Source of the DNA: Sarcina sp. DSM 11001
Lineage (GTDB): Bacteria > Bacillota > Clostridia > Lachnospirales > Lachnospiraceae
Assembly (NCBI RefSeq): GCF_900101015.1
Contig: NZ_FNFZ01000003.1
Location: 124,001-188,000, forward strand
Length of the DNA: 64,000 bases
Reading direction: 5' to 3'
How positions within the stretch are numbered: position 1 is the stretch's first letter; the number at the start of each line of letters is the position of its first letter. Below the pieces are notes generated by a model. It saw nothing but the letters and a program-made list of their open reading frames with translations, was not told the DNA's origin and did no database searches. Below are positions 1-64,000 of this stretch, piece by piece. The translations under genes were made by a program, and so were the position numbers.

Positions 1-1148
1 ATCATCTGATCAATCGCCGTGACCGAGACCGCCCTTTTGGCGATGTTCCATTGCCTGTATACCGAGTCCCTGTAGTTTCCTTTTCCGACAATGAGCACGG
101 AATAGGCACCCGCGTCTTTTCCCTCCGCGCCGGTGGCCACTTCGTAATCGCTGCCGTTAAGATTCAGGCCGTCCATGCTCACTCTGGTGACAGCAACTGT
201 CTGGAGCGATCCGTCATAGGTCCTTTCCGTCTGGTCCACCTTCACATCGGCACCCTTGATGGATTTCGGTTTCACAATCAGTTTTCCGGGGTCGAAGGCG
301 ATGTCATAGTTTTTCGCTGTCAGCCCTTTGGGTGTGATCATATAAATACCGACGTCGTCATACTGCCTATAGGTATAGTCAAAGACCAGTCCGCCGGACA
401 GCACGCCGTCCGCGGTTTCCGTGTCATCTCCTACGAAGCCGGCATAGTCCGCGCCGTCGTTCGCCGGTGCGTCCCCGTAGACGATCGTCTTCGGCCTCGC
501 CGTGACCGTCAGCTTCGCCTTTTTGATCTCTGCGACGGTGCAGCCGGGGTCGCTGCAGTAATCCTCCGTGTCACCCGCGGCCTTGAACCAGATATAATAG
601 GTTCCCGCGTCGGTCCTCACGGGGATCTCCTCGCTCCAGCCGGACGTCGGAGGAGCGTCTTTATCGCCGATGGCGTACCTCATCGTTCCCCCCTCCGCGG
701 ATCCCCTGGAGCACAGCTCCCGGGCAGCGCCGGAATAGTCCAGTTCCTTTCCGACGGGCTCGGTAAGGATCCCGGGTTTTGACTTTTCCGTCCACTTAGG
801 GCTCACGGTGATAACACCGTTCGCCGCATCTTCTTTAGTATATTCCCAGGTACCACCGTTCTGATCCCATTCGCCCGCTTTCACACTCGCAGACCATGTC
901 TCACCGGTGGTTCCGTCTTGTTTTCTAGTCGGAACCACCAGATAGCCGGCACTGTTGTTGCTGGAACTAATATTGTTAAAAGCCGTAGCCTTATTAGTAT
1001 CATGCACTACGACTTTAATATAATTCTTGCCGTCCGGGACCGACTCTGCCCTGACAGACAGACACAGCGCCCGCATGCTAATCAGCAGGAGTACCGCCAC
1101 AGCAAAAGCAGATAAAAGCCGACATATTGTTGCTCCGGTTTGTTTCAT
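1..1148 (-). CDS. Secreted MBG-repeat surface protein, N-terminal part only
   Basis: The gene starts at 1148 (ATG) behind a GGAGGG site and runs off the left edge of the window, so only about 382 codons of the N-terminus are present. Residues 1-35 form a signal peptide: MKQTGATICR, then a hydrophobic stretch, then a likely cleavage near VRAES. Two regions resemble the MBG/YDG bacterial Ig-like family: one around KAKLTVTARPKTIVYGD, with the typical VYGD and NYDIAF signatures, and one ending in GKGNYRDSVYRQWNI. Such modules build extracellular stalks of adhesins and surface enzymes. The function of the missing C-terminal part cannot be judged. I see the signal peptide and repeats directly; surface location is inferred. 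The tRNA at 1332 lies upstream and divergent. Confidence 0.8.
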   Translation of the reverse strand, partial: MKQTGATICRLLSAFAVAVLLLISMRALCLSVRAESVPDGKNYIKVVVHDTNKATAFNNISSSNNSAGYLVVPTRKQDGTTGETWSASVKAGEWDQNGGTWEYTKEDAANGVITVSPKWTEKSKPGILTEPVGKELDYSGAARELCSRGSAEGGTMRYAIGDKDAPPTSGWSEEIPVRTDAGTYYIWFKAAGDTEDYCSDPGCTVAEIKKAKLTVTARPKTIVYGDAPANDGADYAGFVGDDTETADGVLSGGLVFDYTYRQYDDVGIYMITPKGLTAKNYDIAFDPGKLIVKPKSIKGADVKVDQTERTYDGSLQTVAVTRVSMDGLNLNGSDYEVATGAEGKDAGAYSVLIVGKGNYRDSVYRQWNIAKRAVSVTAIDQM

Positions 1149-1275
1149 TGGAAATCCCTCCTTTTACTTCGATGACTATACTTGCCTCTCAATGCAGTAA
1201 TGGTCTGAAAAGTAACGTTTTCATCTATATGCACCTGCACACAGGTCGCGCACAGGTCAAATTTTAATTTTCTGC

Positions 1276-1304
1276 TTGACTTTTTCTGAATACTCGCATA
1301 AAAT
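1276..1304 (+). promoter_or_regulatory. Sigma-70 promoter of tRNA-Pro
   Basis: TTGACT at 1276-1281 and TAAAAT at 1299-1304 are separated by 17 bases, and the tRNA begins 28 bases after the -10 box. This is a near-consensus housekeeping promoter. Confidence 0.75.
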
Positions 1305-1331
1305 AGATATGCTAAAGGAAATTCCTGATAT

Positions 1332-1405
1332 CGAAGCGTGGCTCAGCTTGGTAGAGCGCTGCGTTCGGGACGCAGAGGTCGTGGGTTCGAATCCCGTCGC
1401 TTCGA
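1332..1405 (+). tRNA. tRNA-Pro (anticodon CGG)
   Basis: The acceptor arms CGAAGCG (1332-1338) and CGCTTCG (1398-1404) pair fully, and A1405 is the discriminator base. The anticodon stem CTGCG/CGCAG encloses the loop TTCGGGA, giving anticodon CGG, which reads proline codon CCG. The T-loop TTCGAAT is canonical. The 3' CCA is not encoded, because the sequence continues CTC after the discriminator. Confidence 0.93.
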
Positions 1406-1419
1406 CTCTTGGCAGGGGC

Positions 1420-1457
1420 AATCCCGGAACTGTATGAACATGCGGTTCCGGGATTTT
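1420..1457 (+). terminator. Rho-independent terminator of tRNA-Pro
   Basis: AATCCCGGAAC and GGTTCCGGGATT form a GC-rich stem around a short loop, directly followed by a run of five T. It starts 15 bases after the tRNA. Confidence 0.85.
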
Positions 1458-1701
1458 TCATTTCCAAAAACCCGGCGGCTTCAGTCTGCCGCGCCTGAAG
1501 GTTATCCCCCACATAAGGCAGAGGATGTGTTATCATGGTACTGGACAGAACGGTATAAACCAGAACACCACTGCGTTTATTATGCGTTTACAAACAAAAT
1601 CAGCAAAAGAAAAATCCCGCAGTCAAACCTTTGATCCGAAAGCATCCGCATTCTGTCAGAAAGTCTTTCACAGCACAAGAGGAAAATAGGAGGAAAATCC
1701 C

Positions 1702-2598
1702 ATGAAAGGCATCGTTCTCGCCGGCGGCTCCGGCACCAGGCTGTATCCTCTTACCATGGTCACGTCCAAGCAGCTGCTCCCGATCTACGACAAGCCCATG
1801 ATCTACTATCCGATCTCCGTCCTGATGAACGCGGGGATCCGCGACATCCTGATCATCTCCACCCCCCAGGACCTGCCCCGTTTTGAGATTCTGCTGGGGA
1901 ACGGTCATCAGTTCGGGCTTCATCTTTCCTACAAGGCGCAGCCCTCGCCGGACGGTCTGGCGCAGGCTTTTATGATCGGGGAAGAATTTATCGGCAATGA
2001 CTCTGCGGCCATGGTCCTGGGAGACAATATCTTCGCCGGACACGGACTGAAGAAGAGGCTCCGCGCCGCCGTGCAAAAAGCGGAGTCAGGCGGGGGCGCG
2101 ACTATTTTCGGCTACTACGTAGACGACCCCGAGCGCTTCGGCATCGTGGAATTTGACCAGGAGGGGCGCGCCGTCTCTATCGAGGAGAAACCCGTCCATC
2201 CAAAGAGCAATTACTGCGTGACCGGCCTGTATTTTTACGACAACCGCGTCGTGGAGTACGCCAAAGGCCTGAAGCCTTCCGCCCGCGGCGAATATGAGAT
2301 CACCGATCTGAACCGGATCTATCTGGAGAACAACGAGCTGCATGTGGAGCTGCTCGGGCAGGGCTTCACCTGGCTTGACACGGGGACCCACGAGAGCCTG
2401 GTGGATGCCACGAACTTCGTCAAAACAATGGAGCAGCACCAGCACCGCAAGATCGCCTGTCTGGAGGAGATCGCCTACCACAATGGCTGGATCACGCGGG
2501 AGGATGTCCTCGAAGCCTATGAGCTTCTGAAAAAGAACCAGTACGGCGAGTACCTCAGGGATGTCCTGGACGGAAAATATATTGACCTGAATACCTGA
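1702..2598 (+). CDS. rfbA: Glucose-1-phosphate thymidylyltransferase RfbA
   Basis: A 298-residue protein of full family length. It joins dTTP and glucose-1-phosphate into dTDP-glucose, the first step of dTDP-rhamnose synthesis for cell-wall polysaccharides. The N-terminal nucleotide-binding signature [11 protein letters not shown] is followed by the conserved [21 protein letters not shown] near residue 112 provides the metal-binding Asp, and EEKP and TGLYFYD are also present. The ATG follows AGGAGGAAAATCCC, a strong ribosome site. No rfbB, rfbC or rfbD lies next to it, so it is an isolated copy whose partners must be elsewhere in the genome. Confidence 0.95.
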
Positions 2599-2672
2599 TT
2601 CTTAACCTTCCGGCTAATTCTCCAGGTTTTATATCCGTCCTTATGACGGATCCGCGATTCCTGTGATCATGT

Positions 2673-3812
2673 TCAGGTTTGATCCTGCTGCCTGCTGCGG
2701 ATCGCCTCCGCGAGGAGCCTTGCAAAATAGTATTCCTCCGCGCGGCCGGGCAGTTCGGCTTTTTTCCGTCTTCCCATGAGTTTTGCCGCTGTTTCTGCTG
2801 CATCCGCTCCCCGGTTGACGATGTCATCCACCAGTGTGACGATGGGCATCTCCACATCATACCTTCCGGCAAGGCGCACGGCTGCCGGGAGCGCATTGAT
2901 TCCCTCGACGACCATCCCGACTTTTTTGACCGCCTCCGCCGGTTTCTCCCCTCTTCCGATCAGGAAACCGGCGCGGTTGTTGCGGCTGTGCCGGCTGGTG
3001 GCCGTGACTATGAGATCTCCCATACCCGCGAGCCCGTAGAAGGTCTGCTCCACGCAGCCCATTTTTACGCCCAGCCTCTCGATCTCCGCCAGGCCCCTTG
3101 TGATCAGCGCCGCGCGCGCATTGTCTCCGTAGCCGAGGCCCGCGGAAATGCCCGCGGAGAGCGCGATGATGTTTTTCAGCGCGCCGCAGAGCTCGACTCC
3201 CTTGACATCTGTATTGGTGTAGACCCGCATGCAGGTAGGCTTTTCAGGGCTCCCCATAAAAACATCCTGCACCATCTCCGCCGCCGCGATGTCCTCACAG
3301 GCGGAGACAATGGTTGTGGGCATATCCATCGCGACCTCTTCCGCATGCGTAGGTCCGGACAATGCGACGATCTTCACATTGCGGGGAGCTCTCCTGCCGG
3401 TATCTCCACCTTCTCCGCCGTCCTCTTTTTCCGGCTCTTTTCCCAGTTCACTCCGGATCACTTCGGACATGGTCATGAGCGTATCCGCCTCTATTCCCTT
3501 CGCCACATCGACGATCACCTGCCCGTCGGGGATATATTTTCCGGCGGCAGCCGCCGTCCCGCGCACAAAAACAGAGGGAACCGCAAAAAGCAGGATATCC
3601 TTATCCCGGCAGACCTCTTCAATGGATTTGGTAAAGGCCAGCTCGTCCGGGATCACCATATCAGGCAGATTGGGGTGCCTGCGTGTCGACGAAAAGGCGT
3701 CGATCTCTTCTCCCAGAGCAGACCAGACGGTCACATTATTGCCCGCATTACAGAGCATCCTCGCGAGCGCCATTCCCCAGGTACCTGCACCAAGAACACC
3801 TATTTTATACAT
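2673..3812 (-). CDS. gpsA: Glycerol-3-phosphate dehydrogenase [NAD(P)+]
   Basis: Reduces dihydroxyacetone phosphate to sn-glycerol-3-phosphate, the backbone for phospholipids. The Rossmann motif GAGTWGMALA is at residues 8-17. LSGPTHAEEV, the active-site Lys in GALKNIIALSAGI, and GLGYGDNARAALITRGL are all family hallmarks, as is GMGDLIVTATS. At 379 residues it is longer than the usual 330-340. The excess is a charged insertion at about residues 127-146 (EKEDGGEGGDTGRR) and a C-terminal tail. An antisense ORF of similar length over this gene is a codon-bias shadow. Cytoplasmic and monocistronic as far as can be seen. Confidence 0.95.
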   Translation of the reverse strand: MYKIGVLGAGTWGMALARMLCNAGNNVTVWSALGEEIDAFSSTRRHPNLPDMVIPDELAFTKSIEEVCRDKDILLFAVPSVFVRGTAAAAGKYIPDGQVIVDVAKGIEADTLMTMSEVIRSELGKEPEKEDGGEGGDTGRRAPRNVKIVALSGPTHAEEVAMDMPTTIVSACEDIAAAEMVQDVFMGSPEKPTCMRVYTNTDVKGVELCGALKNIIALSAGISAGLGYGDNARAALITRGLAEIERLGVKMGCVEQTFYGLAGMGDLIVTATSRHSRNNRAGFLIGRGEKPAEAVKKVGMVVEGINALPAAVRLAGRYDVEMPIVTLVDDIVNRGADAAETAAKLMGRRKKAELPGRAEEYYFARLLAEAIRSRQQDQT

Positions 3813-3972
3813 TTCAGTTTCACCTCGTTTTATTTTAAAAGCATTATCATTATTATATAATATTATTCAGCCGGAAGCACTATGTTTCTGTGTTTCGTTT
3901 AAGTGTTTCATTTATTGTGGCATTTATGTGTTTCAGGCTGCTGTACAAAAGTAATCATACGTTTTTGTCTGA

Positions 3973-4061
3973 GCGGGAAAGGCCCCCGCTTCTATAAGGG
4001 CGCCGGATCTGCAGGCGGGTCCCCGGACCCGGCGGGGAAAGTCACCGCTTCTGTAAGGACG
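3973..4061 (+). repeat. Imperfect direct repeat in the DUF1576 gene leader
   Basis: Two 30-base copies lie at 3973-4002 and 4032-4061. Both share GCGGG-AAAG-C-CCGCTTCT-TAAGG and sit 59 bases apart, just upstream of the gene at 4093. Each could fold by pairing GCGGG with CCGC. No known riboswitch consensus was recognised. Confidence 0.5.
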
Positions 4062-4092
4062 GCACACCAGTCATCTCATTGGAGTCAGGAAA

Positions 4093-5637
4093 ATGAAACG
4101 GTCGAACGCAGGGAACAACAAAGGTCAGAAGGTCAGTCTGCAAAATAGAAAAGCGAAGCAGCAGGGCGCAAAAAAGATCCCGAAGGTCACGGTTAAGCGC
4201 AACAGCAATATCATCGACGGGATCACCTTCAGCTTTTCCGCCTTCCTTCTTATAGCCTGTGCGGCAGGTGCCTACTACACCGGAACAGAAGCTTCTCTGG
4301 GGCAGGATTTCGTGCATATTCTGGTCTCTCCGGCACCGCTTGTGACAGATTATTTTTCTCTGGGCAGTCTGCCTGCCGCCCTTTTAAATGCCGGTCTGTG
4401 CGGACTTACAATGGCTTTCTTCATGTTTTTTCTGCCCGGTCCGTCCCACACCAATACGCTCGCGGGCTTTTTTCTCGTCATCGCGCACTGCTTTTACGGG
4501 CTGAACTTTCTGAATATGTGGCCCTGCTTTATCGCTCCCTTCCTGTATCTTACAGTCAAACAGCTGGACTACAATGAAAACCTGCATGTCTGCATGTTCT
4601 CCACGTGTTTCAGCCCATTTGTGAGCGAGCTTTTATTCCGTTATACACTGGGAGATTCCTTTTCGATCATCAGAGTGACCCTGACGGTCCGGGGAGTCCT
4701 GCTGACCGTCCTGTTTTCCCTCATCATTGCCTTCTGCACCCCCGCCCTCCTTCCGGGTGCAAGAACCTGGCACAAGGGATACAATCTCTATAACGGCGGT
4801 CTTGCCTGCGGAGTTTTCGCCTTCCTCCTCTACAGCTTTCTGTACCGCACAGTCGGAGTCAGCGAGCCCAGAGTTCCCATGACCGTAAATCCCGTCTACG
4901 CCAGTTTCGGCAATTCCTACCACCTGTTCGGCAATGTCTTCTTCCTGATCCTTTTCGGCTGCTGCCTGTTTTTTGGATGGCTGCTCAACGGCAGGAGCTT
5001 TCGCGGAATCAGGCATCTGTACCGCGACACCGGCTATCAGAGTAATTTCGCGGCAAGATACGGCATGCCCCTGTGCCTGATCAACATCGGGCTTTACGGC
5101 GCCCTGTTTCTGGCCTATATCAATCTTGCCCTGCTTTTCACGGAGGGAGCAGGTTTTACAGGGCCCACCTTCGGTGTGATTTTTGCCGCGATCACCTTCA
5201 CCGCGATGGGGCAGCATGTCCGCAATGTCTGGCCGATCCTGGCAGGTTACCCTCTCTTGTCCCTTTTATCCATGCTTTTTAACCACCTGGTCGGCGGAAA
5301 TGCCGTTTGGACGATCTCCACACAGGCCTACCTCAACAGCGCCGCCTTTGCCACCGGTCTCTGTCCGATCGTCGGACGGTACGGGGCGGCCGCTGGTATC
5401 GCGGCCGGCATGCTCTGCGCCGCTCTGTGCACCTCCACAAACGCGCTGCACGGCGGCCTCATGCTCTACAACGGCGGGTTCACCGCCGGCATCACCGCCC
5501 TGATCCTCCTCCCGATCCTCGAAAACTACATCCCCGGGCCGCGCAATTCCATGAACCAGCACATTGACCTGAGCGATATGCTCACACTGAAGGATACCCC
5601 CAGGATCCCCCGGGCAAAAAGAAAGAAAGATTCCTGA
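4093..5637 (+). CDS. DUF1576-type polytopic membrane protein
   Basis: A 514-residue integral membrane protein of unknown function, with a basic cytoplasmic N-terminus (residues 1-40) and about ten hydrophobic segments. Two internal halves each carry a similar LYNGG motif (YNLYNGGLACGVFAF and LMLYNGGFTAGITAL), which suggests an ancient internal duplication. This arrangement and the GLNFLNMWPCF-type loops resemble the DUF1576 family of Clostridia, although I cannot run a profile to confirm it. The start codon is preceded by GGAGTCAGGAAA. The downstream terminator at 5687 ends the transcript. Confidence 0.7.
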   Translation: MKRSNAGNNKGQKVSLQNRKAKQQGAKKIPKVTVKRNSNIIDGITFSFSAFLLIACAAGAYYTGTEASLGQDFVHILVSPAPLVTDYFSLGSLPAALLNAGLCGLTMAFFMFFLPGPSHTNTLAGFFLVIAHCFYGLNFLNMWPCFIAPFLYLTVKQLDYNENLHVCMFSTCFSPFVSELLFRYTLGDSFSIIRVTLTVRGVLLTVLFSLIIAFCTPALLPGARTWHKGYNLYNGGLACGVFAFLLYSFLYRTVGVSEPRVPMTVNPVYASFGNSYHLFGNVFFLILFGCCLFFGWLLNGRSFRGIRHLYRDTGYQSNFAARYGMPLCLINIGLYGALFLAYINLALLFTEGAGFTGPTFGVIFAAITFTAMGQHVRNVWPILAGYPLLSLLSMLFNHLVGGNAVWTISTQAYLNSAAFATGLCPIVGRYGAAAGIAAGMLCAALCTSTNALHGGLMLYNGGFTAGITALILLPILENYIPGPRNSMNQHIDLSDMLTLKDTPRIPRAKRKKDS

Positions 5638-5686
5638 AAATTACTGGAAAGAAAAAGTACTAAAAAGAAGAATCACTGAAAAGAAA

Positions 5687-5740
5687 AATCCCGTTCCACA
5701 ATGCCCCATGCAGAGCATTATCGAACGGGATTATCTTTTT
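5687..5740. terminator. Terminator between the convergent DUF1576 gene and lepB
   Basis: AATCCCGTTC (5687-5696) pairs with GAACGGGATT (5723-5732), with an inner ATGC/GCAT stem. The + side ends in TTTTT, and an A-run precedes the stem, so it could act in both directions between convergent genes. Confidence 0.75.
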
Positions 5741-5747
5741 CATCGCG

Positions 5748-5769
5748 CAAGACTCGCGGGCGAGTCTTG
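5748..5769. repeat. CAAGACTCG palindrome, copy 1
   Basis: CAAGACTCG and CGAGTCTTG flank a 4-base loop. The same arms recur at 30261-30282. The preceding CATCGCG also matches the inverted ends of the small mobile unit at 30369-30469. Confidence 0.6.
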
Positions 5770-5829
5770 GATCTTCTTCACTCCAGGCCCTTAAACGGGT
5801 CCTGAAACGATCTGTTATCTCCTTACCCC

Positions 5830-6660
5830 TCACATCCCGGCATACCATTCCCCGTGGACCAGTATCCGGAATTTGCTGAAATAGGTAAAAATGGCCTTTC
5901 CCAGGATCTTTTTCTTTTCAACAAAGGCATATTTTTCCGCTTCCTGGTGGTTATCTGCCAGGCCTTCCTCCACGGCATTATCCGCCCAGTACCGGGCATC
6001 CTCGGACCAGTTGCGGTTGTCGCCGAGCATCAGGTAACACCCCTCCGGGACATGGAATTCAAATCCGTCGTTGAGTACGTCCCATTCCTCCTTCAGATAT
6101 CCCTCCTGGAGCGGTTCTGTGGAATCGTCAATATAGATCCCGGCGTTCTCGATCCGGACTGTCTCTCCGGGGAGACCGATGATCCGCTTAATATATATTT
6201 TTTTCTCATCTACAGGATAGTGAAAGATCACGATATCGCCGCGTTCGGGCTCTGAAAACCAGTAGCTGAAGCGGGCCCCGATCAGGCGGTCATGGGTCAT
6301 GATGGTATCTTCCATCGAGCCCGACGGGATAACCGCATTGATGATAATAAAGTTTGTCAGAAACAGGGCGACGCAGAACATGATGGCAAAGGATTTTATC
6401 CAGCTGATGATCTCCTCGATGACAGCCCGCCTCTTTGCTTCCCGCTTCGCCTCCTTTGACGCCCTGGTTTTCTCCTGCGTCTTCTCTGCCCCGTCTTCCA
6501 TCTGCCCTTCGGCCACACCTTCTTTTTCTTTTTCGGCACCGGTCTCCGGACTGTCTCCGCTTATCTCCATTATCTCCGGATACTGCACCCGGCTGCCGGT
6601 TTCCGGATTATCTCCGGTTACTTCCGGCTGTCTTCTCATTTCTTCCATTTTTCTTTCCAT
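5830..6660 (-). CDS. lepB: Signal peptidase I
   Basis: Cleaves signal peptides from exported proteins at the outer face of the membrane. One transmembrane segment (about residues 88-110, IKSFAIMFCVALFLTNFIIIN) is followed by PSGSME with the catalytic Ser. KRIIGLPGET carries the catalytic Lys, and GDNRNWSEDARYWG-type box E appears near the C-terminus as GDNRNWSEDARYW. The first 80 residues are an unusually long, acidic and basic cytoplasmic extension with repeated SGDNPETG/SGDSPETG. The 276-residue length exceeds the usual 170-200 of Firmicute enzymes because of it. It lies 34 bases downstream of the AI-2E family gene and may share its transcript. Confidence 0.93.
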   Translation of the reverse strand: MERKMEEMRRQPEVTGDNPETGSRVQYPEIMEISGDSPETGAEKEKEGVAEGQMEDGAEKTQEKTRASKEAKREAKRRAVIEEIISWIKSFAIMFCVALFLTNFIIINAVIPSGSMEDTIMTHDRLIGARFSYWFSEPERGDIVIFHYPVDEKKIYIKRIIGLPGETVRIENAGIYIDDSTEPLQEGYLKEEWDVLNDGFEFHVPEGCYLMLGDNRNWSEDARYWADNAVEEGLADNHQEAEKYAFVEKKKILGKAIFTYFSKFRILVHGEWYAGM

Positions 6661-6694
6661 TTATGTCGTTCCGGCAATCTCCCTCGGAGCTCCG

Positions 6695-8203
6695 TCACGC
6701 TTTTCCCTGTGCCTTTTTTCTGACTTTTTTTCTCTTCGCAGGCGGCTTTCGGCCTGTACGTTTCTGCACAAGGGAGTCAATGCCCTTCTCAAACTGGATT
6801 TTGAAAAATCCGGCTACCGGAACGGCAAAGAGCATGCCGACGATGCCTCCGAAAGCGCCTCCGACAATGAGTGCGGCGATGACAAGCATTGGATGGACAT
6901 CGACATTGCTGCTCAACAGACGGGGATTAATAACATTTCCGTCCACTGTCTGGATCACGAAAAGCACGACGATCGCGACGAGAAGCCTTTTGAGATCCTG
7001 ACAGACCAGACAAACAATAATGGTAGAGCCGTAGGCGACGATCGGTCCTATGTAGGGGATCAAATTGCCGATACCGCTCAGAATACCAATAATGACTGCG
7101 TAACGGACCCCGATCAGGGTCAGGCTGCAGCTGACAAGGATCGCCATAATGAAGGCATCGATCAACTGCCCACGGATATATCCTGAAAAAACAGTGTCCG
7201 CGTCCCCTGCCAGAATGTGGAAATTTCTGCGTGCCTTTCTCCCTCCAAACGCAAGAAGGACACGGTTCCAGTACCTTCTGAGTCCCCGCGCATCCAGCAT
7301 AAAGTAGATGGCAAAGATAATCGTAAAGAGAAGGTTGGTCAGAAAACCGCCTATATGGCCCAGAGTCCCGGTAAGACTGCTGCTCAGCCCGTTTGCAAAC
7401 TGTGCGATCTTTGCCCCGATCTCCCCGACAGCCTTTTTCACTTCATTGGAGGAGATATTCATTTGCGCCAGGCGCTCTGTGATTATATTCTGCAGACTTT
7501 TGATCGAAGCCGCGACAGACCGCAGGGCATTCACGATCTCAGCGGGACTGGCGATCTTGAGACTCCTGGTAATAGAAGAGACCACTATAGAAAGAATGAC
7601 CACCACCACGAGCGCCGCGAGGACACAGGTGATGGCGACAGCAGCACCGTGCGGATCCCTGCGCTTCCTTCTGAAAAATGTCAGTCTGCGAAGCTTTTTT
7701 TCAAAAAAGCCCGATGCCGGCAGCAGGATATAGGCGAGGACAAATCCCCAGAAGAGGGGACTCAGGAGCATGCCGACCGTCGTCGCAACACGTCCAAGCA
7801 CTTTCAAAAGCGGTCCGATATTGCCGGCAGCCTGCACGAGGATATAGCTGACTACGATCGTAGCGACCGCATATGCGGCTATAAGACTGTAGTGCCTGTT
7901 CTTTTTTTTCAGATCTGCCCGCTCTTCCCTTGACAGACCTCTCCCGGAGGACTTCGGTCTCTTTATTTCTGCAGGAATTTCAGCAGGAACCGTTTTCTCT
8001 GAGGACAGTTTTCCTTCTCCGGCCGCACTGCCGGATCCAGCCCCTTTTCCGCCTTCCTTTCTTCCTGCTTCCGGTTCCCGGGCCGCTGCAGGTGCAGACA
8101 GACCTTCCCTGGAAACCGGTGCTTCTTCTGAAGGTGTCCGGAGTGATCCTTCCCCAGCTCTGCGGGGATTTGTTTTCACTCCCATCTTTACAATGCTTTC
8201 CAT
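6695..8203 (-). CDS. AI-2E family transporter (PF01594)
   Basis: A polytopic permease-like membrane protein with about eight hydrophobic segments. The conserved core includes GILSGIGNLIPYIGPIVA and, towards the C-terminus, NPRLLSSNVDVHPMLVIAALIVGGAFGGIVGMLFAVPVAG cut here in parts: NPRLLSS, HPMLVI and GGIVGMLFAVPV. The substrate is unknown; the family name comes from one E. coli member. The first ~95 residues are a charged, low-complexity cytoplasmic tail. I chose the ATG at 8203 because AGGGAG precedes it; an in-frame ATG at 8269 lacks such a site. Downstream lies lepB. Confidence 0.85.
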   Translation of the reverse strand: MESIVKMGVKTNPRRAGEGSLRTPSEEAPVSREGLSAPAAAREPEAGRKEGGKGAGSGSAAGEGKLSSEKTVPAEIPAEIKRPKSSGRGLSREERADLKKKNRHYSLIAAYAVATIVVSYILVQAAGNIGPLLKVLGRVATTVGMLLSPLFWGFVLAYILLPASGFFEKKLRRLTFFRRKRRDPHGAAVAITCVLAALVVVVILSIVVSSITRSLKIASPAEIVNALRSVAASIKSLQNIITERLAQMNISSNEVKKAVGEIGAKIAQFANGLSSSLTGTLGHIGGFLTNLLFTIIFAIYFMLDARGLRRYWNRVLLAFGGRKARRNFHILAGDADTVFSGYIRGQLIDAFIMAILVSCSLTLIGVRYAVIIGILSGIGNLIPYIGPIVAYGSTIIVCLVCQDLKRLLVAIVVLFVIQTVDGNVINPRLLSSNVDVHPMLVIAALIVGGAFGGIVGMLFAVPVAGFFKIQFEKGIDSLVQKRTGRKPPAKRKKVRKKAQGKA

Positions 8204-8500
8204 CTCATACTCCCTGATGCACACTGCTGTAGTAACATGGCCCCCAAACCGGTCTCCCCTTGAAATCATCCCGTGAAATACTGTGTGTTTCTGTAAAACC
8301 GGCTGCCTGCAAAGCTCTCAGCCCCTGAATTCCAATATCATTTCTATCATCCCCCTGTCATTCCCCTGACTAAGAAAATGATCAGAGGGCGGCTGAAAGC
8401 GCAATCAATAGATGATTATATCATGACGGGTTTTCAGACACAAGTGCAGTAAATGTGCAGCGAACCGCGGCTGATGACTCCTCCCGTCATGCTCAAACTG

Positions 8501-9118
8501 TCATTTTCGAATTGCGGTGATTCCCTTTTCCGTCACCACCAGATCCATTCGCACATCCGTCACTTCCATAGCGACCTCATCCGTTTTCTGCACATCAAAA
8601 GCGATCAGGATCTTCAATGTATTTGGGGAAATGCTTTCAAGAAAGCGGTCATAATACCCCTTTCCATGGCCGCAGCGTCCGCCCCTCTCGTCAAATACTA
8701 CACAGGGAACAAGCACAACATCGATTTCCTCCGGGTCAACGACAGAGGATCGTTCCAGTATTGGTTCCCGTATGCCGAAAGCCCCCCGGCTCCAGGCCTG
8801 AGGATCATTCGGGGCCGGAAAGACTGCCTGCATGATCCCGTCACTATAACACAGTGGAAAACACACTCTCTTTCCCTGTTCAGCAAGGACCTGATTGATC
8901 TCGTCCAGATTCGCTTCAACCGCCGATGCCGCGTAGGAAAAGACAGTCTCCGCCTGCCGCAGGGCAGGGATCCCCTGCAGGAAATGGCAGATCGCGGCGC
9001 TCTTTACCGCCCGCTCCTCCTCTGTCAGGCTTCTCCTCCTGCTATAGGCTTCCGTCCGCTGTCTTTTTTTGCGCTCCAGGATATTCTCCCTGTCCGATTC
9101 TCTTTCAGCCTTTGACAA
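8501..9118 (-). CDS. 5-formyltetrahydrofolate cyclo-ligase
   Basis: Converts 5-formyl-THF to 5,10-methenyl-THF with ATP, recycling a storage folate. The ATP/Mg motif GRCGHGKGYYDRFL near residue 148 and the basic N-terminal RKKRQRTEAYSRRRSL region are typical. The 205-residue length is normal. The start is a TTG at 9118, favoured by AAAGGA nine bases upstream; no ATG fits. It follows folC by 76 bases on the same strand, so the two folate genes probably form one operon. Confidence 0.92.
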   Translation of the reverse strand: MSKAERESDRENILERKKRQRTEAYSRRRSLTEEERAVKSAAICHFLQGIPALRQAETVFSYAASAVEANLDEINQVLAEQGKRVCFPLCYSDGIMQAVFPAPNDPQAWSRGAFGIREPILERSSVVDPEEIDVVLVPCVVFDERGGRCGHGKGYYDRFLESISPNTLKILIAFDVQKTDEVAMEVTDVRMDLVVTEKGITAIRK

Positions 9119-9120
9119 TT

Positions 9121-9235
9121 TTACATTCCTTTACAGTTTAACGATTATTTACAGCCGCACAGTTCTTCTATTGTTTCACGGTTCTTTTACAGTTTCACAG
9201 TCCTTTTGCAGTCTCACGATTCTTTGCCACTTCCC
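9121..9235. repeat. Degenerate short tandem repeat between folC and the cyclo-ligase gene
   Basis: The stretch carries repeated variants of GTTCTTTTACAGTTTCAC at a spacing of about 22-25 bases. It spills into the last codons of folC, where it encodes KDREVAKNRETAKGL. It may be a slipped duplication that has extended the FolC C-terminus. Confidence 0.5.
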
Positions 9236-10580
9236 GGTCCTTTACAATTCGAAAAAAAGTCCCGCGTACGGCACCTGCCATATAGAGGGAACCGAAGGCG
9301 ATCACAGCAGGTTCCTGCCCTGCGTCTGTGGAGAGCTCTTCCGCTTTTGCGAGCGCGGTCAGGATCCCTTCCTCCACTGTCGCGCAGGGCACTGCTTCAA
9401 AGCCTCTGCCGTGGAGTTCTCCCGCCAGCTGCCGGGCAGGGAGCGCACGGGGGCTGTCCGGCGTCAGACAGACAAATTTTTCTGCAAAAGGAGCGACAAT
9501 GTCAATGACCCGCCCGTAATCCTTGTCCGCCAACATCCCCATCAGAAAAACGACCCTGCGGCCGGGAAGATACTGCCGGATCGATTCCGTCAGAGCCTCC
9601 GCGCACTGGGGGTTATGTCCGCCATCCAGGATAAAGAGGGGCTTTGGGGAGAGCACTTCAAACCTCGCCGGCCACTCCACCTTTTCCAGCCCTCGTCGGA
9701 CCGCCTCCCGGGGGATCTCATAGCCCCGCTTTCTGAGAACCTCGATCGTCGTCAGCGCGACAGCCGCATTATGCAGCTGATACTCTCCGATCAGGGCAAG
9801 GCGGAAAGATCCGGATAGAGGAGCTGCCTCGGGATTCTCTGAAAGACCGCCTGATTGACCGTCCGGAAGCCACTGAAAAGTCTGTCCCTCCAGGCGTTGC
9901 TCCAGAAGACGGATCCTGCCGAACCGGGCAATCGTGAGGGGGCAGCCCTCTTGGGCGCAGGTGCTGCGGACGACCTCCATGACCTCTGGTACATTCTCAT
10001 AACAGACCACATCGGAGCCCTTTTTTATGATCCCGCACTTATTACCGGCGATCTCCGCAAGGGTGTTTCCCAGGTATTCGGTATGCTCCAGGCCAATGTT
10101 GGTAATGACCGCCGCCTCAGGGGCATCTATGATATTTGTAGAATCAAAGGTGCCGCCGAGACCGACCTCCAGGACGACAATATCACACTTTTTCTGCCTG
10201 AAATACTCCATTCCGATCGCCGTGATCAGCTCGAAATGAGTCGGGTGTTCCTCCATGGAGTCGGCGATCTTCGCCACCTGCTCCGTGATCCGGCACAGGG
10301 CTTCCTCTTCGATATATTCCCCGCAGTACCTGATCCGCTCCCGGAAATCCTCAATATAGGGAGAGGGATAAAAGCCTGTCGTATACCCGGCCTCCCGGAG
10401 GATGCGCTCGATCATCGCGCAGGTACTCCCCTTGCCGTTGCTGCCGGCCACATGGACAAAACGCAGGTCTTTCTGCGGATCGCCCAGGCGCTCCAGCAGC
10501 TCCCTGGTCCGGGACAGCCCCAGCTTCCACTGACTCCAGCCATATGTATTAAGATAATCAAGTGCCTCTTTGATCGTCAT
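9195..10580 (-). CDS. folC: Folylpolyglutamate synthase / dihydrofolate synthase
   Basis: Adds glutamate to folates (and to dihydropteroate if bifunctional) in the cytoplasm. The P-loop GSNGKGST is at about residue 45. The Mur-ligase family features include the TNIGLEHTEYLG metal region and, in the C-terminal domain, LDGGHNPQCAEAL. The length of 461 residues is slightly above the usual 430. The second in-frame ATG (10580) has GGAG at good distance; the first (10586) abuts it. The last ~15 residues are encoded by a tandem repeat. Confidence 0.93.
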   Translation of the reverse strand: MTIKEALDYLNTYGWSQWKLGLSRTRELLERLGDPQKDLRFVHVAGSNGKGSTCAMIERILREAGYTTGFYPSPYIEDFRERIRYCGEYIEEEALCRITEQVAKIADSMEEHPTHFELITAIGMEYFRQKKCDIVVLEVGLGGTFDSTNIIDAPEAAVITNIGLEHTEYLGNTLAEIAGNKCGIIKKGSDVVCYENVPEVMEVVRSTCAQEGCPLTIARFGRIRLLEQRLEGQTFQWLPDGQSGGLSENPEAAPLSGSFRLALIGEYQLHNAAVALTTIEVLRKRGYEIPREAVRRGLEKVEWPARFEVLSPKPLFILDGGHNPQCAEALTESIRQYLPGRRVVFLMGMLADKDYGRVIDIVAPFAEKFVCLTPDSPRALPARQLAGELHGRGFEAVPCATVEEGILTALAKAEELSTDAGQEPAVIAFGSLYMAGAVRGTFFRIVKDREVAKNRETAKGL

Positions 10581-10726
10581 TCGCATTCTCCGCGGGACCC
10601 CGTCCCCGGGTCCGGTCTATACAGTATATATTAGTAAACTTTTACTTTGTCAGGACTTTGTTTTATCAGGCTTCCCGAAAGGGTAATATCGTTACCGCCC
10701 TCCCGCTGACTTTTCCCGAGGCGGCT

Positions 10727-11641
10727 TCACGTCTCCCACAGGTCACGTCTCTCCGGTTTTCCCCGGTTGATCACAAGCAGGATGACCGTGACAAGAATGA
10801 TCAGGCAGGTTGCTCCGACACTGCCTTCCACGCCGAATCCCGTATTATAAAACAGGCCGTTCCTGGCAGATGCAGCATCGAGTTTAAAGAGGGAATATTT
10901 GGATACGATCCCGCTGTTGGGCAGCCCGAAGATGATGTTCTGGGTAAAATTCCACCCCGTATGGATCATGATCGGTATCCAGAGTGCGTCGTAATAATAG
11001 ACAAAAAGAGAAAACATAATACCGATCACAATGATCTGCACGATCGCTACCGGGGTTACTCCGGGATTAGTCAGATGCAAGGCGCCAAACAAGACCGCGT
11101 TTCCAATGACCGCAACAGCAGGATGACGATATCGTCTGCGCAGCTTCTGATACAGATAGCAGCGATCCATGATCTCCTCTGCTCCGGACTGGACGCAGAC
11201 CACAAAAAGAAAGGCAAAAAACAGTTTTGGATCAAACGCATTAAAAGAAAGTTTGATATCTCCCATCAGCCAGGACATCAGGACGCAGAAGGCATTCAAT
11301 TCGAACCCCAGCAGCAGCCCTGCTGCAGTCTTAAACAGAGTATTTCCTGTTTTGCTGAATCCCAGACACTTCCACATGGGCCTGTTGTTTTTAAACAGGC
11401 TGATAAAGAGAAAAAACGTGATCCAGATTCCGGCAAATTCCAGGTACATCCAGAGGAAAGCCCCCGTGTCCCCGTCTCCCGCAAAAGCGCCGAGTACCTG
11501 CTCGACCGGAATCACTGTGCTCAGAAATCCTATAGGTATCGACCCTATCGCGAAAATCACAAAGGCCAGAATCACGGCAACCGGCAGTATGTCCGTCCAC
11601 CGCCTGGAAGGCCTCAATACTTTTTCTTTGAATGTTTCCAT
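10727..11641 (-). CDS. CPBP family intramembrane metalloprotease
   Basis: A 304-residue membrane protein of the Abi/CAAX-protease-and-bacteriocin-processing family. The glutamate motif EEIMDRCYL, the histidine in LHLTNPG and the final HTGWNFTQN carry the expected catalytic residues (EExxxR, H, HxxxN). About eight hydrophobic segments are visible. The ATG lies inside the 3' end of the YgiQ gene (28-base overlap), implying translational coupling. The role of bacterial members is mostly unknown; some confer bacteriocin self-immunity. Confidence 0.88.
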   Translation of the reverse strand: METFKEKVLRPSRRWTDILPVAVILAFVIFAIGSIPIGFLSTVIPVEQVLGAFAGDGDTGAFLWMYLEFAGIWITFFLFISLFKNNRPMWKCLGFSKTGNTLFKTAAGLLLGFELNAFCVLMSWLMGDIKLSFNAFDPKLFFAFLFVVCVQSGAEEIMDRCYLYQKLRRRYRHPAVAVIGNAVLFGALHLTNPGVTPVAIVQIIVIGIMFSLFVYYYDALWIPIMIHTGWNFTQNIIFGLPNSGIVSKYSLFKLDAASARNGLFYNTGFGVEGSVGATCLIILVTVILLVINRGKPERRDLWET

Positions 11642-13635
11642 TTACGTGTTTCCTTTCCTGTCTTTTCATTATTTCCCGGCGGGACCCTCGTTCTTCCACG
11701 CGCCGCCATCGGCTTCGCAGCCTTTTCTATTTTCCTGGGAGGGATCAGGCACTTTTCCCCAAAGCCGATCAGGTCCTGTCTCCCCTCCCTCAGAAGGGCT
11801 TCTTTGACCAGCTCGTAGTTCGCCGGATCCCTGTACTGGATGAGGGCGCGCTGCATGGCTTTTTCATGCGGGTCCCTGGGGACATAGACCGGCTTCATGC
11901 CGGCTCCTGTCTTCTTTGTCCCTGCTGCAGTTTTTCTCTGTTCATTGCCAGCTGTCCCTTCCCTGTATTCTGCGCCGGCTCCTGCCGGGGAGCCGGTCAG
12001 GGGATCGAGCCCCGTGTAGTACATACAGGTGGAGACCGTCCCGGGCGTCGGATAGAAATCCTGGACCTGTTCAGGCATGTAGCCCAGTTCCCGGATATAT
12101 TCGGCCAGCGCAATGGCATCCTTCAGGGTGCTTCCCGGATGGGAGGACATGAGATAGGGGACGATATACTGGTCTTTGCCGGACTTTTTGTTCATCTGCT
12201 CAAAGAGACGGACAAATTCGCGGTAGACCTTGTTGCCGGGCTTTCCCATTCTGACCAGAACGTTGTCGGAGATATGCTCCGGCGCTACCCGGAGCTGGCC
12301 GCTGATATGATATTTACAGAGTTCACGCAAAAAAGTCCTGTCCTTGTCCGCCAGGAGATAGTCGAAACGGAATCCTGACCGGACAAAGACTTTTTTGACA
12401 CCGGGCAGGGCCCGGAGCTTTCTGAGCAGGGAGAGATAGTCGCGGTGGTCGACCTCCAGGTTCGGACAGGGTTCAGGGAAAAGGCAGCGCCGGTTTTTAC
12501 AGGCACCCTGAGTCAGCTGCTTCCTGCAGGCAGGAGCCCGGAACTCCGCTGTGGGACCTCCCACGTCGTAAATATTTCCCTTGAAATCCGGTTCGCGGAT
12601 CATCTGCTCCGCCTCCCGCAGGATCGATTCGTGGCTGCGGACCTGGACGATCCTGCCCTCATGAAAGGTCAAAGCGCAGAAATTACAGTCCCCGTAGCAG
12701 CCCCGGTTGGAGGTCAGGCTGTAGCGGATCTCCCCCAGCGCCGGCACACCGCCCGCCCTGTCGTACACAGGGTGCCACGTGCGCATATAGGGCAGGGCAT
12801 AGACATCGTCCATCTCCTGCATGGAAAGAGGCTTCGAGGGAGGATTCTGTACAACAAAAGTCCTTCCCCCGTAAGCCTCGTACAGGCGCTTTGCCTGAAA
12901 GGGATCCGTATTGGCATGCTGGAGGGCAAAGCTCTCCGCATAAGCCCTTTTGCCCGCAGAGGAGGGCTCACAAACCTCCTCATGGTCCGGGAGGCGGATC
13001 GCATCGTAAATATCCTCCTCCCGGCGGGTCTTGTACACCGTCCCGTCGATAAAGGTCAGATCCCGCACATCCAAACCGGAAGCCAGCGCGTCCGCGATCT
13101 CCACGATACTGCGCTCTCCCATCCCATAAGAGATCAGGTCCGCGCCCGCATCCAGAAGGATCGACCGGCGTACCTTGTCCGACCAGTAATCATAATGGGA
13201 CAGCCGCCGCAGGCTGGCCTCCAGCCCTCCGAGGATGACAGGTGTCTTTTTAAAGGTCCTGCGGATCAGGTTCCCGTAGACCACGACCGCATTGTCCGGC
13301 CGTTTTCCCATCACTCCCCCGGGACTGAAGGCATCCCTGCTGCGGTGTTTTTTGTTCACCGTATAATGATTGACCATGGAATCCATGTTTCCGGACGACA
13401 CCAGAAAGCCGAGACGGGGCTCCCCGAATTCCTCAATACTGGAAGGGTCGCGCCAGTCCGGCTGGCACAGCATAGCCACCGTATAACCCCGGGACTGCAG
13501 GACACGGGAGATGATCGCGGCCCCGAAGCTGGGATGATCCACATAGGCATCTCCGCACACATACACGAAATCGGGCTGCCCGATCCCGCTCTCTTTCAAT
13601 TCCCGCCTGCTGACAGGCAAAAAACCTTCCGCCAT
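11614..13635 (-). CDS. ygiQ: YgiQ family radical SAM protein
   Basis: A 673-residue iron-sulfur protein. The radical SAM cluster motif CYGDCNFC (CxxxCxxC) lies at about residues 318-325, preceded by an N-terminal cobalamin-binding-like domain. A C-terminal segment with ACKNRRCLFPEPC holds extra cysteines typical of the family. The reaction is not known. The tail after residue ~560 (GAGAEYREGTAGNEQRKTAAG region) is low-complexity. The start has AGAGAGGAA upstream. Confidence 0.9.
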   Translation of the reverse strand: MAEGFLPVSRRELKESGIGQPDFVYVCGDAYVDHPSFGAAIISRVLQSRGYTVAMLCQPDWRDPSSIEEFGEPRLGFLVSSGNMDSMVNHYTVNKKHRSRDAFSPGGVMGKRPDNAVVVYGNLIRRTFKKTPVILGGLEASLRRLSHYDYWSDKVRRSILLDAGADLISYGMGERSIVEIADALASGLDVRDLTFIDGTVYKTRREEDIYDAIRLPDHEEVCEPSSAGKRAYAESFALQHANTDPFQAKRLYEAYGGRTFVVQNPPSKPLSMQEMDDVYALPYMRTWHPVYDRAGGVPALGEIRYSLTSNRGCYGDCNFCALTFHEGRIVQVRSHESILREAEQMIREPDFKGNIYDVGGPTAEFRAPACRKQLTQGACKNRRCLFPEPCPNLEVDHRDYLSLLRKLRALPGVKKVFVRSGFRFDYLLADKDRTFLRELCKYHISGQLRVAPEHISDNVLVRMGKPGNKVYREFVRLFEQMNKKSGKDQYIVPYLMSSHPGSTLKDAIALAEYIRELGYMPEQVQDFYPTPGTVSTCMYYTGLDPLTGSPAGAGAEYREGTAGNEQRKTAAGTKKTGAGMKPVYVPRDPHEKAMQRALIQYRDPANYELVKEALLREGRQDLIGFGEKCLIPPRKIEKAAKPMAARGRTRVPPGNNEKTGKETRKWKHSKKKY

Positions 13636-13704
13636 CCCGTTCCTCTCTGTCCGTTTAAGCTTTTATTCTGGTGATTCTTTCTGGCTGCAGAGCATTGTCC
13701 CATA

Positions 13705-14412
13705 TTACAGAGAAGCCGCCACGTCCAGCGCGATCTGCATCATTCCGGTGAAATTATTTTCGCGCTCCGCTGCACTCGTGGCCTCTCCCGTGACAAGGGA
13801 ATCGGAAACTGTAAAGAGGGCCAGGGCATTTACTCCCGCTCTCGCCGCGATGCAGTAAAGAGCATAGCTCTCCATTTCATTCGCCAGGCAGCCCATCTTC
13901 GCCCACTTCTTCCATTCCTCTGTTTCATTATAGAAAATATCCGTGGATACAATATTGCCCACTTCGAAATCAAATTTTCTCGAGCGGGCAGACTCCACTG
14001 CTTTGCTGAGCAGGTCATAAGACGCGATCGCGGAATAGGTTCCGGGAAGATCATACTGATGGGCGAAATTGGAATCCGTACAGGCTCCCTGTGCCATGAC
14101 GATCGAACCAATCCTGGTCTTGTCCGTGATCGCCCCGCACGAACCAATGCGGATCAGGTTTTTCACATCGTAAAATTTGACCAGCTCAGAGGCATAGATT
14201 CCCATCGAAGGCATACCCATGCCTGTCCCCATAACAGAGACCCTTTTGCCTTCATACGTGCCTGTGAATCCATACATGTTGCGCACTGAATTGAACTGAA
14301 CCGCATCCTTCAGAAATCTCTCCGAAATCACTTTTGCCCGGAGCGGATCTCCCGGAAGAAGAACAGTCTGAGCGATATCTCCAGAATTTGCTGCATTATG
14401 GGGTGTAGACAT
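13705..14412 (-). CDS. deoD: Purine-nucleoside phosphorylase
   Basis: Phosphorolysis of (deoxy)purine nucleosides for salvage. The N-terminal PHNAANSGDIAQTVLLPGDPLRAK contains the phosphate-binding Gly-Asp-Pro and Arg. GMGMPSMGIY and NEMESYALYCIA are hallmarks of the hexameric trimeric-subfamily DeoD enzymes, and the C-terminal VSDSLVTGE holds the catalytic Asp. Normal length (235). A strong AAAGGAGG precedes the ATG. Confidence 0.95.
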   Translation of the reverse strand: MSTPHNAANSGDIAQTVLLPGDPLRAKVISERFLKDAVQFNSVRNMYGFTGTYEGKRVSVMGTGMGMPSMGIYASELVKFYDVKNLIRIGSCGAITDKTRIGSIVMAQGACTDSNFAHQYDLPGTYSAIASYDLLSKAVESARSRKFDFEVGNIVSTDIFYNETEEWKKWAKMGCLANEMESYALYCIAARAGVNALALFTVSDSLVTGEATSAAERENNFTGMMQIALDVAASL

Positions 14413-14678
14413 ACTTTTTTCCTCCTTTGAAAAAACTGTTGCCCTATTGCTGCTCTCTGTTTTCCTGTTGTTATCATGATACCATAATCCGGCCCGTTCT
14501 GATTCCTGTGTCCATCATTTACTACCTCATTTTTTCTCGCGCTGCGTTTTGCCCCGGTCTTTACCCTTATCTTTGCAATACAAATACGCCACCGTACTGT
14601 ATTGTACGCTGAACCGCAAATTCACAGGCTGTGGCTTTGTCCGCAAACGGCAGCCTTTTTTACAACCGATGACCTTTA

Positions 14679-15149
14679 TTACAGGGTTTTCCGCAGCTCT
14701 TCCAACAGCGCCGTACACCCCTCCAGAATGTCCTGCCAGGCCGTCTCGTAATCCCGCGTGTACCAGGGGTCCGCGACATCCCCGCCGCGTTCCGTATAGT
14801 CGAGGAGCTTTCTAATCTTACCCTGAGGATCCCCGCCGCACATCCTGTGCATGTTCCGGATATTGGCGCTGTCCATACCAATCAGCAGATCGTACATCTT
14901 ATAATCCGACCTGTCCAGCTGCTGCGCCCTTTTCCCCGCACAGGAAAGGCCATGTTCGGCTAGCTTCTTCGCCGCCGGACGGTAAACAGGATTCCCCATC
15001 CCGTTCCAGATTTCCTCTGAACTCGTCGCCGCCGACGCAATCTTAAACTGATCCGACAGACCGGCCTTTTTAACAAGATCTTTCATTACAAATTCAGCCA
15101 TCGGCGAACGACAGATGTTGCCGTGGCAGACGAATAGTATTTTTATCAC
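14679..15149 (-). CDS. Low-molecular-weight protein-tyrosine phosphatase
   Basis: A 156-residue cytoplasmic phosphatase. The P-loop VCHGNICRSPMAE at residues 7-19 holds the nucleophilic Cys and Arg, and DPWYTRDYE near residue 125 the general acid Asp. The start is GTG at 15149, with AGAGG about ten bases upstream. This is the only intact copy; three stubs of similar genes, all ending right after CHG, lie at 20408, 26796 and 28532. Confidence 0.93.
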   Translation of the reverse strand: MIKILFVCHGNICRSPMAEFVMKDLVKKAGLSDQFKIASAATSSEEIWNGMGNPVYRPAAKKLAEHGLSCAGKRAQQLDRSDYKMYDLLIGMDSANIRNMHRMCGGDPQGKIRKLLDYTERGGDVADPWYTRDYETAWQDILEGCTALLEELRKTL

Positions 15150-15344
15150 CTTTTTATAACCTCTTGTATCTTCTCAAAACTTCTCAAATCCAGTGTTTAT
15201 GCGGATCTCAGAGATTACGCTTCTCATACCGTCTTCGAATTTCTTCTCGTATCATCTCATAAATTCTTATATTTTTTCAGTGAAGTGTCCCAAAATCTGT
15301 CCCGATTTTGAAAAGTCGGATACTTCGTCATCTTATTGGTTTAC

Positions 15345-16781
15345 TTATTGAAACAAATCCTCCAGTGTAATCTGACTGTTGATAATTCCACTGTATTTGC
15401 CCCGTTTCACTCCATATGTCGTTATCATAGTTGTCTGTAAAGATTTTTTGCAATTTGTCATTCTTCTGAAAGCGTCAAGCTTGTTTCTTAAAACCATGTC
15501 GTAATCCTTGTCTATTACGTACTCATTTATCGAGAACTTCATCTCACATACATTAATAACCCTGTCCCTGCGTTCTATGAGTAAGTCGATCTGCGCACCC
15601 GGAACTCCCAGTTCTTCATCTCCATGTGTATACCATATTGATTCTTCCGAAAGCACTCCGGATATACCGAGTTTTTTCTTAATTTGCGGGATATGATCTT
15701 TACAGAGCTGTTCAAAGGTTAAACCTGTCCATGACCTTCGAGCCGGGTTGTCAATTGCATTGCTCCAGTAATGTTCGTCTTTGCCGTAGTTATTCTTTAT
15801 ATAGCGGTAATAAAACGCCGTGTAATAGTCAGACAGCTGATAAAGGGCATCTTTCTTCTTTTTGCCATAGAAATTAGACACCCTTATAAAGCCGGAAGAC
15901 TCAAGATTGCTGATCATTTTCGAAAAATTTCCGTTTGCAGGCAAACCCGTCTTCTGTAGGAGTTCATTTCTCGTAAGGCCTCCCTTTTTTGTACTTAATG
16001 CCTCAACTATTTTTATATGACTGTCACTGTTTGAGAATAGAGTTGCATACAAATGCCCGAATTCGTCCCACAGTTCTCCCCTCTTTTTAAAGAAAAGATT
16101 ATCTATATTCTGCGTATATGACATAGCTTTGTCCAGAAGATTCAGATAGTATGGGATTCCTCCCATTATCATATAACACTCTGCTATCTCATAACGCGAC
16201 CATGTAATACCTTTGAAGCCAAGGAAATCTTCTGTTTCACGCAATGTGAACGGTTCCAGATATATCCTGCATGACTGCCGATTAAACAGCCCGCCTTTAT
16301 TGCCTGATATATTGTCTGTCATCCACGATGTGGCCGATCCGCAAACTATGAATACAAGGTTATTGTGCGTGGACGCCCAGTCATTCCAAAACCATTCAAA
16401 CAGCGGAAGAAAATCTGACTGAGGAGTATCAAGCCACGGCATTTCATCAATAAAGACAACCTGTTTTTCCTTCTCAGGCAGAGTCTCCAGATATTCTCTC
16501 AGCTGTCTGAACGCATCACGCCAGTCTGATGGCACAGGCTGTGTTTTCCTCGATTTTTGCTTCAACTCGTCTGCAAAACTCTCAAGCTGAAAAGCTTTTG
16601 TTTTTTTATAAGCTCCGGTCAGTTTAAAAGCAAATTCATTGTTAAAGTACTCATTGATAAGATAGGTTTTCCCCACTCTTCGTCTGCCATATATAATAAT
16701 CAACTGAGCCGATATAGCTTCCATACACCGGTCCAGCCTTGTGATTTCTTCGCTTCTTCCTATTATATTTCCAATGCTCAT
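15345..16781 (-). CDS. Orphan AAA ATPase with winged helix, DUF234 type (copy A)
   Basis: A 478-residue ATP-binding protein of the archaeal-type ATPase family. Walker A is YGRRRVGKTYLI (about residues 30-41), Walker B VVFIDEMPW, and a sensor-like VCGSATSWM follows. Residues ~270-320 (GLTRNELLQKTG, SKMISNLESSGFI) look like a winged helix. The C-terminal part matches DUF234 with a nuclease-like D-E-K arrangement (GAQIDLLIE, NVCEMKF). I chose the ATG at 16781, behind AGGCAGG, over a GTG at 16799. It is related to the copy at 30501. The function is unknown; a pair of matching inverted repeats lies upstream. Confidence 0.88.
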   Translation of the reverse strand: MSIGNIIGRSEEITRLDRCMEAISAQLIIIYGRRRVGKTYLINEYFNNEFAFKLTGAYKKTKAFQLESFADELKQKSRKTQPVPSDWRDAFRQLREYLETLPEKEKQVVFIDEMPWLDTPQSDFLPLFEWFWNDWASTHNNLVFIVCGSATSWMTDNISGNKGGLFNRQSCRIYLEPFTLRETEDFLGFKGITWSRYEIAECYMIMGGIPYYLNLLDKAMSYTQNIDNLFFKKRGELWDEFGHLYATLFSNSDSHIKIVEALSTKKGGLTRNELLQKTGLPANGNFSKMISNLESSGFIRVSNFYGKKKKDALYQLSDYYTAFYYRYIKNNYGKDEHYWSNAIDNPARRSWTGLTFEQLCKDHIPQIKKKLGISGVLSEESIWYTHGDEELGVPGAQIDLLIERRDRVINVCEMKFSINEYVIDKDYDMVLRNKLDAFRRMTNCKKSLQTTMITTYGVKRGKYSGIINSQITLEDLFQ

Positions 16782-16813
16782 ACCGACCTGCCTTCCCACT
16801 CAAGCATAAACTT

Positions 16814-16928
16814 CTGTCTAAATCTCCTATTATTTTATACTTTTAGACAGGTATTTGCAATGCGGCATAGTCTTCCGCATCAAACATGTCTGTCTAAAAC
16901 AAGACTTTTAGTCGAGATTTGGACAGAC
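16814..16928. repeat. Pair of CTGTCTAAA inverted repeats upstream of ATPase copy A
   Basis: Palindrome 1 has arms CTGTCTAAA (16814-16822) and TTTAGACAG (16842-16850). Palindrome 2 has arms GTCTGTCTAAA (16888-16898) and TTTGGACAGAC (16918-16928), with one mismatch. They lie 33 and 107 bases upstream of the ATG, a layout close to that of copy B at 31976-32107. Confidence 0.8.
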
Positions 16929-17020
16929 TTTGTTCTTACCTCCTAAAGTTCTGTCGAACGCAGTCCATGAGCAGCAAAAGTCGAACGTGACTACTGTATT
17001 GCCAGAAAGGGGTGAGAAAT

Positions 17021-17098
17021 ATGGCGGCCTGGACCGATTACAAAAACCATCTCAGGGCTGAAAACCCTGAAATCGCAAAAGATATTGAAAACCAATAA
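17021..17098 (+). pseudogene. Remnant of an XRE-type antitoxin start
   Basis: A 25-codon ORF, MAAWTDYKNHLRAENPEIAK onward, stands behind AAAGGGGTGAG. It resembles the N-terminus of clostridial helix-turn-helix antitoxins (WTDYKxxVxAxDPEIGKDIE), but it stops before the DNA-binding domain. The truncation abuts the stop codon of the permease gene at 17099, so a recombination joint probably cut it. The match is from memory of the family, not a search. Confidence 0.55.
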
Positions 17099-18241
17099 TC
17101 AATTCCCGACCTGCAGCCTTTTATATTTCCGTTGGCCAATCAACAGCGCCGCTATCACGATTATGGCATATAAGACAGGTGCTGCCTGATAATTCAGGAA
17201 CAGTCTGCCTGCCAGATAAATCAGCCGGTAATTGGAAAACCCTGAATTCATCAGGATCGCATTCGGCCTGAGAAGCCATATCTTTTGTAATAAGCTGTAT
17301 CGATCCGGGAACTCCACAAACAGATCGATCAGGAGATATCCCATTAATCCGCAGATTGTTGCCAGTTGATTCTGCGTAATTACAGAAAGCAGCATTGTCA
17401 CTGCAGCAAACAGAACAGCGGCAAGCAAATAGATGCCGAAATAGACGACCAGCATATGACCGATCGTACAGGGAAGCATGGACATTGGTTTCACCAGCTG
17501 GAGCATTTCCCCTGTTCCCTCTAAGCCGTAAATGCTGAAATATGGGATCATTACAGACAAAAATACTATCAATGCAGCCGTTATGCTCCAAGTGAATCCG
17601 GCTGCAAGTTTAATATAATATAATTCTTTTTTACCATATCGGCTGCATAAAAGGAGCTGGTTCATACTGTCCGCAGATTCTCTTGCATAAGAGCCGGATA
17701 GTCCGACAGCAGATAAAAGCAGGATGAAGAATCCCAGCGCCTGAAAGGCTCGCAGCAGGTTTCCGGGGCCCCTGTGACAGCGGTAAACAAACGGTTTCTG
17801 AACCATTGTCTCCCGTTTCATCCAGAATTCTTTATCCTTCTCTGTAAGCCCCTGTATTTCCAACCGCTGAACCAGTTCCTGCTCTCTTCGCTCATAAAGC
17901 CCGTTTTCCCGGATTTCGGTAAGGTCGATGTCTTCATCGATTGACGTTATCATCACGTCGAGCACATCCATGACTGGTACATATTTTTCATATTCCCCTG
18001 TTATTTCCATTACAGTCGTTCCATTGACATATTTGAGAGCCGGTTTCAGTTCATCAATCAACTGTCCGTCAATCTCTCTGCCATTCAGTTCCTCCGCGGC
18101 CTCCCTGGATACCGGCCTGGCTTCAGCGATGGAGGAGTCTGCAAGGAGTATCAGCATGAGAACCGATCCCGCAAGCGCTATTATATTGACTCTGGAGCAG
18201 AACAGTTTCTTCAGTTCAAACCTATATATAGTCCTCAGCAT
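17099..18241 (-). CDS. ABC exporter permease of the sigma/ABC operon
   Basis: A 380-residue membrane protein. One N-terminal transmembrane segment is followed by a ~120-residue extracytoplasmic loop (SSIAEARPVSREAAEELNG region), then about five more segments, as in ABC-2 type permeases. It starts nine bases after the ATPase gene, with GAGGGAG upstream. It ends the operon sigma factor - membrane protein - ATPase - permease. A degraded copy of its last ~300 bases lies at 29911-30222. The substrate is unknown. Confidence 0.8.
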   Translation of the reverse strand: MLRTIYRFELKKLFCSRVNIIALAGSVLMLILLADSSIAEARPVSREAAEELNGREIDGQLIDELKPALKYVNGTTVMEITGEYEKYVPVMDVLDVMITSIDEDIDLTEIRENGLYERREQELVQRLEIQGLTEKDKEFWMKRETMVQKPFVYRCHRGPGNLLRAFQALGFFILLLSAVGLSGSYARESADSMNQLLLCSRYGKKELYYIKLAAGFTWSITAALIVFLSVMIPYFSIYGLEGTGEMLQLVKPMSMLPCTIGHMLVVYFGIYLLAAVLFAAVTMLLSVITQNQLATICGLMGYLLIDLFVEFPDRYSLLQKIWLLRPNAILMNSGFSNYRLIYLAGRLFLNYQAAPVLYAIIVIAALLIGQRKYKRLQVGN

Positions 18242-18250
18242 TATTCTCCC

Positions 18251-18949
18251 TCACTGGTTATCACTAATCTTAGATATATAGAATTCCTCAAGATCTCCAG
18301 CACCCGCATTCCATTCGCCTTGCCAGAGAAGCCTTCCTTCCTTCATGATCATCAGCCTGTCAGCGATATGTTCCAGATCGGATACGATATGCGTGGAAAG
18401 CAGTACGATCCTGTCTTTCCCGATATCCGCTATCAGATTCCTGAAACGGATCCGTTCCTGCGGATCCAGACCTGCAGTAGGCTCATCCATAATAAGTATC
18501 TGCGGATCATTCAAGAGCGCCTGTGCGATTCCAAGCCTCTGCTTCATTCCCCCGGAATAGGTGCGGACCTTTTTCCGCGCAGCATCTTTCAGCCCCACCA
18601 GTTCGATCAGTTCTCCTGTTTTTTTCAGAGCAACGGTTTTCTGCAGGCCTTTTACGGCTGACATATAAAGGAGGAAGTCTCTGCCTGAAAACTCCGGATA
18701 GTAACCAAACTCTTGTGGAAGGTATCCAAGCATCTCACGGTATTCTTCTGTTTCCACACCCATTCCATCACAGGTGACGGTTCCGCTGTCCGGGACAAGA
18801 ATACCGCACAGGATACGCATCAATGTTGTCTTCCCTGCACCGTTTGCCCCAAGTAGCCCTGTCACTCCCTTTGTCAAAGTAAATGACATCCGGTCTACCG
18901 CGATCTTATTCTTATACTGCCTCGTAATCCTGTCCGCTGTTAATTCCAT
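18251..18949 (-). CDS. ABC transporter ATP-binding protein
   Basis: A 232-residue ATPase. Walker A GANGAGKTTLM, the signature YSGGMKQRLGIAQ, Walker B ILIMDEPTAGLD and the H-loop LLSTHIV are all intact. The ATG at 18949 has GAGGAAG upstream and overlaps the stop of the preceding gene by ten bases. Longer in-frame starts only add residues read from that gene's 3' end. It powers the permease encoded immediately downstream. Confidence 0.93.
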   Translation of the reverse strand: MELTADRITRQYKNKIAVDRMSFTLTKGVTGLLGANGAGKTTLMRILCGILVPDSGTVTCDGMGVETEEYREMLGYLPQEFGYYPEFSGRDFLLYMSAVKGLQKTVALKKTGELIELVGLKDAARKKVRTYSGGMKQRLGIAQALLNDPQILIMDEPTAGLDPQERIRFRNLIADIGKDRIVLLSTHIVSDLEHIADRLMIMKEGRLLWQGEWNAGAGDLEEFYISKISDNQ

Positions 18950-19665
18950 ACCGCTTCCTCCATGATACTTGTCCACTCTCTGAGATTCCCTGCCAGGCTG
19001 CACGCTGTCAGGATAAATGCAGCTGCCCAAAAAACTGTCAGCCTCTCCTCATACAATTGGCCGATAAAGACAGGCGCAGCCGCAAAAAAGAAAGAGGACA
19101 AAATACAGATCAATATGCTGCCCACCCCCTGTTCAGTACGATGTATTCTCTCATAAATCGCCCCTAACCACGAAGCGGTCAAATAGGGCACCATCATGTA
19201 CAGAAATACCCGGATCAGAGAATATGAAAAGAATGGCTGGATAATCAAAATAACGATGAGAAGTCCCCCCGTATTTACAGCTCCCACCAGAAACATTCTC
19301 GCAAGTATCACGCTTCTTAAGGAAAACCTGGCAGCATGCTCGAGCTCTGCCATTCTCCAGCGAAAAGACCTCCTTGTTTCCAGAAGGATCCCGAGAGCAA
19401 GAAGCGGTGTCAATGCAAATGGATAATTCCCGGGATGTCTGCAGCACACCCATGTAATAAATAACAGCAGGAATCCGGACAAGATCCAGATCCATTTCCC
19501 GATATAAAACAACTGGCCTGCAAGGAATTCCCCATGGCTCATTACCGGGAGGCGCCGGTTCATCATCCCATGCTCTTTTAAATGTTGTAAAAATTCTCTT
19601 TTTTTCTCCGGTCGGGGAGAAATGCAGAGCTCCCTGATCTGCAAAATAAGTCTCTCTTCATTCAT
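18940..19665 (-). CDS. Membrane protein co-encoded with an ECF sigma factor
   Basis: A 241-residue protein. A cytoplasmic N-terminus of ~50 residues (RLILQIRELCISPRPEKKREF) is followed by six hydrophobic segments. It overlaps the sigma gene by eight bases and the ATPase gene by ten. The position directly after an ECF sigma gene and the soluble N-terminus suggest a membrane-bound regulator that could hold the sigma factor. However, no ZAS-type zinc motif is present. It could equally be a second permease subunit. Confidence 0.65.
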   Translation of the reverse strand: MNEERLILQIRELCISPRPEKKREFLQHLKEHGMMNRRLPVMSHGEFLAGQLFYIGKWIWILSGFLLLFITWVCCRHPGNYPFALTPLLALGILLETRRSFRWRMAELEHAARFSLRSVILARMFLVGAVNTGGLLIVILIIQPFFSYSLIRVFLYMMVPYLTASWLGAIYERIHRTEQGVGSILICILSSFFFAAAPVFIGQLYEERLTVFWAAAFILTACSLAGNLREWTSIMEEAVWN

Positions 19666-20122
19666 ACTGATCCGCCTCCATTTCGACCCTGACTTTTTTC
19701 AGAATACTTTTCAGTTTCCTGTACACTGCGAACCTTGAGATCTGATACAAGCCGCTTATCACAGGTACAGGAACATCATTGACGTATCGGAGAAACAGCA
19801 GTTCCCTCTCTTCCGGTGAAAGAGACTGGAGGGCGTTCTGCAGACTCATTTTTTGTATAAGTGAGTTTTCAAACCCATCCGTCTCCTGAAAATCCATTTT
19901 TTCATCCAGGCTGTATGTAATTGTTTTATCCCTGTAATGCTGACTGCAGAGATTGCGCGCAATCGTGTACAGATACTGTAATTGCCGGTTTTCATCCCTG
20001 TAGGTCCTGCTCCCCAGAAAGCGAAGGAAGGCTTCCTGTGTCATATCTTCCGCCATATGCCTGTCGTGAAGATGAAAATACAGATATTTGAAAATCCGAT
20101 CATATTGATCTTCCAGATTCAC
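19658..20122 (-). CDS. ECF-type RNA polymerase sigma factor
   Basis: A 154-residue sigma factor. Region 2 contains HMAEDMTQEAFLRFLG and the DNA-melting LQYLYTIARNLC. Region 4 contains LSPEERELLFLRYVNDVPVPVISGLY followed by a helix-turn-helix. The start is GTG at 20122, behind GAGGAGGG. It heads the four-gene operon running to 17099 and probably controls it, as ECF factors usually autoregulate. Confidence 0.9.
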   Translation of the reverse strand: MNLEDQYDRIFKYLYFHLHDRHMAEDMTQEAFLRFLGSRTYRDENRQLQYLYTIARNLCSQHYRDKTITYSLDEKMDFQETDGFENSLIQKMSLQNALQSLSPEERELLFLRYVNDVPVPVISGLYQISRFAVYRKLKSILKKVRVEMEADQYE

Positions 20123-20279
20123 AGCATGCCCTCCTCTTTATTAAGTCTTTTCATAAATGTATAACGGAAAAAAGCCTGGTTTGTGCGCTTATAAAACAGC
20201 ACTTACCCATTCTCGTTATCGATTCGATCAATCCATACATCGGAATAATCTTCCTTCTTTCATAAATGGATTTATAAAC

Positions 20280-20458
20280 AGCCGGTGCAAGCTCCTTCAT
20301 CAGGAGCCTGCACCGGCTGTTTTGAGCTATATCACGATCTTCAATTGTCCCAAAAGTGTCCCAACTATACCGCCGAATCCCCCGGGAGTCCAGTAAATAC
20401 AAGGCACTCAGGCAAAAAGGAATGCCCTGCCGTGGCACACGAAAAGTATACGAACCAT
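20280..20458. repeat. Dispersed hairpin repeat, copy R1
   Basis: A near-perfect hairpin (AACAGCCGGTGCAAGCTCC against GGAGCCTGCACCGGCTGTT, 20278-20324) is followed by a conserved GAGCTATATCACGATCTTC, then TGTCCCAAAAGTGTCCC, then AGTCCAGTAAATACAAGG. It ends in a stub of an LMW-PTP gene. Related copies lie at 28428-28582 (R2) and 32138-32257 (R3), and an inverted part at 26754 (R4). The 644-base gap from 20123 to 20766 holds this repeat, the inverted end at 20578 and no gene. Confidence 0.75.
20408..20458 (-). pseudogene. LMW-PTP stub 1
   Basis: Reads MVRILFVCHG then RAFLFA and a stop. The first ten residues match the start of LMW protein-tyrosine phosphatases up to the nucleophile Cys-His-Gly. 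The reading frame then leaves the family at the codon where NICRSP should follow. The break point is identical in stubs 2 and 3. Confidence 0.65.
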
Positions 20459-20577
20459 AAAAATTAGTTCATTCTAACAGACCTGTTTTGCCGCAAAATG
20501 CCGCGATTTACCGCGATATCCTGCCGGCATACCGGAGATTCATTCTGTCACGAAATCAGGTCAAAAATGCAAAATCC

Positions 20578-20646
20578 GGCAAATTGAGGCAAATCGGGGA
20601 CGCCAACAGTAGTCAAATCGTAGTAAAACCGAGGTGGTTTTACTAC
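20578..20646. repeat. Left inverted end of a ~3.3 kb segment, with hairpin
   Basis: GGCAAATTGAGGCAAATCGG (20578-20597) is the inverted counterpart, 17 of 20 bases matching, of 23902-23921. GGTTTTACTAC follows in both at 44-58 bases. Here it is part of an 11 bp hairpin (20620-20646) trailed by GTTTTTT. Confidence 0.55.
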
Positions 20647-20766
20647 TGCCGTTTTTTGAGTCCCAAAAATAGGACTTTATTTCAGGCGGGTTGAAGGGTT
20701 GAAGTTCAACAACTGGAATTTGATTGTTTAACCTTCGGTTTTCCGGGGTAACGGAGCCCGAATAAT

Positions 20767-21960
20767 TCAAATCCCGCACATACGCAATGGTTCACTGCCA
20801 GAAATCTCATAGCTGATTCCTGCCAAATCCAGCGCATCCAGAAAACATCTGAAATATCTATCCGAAGTATAAGGCTGCATGAATGCAAGAAAGAAACTGT
20901 GATTGAAACAAGAGATCTCACAAAGAATATCTGTAATCTTCGACAGGGAAGTCACGATATACTGCTCTTCGATATAGGGGTCCAGCGGCCCGAAGGTTTT
21001 GCTGTTTACATAGGATATGCAGATACTTGCCTGCGCGATATCCGGGGATGGAGATGCCAGCATCTGCTTCATCTTCTTGATTTCCCAGAGTGAATTCTCC
21101 GGTTGAGCCTGCAGCATCAGCTGTCCGCGGGCGATTGTACATGCTTTGGCGATATCTTTCATATCCCGTGCCTTCGGGAAGTCCAGGAGGGCCTCACCCA
21201 CAAACATACGGTAATTGGGACGAATTCCCAGCATCGCCTTGTGATCGATGCATACAGAAACGGTAATCGTCTTTTCGCTTTCCGGATTCCAGCGCCTCGC
21301 TGCTTTTGCCAGCAGCACGGATATCAGCACATTCGGGCTGCCGTCATATTCTCTGCAGTATTGCATGACCTGTCTTTCGGAGAGCTTCACATAAAAGACC
21401 GTTTTTCTGCTGTCCACTCCGTCACTCAGCCGAAAGAAATCGGGAATCGGTTTCTTTTTATACAGGGGGGCTTCCACACTGCCGATATCCAGTTCGCTGA
21501 ACGGATTCCCTGTTTCGGATTCCGGGATCATATCACCCGGCAGGCGGAATCCGGCCGGATCGAAGGTTTGTCCGGTTGCCTTTGACAGATACAGGAACAT
21601 TGTACTCTTGACATAAGGCAGCACTCCCGATGCATCGGTTAGGGCGTGGTGAATCTCAAATGCTAACCGGCGTCCTTCGTATTTCCAAGCCGCGAGGTGG
21701 TAGTTGGACACTTCGGAATGAAGACAGATCGGCTCCCATGTGTTCCGGACTGTCATGCATAGATCATTCGGCACGGTGACCAGGTCATCCCCTCGGTACG
21801 CAGCTTTGACATAAAAGTACGGAATACGCACCCTCATCTCTTCCACAGCCCACCGGAGGATATCCCCGTCCACAGGATCGTTTAGGGAGAGTATCACACC
21901 CATGACATTCTGGTGCTCGGGCACAGAAAAATCAAGATGCGGTTCATAAAACTCCGGCAT
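20767..21960 (-). CDS. Condensation-domain-like acyltransferase
   Basis: A 397-residue protein with the CoA-dependent acyltransferase signature HHALTDASG at about residue 107 (HHxxxD). It also has a late conserved-like N/DF-GxxG-equivalent region (ASICISYVNSKTFGPLDPY). The overall layout recalls condensation, PapA and alcohol-acetyltransferase folds. Substrates are unknown, and no NRPS or PKS module is near. The ATG at 21960 is favoured by GGAGG five bases upstream; the ATG at 21972 has no ribosome site. It shares strand and inverted-repeat bracket with the lipoprotein gene upstream. Confidence 0.72.
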   Translation of the reverse strand: MPEFYEPHLDFSVPEHQNVMGVILSLNDPVDGDILRWAVEEMRVRIPYFYVKAAYRGDDLVTVPNDLCMTVRNTWEPICLHSEVSNYHLAAWKYEGRRLAFEIHHALTDASGVLPYVKSTMFLYLSKATGQTFDPAGFRLPGDMIPESETGNPFSELDIGSVEAPLYKKKPIPDFFRLSDGVDSRKTVFYVKLSERQVMQYCREYDGSPNVLISVLLAKAARRWNPESEKTITVSVCIDHKAMLGIRPNYRMFVGEALLDFPKARDMKDIAKACTIARGQLMLQAQPENSLWEIKKMKQMLASPSPDIAQASICISYVNSKTFGPLDPYIEEQYIVTSLSKITDILCEISCFNHSFFLAFMQPYTSDRYFRCFLDALDLAGISYEISGSEPLRMCGI

Positions 21961-22010
21961 ATATTCCTCCATAAGTCCCGATCATCGTCAGCTTTACAGC
22001 CAATCTGTTT

Positions 22011-22095
22011 CGATAAATCCCGATTGAACAAAATCGCTGGGCGATGGCATTCCAAGGCTGTGGCGCAGCGATTTTGTTCAAATAGAAATTATCGA
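22011..22095. repeat. Long palindrome between lipoprotein and acyltransferase genes
   Basis: TTGAACAAAATCGCTG (22024-22039) pairs perfectly with CAGCGATTTTGTTCAA (22066-22081), and outer arms TCGATAA/TTATCGA extend it. It sits 50 bases upstream of the acyltransferase start. There is no U-run, so a protein-binding or processing site is as likely as a terminator. Confidence 0.7.
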
Positions 22096-22170
22096 TATGT
22101 CCGGCAGTCCTGCAGGTAATGAAAAACAGAATCTATGCCGCACTGCTTTTTGGAACGTAACAGCACGCTT

Positions 22171-23715
22171 TTAAGGGGTAAGTGTGAATGTGCAGACTGC
22201 CCCCTTAATCTCCGCACCTTTTTTGTCGAATGCCTGTATCGTGACATCATAAGAGTTCCCCGCCATCAGCGTATTTTCCGGGAACACATTATAAAATTCA
22301 TAGAGCGCCGGGGTCGATTCCCCGTCCGGTTCATCGATTCGTGTGACCCCAACGGCCTTCGTCATACTGAAAGGATCAGAACCGTCGGAAGGAGTGAATG
22401 TGTAGACCAATGAATCGGCTCCGTTTAAAAGCCGGTAATAGCTGTAAATATCATCATCGGGCACAATTTCATCATCCTGCAGCTGATAGGGTTTCATAAC
22501 ACCGGCAACCGCAAAGGCTCTCTCCGTGGCCTCCCAGCCGTCCGAAGGATCTGTATCGCTGTCCAACACCTGTTCTTCAGTTGTTAAGAACACACCGTCT
22601 GAGGTGTTTTCCTTAACACGATCGATGCGGCAGATCCGTATGTTTTCGTTCTCATCGAACGCAATGATTTTGGCCTGCCTGCCTGCAAAGGCTGGTTCTC
22701 CCAGGTCGAATAAATAGTATTTCACAATATCAGGGTTCTCTACATTGTGTTCAAGCTGCAGGTACCTGGCGACTTCAAGTGCATTGGACGTACTTGAGGC
22801 CATATTGCCGTATACGAGCATATGGATTTTGCCTGGAAGATACTCAGCTGTCTCACATGAAACGGACATAGGCATGAACGACATCTGATAGAATGTTCCA
22901 AAAAAACCAGGAAGCAAATCATCGAGAATCGTCAGGTTTTCTTCGGAAACCCATGAAATGAGCAGATCCTTACCACCTTTTTCGATTGCGGTATCAGATG
23001 TTATCTCATGGACGATCGTGCCCTCTTTTCGTCCAATTTCGATTTTCCTGGAAGTCGAAGCAAGTTCTTTTCCATCCGGGGAAGACAAAGTCACCTGAAT
23101 CCGGTACTTCCCCTCAGACAGGGCATCATAGGGTCTTCCTTCGTGATCAACAAGTTCGAATCCATCCTTTTCAGCCTGACCATGTTCCGGGTCAGTGGCT
23201 GATACGATGAGAGCGTAAAAATCATGATCGGTATATACACATTTTACTGTCGCGTCATGTGCAGACCTATAAGGGTTATTTTTATCAGCAACAACCAGTT
23301 CGGGGGCAGTATATGCCACCTCGGAAAAATCAGTGTCTTTGTTAAATACCGTGATATCGTCTCCAATGACAGACGGAAGTACGCGGTCAGTACCTTTCTG
23401 ATCAGCTGCAGCATAACGCATCTCTTTCCCTGCTGCATCTAGAAGCGTCACCCTGAGGATTGCATCGTCCGGTATCTCGCCTGACAGCGACCCGGAGACC
23501 TTGAAATGGCGTCCGGGCGCAATTGTTGATTCTACATCGCGCGGAGTTTTAATTTTGACTTTTACTGTTTCCTGTTCGACAGAAACAGCTGTTTCTGACG
23601 GAACCCCCTTGCTGCATGCTGTCAATAAAAGCACTGAAATAACGGTGAAATAAAGAAGTATAATCGTTTTAATTGTATTCTGCTTCTTTGGCCTTTCCAC
23701 GGATAGCTTAAACAT
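22171..23715 (-). CDS. Lipoprotein of unknown function
   Basis: A 514-residue secreted lipoprotein. A basic N-terminus and hydrophobic stretch end in the lipobox LLTAC (Cys at about residue 34). The mature part contains several beta-rich segments, such as GRHFKVSGSLSGEIPDDAILRVTLLD and SYDVTIQAFDKKGAEIKGAVCTFTL, which look like Ig-like domains. I recognise no family. AAAGGATG precedes the ATG. It is encoded 210 bases upstream of, and on the same strand as, the acyltransferase. Confidence 0.8.
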   Translation of the reverse strand: MFKLSVERPKKQNTIKTIILLYFTVISVLLLTACSKGVPSETAVSVEQETVKVKIKTPRDVESTIAPGRHFKVSGSLSGEIPDDAILRVTLLDAAGKEMRYAAADQKGTDRVLPSVIGDDITVFNKDTDFSEVAYTAPELVVADKNNPYRSAHDATVKCVYTDHDFYALIVSATDPEHGQAEKDGFELVDHEGRPYDALSEGKYRIQVTLSSPDGKELASTSRKIEIGRKEGTIVHEITSDTAIEKGGKDLLISWVSEENLTILDDLLPGFFGTFYQMSFMPMSVSCETAEYLPGKIHMLVYGNMASSTSNALEVARYLQLEHNVENPDIVKYYLFDLGEPAFAGRQAKIIAFDENENIRICRIDRVKENTSDGVFLTTEEQVLDSDTDPSDGWEATERAFAVAGVMKPYQLQDDEIVPDDDIYSYYRLLNGADSLVYTFTPSDGSDPFSMTKAVGVTRIDEPDGESTPALYEFYNVFPENTLMAGNSYDVTIQAFDKKGAEIKGAVCTFTLTP

Positions 23716-24345
23716 GTATTCATCCTTTCACAAATTCCGATTGTACTTCTGGTATTATTTGTAATAAGTATCAAACGGTCACTGTCTTTAACACTCTATC
23801 TGGTTATATTTCTTGCATAGCCAGATTCACAGCTTATACGACATCTTGCGGTTACTTTTCTCAAACGTAGTAAAACCGTAGTAGAAATTCCATAGCTTGC
23901 CGCGATTTGCCCCGATTTGCCCCACAAAAACCGTCCCGCCTAAACACCGAATCAGCTGGTATTTTCTTTATTATTGTAGGGGTGTATTTTCTTGTCAAAT
24001 CCAATTCTGCTCAAAACAACTCACTTCCTTTAAATCGTCCCCAGGTTGGGGACAAATTGTACTTAATTTTCCATATTTGCAAAAGAGCTTCAACAGTCAC
24101 GAATCGATATTGACAAATGCTTTGTGGATGTCGTTGCCGAAACCAGCCTTCCGATTCGTAGTCGACACTTTCTCCCAAAGAATATAGCAGTCAACTACAG
24201 CTAAACTTCTTTTAAATATTCCAAATTCTATTTTTAAATACCAAATATAAAAATATTTTTTATATTTAAGCTTTAAATGCTGAATTTCTCATGGATTCAT
24301 GCTATCATGGGCACTGAATAAAACCAGATGAAGGAGGTGACTATC
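23716..24345. other. Gene-free stretch with inverted end and AT-rich palindrome
   Basis: Holds the right inverted end (GCGATTTGCCCCGATTTGCC at 23902-23921, and CGTAGTAAAACCG at 23866-23878) matching 20578-20646. An AT-rich palindrome, AAATATAAAA (24243-24252) with TTTTATATTT (24258-24267), lies about 80 bases before the ATPase start. No supported gene. Confidence 0.6.
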
Positions 24346-25548
24346 ATGCTATGTCAGTTTTCATTCAGCAATTTCCGTTCCTATCGGGATGAAACCACAT
24401 TCGATTTCCAGGCAGCGGCTCTTTCGGAGTTCAAGGACAGCCTTATAAAGACTGAAAAAGGAAATGATATTTTGCCGGTCGGTGTGATCTACGGTCCGAA
24501 TGGAGGAGGCAAGTCCAACCTTCTTGCAGCTCTGGGATGCGTGATCTCACTTGTCACAGAACCAGTTTATGAGCTTGGCAAGAATCACGCCCGCTTCATC
24601 ATGCAGCAGAAGGTTTCCTGTGTCCCGTATCTGTTCGACAAGGATTCCCGGGAAGATCCTTCCCGTTTCCAGCTGTTTTTCCGCATCGGTGAATATGAAT
24701 ACCGCTACTTTATTGTACTTCTTCACGGCGAAATAGAGGAGGAAACGCTCTATCGCCGCAAGCTCGGTGCCAGCCGGGCTGCCAGGATCTTTGAGCGGGA
24801 TCATGGAGAGATTTTCCTTGGGACAATTCTCGGAAGCAAGAATATCAACACTGAAGTAAATTCCAAAATGCCTCTGCTCTCCTTCCTTGCGATCAACTAT
24901 TCCATCCCCGTGATCGTAGAAGTCATTCGCTGGTTTGAAGAGTGCATCATCCGCGACTATGCAAATCCTTTGGCAGAGCAGCAGATCCTTCTCTCCGATG
25001 ATGACGTATCAAAGAAGCAGTTCCTTACCATGATGAATGACATGGGAATCGGCATCACCGGGTACCGTTTTGATCAGCAGAGCAATGAATTCTACCTGCA
25101 GAGGACCATGCATGATACGCTCTATGAGCTCCCGTTTTCCAGCGGATCCGATGGGACCAGGAAGCTGTTCGCTGCGCTCCCTGTTATCCTCATGGCCCTG
25201 AAGGAGGGGCGTCTGGTAATCGTTGATGAACTGGATGCCAAGCTGCATCCGAAACTTCTTCGTTATGTCATCCGGCTCTTTACGAATCCGGAGATCAATA
25301 AGAAGGGAGCACAGCTGCTCTTCACTTCGCATGACATGTCCACAATGAAGAACAGCATCTTCCGCAGGGATGAGATCTGGTTCGCCGCTTTGGATTCAGA
25401 AAACAGCAGTGAAGTCTATTCTCTCTCTGAGCTTCGTAAGGAAAATAACGATCCCATCAACAACACGGCTGCTTATGATAAGCAGTATCTGGAAGGACGG
25501 TATGGGGCTGACCCTTATCTTAAGAATATGCTGAGCTGGGAGGTGTGA
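24346..25548 (+). CDS. AbiLi/RloA-like AAA ATPase of a two-gene defence module
   Basis: A 400-residue ATPase. QFSFSNFRSYRDE, typical of OLD/RecF-like AAA_21 proteins, opens it. Walker A is YGPNGGGKSNLL, Walker B LVIVDELDAKLHP, and LLFTSHDM a later switch. The ATG at 24346 is preceded by AAGGAGGTGA; the upstream in-frame ATG at 24328 lies before that site. The next gene begins two bases after its stop and belongs to the RloB family. RloA/RloB and the lactococcal AbiLi/AbiLii pairs share this order, and AbiL aborts phage infection. The defence role is inferred from that. Confidence 0.82.
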   Translation: MLCQFSFSNFRSYRDETTFDFQAAALSEFKDSLIKTEKGNDILPVGVIYGPNGGGKSNLLAALGCVISLVTEPVYELGKNHARFIMQQKVSCVPYLFDKDSREDPSRFQLFFRIGEYEYRYFIVLLHGEIEEETLYRRKLGASRAARIFERDHGEIFLGTILGSKNINTEVNSKMPLLSFLAINYSIPVIVEVIRWFEECIIRDYANPLAEQQILLSDDDVSKKQFLTMMNDMGIGITGYRFDQQSNEFYLQRTMHDTLYELPFSSGSDGTRKLFAALPVILMALKEGRLVIVDELDAKLHPKLLRYVIRLFTNPEINKKGAQLLFTSHDMSTMKNSIFRRDEIWFAALDSENSSEVYSLSELRKENNDPINNTAAYDKQYLEGRYGADPYLKNMLSWEV

Positions 25549-25550
25549 CG

Positions 25551-26271
25551 ATGAGCCGTAAACCTCCTAAAAAATCCGATATGGGCAAGTCCTGGATGAA
25601 GCCCCGTCGTGATTCCCGGCAGATGATTTCCCCGGAATATCATCTGATCGTTTCCGAGGGGCTCACGATGTCCGGGGGACATCGGTTCTGAGCCGACCGG
25701 AGCGGAGCGGAGACCAAAAACAGAACCAACATATTTTGAGAAAATCAAAGAGACGATAGATGCCAAGTATCGGGATCGTATTCATCTGGATATCTCAGGA
25801 AAGGGCGACAACACTGTAAACCTGTTCAACCGGGCTGTGAAAGACGTAGCACGCAGCAACAATGTTTATAAGCATGTCTGGCTGGTATTTGATAAAGATG
25901 ATTTTCCAGCGGAGAACTTTGACCATACTGTTGAACTTTGTGAGGCAGAAAGCACAGAGGAAACCAGGTATCATCCCATATGGTCGAACCAGTGCATCGA
26001 GCTATGGTTTCTGCTTCATTTCATGTTCCTGCAATCAGATCTTCATCGGGATGAATACTGGCCAAAGCTTAGCGAATGCCTGAAGGCAAGAAACCTTGGT
26101 ATCTATTACAAAAATCGAACGGATATGTTTGATATTCTCCGGCCTTATATGGATGATGCAATCCGGAATGCAAAGATGTTGGTAGAGATTAATACCGGAA
26201 GAACACCCAGCAAATCTGCCCCCGGAACGATGGTTCATTATCTTATCAGAACACTGAAACCATACCTGTGA
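25551..26271 (+). pseudogene. RloB/AbiLii-like gene broken by a ~50-base insertion
   Basis: The first 46 codons (MSRKPPKKSDMGKSWMKPRR on) run to SPEYHLIVSEG and then into a TGA at 25689. In the +1 frame, KTEPTYFEKIKETID resumes and continues to 26271 with RloB features: VWLVFDKDDFP, and NQCIELWFLLHF near the middle. In intact relatives EG is followed almost directly by KTEP, so about 50 extra bases and a frame change separate two halves of one gene. The E of the EG motif is thought to be a Toprim catalytic residue, so the insertion hits the active site. A sequencing error alone would not explain it. Confidence 0.75.
25660..25694. repeat. Palindrome inserted in the RloB gene
   Basis: GGCTCA-CGATGTCC pairs with GGACATCG-gttc-TGAGCC around a GGG loop. 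It is followed by GACCGGAGCGGAGCGGAG, a short GC-rich direct repeat. The unit lies exactly where the RloB reading frame is interrupted. Confidence 0.7.
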
Positions 26272-27000
26272 TCTGATGATAATCCCTCCGTCGGAAAAAA
26301 ACGCCTGATATGAAAAACGACATGTGTCTCCAAAGAAAAACTCCTTGCCCTGTCTGCATTTTCTTCAAGGCAAAGAGTTTGATTATCGACATACTTGCAT
26401 GTCGGTTCGAGTACCTGCAAGCCGTCTTCCTGACATAACGTACAATACTATGGTATTGCTCTCTATTTACGCACCAACTTGGTGCGTAATTTTATTTTCA
26501 CAAACAAACTTGCAGCCAGGATCTCTTGTTCACAACAAATCATGGACAATTTACGCGACAAATTGTTTCGCAATTTCAGAATCCAGAAGCAATCCGTCAG
26601 CTGTACCTGCTTTCTGTTTCCGCAGCATCAGTGTTAATATTTTCTAAATAGTGTGTCACAACAAAGGCCACTTCCGGGGCTCTTTCCTTCATTTCTTAAA
26701 CAGTTCTTCCCAACCGCCCTCAATTGGTGTACTTGTGGTGTACTAATCCCTGCTTTTTTCTCTGACACCCTTGATTTTACTGGCTCTCCGGGCTTTTACA
26801 GAATAGTGCCGTGGCAGACAAACAGTATTTTTATCACTCTCTCCATAAGTCTCCAAAACCCTTAATATTATCAACTTCTTCAGGAGTGCCTTGCCCACCA
26901 AAAGTGGCTGCAGCTCCCACGACAAGCTAAAGTATATCTGTTTAAGCCTCTCTGATAAAACGCAAAACCTATTAGTTTTTGAGGTTTTGCGTTTTGATAA
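26272..27000. other. Gene-free stretch with LMW-PTP stub 3 and R4
   Basis: No full gene is supported. At 26796-26837 (- strand) GTG starts VIKILFVCHG, then TIL and a stop: a third LMW-PTP stub cut after CHG. Next to it, 26754-26795 matches the AGTCCAGTAAATACAAGG core of R1/R2 but in the opposite orientation relative to the stub. The rest looks like decayed sequence. Confidence 0.6.
26957..26995 (-). terminator. AAAACGCAAAACC palindrome after ATPase copy C
   Basis: AAAACGCAAAACC (26957-26969) pairs with GGTTTTGCGTTTT (26983-26995), five bases past the ATPase stop codon. It can serve as a terminator on the - strand. Its arms recur in the palindrome in front of the same gene (28250-28287), which is unusual for a simple terminator. 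Confidence 0.7.
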
Positions 27001-28221
27001 TTACGCTTTTTCCAAGGCATTCTCATTCAGCAGAAAATCCAGTAAATACATCATCCGGTATCCATTCTCAAGATTCGACAACGGATTTCGATCCATAGTG
27101 ATCAGAATCTTCTTATATCCGTCATCGAGCTTGTGGAACGCTGAAATCTCCCGTTCCTTCACCGCCTCGTCCTGTATAGTGTAAGAGACCTGGATGTAAT
27201 ATTGCCTGCCGCCGAGTTCCCTGGCGACAAAATCAATTTCTTTTTCCCGATTTTTCCCGATATCTACAATATAGTCCCGACGAAGCAGCTCCAGATATAC
27301 GAGATTTTCAATAATATGCGTGATCTCGATCTGCCTGTAATGAATTGCCGCATTACGAAGCCCCATATCAGCAGCATAATACTTATTCTGAGTCTTCAAA
27401 TACTCCTTCCCCTTAATATCATATCGGTTTACACGATAAAAGAGAAAAGCATCACAAATATGGCTTAGATATCTGCTGATAGTTTCATTATCCACCGACT
27501 TAAAACCATTGCTTTTCAGCGTGTTTGTGATTTTATTTGTGGAAACATATGCGCCGATCGATGAACAGAGGTGCTCTATTAATGCAATAAACAACGCCTC
27601 ATTACGGATATCATAGCGATCTATCATATTCCTGGTGACCACCGTGTTTACCATCATATCCAGATAGGCTCGTTTTTCCTGTTCTTCCGTTTCCCGGACA
27701 GCATAGGGCAGCCCGCCGAACTGCACATACTCATAAAATGCATCCGTTTTGTCGATCTGCCTGTACGCAAGAAATTCGGCAAACGACAACGGGAAAACCT
27801 TTATTTCAATACCACGTCCGCGAAAGATTGTATTGATATCGTGAGACAGCAGCCTGGAATTGGAACCGGTAATATATACATCCGTATTGAATTCCGCCTT
27901 GATCGAATTGACTACTTCCTCAAACCCATCTACAAGCTGGATCTCGTCCAGAAACACATAGTATAGCTCGTCATCATGAATAGCCCCGGCTATATAATGA
28001 TAAAGCATATCTCCGTCCCGCAGCGACTCCCATTTCTTCAGATCAAGCGACACTTTGATAATATGATCCGAAGGAACACCCTCGGACAAAAGGCAGTCAT
28101 AAAATAATTCATTCAAAAGTACAGACTTTCCGCATCTGCGGATACCGGTAATCACCTTCACAATGTCCTTTTTTTGATATCGGACAAGCTTGTTTAAAAG
28201 TTGATCTCTTCTGATATACAT
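27001..28221 (-). CDS. Orphan AAA ATPase, AAA_14/DUF4143 type (copy C)
   Basis: A 406-residue ATP-binding protein. Walker A is TGIRRCGKSVLLNEL at residues 26-40, and Walker B YYVFLDEIQLVDG near residue 90. ITGSNSRLLS is a sensor-like motif of this family. The C-terminal DUF4143 region has a nuclease-like E-D-E arrangement (KEIDFVARE then QVSYTI) after a winged-helix-like segment (KITNTLKSNGFKSVDNETISRYLSH). GAGGTGATTGG precedes the ATG. The cellular role is not known. It is bracketed by matching palindromes at 26957 and 28250. Confidence 0.9.
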   Translation of the reverse strand: MYIRRDQLLNKLVRYQKKDIVKVITGIRRCGKSVLLNELFYDCLLSEGVPSDHIIKVSLDLKKWESLRDGDMLYHYIAGAIHDDELYYVFLDEIQLVDGFEEVVNSIKAEFNTDVYITGSNSRLLSHDINTIFRGRGIEIKVFPLSFAEFLAYRQIDKTDAFYEYVQFGGLPYAVRETEEQEKRAYLDMMVNTVVTRNMIDRYDIRNEALFIALIEHLCSSIGAYVSTNKITNTLKSNGFKSVDNETISRYLSHICDAFLFYRVNRYDIKGKEYLKTQNKYYAADMGLRNAAIHYRQIEITHIIENLVYLELLRRDYIVDIGKNREKEIDFVARELGGRQYYIQVSYTIQDEAVKEREISAFHKLDDGYKKILITMDRNPLSNLENGYRMMYLLDFLLNENALEKA

Positions 28222-28249
28222 CTTCCAATCACCTCACCGCCTATAATAT

Positions 28250-28287
28250 AAACGCAAAACTTCAAAATTTCAATAGTTTTACGTTTT
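28250..28287. repeat. AAACGCAAAACT inverted repeat in the promoter of ATPase copy C
   Basis: Arms AAACGCAAAACT (28250-28261) and AGTTTTACGTTTT (28275-28287) lie 29 bases upstream of the ATG. On the - strand they overlap TTGAAG and TATTATA-like promoter elements. The arms match those of the palindrome at 26957-26995. Confidence 0.75.
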
Positions 28288-28427
28288 GATACGGCAGAAT
28301 CGTCCTCAATCCGGGGACAATTCTATGATTGTTCTATAATCCATGTTTAACCCATTTCTATCGAGAATGAAAAGCATTTCCTTCTACACAAAAAAGCCAG
28401 TGCATATCGCCTTCGTTGGTGTGGAAG

Positions 28428-28582
28428 GAGCCTGCACCGGCTGTTCCGAGCTATATCACAATCTTCAACGGTCCCAAAAGTGTCCCAACTTCCTGCCCGG
28501 ATTCCCCGGAAGTCCAGTAAATACAAGGGACTCAGGCAAAAAGGAATACCCTGCCGTGGCAAACAAACAGTATCTTTATCAT
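28428..28582. repeat. Dispersed hairpin repeat, copy R2, with LMW-PTP stub 2
   Basis: Contains GGAGCCTGCACCGGCTGTT, GAGCTATATCACAATCTTC, GTCCCAAAAGTGTCCC and AGTCCAGTAAATACAAGG, as in R1. It ends in a 17-codon - strand ORF (28532-28582) reading MIKILFVCHG then RVFLFA and stop. That stub sits four bases below the stop codon of the Fic gene. Confidence 0.75.
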
Positions 28583-28585
28583 AAA

Positions 28586-29626
28586 TCATATCCTCATGTA
28601 CCTGGCATCCCGAAAGCTGCCTATCTTTTTTATCTCCCCTTTTTTCTGAAGCTGTCCAAGCACCAGCTCCACTGTTCTTACACTGATATCAGGGACTTTC
28701 TCTGCTATTTCCTGCTTTGAGATCGGCACCAGGGAATTTAGCACAACAGCTCTTACTCTTTCTGATTTTTTTGCTTTATGCAATGCACCATCGATAAAGC
28801 GGTCATCCAGTTCCTTGTAGCAGCGGTACAGAATCTGCATGAAATTGATCATAAAAGGGGTGTAGTCATTTTCATTGCTGTGCCAGTTCAGCGACGACTT
28901 CTCCAGCGCTTCGTAATACGCTTCCCTGTACCTGTTAATCTGCTGTTCTATGGAAATATACCTGCCGATATCGTAGCCATGCTTATACAGAAGAAAGATT
29001 GTGAGCAGTCTGGACACCCTGCCGTTTCCATCCGAAAAGGGATGAATGCACAAAAAATCCAGAACAAGACATGGAATCACAAGCAAAATCGGGATATCAC
29101 CATCCTGCCTGGCATCTATGTAAGCCAGAATAAGCTGTTCAATCGCGTCAGGTGTTTCTGCTGCTTCTACCGGTCTGAATCTCACCCGCCGCTTTCCATC
29201 GGGAGTATATTCCATAATCAGGTTATTATTCTTTTTAAACTTTCCTGCTTCCTCCACAGAAACAGCACCCGTTATCATCCTGTGCATCTGTAAAAGAAAG
29301 TCTTCAGTAAGATCCATTGTCCTGTACTCATCGTGAATCAGGGAAAGCGCGTCTTTATACCCGGAAATCTCCTTCTCATCATGAGAAACAGGGACGGCAC
29401 CTTTCACCAGATCTAAAATGCGGTCATCTGTTGTCACAATTCCCTCAATCGCATTACTCCCCTTTACAGATTCAACGATCGCTCTTTGTTTCAGCGCATC
29501 AAATGCCTTAGGATTCTGTTTTCTGCGCAGGGTTTCCTTTGCGTTCAGATCAGAAATAACATTGGAAATACTGACGATTTGGCCCGGTATCTGATTTTTC
29601 AAAAAGCTGTAATCGAAAGTTCTCAT
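28586..29626 (-). CDS. Fic family AMP-transferase-like protein with C-terminal winged helix
   Basis: A 346-residue protein. The Fic motif HPFSDGNGRVSRLL, with catalytic His and the phosphate-binding GNGR, lies at about residues 195-208. SNAIEGI near residue 58 fits the (S/T)xxxE(G/N) autoinhibitory helix, so the enzyme is likely of the N-terminally inhibited class. Residues 295-345 (ISKQEIAEKVPDISVRTVEL, then LQKKGEIKKIG) form a winged helix. Such Fic proteins transfer AMP to proteins; the target is unknown. GGGGAGGAAGT precedes the ATG, and a 12 bp palindrome lies just upstream. Confidence 0.92.
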   Translation of the reverse strand: MRTFDYSFLKNQIPGQIVSISNVISDLNAKETLRRKQNPKAFDALKQRAIVESVKGSNAIEGIVTTDDRILDLVKGAVPVSHDEKEISGYKDALSLIHDEYRTMDLTEDFLLQMHRMITGAVSVEEAGKFKKNNNLIMEYTPDGKRRVRFRPVEAAETPDAIEQLILAYIDARQDGDIPILLVIPCLVLDFLCIHPFSDGNGRVSRLLTIFLLYKHGYDIGRYISIEQQINRYREAYYEALEKSSLNWHSNENDYTPFMINFMQILYRCYKELDDRFIDGALHKAKKSERVRAVVLNSLVPISKQEIAEKVPDISVRTVELVLGQLQKKGEIKKIGSFRDARYMRI

Positions 29627-29637
29627 ACTTCCTCCCC

Positions 29638-29676
29638 ATTTACTTACTATATATTAACAAATTTTAGTAAGTAAAT
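29638..29676. repeat. ATTTACTTACTA inverted repeat in the Fic leader
   Basis: ATTTACTTACTA (29638-29649) pairs perfectly with TAGTAAGTAAAT (29665-29676) around a TATATATTAACAA-type loop. It starts 12 bases upstream of the ATG, next to the ribosome site, a good operator position. Confidence 0.82.
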
Positions 29677-29725
29677 CGAGCCCTATCATCACACTGGCAG
29701 GTTTCCATTCAGAGCTTTTTCTCTG

Positions 29726-29911
29726 TCACCCATCTCAGGCCGCCTGTCTTCGTACGCCTTTTTCGATCTTAATATGATTTCGCCGTCGCCGGCTCCATTC
29801 GGGAGTATGAGACCTGATTCGATGTCCTCTAATCTCGTATCCTCCTGCCGCCTGAACTCTATTTTTCGCTTCCCGCCTCTTGCCCGGAACCGTTCCTCAA
29901 TAAGCCTGCAG
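29726..29911 (-). pseudogene. Duplicated internal fragment of the gene at 33525-35273
   Basis: Closely matches about 34055-34240 (roughly nine of ten bases by eye), including the codons for RGGKRKIEFRRQEDTRLEDI. It has no start or conserved end. At its right border, CTGCAG joins it to a fragment of a different gene. Confidence 0.75.
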
Positions 29912-30222
29912 TCTCTTATATTTCCGCAGGCCAATCAACAGCGCCGCTATCACGATCATAGCATATAAGACAGGGGCTGCCTGATAATTCAGGAACCGTC
30001 TGCCTGCGAGATGAATCAGCCGGTAATTGGAAAAACCGGAATTCATCAGGATCGCATTCGGCCTGAGAAGTCATATCTTTTGTAATAAGCTGTATCGATC
30101 CGGGAACTCCGCAAACAGATCGATCAGGAGATATCCCATTAATCCGCAGATGGTTGCCAGTTGATTCTGCGTAATTACAGAAAGCAGCATTGTCACAGCA
30201 GCAAGCAGAACAGCGGCAAGCA
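29911..30222 (-). pseudogene. Duplicated 3' fragment of the ABC permease at 17099
   Basis: Closely matches about 17109-17420 with scattered substitutions and a small length difference near 30071 that breaks the frame. No promoter or start is present. Together with the preceding fragment it forms a chimera of two gene pieces whose sources lie 12.8 kb to the left and 4.3 kb to the right. Confidence 0.78.
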
Positions 30223-30260
30223 AATTGAACCGGACATATTTCATCCGGTGGCAGATAATT

Positions 30261-30360
30261 CAAGACTCGCTCGCGAGTCTTGCGCGCCGGATGCGGGTTG
30301 ACATGTCTTGTTTTTCAAAGACATGTCAACATCTTCCGAACCGCATCCGTGCGCATCCTC
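30261..30360. repeat. CAAGACTCG palindrome copy 2 and a large hairpin
   Basis: CAAGACTCG/CGAGTCTTG (30261-30282) repeats the arms at 5748-5769. It is followed by a hairpin with GGATGCGG and TTGACATGTCTT on one side and AAGACATGTCAA and CCGCATCC on the other (about 30289-30349). No reading frame is evident. Confidence 0.6.
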
Positions 30361-30368
30361 GCGGAGCG

Positions 30369-30469
30369 TTTATTCTTCATCGCGGGATTGTACCCACGAT
30401 GAAGCGAGTTTCCCTTTTGCGCGCGTATCCCACGACTGAAGTCACGGGTATTGCGCGATGAAGAATAAA
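30369..30469. mobile_element. 101 bp MITE-like unit with 16 bp perfect terminal inverted repeats
   Basis: TTTATTCTTCATCGCG (30369-30384) and CGCGATGAAGAATAAA (30454-30469) are perfect inverted copies. The interior contains CCCACGACTGAAGTCACGGG, a hairpin of the style seen at ends of IS200/IS605-family elements. The right ~60 bases recur at 40040-40103. No transposase is encoded, so it would depend on one elsewhere. Confidence 0.65.
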
Positions 30470-30500
30470 ATTCTGATTTTCTTCATTACATCCCCGAACT

Positions 30501-31958
30501 TTACATATTTTGAAACAGCTCATCCAGTGTTATTGTGTTGATAAAATCGCCAAAATACTCCACATGTCGTAAACCAAATGTTGTAATAAGCGTATTGTGA
30601 ATCGAAGCCTTCTTTGGAAGGATTTCCCGAAGAAGACGCTCTCTTCGCATAAGCGCAAAATGACAGTCCTTGTCCGCAGTAAACTCATCGTTATAGAATT
30701 TAATTTCACACATGTTTACCACATTATCTTTTCTTTCAATAATGAGGTCAATCTGTGCTCCCTCTGCATCTTCTGTACCCTTTTTGGACCAAAGTGATTC
30801 TTCCGTACTGACTCCACTGATCCCGAGAGCAGCTTTGATCTGCTTGATATGGTTGAAACACAGATTTTCATACGCCAGGCCATTCCAGCTCACTACAGCC
30901 TGCGTATTTGCAGCACCAATCCATTCTTTCTTTTTTCTTGAAGATTTGTCACTTACAAATCTTAAGTAAAAAATACAAAAGGGATCTGTAAGTTTATAAT
31001 AGCTGTCCCGTTTACCATTCCCGAAAGAATCATATTTCATTATGAAGGCTCCGGATTCCAGCGCTTTAAGCTGCCTGCTGAGTGAACCGCTGTCTGTAAT
31101 GCCGGTTTTGCTCAGCAGCTCCTTTCTCGTCAATCCCCTGTTTTTCGAATTCAGGGCAATTACAATTGACTTCATCACCTCCGGATTTGTAAAAAGGGAG
31201 TAAAACAAACGTTCAAATTCATCTTTCAAAGGGGCGCCTCTGTCAAAAAAGAGAGCCTGTATATTCTGTGTAACGCTTAAAGCTTTGTCAAAAAAATTCA
31301 GATAGAATGGAATACCTCCTGCCATCATATAAGCATAAGCGATGTCATAGCGGGATAGCGAAAATCCTTTTGACAGGAAAAACTGCTCACACTCATACAG
31401 ATTAAATGGCTGAAGATCTATCTCATATGTGAGCCTGCCATAAAGGCCCCCGTAATTGTTTACCAGTTTGTCGAGAACCCATGAGGTGGAACTTCCGCAC
31501 GTAATAAGCATTATATTATGCCTGTGGCATGCCCAACTGTTCCAGAATGCCTCAAGTCCTGTTATAAAACCTGCTTTGGGTGTGTCCATCCACTGAATTT
31601 CATCGAGGAAAACCAGAAGTCGTCTATTAGTGACATCTTTTTCAGTCAGAAAACTCTCCAGCATATAAAATGCTTCCAGCCAGGATTTCGGTGGATCGCA
31701 TTTCTTCATTCCCTGCATCATGAGTGACTGGTGAAAATGAGCAAGCTGCTCTCTCATACGATTCTTTTTAACGCCGCCTTCGTCTGTGCCGACCGGAGAC
31801 AAACCGGCATGTCTGAACGTAATATCACCATAAAAAACTTCATCAATAAGATACGTCTTTCCTACTCTTCTTCGCCCATATACCGCAACAAATTCCGCCC
31901 GTCCGCTGTCATACAGTTCCCTGAGCTTCTTCTGTTCCTTCTTCCTGCCTATTATCAT
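30501..31958 (-). CDS. Orphan AAA ATPase with winged helix, DUF234 type (copy B)
   Basis: A 485-residue paralogue of copy A. Walker A is YGRRRVGKTYLIDE near residue 27, Walker B LLVFLDEIQWMD, and LITCGSSTSWV a sensor motif. The middle winged helix reads GLTRKELLSKTG and SLSRQLKALESGAFI. The C-terminal DUF234-like part has GAQIDLIIER and NMCEIKFYND. I chose the ATG at 31958, which has GGAG seven bases upstream; a start at 31970 lacks a site. The function is unknown. Two matching inverted repeats precede it, as for copy A. Confidence 0.88.
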   Translation of the reverse strand: MIIGRKKEQKKLRELYDSGRAEFVAVYGRRRVGKTYLIDEVFYGDITFRHAGLSPVGTDEGGVKKNRMREQLAHFHQSLMMQGMKKCDPPKSWLEAFYMLESFLTEKDVTNRRLLVFLDEIQWMDTPKAGFITGLEAFWNSWACHRHNIMLITCGSSTSWVLDKLVNNYGGLYGRLTYEIDLQPFNLYECEQFFLSKGFSLSRYDIAYAYMMAGGIPFYLNFFDKALSVTQNIQALFFDRGAPLKDEFERLFYSLFTNPEVMKSIVIALNSKNRGLTRKELLSKTGITDSGSLSRQLKALESGAFIMKYDSFGNGKRDSYYKLTDPFCIFYLRFVSDKSSRKKKEWIGAANTQAVVSWNGLAYENLCFNHIKQIKAALGISGVSTEESLWSKKGTEDAEGAQIDLIIERKDNVVNMCEIKFYNDEFTADKDCHFALMRRERLLREILPKKASIHNTLITTFGLRHVEYFGDFINTITLDELFQNM

Positions 31959-31975
31959 GACAATCTCCATATTTT

Positions 31976-32107
31976 ATATTTTTCGGTCAACGCATTATTC
32001 ACTGCTTTCACCGAAAATTATATAGTTAATCCAGAGCCTCGTCAATGTTGGATAAAATTATATTTTTCGGCGAACCATTTAAAATATGCTTTTGCCGAAA
32101 GTTATAT
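31976..32107. repeat. Pair of TATTTTTCGG inverted repeats upstream of ATPase copy B
   Basis: Palindrome 1: ATATTTTTCGGT (from 31976) with ACCGAAAATTATAT (to 32023). Palindrome 2: TTATATTTTTCGGC (from 32058) with GCCGAAAGTTATAT (to 32107). They begin 18 and 100 bases upstream of the ATG, close to the spacing found for copy A with quite different arms. Confidence 0.8.
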
Positions 32108-32912
32108 ACCAATCATAAAAACCGGTGCAGCTCACTGCTGTGGAGCCTGCACCGGCTGTTCTGAGCCATATCACAATCTTCAATTGTCCCAAAAGTGTCC
32201 CGGTCATCCAGCCAGATTCTACCGAAAGTCCGGAAAATTCTTCCTTTTTAAGCAAGTTCAGAACATACCGATATCCGACCTTTGTATTGTAACGAACTCC
32301 CTGTTTCAGATCGATATAGCGCTCCGCAAGTTCAGTGACTGTGATCTGACCGCCGGAAAAGCGGATCCCGTCTTCCCGGTCTTTCTTTATAGCTGCTTCC
32401 TTTCTCATCAAAGGAGTAAATTCCAGTTGATATTCCCGGAACAATTTTATAATCACTGCTTCTGTGGTTCCGGAAAAAGACACGATCCCGACCTCACTCT
32501 TCAGGTTACGAACATCCTCAAGCACTTCCCTTGTCTTTGTCTCATGGATCGAAAAGACGTATTTATCCGGATTTAATTGTTTTATCACTTCCGTAAAAGC
32601 TTTGATGGCAAAGTTATAATGCTGTGTGGAAACAGAAAAATGTTCTTTATCCATATCCTTCGACAGATACCTGTCCTCAAGAATCTCATACTGACCAACC
32701 GCCTTCTTCACATATACCAGGAATTCCCTGCCTGCCCCTGTCAAAGATATTCCTTTGTTCGTTCTTTCAAATATCAGTATGCCCAGTTCTTCCTCCAGTT
32801 CACGAATACTGGCTGACAAAGCCGGCTGAGTTACATAAAGTTTTGAAGCCGCTTCACGCATGGAAGAAGATCCGGCTATTTCAAGTACATATTTCAGTTG
32901 TGTTATATTCAT
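32079..32912 (-). CDS. LysR-family regulator with a repeat-derived C-terminus
   Basis: The N-terminal helix-turn-helix is clear: MNITQLKYVLEIAGSSSMRE, then AASKLYVTQPALSASIRELE. The substrate-binding domain then runs to about residue 225. From roughly SGWMTGTLLGQLKIV onward, the codons are those of dispersed repeat R3 and of the inverted repeat at 32058. So the last ~45 residues are not native, and the 277-residue length is only superficially normal. The protein may be inactive or altered. The ATG at 32912 follows GGTGAGAGG; the GTG at 32921 is less likely. Confidence 0.8.
   Translation of the reverse strand: MNITQLKYVLEIAGSSSMREAASKLYVTQPALSASIRELEEELGILIFERTNKGISLTGAGREFLVYVKKAVGQYEILEDRYLSKDMDKEHFSVSTQHYNFAIKAFTEVIKQLNPDKYVFSIHETKTREVLEDVRNLKSEVGIVSFSGTTEAVIIKLFREYQLEFTPLMRKEAAIKKDREDGIRFSGGQITVTELAERYIDLKQGVRYNTKVGYRYVLNLLKKEEFSGLSVESGWMTGTLLGQLKIVIWLRTAGAGSTAVSCTGFYDWYITFGKSIF
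32138..32257. repeat. Dispersed hairpin repeat, copy R3
   Basis: AACCGGTGCAG and GGAGCCTGCACCGGCTGTT form the hairpin. GAGCCATATCACAATCTTC and GTCCCAAAAGTGTCCC follow, as in R1 and R2, then a diverged AAAGTCCGGAAAAT. It lies inside the LysR reading frame and has no LMW-PTP stub. Confidence 0.75.
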
Positions 32913-33524
32913 ACCTCTCACCTGAATTCATTTTCATATAGCCTTATCGGAGATATCAACCACATAATGGTCGCCATCGACCTTATCAATTACATATACA
33001 TTTATTCCCTGGCCATCTTAGCGTAGACACTCTTCTGAACAATCTCCGGAATTGCGATATTTTCTCACCCAATTTCACGAGAAACCTTTTCGCGGATTTC
33101 GCCTATAATACATTCCCCTAGCATAAAACAATAGCAATTCATCTTCAACTGCATCTTTGCTCATAATGTAAGTATACGGAAGTCGAAAAGGAATCTCCGT
33201 TTTTTGAATTGTGACAAAATCAATCCACACATTGGTATCACTGCTGATATACTGTATAGTTTAAACCTCGTTAAAGTGATACATAACTTCCAGTTGTCTC
33301 CAAACATGGCTTCCACGGCATCTTCTGTGCCTTTAAGGCCCAGATATCGAAGTGCATATTTTCTGCTCTCTCCTCATGTACCTGGCATTCCGAAAGTTGC
33401 CTATCCTGGCTTATTTTCGGACAACATAAAAAGGCGGTTCTGTATAGAACCGCACCACTCACTATATCGTTATCGTTATATCTGCACTTGTTCTGCCCCC
33501 GGGCCATGTGTAATTTGAGTCTTC
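32913..33524. other. Gene-free stretch with decayed fragments
   Basis: No intact gene. At 33372-33411 a ~40-base piece matches the 3' end of the Fic gene (CTCATGTACCTGGCATTCCG against 28592 on). On the - strand, REKVSREIG and IPEIVQKSVYAKMARE (about 33007-33100) look like the decayed end of an unidentified protein. GCGGTTC/GAACCGC near 33433-33452 is a small hairpin. Confidence 0.5.
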
Positions 33525-35273
33525 TTATCTTCTCATCCAGACCCTACTGTCCGCCGGAAAGACATGGGGTGATTCGCCCCCCGCATTGCAGGCCATACAG
33601 ACATCATTAATGAAATCGCTATCCGTCATTAACTTCTGCAGATCGAGGCAGTCGAGCCATTTCAGCCCATAATTATTATTGTTCAAAAAAATGAAATATG
33701 TCTTAAGTCCTGCCGCCTCCAAAACCGCCCAGCTATGTACAGCACTCACCTCTGTGCCAAGCGGAGTGCCTGCCCAGTTAAGCATTATATCCGACGTCCA
33801 CCCGGGCGGATCACCCGCTGCCACAGCAGTTTCGTCTCCCACAGAGTCTCCCACGGAGTCTCCCGCGGAGCCACCACTCGCTGCCCCGGCAGCAAACACC
33901 AAAACCGGCACCCCGCAAACCTCTCCTTTGACCGTTCCTTGTTTCAGGAACTCCGGAGACACATTATCCGTATCAATAAACGGAGAGACCGCCCGGATAT
34001 TGCCCGTATTATAATACAGCTCGAGCATTGTCGGCAGGCCGCAGCAGCAGAGATCACCCATCTCAGGCCGCCTGTCTTCGTACGCCCTTTTCGACCTTAA
34101 TATGATTTCGCCGTCGACGGCTCCATTCGGAAGTATGAGATTTAATTCGATATCCTCTAATCTCGTATCCTCCTGCCGCCTGAACTCTATTTTGCGCTTT
34201 CCGCCTCTTGTCCGGAACCCTTCCTCAATAAGCCCGCAGATCACCTCCGCATCCTTCGGGTCAAAAGAATGATAAAACACGATCGGTCTCTCTTCTTTCT
34301 CAAAACCGGGTTCCACCGCAGTTTCTTTCACGGTCTCCCAATAAGTCTCTTCCGCCTTTTTCAGATGTTCCCTGTAAACCTTTTCTTCCGGGCTGTCCGT
34401 GCACTCCCTGATCAGTTTCCTGAGGATCACCGCCGCCTTTTCCGCTTCAGAAGAAAAACCGGTCGTTTCCGCCGCAGCGATGCAGCTCCGCGCATAGTCA
34501 TCAAACGCTTCCCATCTCTGCGTATACTTTCCCAGCTGCTCTGACTTCCGGCTCATCTCCATAAACAGCAAGGCAGCTTTTTCCTTGTCGCCGGCTGCAA
34601 GCGCCTCATGGCCTTGCTCTTCCAGCCGCAGGACCTCTGCCCGGCTCTGATCGTATTCCTCCGATTTTCGAAAGGGAGTCAGCCTTTGTTTGCGGACATA
34701 GGTCGGCTCACTCACCGCCCGCTCATGAGATACCATTCGATTTCCGTCGGAATCGTTGTGATCCCCTGGAGGATCTGCAAGGCACTCCTTCGCCTCCTCG
34801 GCAAACGGCCCCTCCACGGCAATCATCTCCCGGCAGAAATCTATGACATCCTCCGTCGTCATCCCTTCCTTCCAGCCGCATTTGTAAGTGCGGTAACTGA
34901 AAGCATATTCCCGGGGCGCGGGGTAAGAGTATTTTGTCAGATAGCAGAACGCGAAGCGAGCCATTTGCGTCGGCGCTTCATAGGCCGCTTCTTTGAGGAT
35001 TTCCGCATCAGGCTCCCTGGCCACCTGCTCTCTTAGGACATAATACTCCTCATACTGATCATCTTCCGGTTCTCTGGGATTCACCCTCCTCTCAGGAATT
35101 TCACTGAACCTCAGCTTCTTCATCAGCATATTCTGACGAGAGCCATACGCATGCTGAATAATATACTCAAGATAGTATTTGTCTTCTTCGGGATCCAATT
35201 TCCTGATCTCCTGCACATTGGGCAATGGAGTATCCCAGTCATTCCACATATCCGGATGAAAAATGCCTTTCAT
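33525..35273 (-). CDS. Large hypothetical protein
   Basis: A 582-residue, highly charged, apparently soluble protein with no signal peptide. I recognise no family. Residues ~205-290 are helical and repeat-like (VLRLEEQGHEALAAGDKEKA and SEQLGKYTQRWEAFDDYARS), reminiscent of a TPR. The region around residue 355 (RGGKRKIEFRRQED) is duplicated in a fragment at 29726. A short SVGDSVGDE repeat comes from 12-base tandem units near 33838-33870. The ATG at 35273 has GGGAGGGAG upstream. Tryptophan-rich ends (WNDWDTPLP, WLDCLD) are notable. Confidence 0.75.
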   Translation of the reverse strand: MKGIFHPDMWNDWDTPLPNVQEIRKLDPEEDKYYLEYIIQHAYGSRQNMLMKKLRFSEIPERRVNPREPEDDQYEEYYVLREQVAREPDAEILKEAAYEAPTQMARFAFCYLTKYSYPAPREYAFSYRTYKCGWKEGMTTEDVIDFCREMIAVEGPFAEEAKECLADPPGDHNDSDGNRMVSHERAVSEPTYVRKQRLTPFRKSEEYDQSRAEVLRLEEQGHEALAAGDKEKAALLFMEMSRKSEQLGKYTQRWEAFDDYARSCIAAAETTGFSSEAEKAAVILRKLIRECTDSPEEKVYREHLKKAEETYWETVKETAVEPGFEKEERPIVFYHSFDPKDAEVICGLIEEGFRTRGGKRKIEFRRQEDTRLEDIELNLILPNGAVDGEIILRSKRAYEDRRPEMGDLCCCGLPTMLELYYNTGNIRAVSPFIDTDNVSPEFLKQGTVKGEVCGVPVLVFAAGAASGGSAGDSVGDSVGDETAVAAGDPPGWTSDIMLNWAGTPLGTEVSAVHSWAVLEAAGLKTYFIFLNNNNYGLKWLDCLDLQKLMTDSDFINDVCMACNAGGESPHVFPADSRVWMRR

Positions 35274-35324
35274 AAGCTTCTCCCTCCCACCATACCACAC
35301 TTACGCTCTATTATACTATAATCG

Positions 35325-35359
35325 AAAAAAGCGCCCACCGCCAATATGGCGATGGGCGC
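35325..35359 (-). terminator. Terminator of the thioredoxin-like gene pair
   Basis: GCGCCCACCGCC (35331-35342) pairs with GGCGATGGGCGC (35348-35359). On the - strand it is followed by a run of six T (35325-35330). Confidence 0.85.
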
Positions 35360-35464
35360 AGTTCCTTCCGTTCAGACCACTCTGAATCCTGATCACACAA
35401 CCTGTCTACGAAGCCCTCCACCTGCTCAGGTGAAGGGCCGCTGCTGAAGCAGGTTTCCTTCGAT

Positions 35465-36952
35465 TTATTCGACGGCCTTCAGGGCCTCTTCGAGCCTCTC
35501 CCTGTATTTATCAAAATATGCTCCTTTTACGGGAAGGGTCAGTACTCTGCCTTCGCTGTCAACGAAATAGGTAGTCGGCAGGCCGACCGTAAGCAGAGTT
35601 TTCGCAAGCTCATCCGTCTGCCTGATGTTGGTGTAAGTAACGCCATTGTCCTCGAGGATCTTAATGACCTGTTGGACATTTTCATCATCCAGGTCAGTGC
35701 AGATCCCGATGATCTGGCAGTCCTTCTCAGCGAGTTCTTTACTGAGTTCCTCCAGTTCCGGCATCTCCTGCTTGCAGTAAGTGCACCAGGTCGCCCAGAG
35801 ATTGATCATCGTCACTTTGTGTCCAGCAAAGAGATCGGCGGAAGATACCGCATTCCCGTTGATGTCAGTGGTCTCAAAGGAGAGCTTTGTCCCGACCGGA
35901 GTGATTTCGAAGGCTCTGTGGGCTCCTTTGAGGGTTACGCCGCTGAGCACGTCCTGCTCCGCGTTCGCCATCACATCCTGATACTCGGCATACATCTCTT
36001 CCGGCATTTCCTCCCTGAACATGTCATCATAGTCTGAGTAGTCGGGGATTATATAATAATAGTTGTAATCGCCTGCTGTCCCGAGCTGTCCGGTCTTGCT
36101 GATCGTGGATCTGTCCTCGACGAATTCATCCAGTACCGTCTCAAAATCCATATCATTTTTAATGGCGACGATCATAGCAGTTGCCAGATTGAACTTGTAG
36201 TAATCATCGACTCTCTGTCTGACTTCATCTGTCTCCATTTCACTTTCAGTGAGCCCGTAATAATATGTCCGAATAGCTTCTCTTTCCTCGTCTGTCCTGG
36301 GAAGATAGAGCAGATTCGAGTAGAAAATATTGGAATTGAAGTCAGTCTCACCTTTGTCCGCAGCATGGTACTGGCCTTTATACTCTTTGTATCTTTCCGG
36401 CACCTTGAACGTAAAGCCTGTCATGTCAAAAGACCACTCGGAGTCAGTTTTTCTGTATTCTCCATCAGACTTCTGTCCGGCGCTTTCTTCGTTGGTCTCG
36501 TCTGCTGCCGCATCCGCCCCGTCCGCTGCATCCACGGCTTTTAATTCTTCGCCCTCTTTGAGGAGCCCAATGACAGCGATCCTGTCGTCCGCTGTCAGAT
36601 TCGCGGTCTCGCTGCTCTTTTGATATCCCGCCGGCTGCTTCAGGATATGCGCTTCGTAATTGCCGGGATCCATGTTAAATACAGCCGCTCCGGTATTGTC
36701 GGTCACGCCCATCATGCACATGGTATCCGAGCAGAACTGCACCTTGACTCCTGCCAAAGGCTCTTCGGTATTGGCATCCTTGACAAAAATAATGTATCCG
36801 TCTGTCTGAGAGGGAAATTCCCCGGCAGCCTGCTGATCCGCCTGCACTTCTGCCCTGGACTGCGCCCCCGCGCTCTTTCCTCCTCCGCCGGAACCCATAA
36901 GAAACGGCGCGATCAGGCAGATCATAACAACGATTGCTACATACTTTTTCAT
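35465..36952 (-). CDS. Secreted TlpA-like thioredoxin fused to a collagen-binding-type beta domain
   Basis: A 495-residue exported protein. After the signal peptide, residues ~55-130 (TEEPLAGVKVQFCSDTMCMM) resemble a CNA-B or SpaA-like domain with a Cys pair. A ~200-residue unknown region follows. The C-terminal ~140 residues are a TlpA/ResA thioredoxin fold with WCTYC and the cis-Pro loop VGLPTTYFVD. It likely reduces or isomerises disulfides outside the membrane. The lipobox position reads LMGSGG, whereas its neighbour has LAGCGG: the lipidated Cys is Ser here (TCC). The ATG at 36952 follows a GGGGG site. It is a tandem paralogue of 36974-38575. Confidence 0.85.
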   Translation of the reverse strand: MKKYVAIVVMICLIAPFLMGSGGGGKSAGAQSRAEVQADQQAAGEFPSQTDGYIIFVKDANTEEPLAGVKVQFCSDTMCMMGVTDNTGAAVFNMDPGNYEAHILKQPAGYQKSSETANLTADDRIAVIGLLKEGEELKAVDAADGADAAADETNEESAGQKSDGEYRKTDSEWSFDMTGFTFKVPERYKEYKGQYHAADKGETDFNSNIFYSNLLYLPRTDEEREAIRTYYYGLTESEMETDEVRQRVDDYYKFNLATAMIVAIKNDMDFETVLDEFVEDRSTISKTGQLGTAGDYNYYYIIPDYSDYDDMFREEMPEEMYAEYQDVMANAEQDVLSGVTLKGAHRAFEITPVGTKLSFETTDINGNAVSSADLFAGHKVTMINLWATWCTYCKQEMPELEELSKELAEKDCQIIGICTDLDDENVQQVIKILEDNGVTYTNIRQTDELAKTLLTVGLPTTYFVDSEGRVLTLPVKGAYFDKYRERLEEALKAVE

Positions 36953-36973
36953 AATTAACAACCCCCATCAGTT

Positions 36974-38575
36974 CTATTCCATCTCAGAAAGCAGCTCCTG
37001 AAGAGTTACCGAATACTGCTCCACGTTTCTGCCGACGATCGGGGAGCAAAGGATTTTTCCTTCGCTGTCCACAAAATAACTGGTGGGCAGGCCGACAGCC
37101 GGGAGCTGCTCATCACAGATCACATCGTTAGAACGGACATTGCGGAATGTCACGCCATGTTCTTCCAGAATCTTTTTGGCCAGCGGGACCATTTCTTCAT
37201 CCTTCGCGTCATCGCAGATCCCGATGATCTGGCAGTCCAGATCGGCCCACTCTTTATTCAATGCTTCGAGATCTTCCATCTCTGCTTTGCAGTTACTGCA
37301 CCATGTAGCCCAGATATTGATCATAGTGATCTTGTGGCCGGCGAGCAGTTCCCGGGAAGTGACCGGATTTCCCTCCAGATCCTGTGTTTCAAAAGATACA
37401 GCTGCTCCATCCTCAACATCGGGGTAAATCGACAAAGGCTCTTTGACCGTGATCCGGTCTTTGAAATTGCTTGTAGTCGCAGCCTCCTGCCAAAACTTGT
37501 ACGCCTCCTCAAGCTTATCCTGCGGATAATCCGTATTACGGAGTTCTTCAAATTCACTTTCATCATCCAGGATCACATAATAAAACTTGTAATCACCGGC
37601 GGTGCCGATCTCATCACAGACCAAAATCGGTAAATCAAACATTTTTTTCTTGATTTCGTCTAAATCCTGGTCCCCGCGCACGCCCATCACGCGGAAAAAT
37701 ACCAGATTAGGCGAACCCTTATAGAATGCCTGCAGTTTGGCTATATCTTCATCAGTCAAATCATCCACCGAGCTAATGTCAATAGTATTCACATACTCCT
37801 CAAACTCGGCTGCAGTCTTAGCCTGGTATCCAACATATCCTGCCACTACGTCAGGGACGACACTTACTTCACCTACATCATTTATCCTGATCTCTCCTAA
37901 CACATGTTTGAATTCTTCCGGGGCGTTAAAAGTGAATCCTGTTAAAGGGAGATCCAAAACCATATCAGACTCTGTGCTTTCGGTATTAACAGAATCCTCC
38001 GCGGTTTGGGACTCTGTTCCCTCTTTATCCAGAAGATAGACTGCCGAGCAGTTGTCTTTGTCGAGTGTTACCTCCTCCTCGCTTTTCACGTAGCCGTCGG
38101 GAGCCTTCATCATGTGTACTGTATATGTTCCGGGATCTTCTGAATGGAACGAGGCCAATCCGCTCTCATCCGTCTTGCCCATCTGGCACAGGGAATCGGA
38201 ACAGAACTGCACTCTGGCATCCGGGATCGGGGCCATTGTCTCCGCGTCTTTGACGAAGACCAGATAATCACCGGAGCTTACGGTATCGTCAGCAGCTGCC
38301 TGCGTACTATCCTGGGCCGTATCTTCGGAAGGCCGGGCCTCATCCTTGGTCACGTCAGCCTGAGCTGCATCTTCGGAAGGCCGGGCCTCCTCTTTGGTCA
38401 CATCAGCCTGGGCTGCATCTTCGGAAGGCCGGGCCTCCTCTGTTCCCTCAGTCTGTGTCGCTTGCTCCTGGGTCTCTGCCGCCGGCTTCTGGCCGGAGCT
38501 GCCAGAACCGCCGCATCCCGCAAGAATTGAAGAGCAGAGAACGGCAGCCAATAAAATAGAAATATACTTCTTCAT
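36974..38575 (-). CDS. TlpA-like thioredoxin lipoprotein
   Basis: A 533-residue lipoprotein with lipobox LAGC at residues 18-21. Then comes a threonine/acidic linker with three near-identical 16-17-residue repeats (EARPSEDAAQADVTK) and the same beta domain with a CSDSLCQMG Cys pair. The C-terminal thioredoxin fold has WCSNC and VGLPTSYFVD. It should act at the outer membrane face, reducing or shuffling disulfides. Paired 21 bases upstream of its paralogue, probably in one operon. AGGAGGAG precedes the ATG. Confidence 0.88.
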   Translation of the reverse strand: MKKYISILLAAVLCSSILAGCGGSGSSGQKPAAETQEQATQTEGTEEARPSEDAAQADVTKEEARPSEDAAQADVTKDEARPSEDTAQDSTQAAADDTVSSGDYLVFVKDAETMAPIPDARVQFCSDSLCQMGKTDESGLASFHSEDPGTYTVHMMKAPDGYVKSEEEVTLDKDNCSAVYLLDKEGTESQTAEDSVNTESTESDMVLDLPLTGFTFNAPEEFKHVLGEIRINDVGEVSVVPDVVAGYVGYQAKTAAEFEEYVNTIDISSVDDLTDEDIAKLQAFYKGSPNLVFFRVMGVRGDQDLDEIKKKMFDLPILVCDEIGTAGDYKFYYVILDDESEFEELRNTDYPQDKLEEAYKFWQEAATTSNFKDRITVKEPLSIYPDVEDGAAVSFETQDLEGNPVTSRELLAGHKITMINIWATWCSNCKAEMEDLEALNKEWADLDCQIIGICDDAKDEEMVPLAKKILEEHGVTFRNVRSNDVICDEQLPAVGLPTSYFVDSEGKILCSPIVGRNVEQYSVTLQELLSEME

Positions 38576-38836
38576 AATTATCGTCTCCTCCTTATTCGAA
38601 ATGTCATGATTTCTTAAGTCTTCTCTCCCGGTTGTACTGCTTCATTGAATTCTGCTTCATTGAATCAGGTACAATTGGGTATGGAAAAACGTTTAAGTTA
38701 TTATACCACCTGTTTAAGCAATGCTATACAAGAAAAGAAGTGCCTGCCTCCCCCATGAAAGACCTGGTCGGTGCTTAACGCGTGCCAAAGGGCAGACCGC
38801 ACCTCATAAACAACAATTCGCAAATAAGGATCTGTA

Positions 38837-39961
38837 TCACTCTTTCGGATAAGCCTCCATAATATCTGTTATCGCCGGAACCAGCACCTGCTTCCTGGAG
38901 ATACCGGGTTCAAGCCTGTAAGATACTCCGTCATAAACAGCATCATCTCCAAATGCAGCTTCGAGCACCTCGTCAGCCGCCTCATTGGAGGGCACAAGAT
39001 AAGTGATTGAAATATCGTCATGGAAAATAGTGATCTGCGCAAAAGACATATCCATGCCATTCGGCGCATCAACAGAAGAGAAGACATTCGTCATCCGTTC
39101 AACCAGATTTTTCGCGCCGGCTTCGTCATAAGCATTCATACACCCGATTCCAAACTTTTTTCCGCCTCTTTCATACTCCTTATAGTCATTGAAAAAGATC
39201 TCCTCGTCCGTCATGCCGTCATATGAAATTGACGCCAGATACATTTCCTGATACAGGGCATCTGTATCGTTGATCCCGGCCAAAAGGGATAGAGCTTTCA
39301 GCGCTTCGCGGTCAGCAAAGGTTGTTGTCTCAGATTGAAGATTCTTAGTGTCTGACAATATCGAGCAAGCCATGGCATAGGCGGTCTTCGGATCCGGCTC
39401 AATTCCATAATTGCGATAGCGGATCCAGATGATCGCTGCTGTCGATCCAAGCGGCCGGGCATCATATATAAGCCTGTTGCCCGTTGTAATGCTTCCATCT
39501 CCGTGATGATCAATAATGGTGATCACATTTGCGTCCCGCAGTCCTTCTGCCGATTGTGAATATTCGCTGTGATCGACCAGGACCATATTGCAGCCGGAAG
39601 CATCGTCCAGCAGCATCGGAGTTTCCAGTCCGCCTGTTTCCAGAATATATCTGGTTTCGTGGTTGATGTCCCCAAGGACAACCGGGCGTGCGTCATAACC
39701 CAGTGCCCGGAGCAGTGATGCATATGCAATAGAACTGCCAACCGTATCGGAATCCGGGCTCTTATGTCCTGTCACATAAATCGTTCCCTCAATCTCACCA
39801 AGCCCATCAAGCTCACTTCGATTGAGCCGATAATTCAGCTCCTGCTCTGCCAGATATTGCGAAGCCGTTACATTTCTGCCGATCAGAATCCCGGCAGCGC
39901 CGATCACAGCAATCACGATAACCAGCGCTATCAATTTCCATAGATTTCTCTTTTTACCCAT
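38837..39961 (-). CDS. Membrane-anchored family II (Mn) inorganic pyrophosphatase-like protein
   Basis: A 374-residue DHH-family protein. GHKSPDSDTVGSS, LVDHSEYSQ and IDHHGDG carry the metal ligands of manganese pyrophosphatases. The DHHA2 end SRKQVLVP binds phosphate. The usual enzyme is ~310 residues and cytoplasmic; here ~60 extra N-terminal residues hold a clear transmembrane helix (LIALVIVIAVIGAAGILIG). By the positive-inside rule the catalytic part would face outside. The substrate outside is unknown; pyrophosphate or a nucleotide is possible. AGGAGTG precedes the ATG. Confidence 0.85.
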   Translation of the reverse strand: MGKKRNLWKLIALVIVIAVIGAAGILIGRNVTASQYLAEQELNYRLNRSELDGLGEIEGTIYVTGHKSPDSDTVGSSIAYASLLRALGYDARPVVLGDINHETRYILETGGLETPMLLDDASGCNMVLVDHSEYSQSAEGLRDANVITIIDHHGDGSITTGNRLIYDARPLGSTAAIIWIRYRNYGIEPDPKTAYAMACSILSDTKNLQSETTTFADREALKALSLLAGINDTDALYQEMYLASISYDGMTDEEIFFNDYKEYERGGKKFGIGCMNAYDEAGAKNLVERMTNVFSSVDAPNGMDMSFAQITIFHDDISITYLVPSNEAADEVLEAAFGDDAVYDGVSYRLEPGISRKQVLVPAITDIMEAYPKE

Positions 39962-40039
39962 TTTAATTCACTCCTGTGTCAGTTCTCCGCGTCACTTTCC
40001 TCCCGGCGACGCAAAATCAGTCTTTCTGTTTCCAGCGCA

Positions 40040-40103
40040 AATTTCCCTTTCTACGCGTTTATCCCACGTCTGAAGACACGGGTATTGCGCGATGAAGAAT
40101 AAA
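40040..40103. repeat. Second copy of the right half of the MITE-like unit
   Basis: TTTCCCTTT, TATCCCACG, TGAAG, CACGGGTATTGCGCGATG and AAGAATAAA match 30408-30469 in the same order with few changes. The left terminal repeat is absent. It lies about 120 bases upstream of the methyltransferase-STAS gene. Confidence 0.75.
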
Positions 40104-40221
40104 CCATTGCTTTTTTATCTGTTTCCCGCGTATAATGATTCAGATTTCAATCCGGAGCTAAAGCAGACTGCTTCGGCGCAGTCTGCAATATGTATAATCA
40201 GGACCTTGAGGAGAGATTTTT

Positions 40222-41493
40222 ATGGAAAACACTTGGAATTGGGATAAAACCGATGTTGATTATTCGCTTCTTGAAAAAGTGAATCCTGTGTTCAATACGG
40301 CCAAAATGACGCTGTTTCAGTTAGCCGCAAACGGCAGCGCGGACGCGGCGGTCCTGGCGAAAAGCATGGGTCTTACACTGGAAGCGACACAGAACAGCAC
40401 CAACACCAAGGCTTCGCCGGAGCAGGTTTTGGGCGGCACGATCATGCTGGAAACCCGTTACAGCACAATGACTCGTCTGGTGGAGGAATCCGGTTTTACT
40501 CCGGTGGACATACCCTGCGGCTATACACCGAGGGCGATTGAATTCGCAAGGAAGGGCCTGCCCTATTACGGTCTGGATCTTCCGGTGGTCATTCGGGAAA
40601 TATCGGACAGGATCAGTGCGCTGATCCCGCCGGAACAAAGAGAGTTCGTCCACTACCATGAGGTAGACGCCACCAACTATTCCTCTCTGGAAAAGGCGCT
40701 GGAGGACATCGACGGACCTGTCTGCATCACTACGGAGGGGCTGCTGATGTACTTTACCGATTCGGAAGCCGGGGCGCTGTGCGACAATATCTGCCGCATA
40801 TTGGAGAAGAAGGGCGGCTGTTGGTACATTGCGGACGTGGAAAGTGCCCTTCAGTATGTCCTTGTCATGCGCGCTCTGGTGGGTGATCGCTTCATGGAGA
40901 TCATGAAGAACTCAGTGCAGCAGACGAAGGACAAGTCGGACGTGGAGATCGGTAAAAACTCACTGATCGCCACTCCGGCGGATATGGCAGGCAGCATCCA
41001 GAACGCCATGGCTTTTCTTGCAAAGCACGGTTTGAAAGCCGAGCGTGTCAATGTCGGTGAAAACATGCCGAAACTGAATTCCCTGGACAGGGTCAGCGCG
41101 GAACAGGCTGCTGCGGTGCTTGAGGGCATGAAGCACTGTGCTTTCTGGAAAATCACCCTAAGTGAGAAGGATGTGGAACTTCCGATCGCTGAAGAGAATA
41201 GATTTCATTTCGACGCTTCCATTCAGTCGGGCACCCTGTCTCTTGCGCTGATGGGACGGCTCGATACGATCACCGCGCCGAGCCTGCTGTCCTTCTTTGA
41301 AAAGATAAATGCAGAGCAGGCGATAGAGGCCGTGGATGTGGATTGCCGCCGCCTCGACTATATCTCTTCCGCCGGCCTGCGCGTGCTGCTAATCATGCAC
41401 AAGGCCTGCAAGGACGGGGTTTCGCTTCACGGTGAGAACGAGGTCGTGGCGGAAATCATAGAGCAGACGGGCTTCGATTCCTTTTTCCACTGA
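40222..41493 (+). CDS. LCMT-like methyltransferase fused to a STAS domain
   Basis: A 423-residue protein. Residues ~1-310 match the leucine-carboxyl-methyltransferase/PPM1 class: VDIPCGYTPRAIEFARKG forms the SAM site, GLDLP follows, and ITTEGLLMYF is a conserved loop. Residues ~325-423 form a STAS domain (SLALMGRLDTITAPSLLSFF, then RRLDYISSAGLRVLLIM), including the DYISSAGLR Ser that is phosphorylated in anti-sigma antagonists. STAS domains bind anti-sigma-like ATPases, so methylation could be tied to partner switching. GAGGAG precedes the ATG. Such a fusion is not common as far as I know. Confidence 0.87.
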   Translation: MENTWNWDKTDVDYSLLEKVNPVFNTAKMTLFQLAANGSADAAVLAKSMGLTLEATQNSTNTKASPEQVLGGTIMLETRYSTMTRLVEESGFTPVDIPCGYTPRAIEFARKGLPYYGLDLPVVIREISDRISALIPPEQREFVHYHEVDATNYSSLEKALEDIDGPVCITTEGLLMYFTDSEAGALCDNICRILEKKGGCWYIADVESALQYVLVMRALVGDRFMEIMKNSVQQTKDKSDVEIGKNSLIATPADMAGSIQNAMAFLAKHGLKAERVNVGENMPKLNSLDRVSAEQAAAVLEGMKHCAFWKITLSEKDVELPIAEENRFHFDASIQSGTLSLALMGRLDTITAPSLLSFFEKINAEQAIEAVDVDCRRLDYISSAGLRVLLIMHKACKDGVSLHGENEVVAEIIEQTGFDSFFH

Positions 41494-41526
41494 TCTGCTG
41501 ATAAGGCTTCGCCGTTTGTTTTCTCT

Positions 41527-42597
41527 TTACAGCAATCCCCTCATCCTGAGAAGAAAGACAATCACGAAAAGAGAGAACATGCCCAGAATGCTGCTCCATA
41601 CAACGATCTGCCCCGCCAGATGGCCGTCGCCTCCCATTTCTGTGGACATAACGGTTGAGGATACTGCCTGAGGCGATGCAAAGAGAGCCACAAACACGGC
41701 TGTCTCTACTGGTGTGATCACGAGCAGCCCCAGACGGACAGCTAAAAACAGCATGGCAAAGCCGATCAGCGGCCCTGCTGCCAGCCGGACGAGTACACCT
41801 GAAATGAGTTCTCTTCTGTAATCCTCTATCTCCTTCAGCTCCAGCTGGCCTCCAAGGATGATCAGGGCCATCGGTGTCGCCGTCCGGGAAAGTGATAAAA
41901 TGGCACTGTAGAGCCATGACAGGTCTCTCCGCAGACTGAACAGAATCTCTCCGTCCGCCCGGCAGGGCAGAAGCTGCCGGATGATCAGAGCGACAAAGCC
42001 AAGCAGCACTCCCTGAATCAGGGGATTGGCGGCAATCCCCTTCAGCATTTTACCTGCCCCTCCCCGGTTCGTCCCTGCCGGGGATTTTTCTTCTGTCAGC
42101 GCATCTTCCGGATAGAAACGCTGCTGGGCTTCGGGGTCAGAAAAAATACTGAGGACGATCACACTCACGAGATTGAAAAAAGTAATGACCGGAAGCTGAA
42201 GAAAGGCGGCAAGCTGCATTCCCGGAGTACCGACAAGTGCTTCCGCCACCGGCATTCCTATGACTGCGTAATTGGAGCGAAATGCAGACTGGATCAGGAC
42301 GCCCCGGCGAAACCGCTCTTTTGTGGCTGCTTTGGAAAAAACAATGCCGAAAAGAAGCAGAACAAAGAGCGAAACGACCGCGAAGACTGCCAGTTCCACC
42401 GGCATATCATGAATGGATTCTATCTGGTAAATACTTACAAACACCCGGGCAAAGAGAGCGTACCGGAAGTTAAAACGGTTCAGCTCCCGGAAAGCAGACA
42501 CATCCAGGTATCCTCTATGCCTTGCCAGCACCCCGACCAGAATCAGCAGGATAATCGGCATAACTGTTGAAAATGAATAATGAAAAACAGCTGACAA
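41527..42597 (-). CDS. AEC family (auxin efflux carrier-like) transporter
   Basis: A 356-residue membrane protein with about ten hydrophobic segments. The family hallmark FRSNYAVIGMPVAEAL lies near residue 110, and the final helices (SPQAVSSTVMSTEMGGDG) are also typical. It may export organic acids such as malate; the substrate is not determined here. The best start is TTG at 42597, with AAAGGAGG nine bases upstream. In-frame ATGs further up (42645, 42630) have no site. Confidence 0.82.
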   Translation of the reverse strand: MSAVFHYSFSTVMPIILLILVGVLARHRGYLDVSAFRELNRFNFRYALFARVFVSIYQIESIHDMPVELAVFAVVSLFVLLLFGIVFSKAATKERFRRGVLIQSAFRSNYAVIGMPVAEALVGTPGMQLAAFLQLPVITFFNLVSVIVLSIFSDPEAQQRFYPEDALTEEKSPAGTNRGGAGKMLKGIAANPLIQGVLLGFVALIIRQLLPCRADGEILFSLRRDLSWLYSAILSLSRTATPMALIILGGQLELKEIEDYRRELISGVLVRLAAGPLIGFAMLFLAVRLGLLVITPVETAVFVALFASPQAVSSTVMSTEMGGDGHLAGQIVVWSSILGMFSLFVIVFLLRMRGLL

Positions 42598-42725
42598 CCC
42601 CTGCCTCCTTTCTATTTTACTCCCTGCCATACGTTGCGGACACAACCATGGCGATCATATAAATTCCCCGGCTCAATGAGCTATATCACATACGGACTGG
42701 CTGCCGGCATAAGGCTGTAGTGAGA

Positions 42726-45700
42726 TCAGTTCGATCCGGTGGTCGCTGCCGTAGTCACATAGGGGGTGTCTGTGAGGAAGCTGGCGAAAAGGGCGTTGCT
42801 GATGAAGGCATATTCGTCTCTCTGATGGCCGCTTTCGGTCATGGAGTTGGCAAAGAGAGTGATATTCACTTCGTTTCCGTCTTTGTCTTTGCCCTCATAA
42901 GAGAATCCCATGATACCGTTCAGGAAAGCGTCCGTGCTCTCATCCTCACCATGAAATACGCCTTCCAAGGGATCGCGGCTGCCGTCACGCTGTACAAGGA
43001 TCTTAGAACCTTCGGGCAGAGCCGTAAAGTAGTCGGTGCCGACGGCGTAGAATACGTCGTCCCCGTCCATGATATAACTTGCGTTGACGAGAGTTTCCGC
43101 GGGATAGGTAACATAACCCAGGCAGTCAACTCCGTCAGCGGAGCCGGTCTGAAGGCCGGGAAGGAGGGATTCCTGAATAGTCTCCACGGCATTTGCAGTG
43201 AACCCCACATAGGGAACCCCGGTCTGCACAGCGGCAAGGCTCTCCTCCTCCAGACCGCAGCCGCCCACCACCGCGTCAGCCATGGCGACGTCCTCGGTGG
43301 TGCCAAAACCCATCAGTTCCATTGCGATCCGCTCATTGTTATAATCAGAGGAAGTGGTTACGAGGGTGTTGTACACGTAACCGTCAGGAGCAGGTGTAAG
43401 TGCTTCCTTTGTGCCGCTGATGTAGACCTTGGGCGTCTTTTCGATGACATAGGCGGTAAGATCCGGATCCTTCACGCCGGTGCCCGTAAGGATGTGATCG
43501 GCAGACACAGACTGCCAGTCCTCATAGGAGCAGATAAAGTCGCCCTTGTACTCGCCCTCGGTGATCATAGCGACTTGTTTACCGGCGCCCAGGAGTGCGT
43601 TCACAGCTGCGGTGGAACTCTCAGAGGCATTGGAGATGATGACATCCCCTCCCTCTTCACCGGTAAACTGAGATACAGCGTTCTCCTGCAGGAAAGGCTG
43701 CAGCGTATCATAGGTTATGGTCCGGCCCAATGCGTCAGCGATCGCACTGTATTCTGCGGGCTTCACACAGGTAACCATGTCAAAGCCGCGGATGTAATTG
43801 AAGGATCCGCTGGCTCCATTAGACATAGTCTCCCAGCTTGTGATCAAAGGCTCTCTGTAAAGGGCAGCATTGGCCACAGACCGCTTGGCCTGGTACATGG
43901 AAACCACGGCGGCCCCGGCAGGCAGAGTCTTTCCGTCCGCAGTCACGGGTGAGTCGGCAATGCTGACTTTCACGTCGTTGCGGATCAGGTATCCGATCAT
44001 TTCAAAGGCTGCCTGAAGATTGGTCTGATTCTCCGCATCCAGGGGGATCAGATAACACTCGGGGAAGAACTGCCCGTTCTCTCCTTCCCCTGTATGGGCA
44101 GGACGGAAGATCTCTGCTTCAGCACCGACCCTGTCATGCGCATCCACGAGCCAGGGACCGACCTCAGCATCGGAGTTCCGGTTCTCTATGCCGCGGTCGT
44201 AGACCTCCGCAAGATTTGCGAAGCAGCTCTCCTTGTTGGCGGCCACGTAATCAGCCAGCCCCCAAAGCCCGTAGTCAGCTGCCGCACGAGTGGTCTCGGA
44301 GTATGCGGGCAGCTCAGCGGTGTATCCGACGCAGCCATGGAGCATGGCATAGGTCGGGGTAAAGATAGTATGATAATCATTTCCGCCATTTAACCAGAAC
44401 GGCGTACCGTCCTCGTCGTAGTACATGTAGTCGCGCATCTCTAACACATAGCTCTGGTAAAGCGGGTTATTGGCCACGGCCGCCGCACCGAATGCTTCCC
44501 CGCCGGCCATCTGATTCCTGGCGATCATGTCGTACTCAAAATTGGGCTGATGGGGCGGAATGGCGGGCTCTAACTGAAACGTCTCTAACAGTCCGTGAAG
44601 CTCCAGGAAAGTAACAGGGTCATAGGTGCCGATCAGATGCTGCATGTTCTGTGTCTCCGGCATGACCTGGAAGCTGTTGTCCCTGTTGAGGTTCAAGCCG
44701 TTGGCGGAATTGCGGGTGTAGTGCATGCGCGCATCTACATTCTCCTCCGGCACAAGGATGAAAAAGACATCGTTCAGAAGATCGGCCACATTAACTGTAG
44801 TCTTTTCGTATGTGTAATAACTGCCAAATCCGTCCACTACGCCGGAATCCATCATTATATTGGACCAGATGGAACCCAGATAATTGCACTGACCCTCGAT
44901 CAGCTTCGGAGTGTACAATCCCATTTCCTTGCGCTGCTGCTCGAGTTTAGCCTTTCCTTCCTCAGTGAAGCCGGTAAGCTTCATGTATGTGGTGGAGGGC
45001 TCCTCGATCAGCTGCCGGGCAAATTCCAGTACCGCGTCCGCCGCGGCGACCTCGTTGGCGTGGACGTTGGAATACAGGACAGGCACCTGATAGTCATCAT
45101 CTCCGGCCTTTTGGAGTTCCTCTATCACCGCGGTTCCGGTTTCCTCAGCCCGCTCCGAGAGATCCAGCCATTTTTTTACGGCTGCACTGTCGCGGGCAAC
45201 GATGAGGTAGGGCATGTCATAGCCAAGGCAGGTCTTGCCCATCACGCCGTACTCCACATATGGCCTGGGTGTGGCGCCGTCGTCGTCTCCTTCCCCTGCC
45301 AGCCGCTCTATCTCATCAAACATCTCCCACATGGTATGGAAGGAGGCGTAGGGCTTGATAGTGACGTTTTCAAGGGAAGCCAGAGTAACTCCGTCCAGTT
45401 CGGCGGTAAGAGTAAACTCACCGCAGATATCCAAAAACCTGCCGCCGCTTTCATGGGGTATACTATCATTGAAGCCGTTATTGACAGGAGTGGTGGTGAA
45501 ATCCAGTTTCAATGTGGAACCGTCCAGTGTAGTCTCAAAGCGTTCCATGGAAAAAGCCTGACCATATTCGTTCGCATCATTGAATCTGATCGTCGCGAAG
45601 TCGATCGTCTCCTTCTCGTTGGGATACATTTTTTCTTCGCCGTGAAGGGGGATGAAGTTTCCGTCCGCAGGGTTTGCGTAGGGTGCAAGCCGGTGGAGGA

Positions 45701-45983
45701 TCCAGGTCACCTTGTCCGCACCGGCCTTCTCTGCCAGGGCAGCGTGTTCTTCAGTGAGAGGGAAGGCCAGCGATTTGCTGGTTCCTTCCGTCAGGGACAG
45801 AAAGAGTTCTGTCGTGCTGTCCACTCCGGCGGAAAGCTCCTCCCCGCTCCCTTCCTCCCCGGTCCCTTCCTGCCCGGCCTTTTCCTTTACGGCTGTCGTA
45901 CCGGTTCCGGAAGCAAAGGCGCTGCAGCTGAGCATCAGCGCGAGCACGAGGAAGGCAGATAGAAATCTGGATGATGCTTTCAT
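42726..45983 (-). CDS. Secreted M14-family zinc carboxypeptidase
   Basis: A 1085-residue exported enzyme. A signal peptide (LSAFLVLALMLSCSAFASG) opens it. The M14 zinc motif HANE (NVHANEVAAADAVL) lies near residue 305, LNLNRD follows, and ELHG at about residue 445 may hold the third ligand. The length is about twice a typical catalytic domain, so the C-terminal ~500 residues add an unknown region. It should trim peptides outside the cell. The ATG at 45983 follows AAAGGAG. It precedes no peptidase partner gene. Confidence 0.85.
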   Translation of the reverse strand: MKASSRFLSAFLVLALMLSCSAFASGTGTTAVKEKAGQEGTGEEGSGEELSAGVDSTTELFLSLTEGTSKSLAFPLTEEHAALAEKAGADKVTWILHRLAPYANPADGNFIPLHGEEKMYPNEKETIDFATIRFNDANEYGQAFSMERFETTLDGSTLKLDFTTTPVNNGFNDSIPHESGGRFLDICGEFTLTAELDGVTLASLENVTIKPYASFHTMWEMFDEIERLAGEGDDDGATPRPYVEYGVMGKTCLGYDMPYLIVARDSAAVKKWLDLSERAEETGTAVIEELQKAGDDDYQVPVLYSNVHANEVAAADAVLEFARQLIEEPSTTYMKLTGFTEEGKAKLEQQRKEMGLYTPKLIEGQCNYLGSIWSNIMMDSGVVDGFGSYYTYEKTTVNVADLLNDVFFILVPEENVDARMHYTRNSANGLNLNRDNSFQVMPETQNMQHLIGTYDPVTFLELHGLLETFQLEPAIPPHQPNFEYDMIARNQMAGGEAFGAAAVANNPLYQSYVLEMRDYMYYDEDGTPFWLNGGNDYHTIFTPTYAMLHGCVGYTAELPAYSETTRAAADYGLWGLADYVAANKESCFANLAEVYDRGIENRNSDAEVGPWLVDAHDRVGAEAEIFRPAHTGEGENGQFFPECYLIPLDAENQTNLQAAFEMIGYLIRNDVKVSIADSPVTADGKTLPAGAAVVSMYQAKRSVANAALYREPLITSWETMSNGASGSFNYIRGFDMVTCVKPAEYSAIADALGRTITYDTLQPFLQENAVSQFTGEEGGDVIISNASESSTAAVNALLGAGKQVAMITEGEYKGDFICSYEDWQSVSADHILTGTGVKDPDLTAYVIEKTPKVYISGTKEALTPAPDGYVYNTLVTTSSDYNNERIAMELMGFGTTEDVAMADAVVGGCGLEEESLAAVQTGVPYVGFTANAVETIQESLLPGLQTGSADGVDCLGYVTYPAETLVNASYIMDGDDVFYAVGTDYFTALPEGSKILVQRDGSRDPLEGVFHGEDESTDAFLNGIMGFSYEGKDKDGNEVNITLFANSMTESGHQRDEYAFISNALFASFLTDTPYVTTAATTGSN

Positions 45984-46125
45984 AAGATCAAGCTCCTTTC
46001 TAGGGCTGTATGCCATCGTTTGGTAAAACCAAATGGATCCCGTTCCTCTTTATGACAAAAGTTTATGACAAAAGCGGCAATAAGGTCTGTAACTCAGAAC
46101 GGGGAGACATATGACAAAATACAAT

Positions 46126-46165
46126 AAGACGGCCCGTTAAAGAATTTTCCTTAAGAGGCCGTCTT
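46126..46165 (-). terminator. Terminator after pncB
   Basis: AAGACGGCC (46126-46134) pairs with GGCCGTCTT (46157-46165). On the - strand the stem is followed by ATTGTATTTTG, a T-rich but imperfect tail. Confidence 0.7.
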
Positions 46166-46210
46166 CTATACTGCCTGAAGTCTATCCTGTCTTTTTAAAG
46201 GAGTTCCTGC

Positions 46211-47434
46211 TCATGTTCTCGAAAAGTGCGGTTCGTTTTCCATCCTCCATCGAATACAGGATTCAAGAAACTGAATATACCCTGCGTCCTTGCACATCCC
46301 TTTCCCGGCTGTATCTGACAGTTTTGCAACCGCCTGCCCGTTGCAGGAAGTGGTCTTCATGACGATGTTCAGCGCCGGAACATCTGTATCATTGGACAGA
46401 TATGTGCCGATCCCGAACGCAACCTTTGCCCTGTCGCAGAAATGACTGTATATGGCATCGGCTTTTTTAAAATTCAGGCTGTCGGAAAACAGCAGGGTCT
46501 TGGTCTTTGCGTCGATCCCCAAAGACTCGTAGTGGGAAAGCATCTTCTCTCCCCATGCATAGGGGTCGCCGGAATCGTGCCGTGTCCCGGAGAACAGGGT
46601 GGCAAGAGTAAGGTTAAAATCACGCAGGAAGCAGTCTGTTGTGATAGTATCCGTAAGCGCGATTCCGTTCAGGACGCCGTATTCCTCCACCCATGCATCC
46701 AGTGCATAGTGGTTGGAATAGGCGGGATTATGCCTGTGGTCTCCCTGTCCGACACACATGATCCACTCGTGCGCCATCGTTCCGACCGGAACAAGGTCAT
46801 ATTTTTTTGCAAGGAATACATTGGATGTTCCGATAAAAGCAGAGCTGCCGAGATCCGCTTCTTTCAGACGCCTGACCACAAGGTCCTGGGCTTCCGCGGA
46901 GAGCCTGCGACGGAGTCCGAATTCACTGAAGGTCCCGATGCACAGTTCATCTCTTTCCAGCCATCCGATCTTCTCTTCGAGCCTTTCCTTGAATCTTGCG
47001 AACAGACTATCGTAACCATGTGCCATGCGGAAGTATACTTCATTCACAATGGCAAGAGTCGGGATCTCATACATGGACGTATTGAGCCAGGTTCCTTTGG
47101 TTTCAATGGCAAGCCCGCATTCCGCATCTTCCGTGATCTCGAAATCTTCAAATCTCGGCTGCCAGAGACGGAGAAAATCGACATAGGATCCTTTGATCCA
47201 GCGGATATTGTCAATATACTCCAATTCGTCCTCTGTGAACCGCAGACCGCAGTAGGCCTGGATCTGCTGGCGGATCTCATGGACCATTTCAGGTGTGAAA
47301 TGAACGTCCTTATTTCTGCACTTAAAAGTCCATGTCGTCTTGTATCTGCTGAAATAATGGTAGATTGCCTGCCCCATGGACAGCTTGTACGCATCTGTTT
47401 CAAGCAGGGACGTGATGATCTGATGAAGTATCAT
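46211..47434 (-). CDS. pncB: Nicotinate phosphoribosyltransferase
   Basis: A 407-residue enzyme of NAD salvage: nicotinate plus PRPP (and ATP) gives nicotinate mononucleotide. The N-terminal SLLETDAYKLSMGQAIYHYF is diagnostic. FSEFGLRRRLSAEAQ, GTSNVFLAKKYDLVPVGTMAHEW and GTRHDSGDPYAWGEK hold the substrate and phosphoribosyl contacts. The ATG at 47434 follows AAAGGAGAAG. Typical length, cytoplasmic, apparently monocistronic. A long antisense ORF here is a shadow. Confidence 0.95.
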   Translation of the reverse strand: MILHQIITSLLETDAYKLSMGQAIYHYFSRYKTTWTFKCRNKDVHFTPEMVHEIRQQIQAYCGLRFTEDELEYIDNIRWIKGSYVDFLRLWQPRFEDFEITEDAECGLAIETKGTWLNTSMYEIPTLAIVNEVYFRMAHGYDSLFARFKERLEEKIGWLERDELCIGTFSEFGLRRRLSAEAQDLVVRRLKEADLGSSAFIGTSNVFLAKKYDLVPVGTMAHEWIMCVGQGDHRHNPAYSNHYALDAWVEEYGVLNGIALTDTITTDCFLRDFNLTLATLFSGTRHDSGDPYAWGEKMLSHYESLGIDAKTKTLLFSDSLNFKKADAIYSHFCDRAKVAFGIGTYLSNDTDVPALNIVMKTTSCNGQAVAKLSDTAGKGMCKDAGYIQFLESCIRWRMENEPHFSRT

Positions 47435-48338
47435 TGGTTTCTTCTCCTTTCTCTTTTCCACTAAAAGATTTCAACCTGGCATATTTTCATCATTCTTTTG
47501 TTTTTCTGACTCTTCTAATATAATTCTGCTCTTATAATTCTGCCCTGTATATCTTCCTTTTTTCCTGCCTGCCGGACGCCTCAACCGTTCCTGCCGCCGG
47601 AAACCTCCGCATGCCTGGAGGAAGGTATAAATGTCATATATGCGACAGCTTTGTCCTATTAATAATAATATATTGTCCCTTGGTAATGTATCAAGAGTTG
47701 ATTTGTCATTTTCGTTTAGCCCGTCTTTATTTGCTACAGTACACGCCCTGTCGAGGGCGTGTACTGTAGCTTGCGAAAATCCCATTCCAAATCGCTTCGC
47801 GATGGGATTTTCGCCGTTCCACTCGGGTTTTTGCGTTGAAAATCACGCAAAAACGCCTCGAATTTCGAGAGGGTCTGTACGGTAACCTTTATTTTTCGTA
47901 TGCAAGGCAATTTGTTGAAAGAGTCAAAAAAGACCGGTTAAAAACTGCTCACATAAAATCCCGGTATTTCCTCATTTATATAACACACTGCTTCAACGTT
48001 ATTCCATTTGCATTTTCCTGCTTAAGTGTTACAATAAATAACCATAAATATCTACGCTCCACATAGAAGCCGCAAACCCCGTTCCGCACCCTGCGGATCG
48101 TTTCCGGACAATTCTGTTTTACTATGAGGCAGTGAAGAGCTTCTTTATCCACAACTGCTTTCTTTACACTGCTTTCTTTACAACTGCTTTATTCTGCAGC
48201 TGCTTTATTCTGCAGCTGTTTTATTTTGTCCTTTATTTTGTTACGGAAAGAATGCCCTGGTTTTGCCGCTTCCGGCGTTTCACAGACGCCTGCAGCCCGC
48301 CAATAATCAAATCGAGAGAAGAACAGGAGATCCAGGAG
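47435..48338. other. Gene-free stretch with three hairpins and a tandem repeat
   Basis: Three hairpins follow one another: 47733-47770 (17 bp perfect arms GCTACAGTACACGCCCT), 47773-47814 (GCGAAAATCCCAT arms with an inner ATCGC/GCGAT stem) and 47825-47857 (GGGTTTTTGCGT arms, two mismatches). From 48150 to 48240, GCTTTATTCTGCAGCT and GCTTTCTTTACA repeat. A 104-codon ORF at 47471 has no family support. Confidence 0.65.
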
Positions 48339-49457
48339 ATGCATCTCATTACAGACAATTTGGAAAAGAGAAACCCGAAAAGCCGCAGCAGCTTTCTGTG
48401 CTGCCTCATTCTGATCCTTGTGGTCCTGCTGACTGCCTGTGCCGGCAGCGGGGCAGGTACAGGATCCGCCGCAGGCAGTGCAAAAGCGGAAACAGACAAC
48501 AATGCGGCAAAGCCGGGACAAGGCAGCAGTGCGGCAGCGGCGGAATCGAATGGCAGCGCGGCAGAGCCGGGATCAGATGGCAACGCAGAGCCTCTGCGGA
48601 TCGGTGTCCTCAAAATCGCGGACAGCTTTCCCCTCTACGCCGCTGTCGAAGAAGGACTCTTTGAGAAAAGAGGTCTCCAGGTAGAGATCATTGAATTTCA
48701 GAGCGCGTCTGACCAGTCCGTTGCCTATGAGGCTGGCGAACTGGACGGCATGATGACGGACATGATCGTCCAGAGCCTTATCAACAAGGCTTCTGGCGAA
48801 GATGGCATGCGGGCAGTTGCAATGGCCCTCGGCGGCAGCCCCGAAGAAGGCCGCTTTCTGGTCGTCTCCTCTCCCTCGGCCGGGATCGACTCTCCGGAGG
48901 ATCTCGTCGGCAAGCGGATCGGGATCTCCGAAAACACCATGATGGAGTATCTGGTCACCCGTTATCTGGAGGATCTGGGCATAGATCCCGGACAGACTCA
49001 GATGGTGAATATCCCCAAGCTGACCCTGCGGCTGGACGCGGTCATGGAGGGAAAGGACATCCAGGCAGCTATCCTGCCTGACCCCCTCGCCATCGAGGCC
49101 GTCGAGCGCGGCTGCGGAACCGTCATTGATGACACAAAACTCGGAAAGAATTATTCCCAGAGCGTCTTCACCCTGCGCAGGAGTATCCTGCAGGAGACCC
49201 CGGAGCGCGCCCGCGCGTTCAGGGAAGCCTGCGACGAGGCCATCACCCTGATCAATGAGGATCCTGCCCGTTTTGCGGACCTCTTCGTCGAGAAAGCAAA
49301 TGTAGCACCGGACCTGCAGGATGCCTACACGGTTCCCTCCTACACCCCCTCCTGTGTCCCTGCAGAGGAAGAAGTGGACAGCATTCAGCGCTGGATGGTG
49401 GAAAAAGGACTTCTGGAGAAGGCATTTTCTTATGAAGAAATCGTTGAACAGCCCTGA
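48339..49457 (+). CDS. ABC importer substrate-binding lipoprotein (NMT1/SsuA-like)
   Basis: A 372-residue lipoprotein with lipobox LLTAC near residue 33, then an Ala/Gly/Ser linker. The domain starts with LRIGVLKIADSFPLYAAVEEGLFEKRGL, as in SsuA/ThiY/TauA proteins that bind sulfonates or pyrimidines. KRIGISENTMMEYLV and ILPDPLAIEAV fit the second lobe. The start at 48339 has AGGAG sites just upstream; longer in-frame starts lack support. The ATPase and permease follow on the same strand. The ligand cannot be named from sequence alone. Confidence 0.88.
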   Translation: MHLITDNLEKRNPKSRSSFLCCLILILVVLLTACAGSGAGTGSAAGSAKAETDNNAAKPGQGSSAAAAESNGSAAEPGSDGNAEPLRIGVLKIADSFPLYAAVEEGLFEKRGLQVEIIEFQSASDQSVAYEAGELDGMMTDMIVQSLINKASGEDGMRAVAMALGGSPEEGRFLVVSSPSAGIDSPEDLVGKRIGISENTMMEYLVTRYLEDLGIDPGQTQMVNIPKLTLRLDAVMEGKDIQAAILPDPLAIEAVERGCGTVIDDTKLGKNYSQSVFTLRRSILQETPERARAFREACDEAITLINEDPARFADLFVEKANVAPDLQDAYTVPSYTPSCVPAEEEVDSIQRWMVEKGLLEKAFSYEEIVEQP

Positions 49458-49485
49458 GCTTAAAGCAGGGAAAGCAGGGAGGCCA

Positions 49486-50280
49486 ATGTCCTCGAACGCT
49501 GTTGAAAGTATTACTGAAGTTTCTCGCACAAACAGCGCTTCCCGCGTCGGAAAGCCAGTACTCATGTCGATCAGAGATCTCTCTTTTTCCTATCAGGACA
49601 GGCCCCGGGATACAGTCCTCAGCCACCTGGATCTGGACATCTTTGAGGGAGAATGTCTGGCCATTCTGGGCGCCTCGGGGAGCGGCAAGACCACTCTCCT
49701 CAAACTCCTGTGCGGCCTGATGAGACCGGACAGCGGGCAGATCCGCTACCGGGGGCAGGAACTGGTCAGACCCTCAAATGAAATCGCCATGATCTTCCAG
49801 AATTACGGTCTCTTCCCCTGGAAGACCGTCCGCGAAAATGTCCTCCTCCCCCTGCGCCTGCGCAGAGAGCGCCCGGACAGGGAAAAGACAGACCGGCTTC
49901 TGGAATATCTGGGGATCCTTCCGCATGCGGAGAAATACCCCGGGGAACTCTCCGGCGGCCAGCGTCAGCGGACTGCCCTCGGCAGGGCTGTCATGGCAGA
50001 GGCCCGCCTTATCCTGATGGATGAGCCTTTTTCCGCACTGGACATTCGCAACCGGGAGAAACTCCGCAGGTTCATGCTCCGCCTTTTCTGTGACATGCAT
50101 ATGACGAGCATTCTCGTCACCCATAGTATTGAAGAAGCATTGTGCATGGGAAACAGGATCGCAGTCTTTGACGAAGACCGGGGCAGGATCCGGACGATCT
50201 TTTCCAATGCGCCGGAAACCCTGGAGACGGACAGTGCGGATTATTACCGCCTTTTCAGCCGGATCCGCGAATGCCTGTGA
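49486..50280 (+). CDS. ABC importer ATP-binding protein (SsuB/TauB-like)
   Basis: A 264-residue ATPase. Walker A GASGSGKTTLL, Q-loop FQNYGLFPW (the LFPW form is typical of SsuB/TauB), signature LSGGQRQRTALGRA, Walker B LILMDEPFSALD and H-loop VTHSIEEAL are intact. The ATG at 49486 follows GGGAGG. It lies 28 bases after the binding-protein gene and 193 bases before the permease gene. Confidence 0.92.
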   Translation: MSSNAVESITEVSRTNSASRVGKPVLMSIRDLSFSYQDRPRDTVLSHLDLDIFEGECLAILGASGSGKTTLLKLLCGLMRPDSGQIRYRGQELVRPSNEIAMIFQNYGLFPWKTVRENVLLPLRLRRERPDREKTDRLLEYLGILPHAEKYPGELSGGQRQRTALGRAVMAEARLILMDEPFSALDIRNREKLRRFMLRLFCDMHMTSILVTHSIEEALCMGNRIAVFDEDRGRIRTIFSNAPETLETDSADYYRLFSRIRECL

Positions 50281-50473
50281 GCCGCCCCGCAGTACAGCAG
50301 TACAGTGCCGTCAACCCGCAGCAGACTGCAGCACAGCACCCGGCTGCCCACAAGCCCAGTACCCACAGTGCATGTCACCCACAGCAGAATGCAGGACAGC
50401 GCCTGTTCTGACTGCAAGTACTGTTCCCGTCAGCCCGCAGCACAACAACTGCTTAAAACAAAAAAACACTCAG
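50281..50473 (+). other. CAG-rich spacer inside the ABC operon
   Basis: 193 bases with repeated CAGCAGTACAG, CCGCAGCAG, CCACAGCAG and CCCGCAGCACA, lying between the ATPase and permease genes. No ribosome site of note and no conserved reading frame. It is unusually long for a gap between ABC subunit genes. Confidence 0.5.
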
Positions 50474-51238
50474 ATGAACAAAAAGATCAGACAAAACATC
50501 CTCCCCCTTCTGGGGAGTCTGCTTGGAATCCTCCTCTTGTGGGAGGTTGCAGCTATACTGCTGGGACGCTATTTCCTGCCTCAGCCCACTGAAGTCGCGT
50601 TCACGACAGGGCAGCTGTTTGCGGACGGAAAGATCCTGGCACACATTCTGGCCAGTCTGCGCAGGATCACCTTCGGAACGGCCGCAGGCCTGGGCGCAGC
50701 TCTCCCTGTGGGCATCCTCATGGGCCGCATCTCCGCCGCCGACAGGATCCTGGGAGCTTTCTTCCGATTCCTCTACCCGGTACCCAAGGTGGTCTTTATG
50801 CCCATCGTCGTCGTGATGCTGGGAATCGGCGATGCCGCCAAGATCTTTCTGATCTTCCTGGCCGTCTTTTTCCAGATGACGATCATCATCCGCGACAGCG
50901 CCGCCTCCCTGGAGCAGGAACTGACTGATGTCATGCGGTCAATGAACGCAGACAGGGCAGCGGTCCTCCGCCACCTGGTGCTGCCGGGCATTCTTCCGGG
51001 AATCCTGACTGCCCTCAAAGCCTCACTGGGGACCTCCGTGGCTCTGCTCATGATCACGGAGCTCTTCGCGTCCACATCTGGTCTGGGCTACTTCATCATG
51101 AACAGCATGGATTCCCGCGATTACCCGCAGATGTACGCAGGCATCGTGATCCTGGCCCTCATGAGTGCTGTTCTCTATGGCGTTCTCGAAGCTGCCGAAA
51201 GTATTCTGTGCAAGTGGCACTACGTGAGGAGGGGCTGA
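50474..51238 (+). CDS. ABC importer permease (SsuC/TauC-like)
   Basis: A 254-residue permease with about six transmembrane segments. The EAA-like loop reads SLEQELTDVMRSMNADRAAVLRHLVLPGILPGILTALK, cut here to EQELTDVMRSMNADRAAVLR and LPGILPGILTALK, which contacts the ATPase. I chose the ATG at 50474 because the protein then begins at the first transmembrane helix. No clear ribosome site precedes it, so expression may depend on coupling or on the repeat-rich spacer. Confidence 0.85.
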   Translation: MNKKIRQNILPLLGSLLGILLLWEVAAILLGRYFLPQPTEVAFTTGQLFADGKILAHILASLRRITFGTAAGLGAALPVGILMGRISAADRILGAFFRFLYPVPKVVFMPIVVVMLGIGDAAKIFLIFLAVFFQMTIIIRDSAASLEQELTDVMRSMNADRAAVLRHLVLPGILPGILTALKASLGTSVALLMITELFASTSGLGYFIMNSMDSRDYPQMYAGIVILALMSAVLYGVLEAAESILCKWHYVRRG

Positions 51239-51303
51239 TCTCTTCTCTCATCCCGAATGTCAATCCAGACGCGCCTTTATTGTTGCTCACAGCGAGGAAG
51301 TTG

Positions 51304-51792
51304 TTACTGTACACGCCCCCCCTCATTCTCGATGGATCTTTGCCTCTCAAGAAGCATACTATGACACTTCTCCATATATCCTTTTGCAAAATTGATTTTG
51401 CTTTCCCAGAACCGGTCATTGATCGAGTTCCGAAGGCTGTCATTTGCAGAAGATAAGAGGGATCCGCACTCCGGCAGATCTTTCTCTATGTCAGCCCTTA
51501 AGTCCTCATTGGCAAGGATCAGTTCTCGGGTCTTTTCGCAGACAGCCGGAGTAAAGCCATTGCTTATTTTTGCTTCTTCAAAAATGTATCCGGCTTTTTT
51601 GAGGTTGTCATTACTCTTCTCAACCTGGAATTGTATGAGACGGATGAGATGGTCATAATCTTTTGCAGCCTGTAATGCTTTCAGGCACTCCTCTGTCTTT
51701 TTCTTCGCATCTCCGATCTGATAAATAACAACAGCCAGACCGATCACGCTGATCATAGAACATATGCCTGCAATTATATTCAATATTTCCAT
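51304..51792 (-). CDS. Small membrane-anchored hypothetical protein
   Basis: A 162-residue protein with one N-terminal transmembrane helix (IAGICSMISVIGLAVVIYQI) and a helical cytoplasmic part rich in Lys, Glu and Asn. GGGAGG precedes the ATG. It converges with the ABC permease gene. I recognise no family; the length and codon use look like a real gene. Confidence 0.75.
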   Translation of the reverse strand: MEILNIIAGICSMISVIGLAVVIYQIGDAKKKTEECLKALQAAKDYDHLIRLIQFQVEKSNDNLKKAGYIFEEAKISNGFTPAVCEKTRELILANEDLRADIEKDLPECGSLLSSANDSLRNSINDRFWESKINFAKGYMEKCHSMLLERQRSIENEGGRVQ

Positions 51793-51811
51793 GGTCCTCC
51801 CTGCTGCTTCA

Positions 51812-51936
51812 TGTAGTATTCCCTTGGATTATTCTTATGGATTATTCCTTGGGGACATTCCTTTGGATTATTCTTATAGGCTATTTCTTTGGAGCATTTC
51901 TTTGGATTATTTCTTTGGATTCCAGCCATTCCATGT
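51812..51936. repeat. Degenerate tandem repeat upstream of the gene at 51304
   Basis: Units of about 12 and 24 bases with TTTGGATTATTCTTATGG, CCTTGGGGACATTC and TTTCTTTGGA recur across 120 bases. It occupies the entire gap between the hypothetical gene and exonuclease III. Confidence 0.65.
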
Positions 51937-51939
51937 CGA

Positions 51940-52770
51940 TCAAATATCGATCTCCAGGAGGATCGGTGCGTGATCCTGCCTGGGGCCCGAATCAATCATT
52001 TCCGATCTTTTCACCTGGTCCTTGATGCGGTCGCTCACCAGAAAATAGTCAATCCTCCATCCGGAATTATTGATCTTACTGGTTTTAACCCTCTGGGCCC
52101 ACCATGAATAGGCGTTTTTCACATCTCCGTGAATATATCTGAAGGTATCAACGAATCCCCTGCTCAGCAGATTGGTGAAGCCCGCCCTTTCTTCATCGGT
52201 AAAGCCCGGCGACATGTGGTTGTTATCGGGATGGGCCAGATCGATCTCCCTGTGTGCCACATTGAAGTCTCCGCATGCGATCACTGGCTTTTTCTGATCC
52301 AGTTCCACCAGATAATCTGCATAGCGTTTATCCCACTCCTGCCGGTCGCGGAGTCTCTTAAGCCCGTCACCCGCATTCGGTGTATATACATTCACAAAAT
52401 AATAATTCTCACTTTCCAGGACGAGCAGTCTTCCCTCGTCATCCATCGGTCCGGGCGCCCCGATCCTGGGTATGCTTTTTTCAGCCTTCAGCCCCTCCCT
52501 GCAGAGGATCATTGTTCCCGCATAGCCTTTCCTTGCCGGCGGCTGGGCGCTGACCCATTCAACCTGATAACCGGGAAAATACTCCGCCAGAGCTTCCTTA
52601 TGTTTTTTGGCAGGTCCCCCGGCAGGCAGTTTGGTCTCCTGAATCGCGATAAAGTCGGCGTCTTCCTTTTTAATCGTATTCAGAACATCCCTGGACATTT
52701 CCGCTCTGGGAGACGCAGAGGTCAGGGCCGCATTCAGGGAATCTATATTCCAGGATATTAATTTGAGCAT
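51940..52770 (-). CDS. Exonuclease III family AP endonuclease
   Basis: A 276-residue Mg-dependent AP endonuclease or exonuclease. LISWNIDSLNAAL opens it. IQETKLP holds the metal-binding Glu, and the catalytic motif IACGDFNVAH comes next. WRIDYFLVSD and the C-terminal GPRQDHAPILLEI hold the final Asp and His. GGGAGGTAAAT precedes the ATG. It works in base excision repair. Confidence 0.93.
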   Translation of the reverse strand: MLKLISWNIDSLNAALTSASPRAEMSRDVLNTIKKEDADFIAIQETKLPAGGPAKKHKEALAEYFPGYQVEWVSAQPPARKGYAGTMILCREGLKAEKSIPRIGAPGPMDDEGRLLVLESENYYFVNVYTPNAGDGLKRLRDRQEWDKRYADYLVELDQKKPVIACGDFNVAHREIDLAHPDNNHMSPGFTDEERAGFTNLLSRGFVDTFRYIHGDVKNAYSWWAQRVKTSKINNSGWRIDYFLVSDRIKDQVKRSEMIDSGPRQDHAPILLEIDI

Positions 52771-52813
52771 ATTTACCTCCCTATATAGTCAATACAATCA
52801 GGCGTTTTTCTTT

Positions 52814-53710
52814 TTAAGGCACAAAACTGCCTTCCGTTTTTCTCACGATCACTTTTTCCTGTCTGATCCGGAATGGAGAACCCTCTTCTGTCGCCTTCCG
52901 GCACAGATCCAGAGTTTCCTGCATTTTTATGACCATACTTTCGATCATCTCTTCTATCTCCGGCTCAGCCGGGCAAACCTCCAGAATAAAAGCCTTCTCT
53001 GTCACCTGCAGGCTGCGGACTGCCCGATGTCTCTTATGATATGAGGCTTCAAAAGAATCTGTAAAAGACTCGATGTCATAGAGCATCACGGGATTTCTGG
53101 CCGCCACTACATCTATTTCATCAGCAAGCCTGATCAGTGAAGCCAGATAGGGCAGATAGATCTCGTTTCCTCCCGGCACCCTGTAATGCACGGGAAATTC
53201 CGACGGATCAAACAGATCTGTCTTTCTGTGCCCCCGGCACACCTGAATAATGGCGTACTCATGCTCCGGAGAAGGTATTTCCAGGAATTCCCAGAATCTT
53301 CGCACAAAAGCCGCGCTGTATTCCTGATGAAAATCTCTGACGACGGCAGCTACAGAGGCATCCGGATGACGGTCAAAGTAATCACCTCTGTCGATTTCTT
53401 TGCTGAAATCCAGATACTGATCCATGGAGATGCCCATCCCCGAATCGTGGAGATAACAGGCCATCAGCAGCGAATAGATACTGTCGGCATTTAAACGTTC
53501 CAGCTGTTCGGGACCGATCAGCTGATTGCAGAAGTTGATCACGGACATGCTGTGGAGGGAAGAGTGATCCGTATATTCAGGGAAAAGCCGCTTGAAATGG
53601 AACAAAGTATTCTGCATGGCAAATACCGTGTCGGTAAAGCGCCTGTGAAGGTCCTGATCAAGATCTCTCAATCTGTATTCAAGTATATAATTGTTCCCTT
53701 TTGGATCCAT
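52814..53710 (-). CDS. HD-domain protein
   Basis: A 298-residue cytoplasmic protein. The HD metal site is visible: H in DHSSLHS (residue ~52), HD in CYLHDSGMG (residue ~85), H in CRGHRK and D in IRLADEID. It may be a phosphohydrolase acting on nucleotides or a signalling dinucleotide; no substrate domain is present. The ATG at 53710 follows AGAGAGG. It is on the same strand as exonuclease III and the MATE-ATPase gene and may share their transcript. Confidence 0.82.
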   Translation of the reverse strand: MDPKGNNYILEYRLRDLDQDLHRRFTDTVFAMQNTLFHFKRLFPEYTDHSSLHSMSVINFCNQLIGPEQLERLNADSIYSLLMACYLHDSGMGISMDQYLDFSKEIDRGDYFDRHPDASVAAVVRDFHQEYSAAFVRRFWEFLEIPSPEHEYAIIQVCRGHRKTDLFDPSEFPVHYRVPGGNEIYLPYLASLIRLADEIDVVAARNPVMLYDIESFTDSFEASYHKRHRAVRSLQVTEKAFILEVCPAEPEIEEMIESMVIKMQETLDLCRKATEEGSPFRIRQEKVIVRKTEGSFVP

Positions 53711-53933
53711 AACCTTTCCTCTCTCGTCAGCAATTGTCACTTGATAGTTTCCGAATATCTACAAGCCTTTTCGTCCGGACACTTCTGGGCAAAACATCTT
53801 TTGGTAAAACCATTTTTTGTAAATATGTTTAAAAAACTATTGAAAACATCTTTGAAATTATTTTTTGAACACATCTTTGCTGCGCAAAGATGCCTCCCTG
53901 TCTATAATTCTATAATTGTCTATAATTCTATAA

Positions 53934-55715
53934 TCAGTAGTTTTCTATCACAAGAGTCAGGACATTCAGTCCTATCAGATTCTGGTAAGTGATATCGGAA
54001 GCCAGTCCATGCACAATACGCGTACCAATGTTCTTATAAGGAGAATTCTCCCTGAGCATTTCAACAAATTCTTTAGGATTAAAAGGAATACCGTTATCCT
54101 TGATCCTGAGGATCACCCTTTTGTCTCTGATGATCACTCGAAGATCCACCGAATGGTTTCTTCGGTTCCCCCGAAACCCATGCTGGAATATGTTCAGCGC
54201 CATTTCTTCCATGCACAATGCCGCATTACTGGCGATGACATGTCCGATATGACTTAACTCACAGAAAGCCTGGACCCGCTCTGCCACAGAAGAGATTTCC
54301 CGCGCATGGTTCAGGGTGACAGCAAACCTTTTTCCGTTTTCCGGAAAAACCTGCGGAATCAAAAGCCATTCAGATAAGCTGGCGGGGACAGACTTGCAGC
54401 GCAATATAGAGTAGATTGGAGAAAGCAGCGCTGTAATTACAATACCGATCAGAATAGAGAGCCAGACCCCGGTGGCACCGAGAACCGGAGCCAGCAGCAG
54501 AGCCGGTATGACCATGGCCAAAAAGCCGTCAAAAACAGACAGGACATTCACAAACCAGATATGCCCTATAGCCTGGAAATAGTTGGACGAAACGGCACAT
54601 GCCAATACCAGGGGTATACATACACTATAGATGGAAAAAAACTGTTTTGTTATGGAAAATACTTCCGAAGCCGGATCTGCAAAAAAGAGCCCTGCAAGCT
54701 GCCTTGAAAGCAGAAAAACTGCCAACCCCACCGCAACAGTTGCCGCCAGCACATATGTATACATGATCCTGATCAGAAGTATGACCGATTCTTTATCCTC
54801 TTCTCCGACATTGACGCTGGTCAGCATCCGGACGACCGCTCCGGCCCCCAGTGGCAGAGCTAGAAGCAGTCCGGAAATCATGTTAAAAACTGTCATAGCG
54901 GCCAGGCCTTCATTTCCTGAATAAATAAGCAGAACCCGGTTGATCACCAGGCTTCTTGCCGCCAGACAGAAAACCAGAAGAGCCCCGGGGAAACCGATCA
55001 TCACCAGTGTGGGGAAATCACTCCACAAAATACTGGAAAAGTGAAAGGAGAGCTGGGCTTCCCTGGAAAAGTAATAGGTGACAAGGATCAGGAAATAGAC
55101 CCAGTTACTGATCGAAGTGGCCAGAGCGAGGCCCATGAAGTCCATTTTCAGGAAAACAACCAATAGAATATCCAGGCCGATATTGGTCAGGATCATAGCT
55201 GTTATTCCTATATAGCAGCGTTTACCCTGATGCTCCAGCTGTAAAAAAGAAGCCAGCTGCTGGCCCAGAAGCATAGGAAGAATGCCGATGGCATACCACT
55301 GAATATAGGGGATCAGACCATTTTTGAGTGTCTGGTCTGCGCCAAGCCATTCTGCCATATGAGATGGAACCGCCAGACTGAGAATTGTAACAACTGCCCC
55401 GCAGATAAAAGCCATGCTCAGATTCAGTGAGAAAATTCCGGTGGTCTTATAGATCTTTCCTCTCCCCATATACCGACCGCATAGCACGGCTGATCCTCCC
55501 AAAAGAACAGCACTGACAGCTTCCAGGATACGGAGCAGAGAATAATACAGTCCTATGACGCCTATCATTGCAGGCGATATGCTCCTGGCAGCGGCCACTC
55601 CATCCACAAGGGAATTGATAGATCCCATTGCCACGATCAGTGCCTGCACAGGAAGCAGTCTGAACACCAGATTAATCAGTAATTGATTCTCCTGCCTGAC
55701 TCTACGAATATTCAT
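53934..55715 (-). CDS. MATE efflux transporter fused to a C-terminal HATPase domain
   Basis: A 593-residue protein. Residues ~1-450 form a 12-helix MATE transporter. Residues ~460-593 are a histidine-kinase-like ATPase of the RsbW/HATPase_c_2 type, with N-box MEEMALNIFQHG, G1 DNGIPFNP and a G2-like GTRIVHGLAS. Anti-sigma ATPases of this class bind STAS proteins. Here the ATPase is tethered to a drug/sodium antiporter, which could let transport state control a partner. There is no kinase histidine domain. Between it and the HD gene, AT-rich repeats (TCTATAATTCTATAATTG) are seen. GGGGAGGGG precedes the ATG. Confidence 0.87.
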   Translation of the reverse strand: MNIRRVRQENQLLINLVFRLLPVQALIVAMGSINSLVDGVAAARSISPAMIGVIGLYYSLLRILEAVSAVLLGGSAVLCGRYMGRGKIYKTTGIFSLNLSMAFICGAVVTILSLAVPSHMAEWLGADQTLKNGLIPYIQWYAIGILPMLLGQQLASFLQLEHQGKRCYIGITAMILTNIGLDILLVVFLKMDFMGLALATSISNWVYFLILVTYYFSREAQLSFHFSSILWSDFPTLVMIGFPGALLVFCLAARSLVINRVLLIYSGNEGLAAMTVFNMISGLLLALPLGAGAVVRMLTSVNVGEEDKESVILLIRIMYTYVLAATVAVGLAVFLLSRQLAGLFFADPASEVFSITKQFFSIYSVCIPLVLACAVSSNYFQAIGHIWFVNVLSVFDGFLAMVIPALLLAPVLGATGVWLSILIGIVITALLSPIYSILRCKSVPASLSEWLLIPQVFPENGKRFAVTLNHAREISSVAERVQAFCELSHIGHVIASNAALCMEEMALNIFQHGFRGNRRNHSVDLRVIIRDKRVILRIKDNGIPFNPKEFVEMLRENSPYKNIGTRIVHGLASDITYQNLIGLNVLTLVIENY

Positions 55716-55782
55716 CAGGGTTCCCCTCCCCGTCGTTTTGTCCGGAAAAGCGTGAAAGGCATTTTCTATGCCTGCTTTTCCT

Positions 55783-56451
55783 TCAAAACAGTTCCAGATT
55801 GTTCAGGCAGCTGATCCATTTTCCAGCAATTGTTTCATGTCCGCGCGCTGTCGGATGAAACCCGTCAAGTGTCTCACATTTTTCAGTGCCCCGGGCAAGA
55901 TCCGCAAGATAACAATCATTCTCCTGCGCCATCAGTCTTATCGTCTCATTGTATTCTTCCAGTCCAATGCCCGCGGCGTTTTCGGATACCTCCAGGTCAC
56001 TCCGGCCTTTTACTGCAGAAGGCATCAGGGTTCCGCAGACAATTGCGGCTGAGGGATAATTTCTTTTTAAGGTTTTAATCATAATATCATAGGAATCCTC
56101 GAAGCCAAAGGAGTCCAGGCTGGAAACCAGATCGATCCCGCCTGCGAAATCATTCAGGCCCATATAGATCAGGATAAGATCCGGGTCGTTTTCTTCCGTT
56201 CCGAGATTCCGCAGCCTCTCTTCACTTGCACCGGCGGGAAATGTCTCCCCGGTCACCCTGCTTCCGGAATAGGAATTATTTACACATAACCGGGCATGCA
56301 GACTCCGGATCACTCTGGCCCACCATGTGTCCTCCACATTCCGCAGTCCATTCCAGTCCTGCATGTATTTGTCGTAATACACAGCATAATCTTCAGGATT
56401 ATATCCTTCAAAAGTACTTATTGAATCCCCCAGAACAGAAACCAGCCTCAT
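55783..56451 (-). CDS. SGNH/GDSL family hydrolase
   Basis: A 222-residue hydrolase. The Ser motif LGDSIS at residues 7-12, an Asn in GLNDF and the C-terminal DGFHPTARGH with the catalytic Asp and His are present. The family includes lipases and carbohydrate acetylesterases. No signal peptide, so it would act inside. GGAGGG precedes the ATG. It follows the MATE-ATPase gene by 67 bases on the same strand. Confidence 0.88.
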   Translation of the reverse strand: MRLVSVLGDSISTFEGYNPEDYAVYYDKYMQDWNGLRNVEDTWWARVIRSLHARLCVNNSYSGSRVTGETFPAGASEERLRNLGTEENDPDLILIYMGLNDFAGGIDLVSSLDSFGFEDSYDIMIKTLKRNYPSAAIVCGTLMPSAVKGRSDLEVSENAAGIGLEEYNETIRLMAQENDCYLADLARGTEKCETLDGFHPTARGHETIAGKWISCLNNLELF

Positions 56452-56481
56452 TCATTTCCCTCCTGCAGCGGTCCGGCTTTT

Positions 56482-57408
56482 CTACAGCCATTTCATTTTT
56501 TTGAACAACAGAATCCCTCCGGTCAGAATAAATACGCACACGACACAAACCGCCGGATAACTATATTTCCAGTCGAGTTCCGGCATGTGGGTAAAGTTCA
56601 TGCCATACCACCCGACGATCAGGGTCAGAGGCATAAAGACCGCCGTGATGACCGTCAGGGCGGTCATGATCCGGTTCATCCGGATATCCAGCTGGGTAGA
56701 GAAGAGTTCCCGCAGCTGGACGGTATAATCCCTCAGAGACCTGATCTGGTCCATCAGGCGCGTCACCCGGTCTGTAAACAGACGGAAATAGCGCAGATTC
56801 TCTTCCTTAAAGAAACCGTTCTCATTTTCCTCCAGCTCCTCGCCGAAATCGATCATCTGCTCATAATGAATGGACATCTCCATAAGGAAAGACCGGATCT
56901 CGTTGAGCCTTTCCGGAAACTGATCCAGGCTGGCATTAAGGATCTGCTCCTCGATCCCGCCGAGCTCCTGCTCTGTCGTAATAAGGATTTTCAGGTCCCG
57001 GCTGATGATCATATCCAGAAAGTCATACAAAAAACGTTCCAGAGAAGGGAGTCTCCACTTCTTTGACCCCTGAATCTGATCGACCACCTTATGCGCAAAC
57101 TCCCCGTTTTCGATAAAGATAATGCCCTTCTCATCCAGGGCAAAAGCAAACCGGTGCGGCTTCCCTCCGATTTCCGTACGTCTGGGAATAAAAAAAGATC
57201 CAGTCAGAGAAGAATAGTTCACAATGGCTTTTGTTTCCAACACTTCTGAGGGGTCCATGTCCATATCGATGACCATATCAAAAAGATTCCGTTTCAGCTC
57301 CCATGTCTCCAGATTCATGACGCCCACAAAGGGCGGGTCCCCCTGCATTCTGTTTTTAATGTCCTCCGGGCTGCACGGTGTTAGTATCTCTTTGATCTGG
57401 TAGTACAT
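56482..57408 (-). CDS. CorA family magnesium/cobalt channel
   Basis: A 308-residue ion channel. The long cytoplasmic domain ends in two transmembrane helices with the signature YGMNF between them. The TALTVITAVFMPLTLIVGW helix is typical. I chose the ATG at 57408, behind GGGAGG; in-frame extension to 57759 reads through an upstream gap with no family match. Confidence 0.92.
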   Translation of the reverse strand: MYYQIKEILTPCSPEDIKNRMQGDPPFVGVMNLETWELKRNLFDMVIDMDMDPSEVLETKAIVNYSSLTGSFFIPRRTEIGGKPHRFAFALDEKGIIFIENGEFAHKVVDQIQGSKKWRLPSLERFLYDFLDMIISRDLKILITTEQELGGIEEQILNASLDQFPERLNEIRSFLMEMSIHYEQMIDFGEELEENENGFFKEENLRYFRLFTDRVTRLMDQIRSLRDYTVQLRELFSTQLDIRMNRIMTALTVITAVFMPLTLIVGWYGMNFTHMPELDWKYSYPAVCVVCVFILTGGILLFKKMKWL

Positions 57409-57747
57409 GCTTAAACCTCCCTGGGTGCTCATACCCGGTGATGGTTCTTTCCGGGTCTCATTCTGTGGTTCATGGCCTGTGCCCGATTTTTTCTCTGGCA
57501 GGACAAAAATCCGTTCTTCGTTCTTCGGGCAGACTGTCCTATTCCATTTTAGTGCTTTACAGGAAAGACCACAATACAAAAAGGCGGAACAGAGGCCCAA
57601 GAACCATTCCCTGTTCCGGATTTTGTGGTATTCTGTCATACAGAGAGGTGTGATCCTCGCAGGATTCCGTTTAAAAAGGTCTGCATAAAGGCTTCTGTAT
57701 AGAAATTCCGCGTAGAAAAGTCTGCATAAAAGAAAGGTCGGTTGAAA
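57409..57747. other. Gap between corA-like and aspartokinase genes
   Basis: Holds a hairpin near 57577-57620 (GGCGGAACAG/CTGTTCCGG) and, from about 57660 to 57735, short repeats such as GTCTGCATAAA. No lysine-riboswitch consensus was recognised before the aspartokinase gene, so its regulation is not evident. Confidence 0.5.
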
Positions 57748-59088
57748 ATGAAAAAACAAACTGTCGTTGCGAAATTCGGAGGGACATCGGTTGCCGATGC
57801 CGCGCAGTTCCGCAAGATCAGGGACATTGTCCTGAATAGTCCTGACAATCTGGAAAGGAGGTTCATTGTCGTCTCCGCACCCGGAAGGCGTTTCCCGGGA
57901 GACCAGAAAGTGACAGATCTTCTGTTGGCCTGTTATGAAAAAGCTTCCGCGGGGAAATCATTTTCAGCAGATCTTGAACAGATCCGGATGAGATACAGGG
58001 AGATCACGGACGGGCTTAAAATCGAATTCCCACTCGAAGAAGAATTCAATATCCTGGAGCAGTCGCTTCTGAATGAGCCGGACAGAGACTTTACTGCCAG
58101 CAGGGGCGAATATCTGACTGCAAAGCTCATGGCACAATATCTGGGCTTCACTTTTGTCGACCCTGCCTGGTGTGTATGTTTTGATGAAGACGGTCAGTTA
58201 AACGCACTGATGACCAGCCGGACGATGCGGGCTTCCCTGCTGCCCCTCAGCCATGCCGTGATCGCGGGTTTTTACGGAGCTGATCAGAACGGGACGATAC
58301 ACACCTTCGAGCGCGGAGGATCCGATATCACCGGAAGCCTCGCCGCATGCGCGATCCGGGCTGACCTGTACGAAAACTGGACCGATGTATCGGGGCTCTA
58401 CGCCGCGGATCCCGGCATCGTACAAAACCCGAAGACCGTTCCCTATATGAGCTACAGAGAATTGCGGACCCTGTCCTATATGGGTGCTTCCGTACTCCAT
58501 TCGGACGCAGTACTGTCAGCTTCCGAAATGGAGATCCCCATCAATATCCGGAACACGAATAAACCGGAAGACCAGGGGACAATGATCATGCGCCACCTCC
58601 CCCACGGTGTCCCCAAGAACCCCGTGACCGGCGTTTCCGGCAGAAAAGGAATGTCCATTGTCCAGATCGAAAAGGTTATGGTCAGTGACGGATCAGGGTT
58701 CAGCGCGCTGATGCTCGACATTCTGAAAGAACGGGCCCTTCCTTTCGAATACTGCCTGACCGGCATCGATTCCATTACCCTCGTCATCCGCAGCGACCTG
58801 CTCGCGGACTGCAGGGAGGAACTCCTTGAAGAGATCCGCGGCACACTCAACCCCGATTTCATCGGAGTGCGCGAGGATCTCTCCCTGATCGCCGTGACAG
58901 GTGAAAAAGCTACAGAATCCAGCGATGCAAACGTAAGGGTCCTGGAAAGACTCACAGAGGAAGGGATTGAAATCGTCACCATCAACCAGGGTGCCGGCAA
59001 ACTGAACCTCCTGATCGGAGTTCCCGAGGACCGGTTTGAAGATGCTGTCAGGGCAATCTATGCCTTCAGACAGAGCATTCCGCTCTGA
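57748..59088 (+). CDS. Aspartate kinase
   Basis: A 446-residue enzyme of the aspartate pathway that phosphorylates aspartate with ATP. The KFGGTSVADAAQF start holds the nucleotide-binding motif. RGEYLTA and FERGGSDITGSLAA contact aspartate. Two ACT-like regulatory domains follow from ~residue 300. The ATG at 57748 has AAAGG ten bases upstream; the TTG at 57742 is an in-frame alternative. A strong terminator at 59124 follows. It is not clustered with other lysine or threonine genes. Confidence 0.93.
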   Translation: MKKQTVVAKFGGTSVADAAQFRKIRDIVLNSPDNLERRFIVVSAPGRRFPGDQKVTDLLLACYEKASAGKSFSADLEQIRMRYREITDGLKIEFPLEEEFNILEQSLLNEPDRDFTASRGEYLTAKLMAQYLGFTFVDPAWCVCFDEDGQLNALMTSRTMRASLLPLSHAVIAGFYGADQNGTIHTFERGGSDITGSLAACAIRADLYENWTDVSGLYAADPGIVQNPKTVPYMSYRELRTLSYMGASVLHSDAVLSASEMEIPINIRNTNKPEDQGTMIMRHLPHGVPKNPVTGVSGRKGMSIVQIEKVMVSDGSGFSALMLDILKERALPFEYCLTGIDSITLVIRSDLLADCREELLEEIRGTLNPDFIGVREDLSLIAVTGEKATESSDANVRVLERLTEEGIEIVTINQGAGKLNLLIGVPEDRFEDAVRAIYAFRQSIPL

Positions 59089-59123
59089 CAAGAGTATTCC
59101 GCTTTGGCGAAAAAGAAACAGGG

Positions 59124-59163
59124 AAGGGGCTGTTGCATTAGTTTTATGCAACAGCCCCTTTCC
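59124..59163 (+). terminator. Terminator of the aspartokinase gene
   Basis: AAGGGGCTGTTGCAT (59124-59138) pairs with ATGCAACAGCCCCTT (59146-59160), ending in TTTCC. The long stem would also serve the convergent GH17-like gene. Confidence 0.88.
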
Positions 59164-59249
59164 CCTGTCTCCTTTCTCCCAGTCTACTGTCCAGGTCTCT
59201 TGTCTCAGTCTCAAGTCCATAAACGGCCTGGGTATCGTCTTCCGGTTCA

Positions 59250-62200
59250 CTATTTCACTGTTTTTACGGGGCTCCAGGCAGACCAGTAGTTCACTTCATT
59301 GACTTTTTTGTAGGTCCGGAGCCTGACATAATAGGTCCTGCCGGCCGTGAGGCTGCCGATCACTTTCGATTTGTCCGCAGCATTCTTGATGGTTACATTA
59401 GTGACATTTTCAGAAAATGATTTGTCCGTGCTGTACTGGATCCTGTAACCGGTGGCTTTGGTATTTGCTCCCCATTTGACAGTCATTTTTGTCGAGGCCG
59501 TCCTGACGGCGGAGCTGATGGCAGGCCGCGCGACCTGGTAGATGGCAGCAGACGCACTCTGGGTGCTTCTGCCGGTGTCCGCCTTTGCGATGATCTTGTA
59601 GGTGTATTTTTTGCCGTTGACGGTGGCGGCTGTATCTGTATAGGTCACTGTGCTGCCGCCCTTGACCATCTTGAACTCCTCGCCGTTCCTGCTGAGGATA
59701 TAGGCTGTCGCTCCTGTCACTTTTTCCCAGGTCAGTTTGATGCCTTTAGCCTGATTCGCGGCCGTGAAAGAGATCGTTTTAGGCGGTACGACTTTAATGG
59801 TGATCTTTTTTGATGCGGCATTGAAATCCGCGGTCCTGGCGGATTTTGCTGTGATCGTCACGGTGCCGACTTTCTTAGCCGAGACGAGGCCGGTTGTTCC
59901 GTTTACAGTCGCGATCGTCGAGTCGGAGGATATAAAGGATTTATCTCCTTTTGCACCCGAAATGGAGACAGCCGCCTTCTGGCCCACAGCGATCCTGGAG
60001 GCCGTTGTCTTCACCGTGATCGACTGTTCCGCCTTGAGGATCTTGAATGTCTTTGTGATCGAGCCTTTGTAACTGCCCTTTCCCTTGATCGTTATCGTTG
60101 CCGTGCCGACGTGGGTATTATTTGTGTAGGAAACGGTATAGTCAGTGCCCTCAACCAGGGTGTCCGTACCGATCCTGACGGTCAGATCCTGGGTGAGGCG
60201 TCTCCCGGCATAGGTCTTGTTGACGATGCCGGTCACCTGGGCTTTGGCGATATCAATTATTGCAAAGGGTTTGAAGAAATCCAGTTCCGCGTATCCCTGC
60301 TTGAACTTGAAGTCTGTTGTCAGGATCCCCCAATGGGCGCCCCATATTCCTTCATTCGATGCCTTCCAGGGCTCATCCGCCGCATCGAACCACAGGACCT
60401 GCGTTCCTGTCGCCAGAGACCACGCCCTGATCGCTTCAAAATACTGTTTTGCCTGAGTTTCTCCGGGAACGGCATTTCCTTTTGTCGGACCGGCTGTGGG
60501 CCATCCGGTCTCCGAGACCAGGACCTGCTTGCCGCCGCTGGCGGCTTTGAGATTATTGATGGACTCTATAAAAGAAGCCGCCGCCTGTGAAATATCAGTC
60601 CCGCCCCAGAAGGGATAGCAGTTGGGCATGATCAGGTTACAGGCATTCCGGACAGAGGCATTCTCGATCAAAAGGTCCACACTGTCCGACGTGGTCACGG
60701 GTATGCTGCTGTCCGCCAGCCGTTCCCTGACATAACGGATATCGCTGATCAGCTGCGGCGCGGTCAGACTGTTGGAGAGGAGGGTCTCATTCCCCACACA
60801 GGCGACCTGGACATATCCCCTGTTACAGTGGTCGATCAGGGCGTTCATTTCCGCCCGATCCGCACTCTGGTTTCCGCTGAGCCAGGCTGTTCCCACAATG
60901 GAAAACCCCATCGAATGCGCGATCTTATAGGCTTTGGCAAGCTCTCCTGCTGCTCCGTAAAACCGGACAGTGTCCGTAAATCCCGAGATCGCCTCCAGCT
61001 GCCTGCGGATCAGACTCTCGCTCAGCGCACTTCCGGGCTGACTGCCGTCTGTATAAAAGCCCACATCGAGGGCGATCCTGTTCTTTGACACCGGCAGCAG
61101 CGCAGAAATGGCAGGCTGCCTGCCCGGGATCTCCGGTTCCGGCCTCGAAGGAGCAACAGTGACCTCTCCCCCTTCTGCACGCGTGATCTTCACATAATCC
61201 AGGGCCGCGTCTTTAGTGAGTCCAAAAGCCCCCGGTGTATGATTGGACGGGATCAGCATGACATGGAGGATCCTGGCGTTTATATCGTTCCCTCCTGTGT
61301 TGAACTTGCCGCTGAAGGATCCATCATCAAACAGGTCAACATAGGGGGTCAGATCAGTGGGCTTTTTGTAGTATTCCCCGCCTTCATAAAGCTGCAGATA
61401 GATGGAGATCCTGTAGTCTGCCGGATTGAAGGATCCGCCGTCTCCCCTGAACACACAGCCCTGCAGGGGGCGGTTCTCTCCCATTGCGGGGACATCGGTC
61501 AGACAGATGACCGGTCCGGTTTCATTCTCTCCCGTTATCTCTATTTCGGTTGTTTCAGTCGCTCCCCCTGCTTTAGGGGATTCTGCGAAATCTGTTGTTT
61601 CTTCTGACTCTGTTCCCAGTCCTGTTTCTGTTTCCTCAAATTCCTTAAACGATTCCCGTTTATCTTCTGGTTCTTCTGCTCCTGTATCTACTGCCGGTTC
61701 GGTATGCTCCTGCGGATCTGCGGCCTCTGCAGCCTCAGAGGCTTCCGCCGGATCTGCAGGCTCTGACATTTTATAAACGCCTTCCTGACCTGCAGTCTCT
61801 GCCGATTCAGGACCTTCTTCAGGATCTGCAGTCCATGAAATTCCTTCAGCCCCCGCTGTTTCTGGTGAGGCGGCGGTTTCTGATGAAGCAGCTGTTTCTG
61901 TTATTTCGAAAGCATCTGCTGCTTCCTCTGTTTCAGCGTTTGCTGCTGTTTCGAAAGCGTCTGCTGCTTCCTCTGTTTCAGCGTTTGCTGCTGTTTCGAA
62001 AGCATCTGCTGTTTCCTCTGTTTCAGCAGTTGCTGCTGTTTCGAAAGCATCTGCTGTTTCCTCTGTTTCAACGTTCGCTGCTGTTTCGGAAGCATCTGCC
62101 GGCGCTGAAAATTCCTCTTCTCCCGAAGCATAACAGGCTGAATCCTCTGATGTTTCAGCGACATAATCTGCCGTGTTCTCAGGCGCTTCAGCCGGATACT

Positions 62201-62366
62201 CTGTTTCAGCAGCCGTATAAGCCGCTGTGCTTTCTGAGGTCTCTGCAGACAGTGTTTCTGCAAATATTGCTCCGGCAGGTACTGCTGCCGCAAGCACAAT
62301 TATGGAAAAGGCAGCAGCAAGCCGGCGCTTCAAATGGATTCTCTTTTTCTGATTCCAGGATTTCAC
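59250..62366 (-). CDS. Secreted GH17-like glucanase with repeat stalk and Ig/FN3 domains
   Basis: A 1038-residue exported protein. A signal peptide precedes ~290 residues of acidic Glu/Thr/Ala sequence, including four near-identical 15-residue repeats (ETEEAADAFETAANA). A carbohydrate-binding-like beta domain follows. The catalytic part (about residues 445-720) has GH17 hallmarks: ACVGNE with the acid/base Glu and VSETGWP with the nucleophile Glu. The tail carries an MBG-like and a Big_2 domain (ITIKGKGSYKGSITKTF), then two fibronectin type III repeats. GH17 enzymes usually cut beta-1,3-glucans, so it may degrade fungal or cereal glucan. The start is GTG at 62366, behind AGGAGGTG. Confidence 0.85.
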   Translation of the reverse strand: MKSWNQKKRIHLKRRLAAAFSIIVLAAAVPAGAIFAETLSAETSESTAAYTAAETEYPAEAPENTADYVAETSEDSACYASGEEEFSAPADASETAANVETEETADAFETAATAETEETADAFETAANAETEEAADAFETAANAETEEAADAFEITETAASSETAASPETAGAEGISWTADPEEGPESAETAGQEGVYKMSEPADPAEASEAAEAADPQEHTEPAVDTGAEEPEDKRESFKEFEETETGLGTESEETTDFAESPKAGGATETTEIEITGENETGPVICLTDVPAMGENRPLQGCVFRGDGGSFNPADYRISIYLQLYEGGEYYKKPTDLTPYVDLFDDGSFSGKFNTGGNDINARILHVMLIPSNHTPGAFGLTKDAALDYVKITRAEGGEVTVAPSRPEPEIPGRQPAISALLPVSKNRIALDVGFYTDGSQPGSALSESLIRRQLEAISGFTDTVRFYGAAGELAKAYKIAHSMGFSIVGTAWLSGNQSADRAEMNALIDHCNRGYVQVACVGNETLLSNSLTAPQLISDIRYVRERLADSSIPVTTSDSVDLLIENASVRNACNLIMPNCYPFWGGTDISQAAASFIESINNLKAASGGKQVLVSETGWPTAGPTKGNAVPGETQAKQYFEAIRAWSLATGTQVLWFDAADEPWKASNEGIWGAHWGILTTDFKFKQGYAELDFFKPFAIIDIAKAQVTGIVNKTYAGRRLTQDLTVRIGTDTLVEGTDYTVSYTNNTHVGTATITIKGKGSYKGSITKTFKILKAEQSITVKTTASRIAVGQKAAVSISGAKGDKSFISSDSTIATVNGTTGLVSAKKVGTVTITAKSARTADFNAASKKITIKVVPPKTISFTAANQAKGIKLTWEKVTGATAYILSRNGEEFKMVKGGSTVTYTDTAATVNGKKYTYKIIAKADTGRSTQSASAAIYQVARPAISSAVRTASTKMTVKWGANTKATGYRIQYSTDKSFSENVTNVTIKNAADKSKVIGSLTAGRTYYVRLRTYKKVNEVNYWSAWSPVKTVK

Positions 62367-62465
62367 TTTACACCTCCTGACATTACTTGTGCATCTCCCT
62401 GCTCAGATATCCCGCTTTTGTTTTTCACTTGAAGCCTTAACCCTGCTGCCTGTAAAGCGTGGCGA

Positions 62466-62915
62466 TCATTCGCCGCTGTAAAACTCTGTCGATGTCTCGT
62501 TGGCCTGGATCAGCACGGAACTCTGGTTAAAAACTTTGATCAGTTCATCCGCCGCAGCGTGGATCTCTTCCGGAGAAGTGTCACTCAGGTAAATGACGAG
62601 TGTGTATTCCTGATATACTGTGCCGTCGTCGATCCAGCCGCCGTTCGCTTCCTGAATGGTATATCCGCCGAAATGAGAAATAAGGATATCCTCTGCCTGT
62701 GCTTTTGCTTCTTCCGGTGAAAAAACAGGCTGGTTTGTATCTTTATCGTTTGTCCCGAGATACATCACATACTGGATATCTCTTGCGGATGGATCCGAAG
62801 CTGCTGCAGGAGCTTCGGACTTTCCTGAACTGCAGACCATGACAATCGCAACGCAGGCAAGTACGGCGGCAATAATGCTCAGAATCAAAGTAAGCGTTCC
62901 GGTTTTTTGGGACAT
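62466..62915 (-). CDS. Membrane-anchored or exported hypothetical protein, DUF3574-like
   Basis: A 149-residue protein. An N-terminal hydrophobic segment (LILSIIAAVLACVAIVMVCSS) may be an anchor or signal. The rest (IQYVMYLGTNDKDTNQPVFS, then GGWIDDGTVYQEYTLVIYLS) resembles DUF3574, but this is a tentative match from pattern only. AAGGAGG precedes the ATG. It lies between the GH17-like gene and the DUF3343 gene, on the same strand. Confidence 0.7.
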   Translation of the reverse strand: MSQKTGTLTLILSIIAAVLACVAIVMVCSSGKSEAPAAASDPSARDIQYVMYLGTNDKDTNQPVFSPEEAKAQAEDILISHFGGYTIQEANGGWIDDGTVYQEYTLVIYLSDTSPEEIHAAADELIKVFNQSSVLIQANETSTEFYSGE

Positions 62916-63011
62916 TATCCTTTCCTCCTTCTCTTCTCTTCTATTTCTATTCTAAAATTTAATTTCATTTTTAACATTTTAACATCTACAAATAGAAGCA
63001 TCAACAGACAA

Positions 63012-63047
63012 GCCCGGATACGCATGTTACCGTATCCGGGCTTGTTC
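63012..63047 (-). terminator. Hairpin after the DUF3343 gene
   Basis: AAGCCCGGATACG pairs with CGTATCCGGGCTT around a short loop. It has no clean U-run on the - strand, so its activity as a terminator is uncertain. Confidence 0.55.
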
Positions 63048-63100
63048 CGGACCTGTCATAAAAGCCATAAACGGGCTTTTCTTTAATTTTTCGTCATGAA

Positions 63101-63364
63101 TCAGCAATACCGGTCGCGTCTGGGCTGCAGCTGGTTTTCCAGAGCCACTATGCTGTGATAGACGGCATTTTCCCTGCGGATCACGTCTTTTGCCTGCTCG
63201 ATCATGTCTGCTCCGACCAGCAGAGACATGCCGCAGCAGAGCTTGCCGCGGGCTGCGGCAGGAGCCGGCGCTATGCGGTTCATTACGCCGGCTTCGTCCA
63301 GCAGGTCATGGAGGGCCAGACCCTGCTCATAGTTTTCAAATAAGATGTAATATCGCAGATTCAT
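63101..63364 (-). CDS. DUF3343 family protein
   Basis: An 87-residue protein. YYILFENYEQGLALHDLLD opens it, and a conserved CCGMSLL lies near residue 44. The family is proposed to be a sulfur or selenium carrier, with two cysteines, and often accompanies 2-hydroxyacyl-CoA dehydratases and selenium genes. Its ATGA start overlaps the dehydratase stop by four bases, so the two are translated together. Confidence 0.87.
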   Translation of the reverse strand: MNLRYYILFENYEQGLALHDLLDEAGVMNRIAPAPAAARGKLCCGMSLLVGADMIEQAKDVIRRENAVYHSIVALENQLQPRRDRYC

Positions 63365-64000
63365 CCGTTCATCATTTCCACAAATGCTTCAATGCGGGTC
63401 CTGAGCTGTCCGGCATCGGAATCTTCATAGTCCGTCTCCAGCTGCAGAAGCGGGATACCTTCCTTCTTCAGGGCCTCCGCTACCGACTTTTTCTCAATGT
63501 CATAGAGACCGCAGAATTTCAGGCTGCAGTCGATCACGCCGTCTGCCTTGTATTCCTTCGCCAGACGGATGATATCCTCAATGCGGCCGGGGTTAGGGGT
63601 GAAGCAGGCGCAGTTATTTTTCATATAGCGCTCCGACAGAGCCATATAGAGGTCGTCAAGCGTCTCCCCGCTCTCATCCACAAGGTTTTCAAAATAACGG
63701 GTACCTGTGCACATCTCCTCGCATACGACCGCTGCTACGCTGGTCTCGATGATATTATGCAGCTTCCAGTTCGGGACTGCCAGGGGTGTCCCGGTCAGCA
63801 GGATCCTCTTTGTGCCTTTGGGTACCACACTCACACCGTCTTTGATTCTCTGTTCCAGCTCGTCCGCCAGACGGTTGCACATCTGGGCGCAGCGTCCCGG
63901 GTCGTCGAAGAAGGAGATCTGCGTCATCAGGAGCGCGTCGCGGCCGGAGATCGGAAGGCACTCGCTCTTGCGCGCTTCATAGACACGCTTCATCGCCTTT
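63361..64000 (-). CDS. 2-hydroxyacyl-CoA dehydratase subunit, C-terminal part
   Basis: The gene enters from the right edge; 211 codons of the C-terminus are seen, in a frame that continues upstream with no start. The visible CEEMCTGTRYFE, CACFTPNP and SLKFCGLY hold cysteines that would bind the iron-sulfur cluster of the HgdB/FldC class. Family members are 370-420 residues, so about half is missing. It would dehydrate (R)-2-hydroxyacyl-CoA in amino-acid fermentation, or belong to an activator-linked relative. It overlaps the DUF3343 gene. Confidence 0.88.
   Translation of the reverse strand, partial: KAMKRVYEARKSECLPISGRDALLMTQISFFDDPGRCAQMCNRLADELEQRIKDGVSVVPKGTKRILLTGTPLAVPNWKLHNIIETSVAAVVCEEMCTGTRYFENLVDESGETLDDLYMALSERYMKNNCACFTPNPGRIEDIIRLAKEYKADGVIDCSLKFCGLYDIEKKSVAEALKKEGIPLLQLETDYEDSDAGQLRTRIEAFVEMMNG

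Follow-up and report, generated by a model that had tools for sequence, protein, structure and literature searches.

Winged-helix candidate defence genes with putative private leader operators in Sarcina sp. DSM 11001

CccR of Yersinia pseudotuberculosis, a Fic domain followed by a C-terminal HTH, represses its own gene through a pair of inverted half-sites, each of 10 bp and separated by 26 bp, as established by footprinting, EMSA, ITC and mutation of the palindrome (PMC9755527). It is described as a secreted T6SS effector, and the available part of that account concerns one protein and one operator, with no family-wide operator comparison found in it. CbFic2 of Coxiella burnetii is a class II Fic protein whose C-terminal wHTH binds DNA, and DNA alters its enzyme activity (PMC10628234). 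SoFic is an anti-phage Fic protein controlled by the small protein AS1; the available text of the SoFic paper yielded no mention of HTH, winged, DNA-binding, upstream or transcription (PMC12249575). The candidate families PDC-S27 and PDC-S01 are described as an ATPase fused to PD-(D/E)XK, PDC-S01 being the fourth most common defence across prokaryotes, and anti-phage activity is pending for most PDCs (PMC12988326). Defence operons are repressed by BrxR/CapW, CapR and RptR (PMC12255303), and CapK/CapS silences defence genes transcriptionally (PMC13373217). As far as these sources describe them, all are separate regulators, whereas the repressor and effector proposed here would be one polypeptide.

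The window, the whole 64,000-nucleotide stretch of Sarcina sp. DSM 11001 DNA that was analysed, contains four genes matching candidate defence family models in PADLOC, a relationship missed by the first-pass annotation. A and B match PDC-S27, C matches PDC-S01, and the fourth, Fic, is SoFic-like. All four lie in one island, next to AbiL.

15345..16799, minus strand: gene A (PDC-S27), starting at ATG 16781 or GTG 16799; STAND-like ATPase, winged helix and PD-(D/E)XK-type motif; Pfam ATPase_2; PADLOC PDLC04984, E 1.1e-201
24328..25548, plus strand: AbiLi homologue, neighbouring defence system; PADLOC E 8.3e-82
25837..26271, plus strand: AbiLii homologue, partial match; PADLOC E 1.7e-15
27001..28221, minus strand: gene C (PDC-S01; AAA_14 and DUF4143); PADLOC PDLC04787, E 1.9e-136; AF2 model, mean pLDDT 92.0
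28586..29626, minus strand: gene Fic, class II Fic AMP-transferase with C-terminal winged helix; Pfam PF02661
30501..31970, minus strand: gene B (PDC-S27); PADLOC PDLC04984, E 2.6e-184; AF2 model, mean pLDDT 92.8

The PDLC04984 matches of A and B are full-length. The ATPases have the STAND-type arrangement of ATPase, helical and winged-helix domains, and we take STAND to be the class to which they, SSO1545 and PABY2304 belong. Matches to the two last-named archaeal ATPases (2fna and 2qen, respectively) lie mainly in residues 1-350 of B and residues 1-297 of C and leave out the nuclease part. Residues D408, E422 and K424 of the PD-(D/E)XK motif in B are invariant in alignments of 16 and 55 sequences, and their equivalents in A are D405, E419 and K421; no match to a nuclease fold was obtained for PDC-S27, though these catalytic residues are present. 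The nuclease-like domain of C is degenerate (E328-D330...Q344-V-S346), with Q344 unchanged across 14 and across 35 aligned sequences and no intact PD-(D/E)XK motif. C is without the ExK residues and so differs from the ATPase-PD-(D/E)XK architecture of PDC-S01 as far as its source describes it. Fic carries the class II inhibitory motif SNAIEG (HPFSDGNGRVSR). Like SoFic, it is a Fic-type candidate defence protein (PADLOC SoFic, E 6.2e-36), though at 39.9 of 550 bits it falls below the NCBIfam SoFic equivalog cut-off.

All four proteins had been said to contain a winged-helix-like segment, and the analysis agrees. It is seen in the AF2 models of B and C and aligned in A, and in Fic it follows from homology to the solved structure 8uqu (8uqu_A, E 8.5e-71) together with alignment.

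15834..16028, minus strand: winged helix of A, residues 258-322, by alignment to modelled B
27373..27600, minus strand: winged helix of C, residues 208-283; AF2 model
28589..28825, minus strand: winged helix of Fic, residues 268-346, by alignment
30990..31184, minus strand: winged helix of B, residues 263-327, with the recognition helix at 295-306 and the wing loop at 315-322
31092..31094, minus strand: codon of D293 in B; the residue lies two positions ahead of the recognition helix and is coupled to position 4 of the half-site

The inverted repeats reported before A, B, C and Fic are all found where the first-pass annotation placed them. A second repeat with the same arms had been placed 74-82 bases further up for A and B; it is present in both, at 76 nt for A and at 84 nt, slightly outside that range, for B.

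16814..16850, unstranded: putative proximal operator of A, CTGTCTAAA-19-TTTAGACAG, arms 16814-16822/16842-16850, beginning 33 nt from ATG 16781
16888..16928, unstranded: putative distal operator of A, arms 16888-16906/16910-16928, 79% complementary, sharing half-site TCTGTCTAAA with the proximal pair
28250..28286, unstranded: putative leader operator of C, AAACGCAAAACT-13-AGTTTTACGTTT, arms 28250-28261/28275-28286, 11/12 complementary
29638..29676, unstranded: putative operator of Fic, ATTTACTTACTA-15-TAGTAAGTAAAT, arms 29638-29649/29665-29676, 12/12 complementary
31975..32022, unstranded: putative proximal operator of B, arms 31975-31994/32003-32022, 85% complementary over 20 nt
32059..32106, unstranded: putative distal operator of B, arms 32059-32074/32091-32106

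Against 400 dinucleotide shuffles of the leader (-150..+20), the repeats reach p =.005 for B,.005 for Fic,.015 for A and.042 for C. The window alone is only suggestive, because 6/28 other leaders in it also reach p<=.05. The homologues say more: a leader repeat at p<=.05 is present in 40/52 relatives of A and B (Fisher 1.4e-13) and 41/52 of Fic (2.2e-14), against 25/135 controls, and across phyla in 68/80 PDC-S27 leaders against 24/116 neighbour leaders (8e-20). On viral contigs the count is 21/38 for Fic against 25/140, and 6/16 for PDC-S27 (p =.09). The evidence for the C family is weak: 23/48 homologues (2e-4 against the same 25/135), 20/51 on viral contigs (against 25/140) and 7/48 with four or more half-sites. 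Judged on these sequence comparisons, the leader repeat is a firm feature of the A/B and Fic families and a moderately supported one of C. The locus L017 of the same genome repeats its half-sites with an inverted-repeat p of only.10, and L004 showed no convincing operator. Overlap of the arms with promoter-like sites did not exceed random expectation (12 vs 17.0; 21 vs 20.8; 10 vs 15.5).

Fic resembles CccR in having a Fic motif and a C-terminal winged helix (by homology and alignment), and in its spaced leader repeat, which is 12-15-12 in the window. By analogy, Fic would bind its own repeat and repress its own gene. The first-pass annotation knew of no description of such a pattern; for the Fic member this does not hold, because CccR, in the part of its account available, does repress its own gene by way of an inverted repeat with wide spacing. 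The parallel extends to the Fic member only.

The repeats could instead be operators of a separate host regulator belonging to a phage, the SOS response or the island, and the shared island beside AbiL fits such a regulator. We regard this as highly improbable, since the half-site differs from gene to gene and tracks the encoded protein, and the 4.15-Mb genome has a single match to the Fic operator core pattern. The B pattern was found at B itself and at a single further site; its reversed control gave 2 and 2 hits.

Nor are the arms unrelated, as had been claimed: their similarity tracks protein identity, and they are alike within subfamilies and different between them, with a family scaffold and a variable core. 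In Fic proteins, with the rest of the protein controlled for, arm similarity goes with the winged helix (r =.346, p =.001), and the reverse barely holds (r =.082, p =.048). The winged-helix domain is the part of the Fic gene farthest from the leader. In 113 PDC-S27 genes the crude test of arm similarity failed to pick out the winged helix (partial r =.040, p =.14), the ATPase domain giving a partial r of.111 (p =.003). Sliding windows beat the permutation maximum in Fic only, where 6 of the 10 best lay outside the winged helix. Residue-base analysis of Fic was confounded by clade, and its top pairs were not specific to the winged helix (8/30 vs 6.8 expected; 12/30 vs 6.8).

In the covariation test that the first-pass annotation had proposed, the arms go with the protein, and in PDC-S27 a residue just in front of the recognition helix covaries with one base. 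Residue 293 and half-site position 4 form the top residue-base pair (z = 9.67), above the permutation maximum anywhere (8.33 within clades, 7.74 full, 60 permutations each) and the within-clade maximum at the same pair (3.99). The AF2 model places residue 293 two positions before the recognition helix and residue 321 in the wing. The winged helix holds 11 of the top 30 pairs (4.7 expected; maximum of 9 in 40 permutations), the remaining 19 falling outside it. Nearest-pair contrasts agree: the same residue goes with the same base in 16/20 cases, a different residue in 7/22 (one-sided Fisher p =.002). A rule pairing Asp with C, Asn with A, and Gly, Leu or Ser with G was right for 17/23 genes held out, where 8.5 would be expected (P =.0002), or for 11/23 with one reading direction (P =.025); its Ser-to-G part is weak, being mostly wrong in held-out genes (3/8). 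This coupling and the held-out rule together indicate that the PDC-S27 protein probably reads its own leader.

Perfect repeats beside start codons can also fold, and might act in the transcript as attenuators or terminators; some C-family repeats combine short loops with strong arms (L122, L124). RNA hairpins are nevertheless a very unlikely explanation. They do not predict covariation of base 4 with a winged-helix residue, and many leaders carry half-sites tens of bases apart, with at least four copies per 150 bp in 37/52 Fic leaders, 39/80 PDC-S27 leaders across phyla and 12/52 PDC-S27 leaders of the same taxonomic family, against 8/135 controls.

We therefore consider it probable, on the evidence of the repeats and the coupling, that each of the four genes encodes, by itself, a candidate phage-defence effector that carries its own autoregulator and has a private half-site. 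The winged helix within the effector would bind, as a dimer or higher oligomer, at least two widely spaced inverted half-sites of its own leader and, repressing rather than activating, keep the gene nearly silent. In PDC-S27 the half-site would consist of a family scaffold, about WTWYNGCNRAWTATA from inner to outer, plus a variable core read by residues 293 and 321. Such private half-sites would insulate paralogues in one genome from each other. Phage or stress may then alter the effector's state (NTP state for the ATPases, AMPylation or inhibition state for Fic), upon which the winged helix would release the DNA and expression would rise while the nuclease or AMP-transferase turns on. The earlier suggestion that each protein binds its own operator is thus retained at two strengths: A, B and Fic very probably do so, and C possibly.

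The C repeat recurs 5 nt past the stop codon, a copy overlooked by the first-pass annotation.

26957..26995, unstranded: downstream C inverted repeat, a second copy immediately 3' of the C stop, AAAACGCAAAACCT-11-AGGTTTTGCGTTTT

Simple autorepression does not require downstream copies. Among PDC-S27 genes, 29/121 have a partial copy of the leader in the 250 nt that follow the stop, 23/29 in direct orientation, against 4/170, 2/286 and 0/147 neighbour genes and 0/207 in a swapped control. Counted separately, a downstream inverted repeat with the leader's arms, sometimes with a different spacer, follows 18/123 PDC-S27, 3/49 Fic and 2/48 C-family genes (swapped controls 0,0,0; 0,1,0; and 0,0,0, respectively). 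The genes with such copies, window C included, may thus involve looping or a cassette. Tandem duplication was rejected as their general cause, because remnants of the own protein in the flanks were upheld in only 3/31 cases.

These copies could be auxiliary operators, with the oligomeric ATPase looping the leader to the 3' end or blocking read-through both ways. This would refine the autoregulator explanation for the subset concerned and tighten silence. Shared arms at both ends, in 18/123 PDC-S27 genes and in C, fit the idea, as do arm copies at -450..-150 in 18/93 cases (swapped 1-4), but looping needs no match confined to the outer leader (-200..-140), beyond the operator, as in L203, L266 and L249. 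We regard it as a tentative possibility.

The other suggestion of the first-pass annotation, mobile single-gene cassettes, would make the leader repeats one end of an element, bound through the winged helix by the encoded ATPase-nuclease, which would move itself and its leader. It retains something in C, with the same repeat at both ends, and in the quarter or so of PDC-S27 relatives that have a copy. The failure of tandem duplication also favours it, as does homology running from -77..-124 to -19..+49 of the stop in 6/8 locus pairs at least 75% alike. Against it, 92/121 PDC-S27, 43/45 Fic and 38/41 C-family genes are without a downstream copy, none being found for A, B or Fic of the window, and leader-only repeats fit a repressor rather than element ends. 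Moreover, homology at 75-87% identity would stop near the gene anyway, the closest pair (L407/L408, 91%) is alike far past both ends, and comparison with one genome in the genus showed no empty site or target-site duplication. We judge cassettes improbable, for the end-binding role of the winged helix as for the movement.

A bolder reading, which we also rate as unlikely, sees PDC-S27, together with part of PDC-S01, as self-addressing, self-contained elements that mark their gene by a DNA address on one side or on both. The address might, at similarly long odds, serve as both repressor operator and assembly site to excise, move or immunise the own copy. By an equally doubtful analogy with temperate phage immunity groups, paralogue incompatibility might drive operator diversification. 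The protein of this reading would be an ATPase with a winged helix and hypervariable DNA specificity, joined in PDC-S27 by a nuclease motif that is intact.

Beyond the CccR precedent, the new elements are the family-wide putative operators and the residue-base code of PDC-S27, which makes the claim testable residue by residue; winged helix, cognate putative operators and code are likewise additions to the PDC-S27 and PDC-S01 descriptions as available. The partial leader repeated just after the stop in PDC-S27 relatives and window C is also newly seen, and raises the question of looping or mobility. The CbFic2 study, in the part available, used random DNA (PMC10628234); CbFic2, like the window's protein, is a class II Fic with a C-terminal wHTH, and a cognate leader operator is the obvious candidate for the specific DNA missing there. 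PDC-S01 ranks with the most common candidate defence genes in prokaryotes (PMC12988326, as far as available). If self-silencing through private operators is true, it would allow a single-gene effector to be carried safely, in several copies per genome, and would provide an inducible read-out for the triggers of these proteins and ready-made orthogonal repressor-operator pairs.

Four genes of the window, all on the minus strand, carry an inverted repeat in the leader:

Start codon at 16781, minus strand: gene A, Pfam ATPase_2, PADLOC type PDC-S27
Start codon at 28221, minus strand: gene C, Pfam AAA_14 and DUF4143, PADLOC type PDC-S01
Start codon at 29626, minus strand: Fic gene, Pfam Fic, SoFic-like in PADLOC
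Start codon at 31958, minus strand: gene B, Pfam ATPase_2, PADLOC type PDC-S27

PADLOC also places AbiLi and AbiLii just past C, and the region resembles a defence island made up of single-gene candidates. This genome encodes two further PDC-S27 proteins (L004 and L006) and two further Fic proteins of this type (L015 and L017). A stop-containing fragment of a second PDC-S27 gene (G000:C71:14115-14468) lies near the intact paralogue L006. Modelled with AlphaFold, B and C (mean pLDDT 92.8 and 92.0, respectively) comprise ATPase, helical, and winged-helix domains, then one more domain. By sequence, neither protein matches a solved structure at E 0.01; among solved structures the models come nearest to the archaeal ATPases PABY2304 and SSO1545, followed by CED-4 and plant NLRs, with the C-terminal parts barely covered. 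PDC-S27 retains D408, E422, and K424, and C has lost the ExK pair. A plasmid search with B returned six records, each below 60% identity.

The surroundings of these genes are a patchwork of duplicated segments, including 17110-17433 and 29905-30228 (94% over 324 bp) and 29726-29911 and 34054-34239 (93% over 186 bp). A repeat roughly 60-100 bp long is dispersed over five places, with six matches (window 32113-32215, 28427-28486, and 20274-20362; G000:C44:80333 and 91043). Three of these are found ahead of defence genes, namely B, C, and the paralogue L004, and begin at most about 210 bp from the start; the repeat may mark a hotspot for insertion or recombination. The block C-Fic-B (window 26760-32402) recurs in a genome of another genus (G142:C122), about 95-99.7% identical in nucleotide sequence. 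There, Fic has an internal gap of about 130 bp and B one of about 120 bp, and C is open; this is either a recent transfer or a misplaced contig. Further along, the direct repeat at window 61889-62099 overlaps itself (89% over 121 bp, shift 90).

The four inverted repeats are present where the first-pass annotation had placed them. Scored over -150 to +20 with 400 dinucleotide shuffles each, the leaders gave p values of.005 (B and Fic),.015 (A), and.042 (C). Since p<=.05 is also attained by six of the 28 other leaders in the window, the window-only statistics are too weak alone, and are suggestive rather than conclusive. An unrelated gene (20767-21972, minus strand) has a very strong leader repeat (score 18, 33-nt arms), which may be the terminator of the gene upstream. 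Among the paralogues, L006 and L015 each have a strong leader repeat with its own pair of arms (0/100 shuffles equally good). The L017 leader holds several copies of TTGGGAGAA (inverted repeat p.10), and that of L004 has no repeat of this kind, its sole strong leader repeat falling within the dispersed repeat.

Homologue loci were taken as the best among up to 30 for every search, with a further 20 selected regions each. From the 168 entering the comparison within the same taxonomic family, we dropped nine that did not match the expected reference at E 1e-8 (L007-L014, L018), two without a usable start (L002, L020), four duplicates, and one C gene with a leader under 150 nt; 135 control leaders came from 20 of the homologue genomes of that family. 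Repeats at p<=.05 occur in 40/52 PDC-S27, 41/52 Fic, and 23/48 C-family leaders versus 25/135 controls, and repeats scoring at least 12 in 24/52, 33/52, and 13/48 versus 4/135. Across phyla, among the best 80 of at least 573 PDC-S27 relatives (from Bacteroidota, Bacillota, Gammaproteobacteria, Treponema, Kiritimatiellae, and Lentisphaerae according to the record titles), 68 have a leader repeat at p<=.05 versus 24/116 neighbour leaders at the same loci, with median scores of 14.25 and 7.5, respectively. On viral contigs the counts are 21/38 for Fic, 20/51 for C, 6/16 for PDC-S27, and 25/140 for controls, omitting 14/68 Fic loci and 1/18 PDC-S27 loci without a match at E 1e-15, then 11 loci lacking a usable start, 12 identical, and two lacking a full plain leader. 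Leader repeats are thus a strong feature of PDC-S27 and Fic and a moderate one of C. Centre-to-centre distances between arms are broad, mostly about 20-45 bp, so fixed arm spacing was rejected and we make no helical-phase claim. Several PDC-S01 leaders (L369, L122, L124, L115) have in common a TGCGG/CCGCA or TTTTTGCG core within compact palindromes, which differ from the spaced half-sites of PDC-S27 and Fic.

In all three families, the more alike two proteins are, the more alike their arms; 99% of Fic pairs above 80% identity agree at 10 or more of the 12 arm bases, and so do 9-25%, by bin, of those below 50%. The test proposed in the first-pass annotation, whether arms covary with the winged helix, was positive in Fic: arm similarity tracks the winged helix when the remainder of the protein is controlled for (r.346, p.001), even though no part of the gene lies farther from the leader. 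In 52 PDC-S27 genes the arms do so too (r.145, p.006), and the reverse relation is not significant; in 113, crude arm similarity no longer singles out the winged helix. It was therefore replaced for PDC-S27 by a sharper residue-base test, which did recover covariation. For the C family, the middle part is borderline once the ATPase part is controlled for (r.081, p.052).

This test used half-sites from 100 PDC-S27 genes, aligned on DNA sequence only. These are the genes with a repeat score of at least 10 among 113 aligned, including L004, whose best leader repeat lies inside the dispersed repeat, and excluding a distant subfamily (about 25-30% identity). From inner to outer end the half-site scaffold is about WTWYNGCNRAWTATA, with positions 3, 4, and 7-10 variable. 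Coupling, measured as background-corrected mutual information between each protein column and each half-site position, is highest for residue 293 (numbering of gene B) and position 4 (z 9.67), followed by residue 321 and position 0 (5.7); over all pairs, 60 within-clade permutations peak at 8.33 and 60 overall permutations at 7.74. Eleven of the top 30 pairs involve the winged helix (4.7 expected) and 19 lie outside it. The AlphaFold model puts residue 293 two residues ahead of the recognition helix and 321 in the wing. At position 4, Asp293 goes with C (21/34), Asn with A (13/19), Ser with G (14/21), and Gly or Leu with G (7/7). Among disjoint nearest pairs, the base differs in 15/22 where the residue differs and is the same in 16/20 where it is the same (one-sided Fisher p.002).

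Of 34 later-fetched PDC-S27 genes, 26 have a leader repeat at p<=.05, and the rule could be scored in 23 (repeat score at least 9, residue 293 covered by the rule). Read in a fixed direction, the rule was right in 11/23 (6.8 expected, P.025), in genes 41-84% identical to discovery genes, so that shared ancestry remains in the hold-out; read in either direction, an option taken up only after the fixed-direction result was seen, it was right in 17/23 (8.5 expected, P.0002). By residue, Asn, Gly, and Leu hold, with Asp right in 3/4 and Ser in only 3/8. Taken from sequence comparison, this is strong statistical evidence that the PDC-S27 winged helix reads the repeats in its own leader. In Fic, Arg321 accompanies C at position 10 (17/22 versus 1/48) and Glu320 accompanies C at position 7 (57.5/59). 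Both couplings are chemically sensible but clade-confounded, because none of 11 nearest pairs with different residues at 321 sets Arg against another residue.

The first-pass annotation had offered the ends of mobile cassettes as an alternative. A leader segment recurs within 250 nt after the stop in 29/121 PDC-S27 genes (23/29 in direct orientation), versus 4/170, 2/286, and 0/147 neighbour genes and 0/207 swapped downstream regions. In a separate count, a downstream inverted repeat with the leader's arms was found in 18/123 PDC-S27, 3/49 Fic, and 2/48 C-family genes. Such copies would fit the ends of a mobile unit, and would equally fit auxiliary operators for looping. Gene C has one, AAAACGCAAAACCT-11-AGGTTTTGCGTTTT, with its end 5 nt from the stop; A, B, and Fic have none, and the cassette proposal is not supported for these three. 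Remnants of a second gene copy occur in only 3/31 cases in the available flanks. Homology is confined to operator and gene in 6/8 pairs of similar loci, and the closest pair is alike far past both ends.

The putative Fic operator core has a single occurrence in the 4.15-Mb genome, and the B pattern is found at B and one other site, the reversed control pattern giving 2 and 2 matches. A dimer or oligomer probably occupies the spaced half-sites close to the start codon and keeps the gene down, and activation of the effector itself would release it. Promoter occlusion was rejected as a general geometry; the arms overlap promoter-like sites no more than random, so the putative repression may work in another way, and the protein might instead activate its gene. 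An experimental precedent for the Fic case is CccR of Yersinia pseudotuberculosis, a Fic protein with a C-terminal HTH that represses itself via AGATAATCAT-N26-ATGATAATCT (PMC9755527).

The observation behind the first-pass annotation is real, and its first reading, that each protein binds its own repeat and represses itself, appears largely right. Its remark that no description was known does not hold for Fic, which by analogy with CccR would be a self-repressing Fic of a kind already known. For the two other types, the open-licence PMC literature searched yielded no description of autoregulation of PDC-S27 or PDC-S01; nor was DUF4143 found together with an inverted repeat in that literature. 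What is new is PDC-S27 with its predicted operator code, a single-chain defence candidate carrying its own putative repressor and private operator, and PDC-S01 is possibly another.
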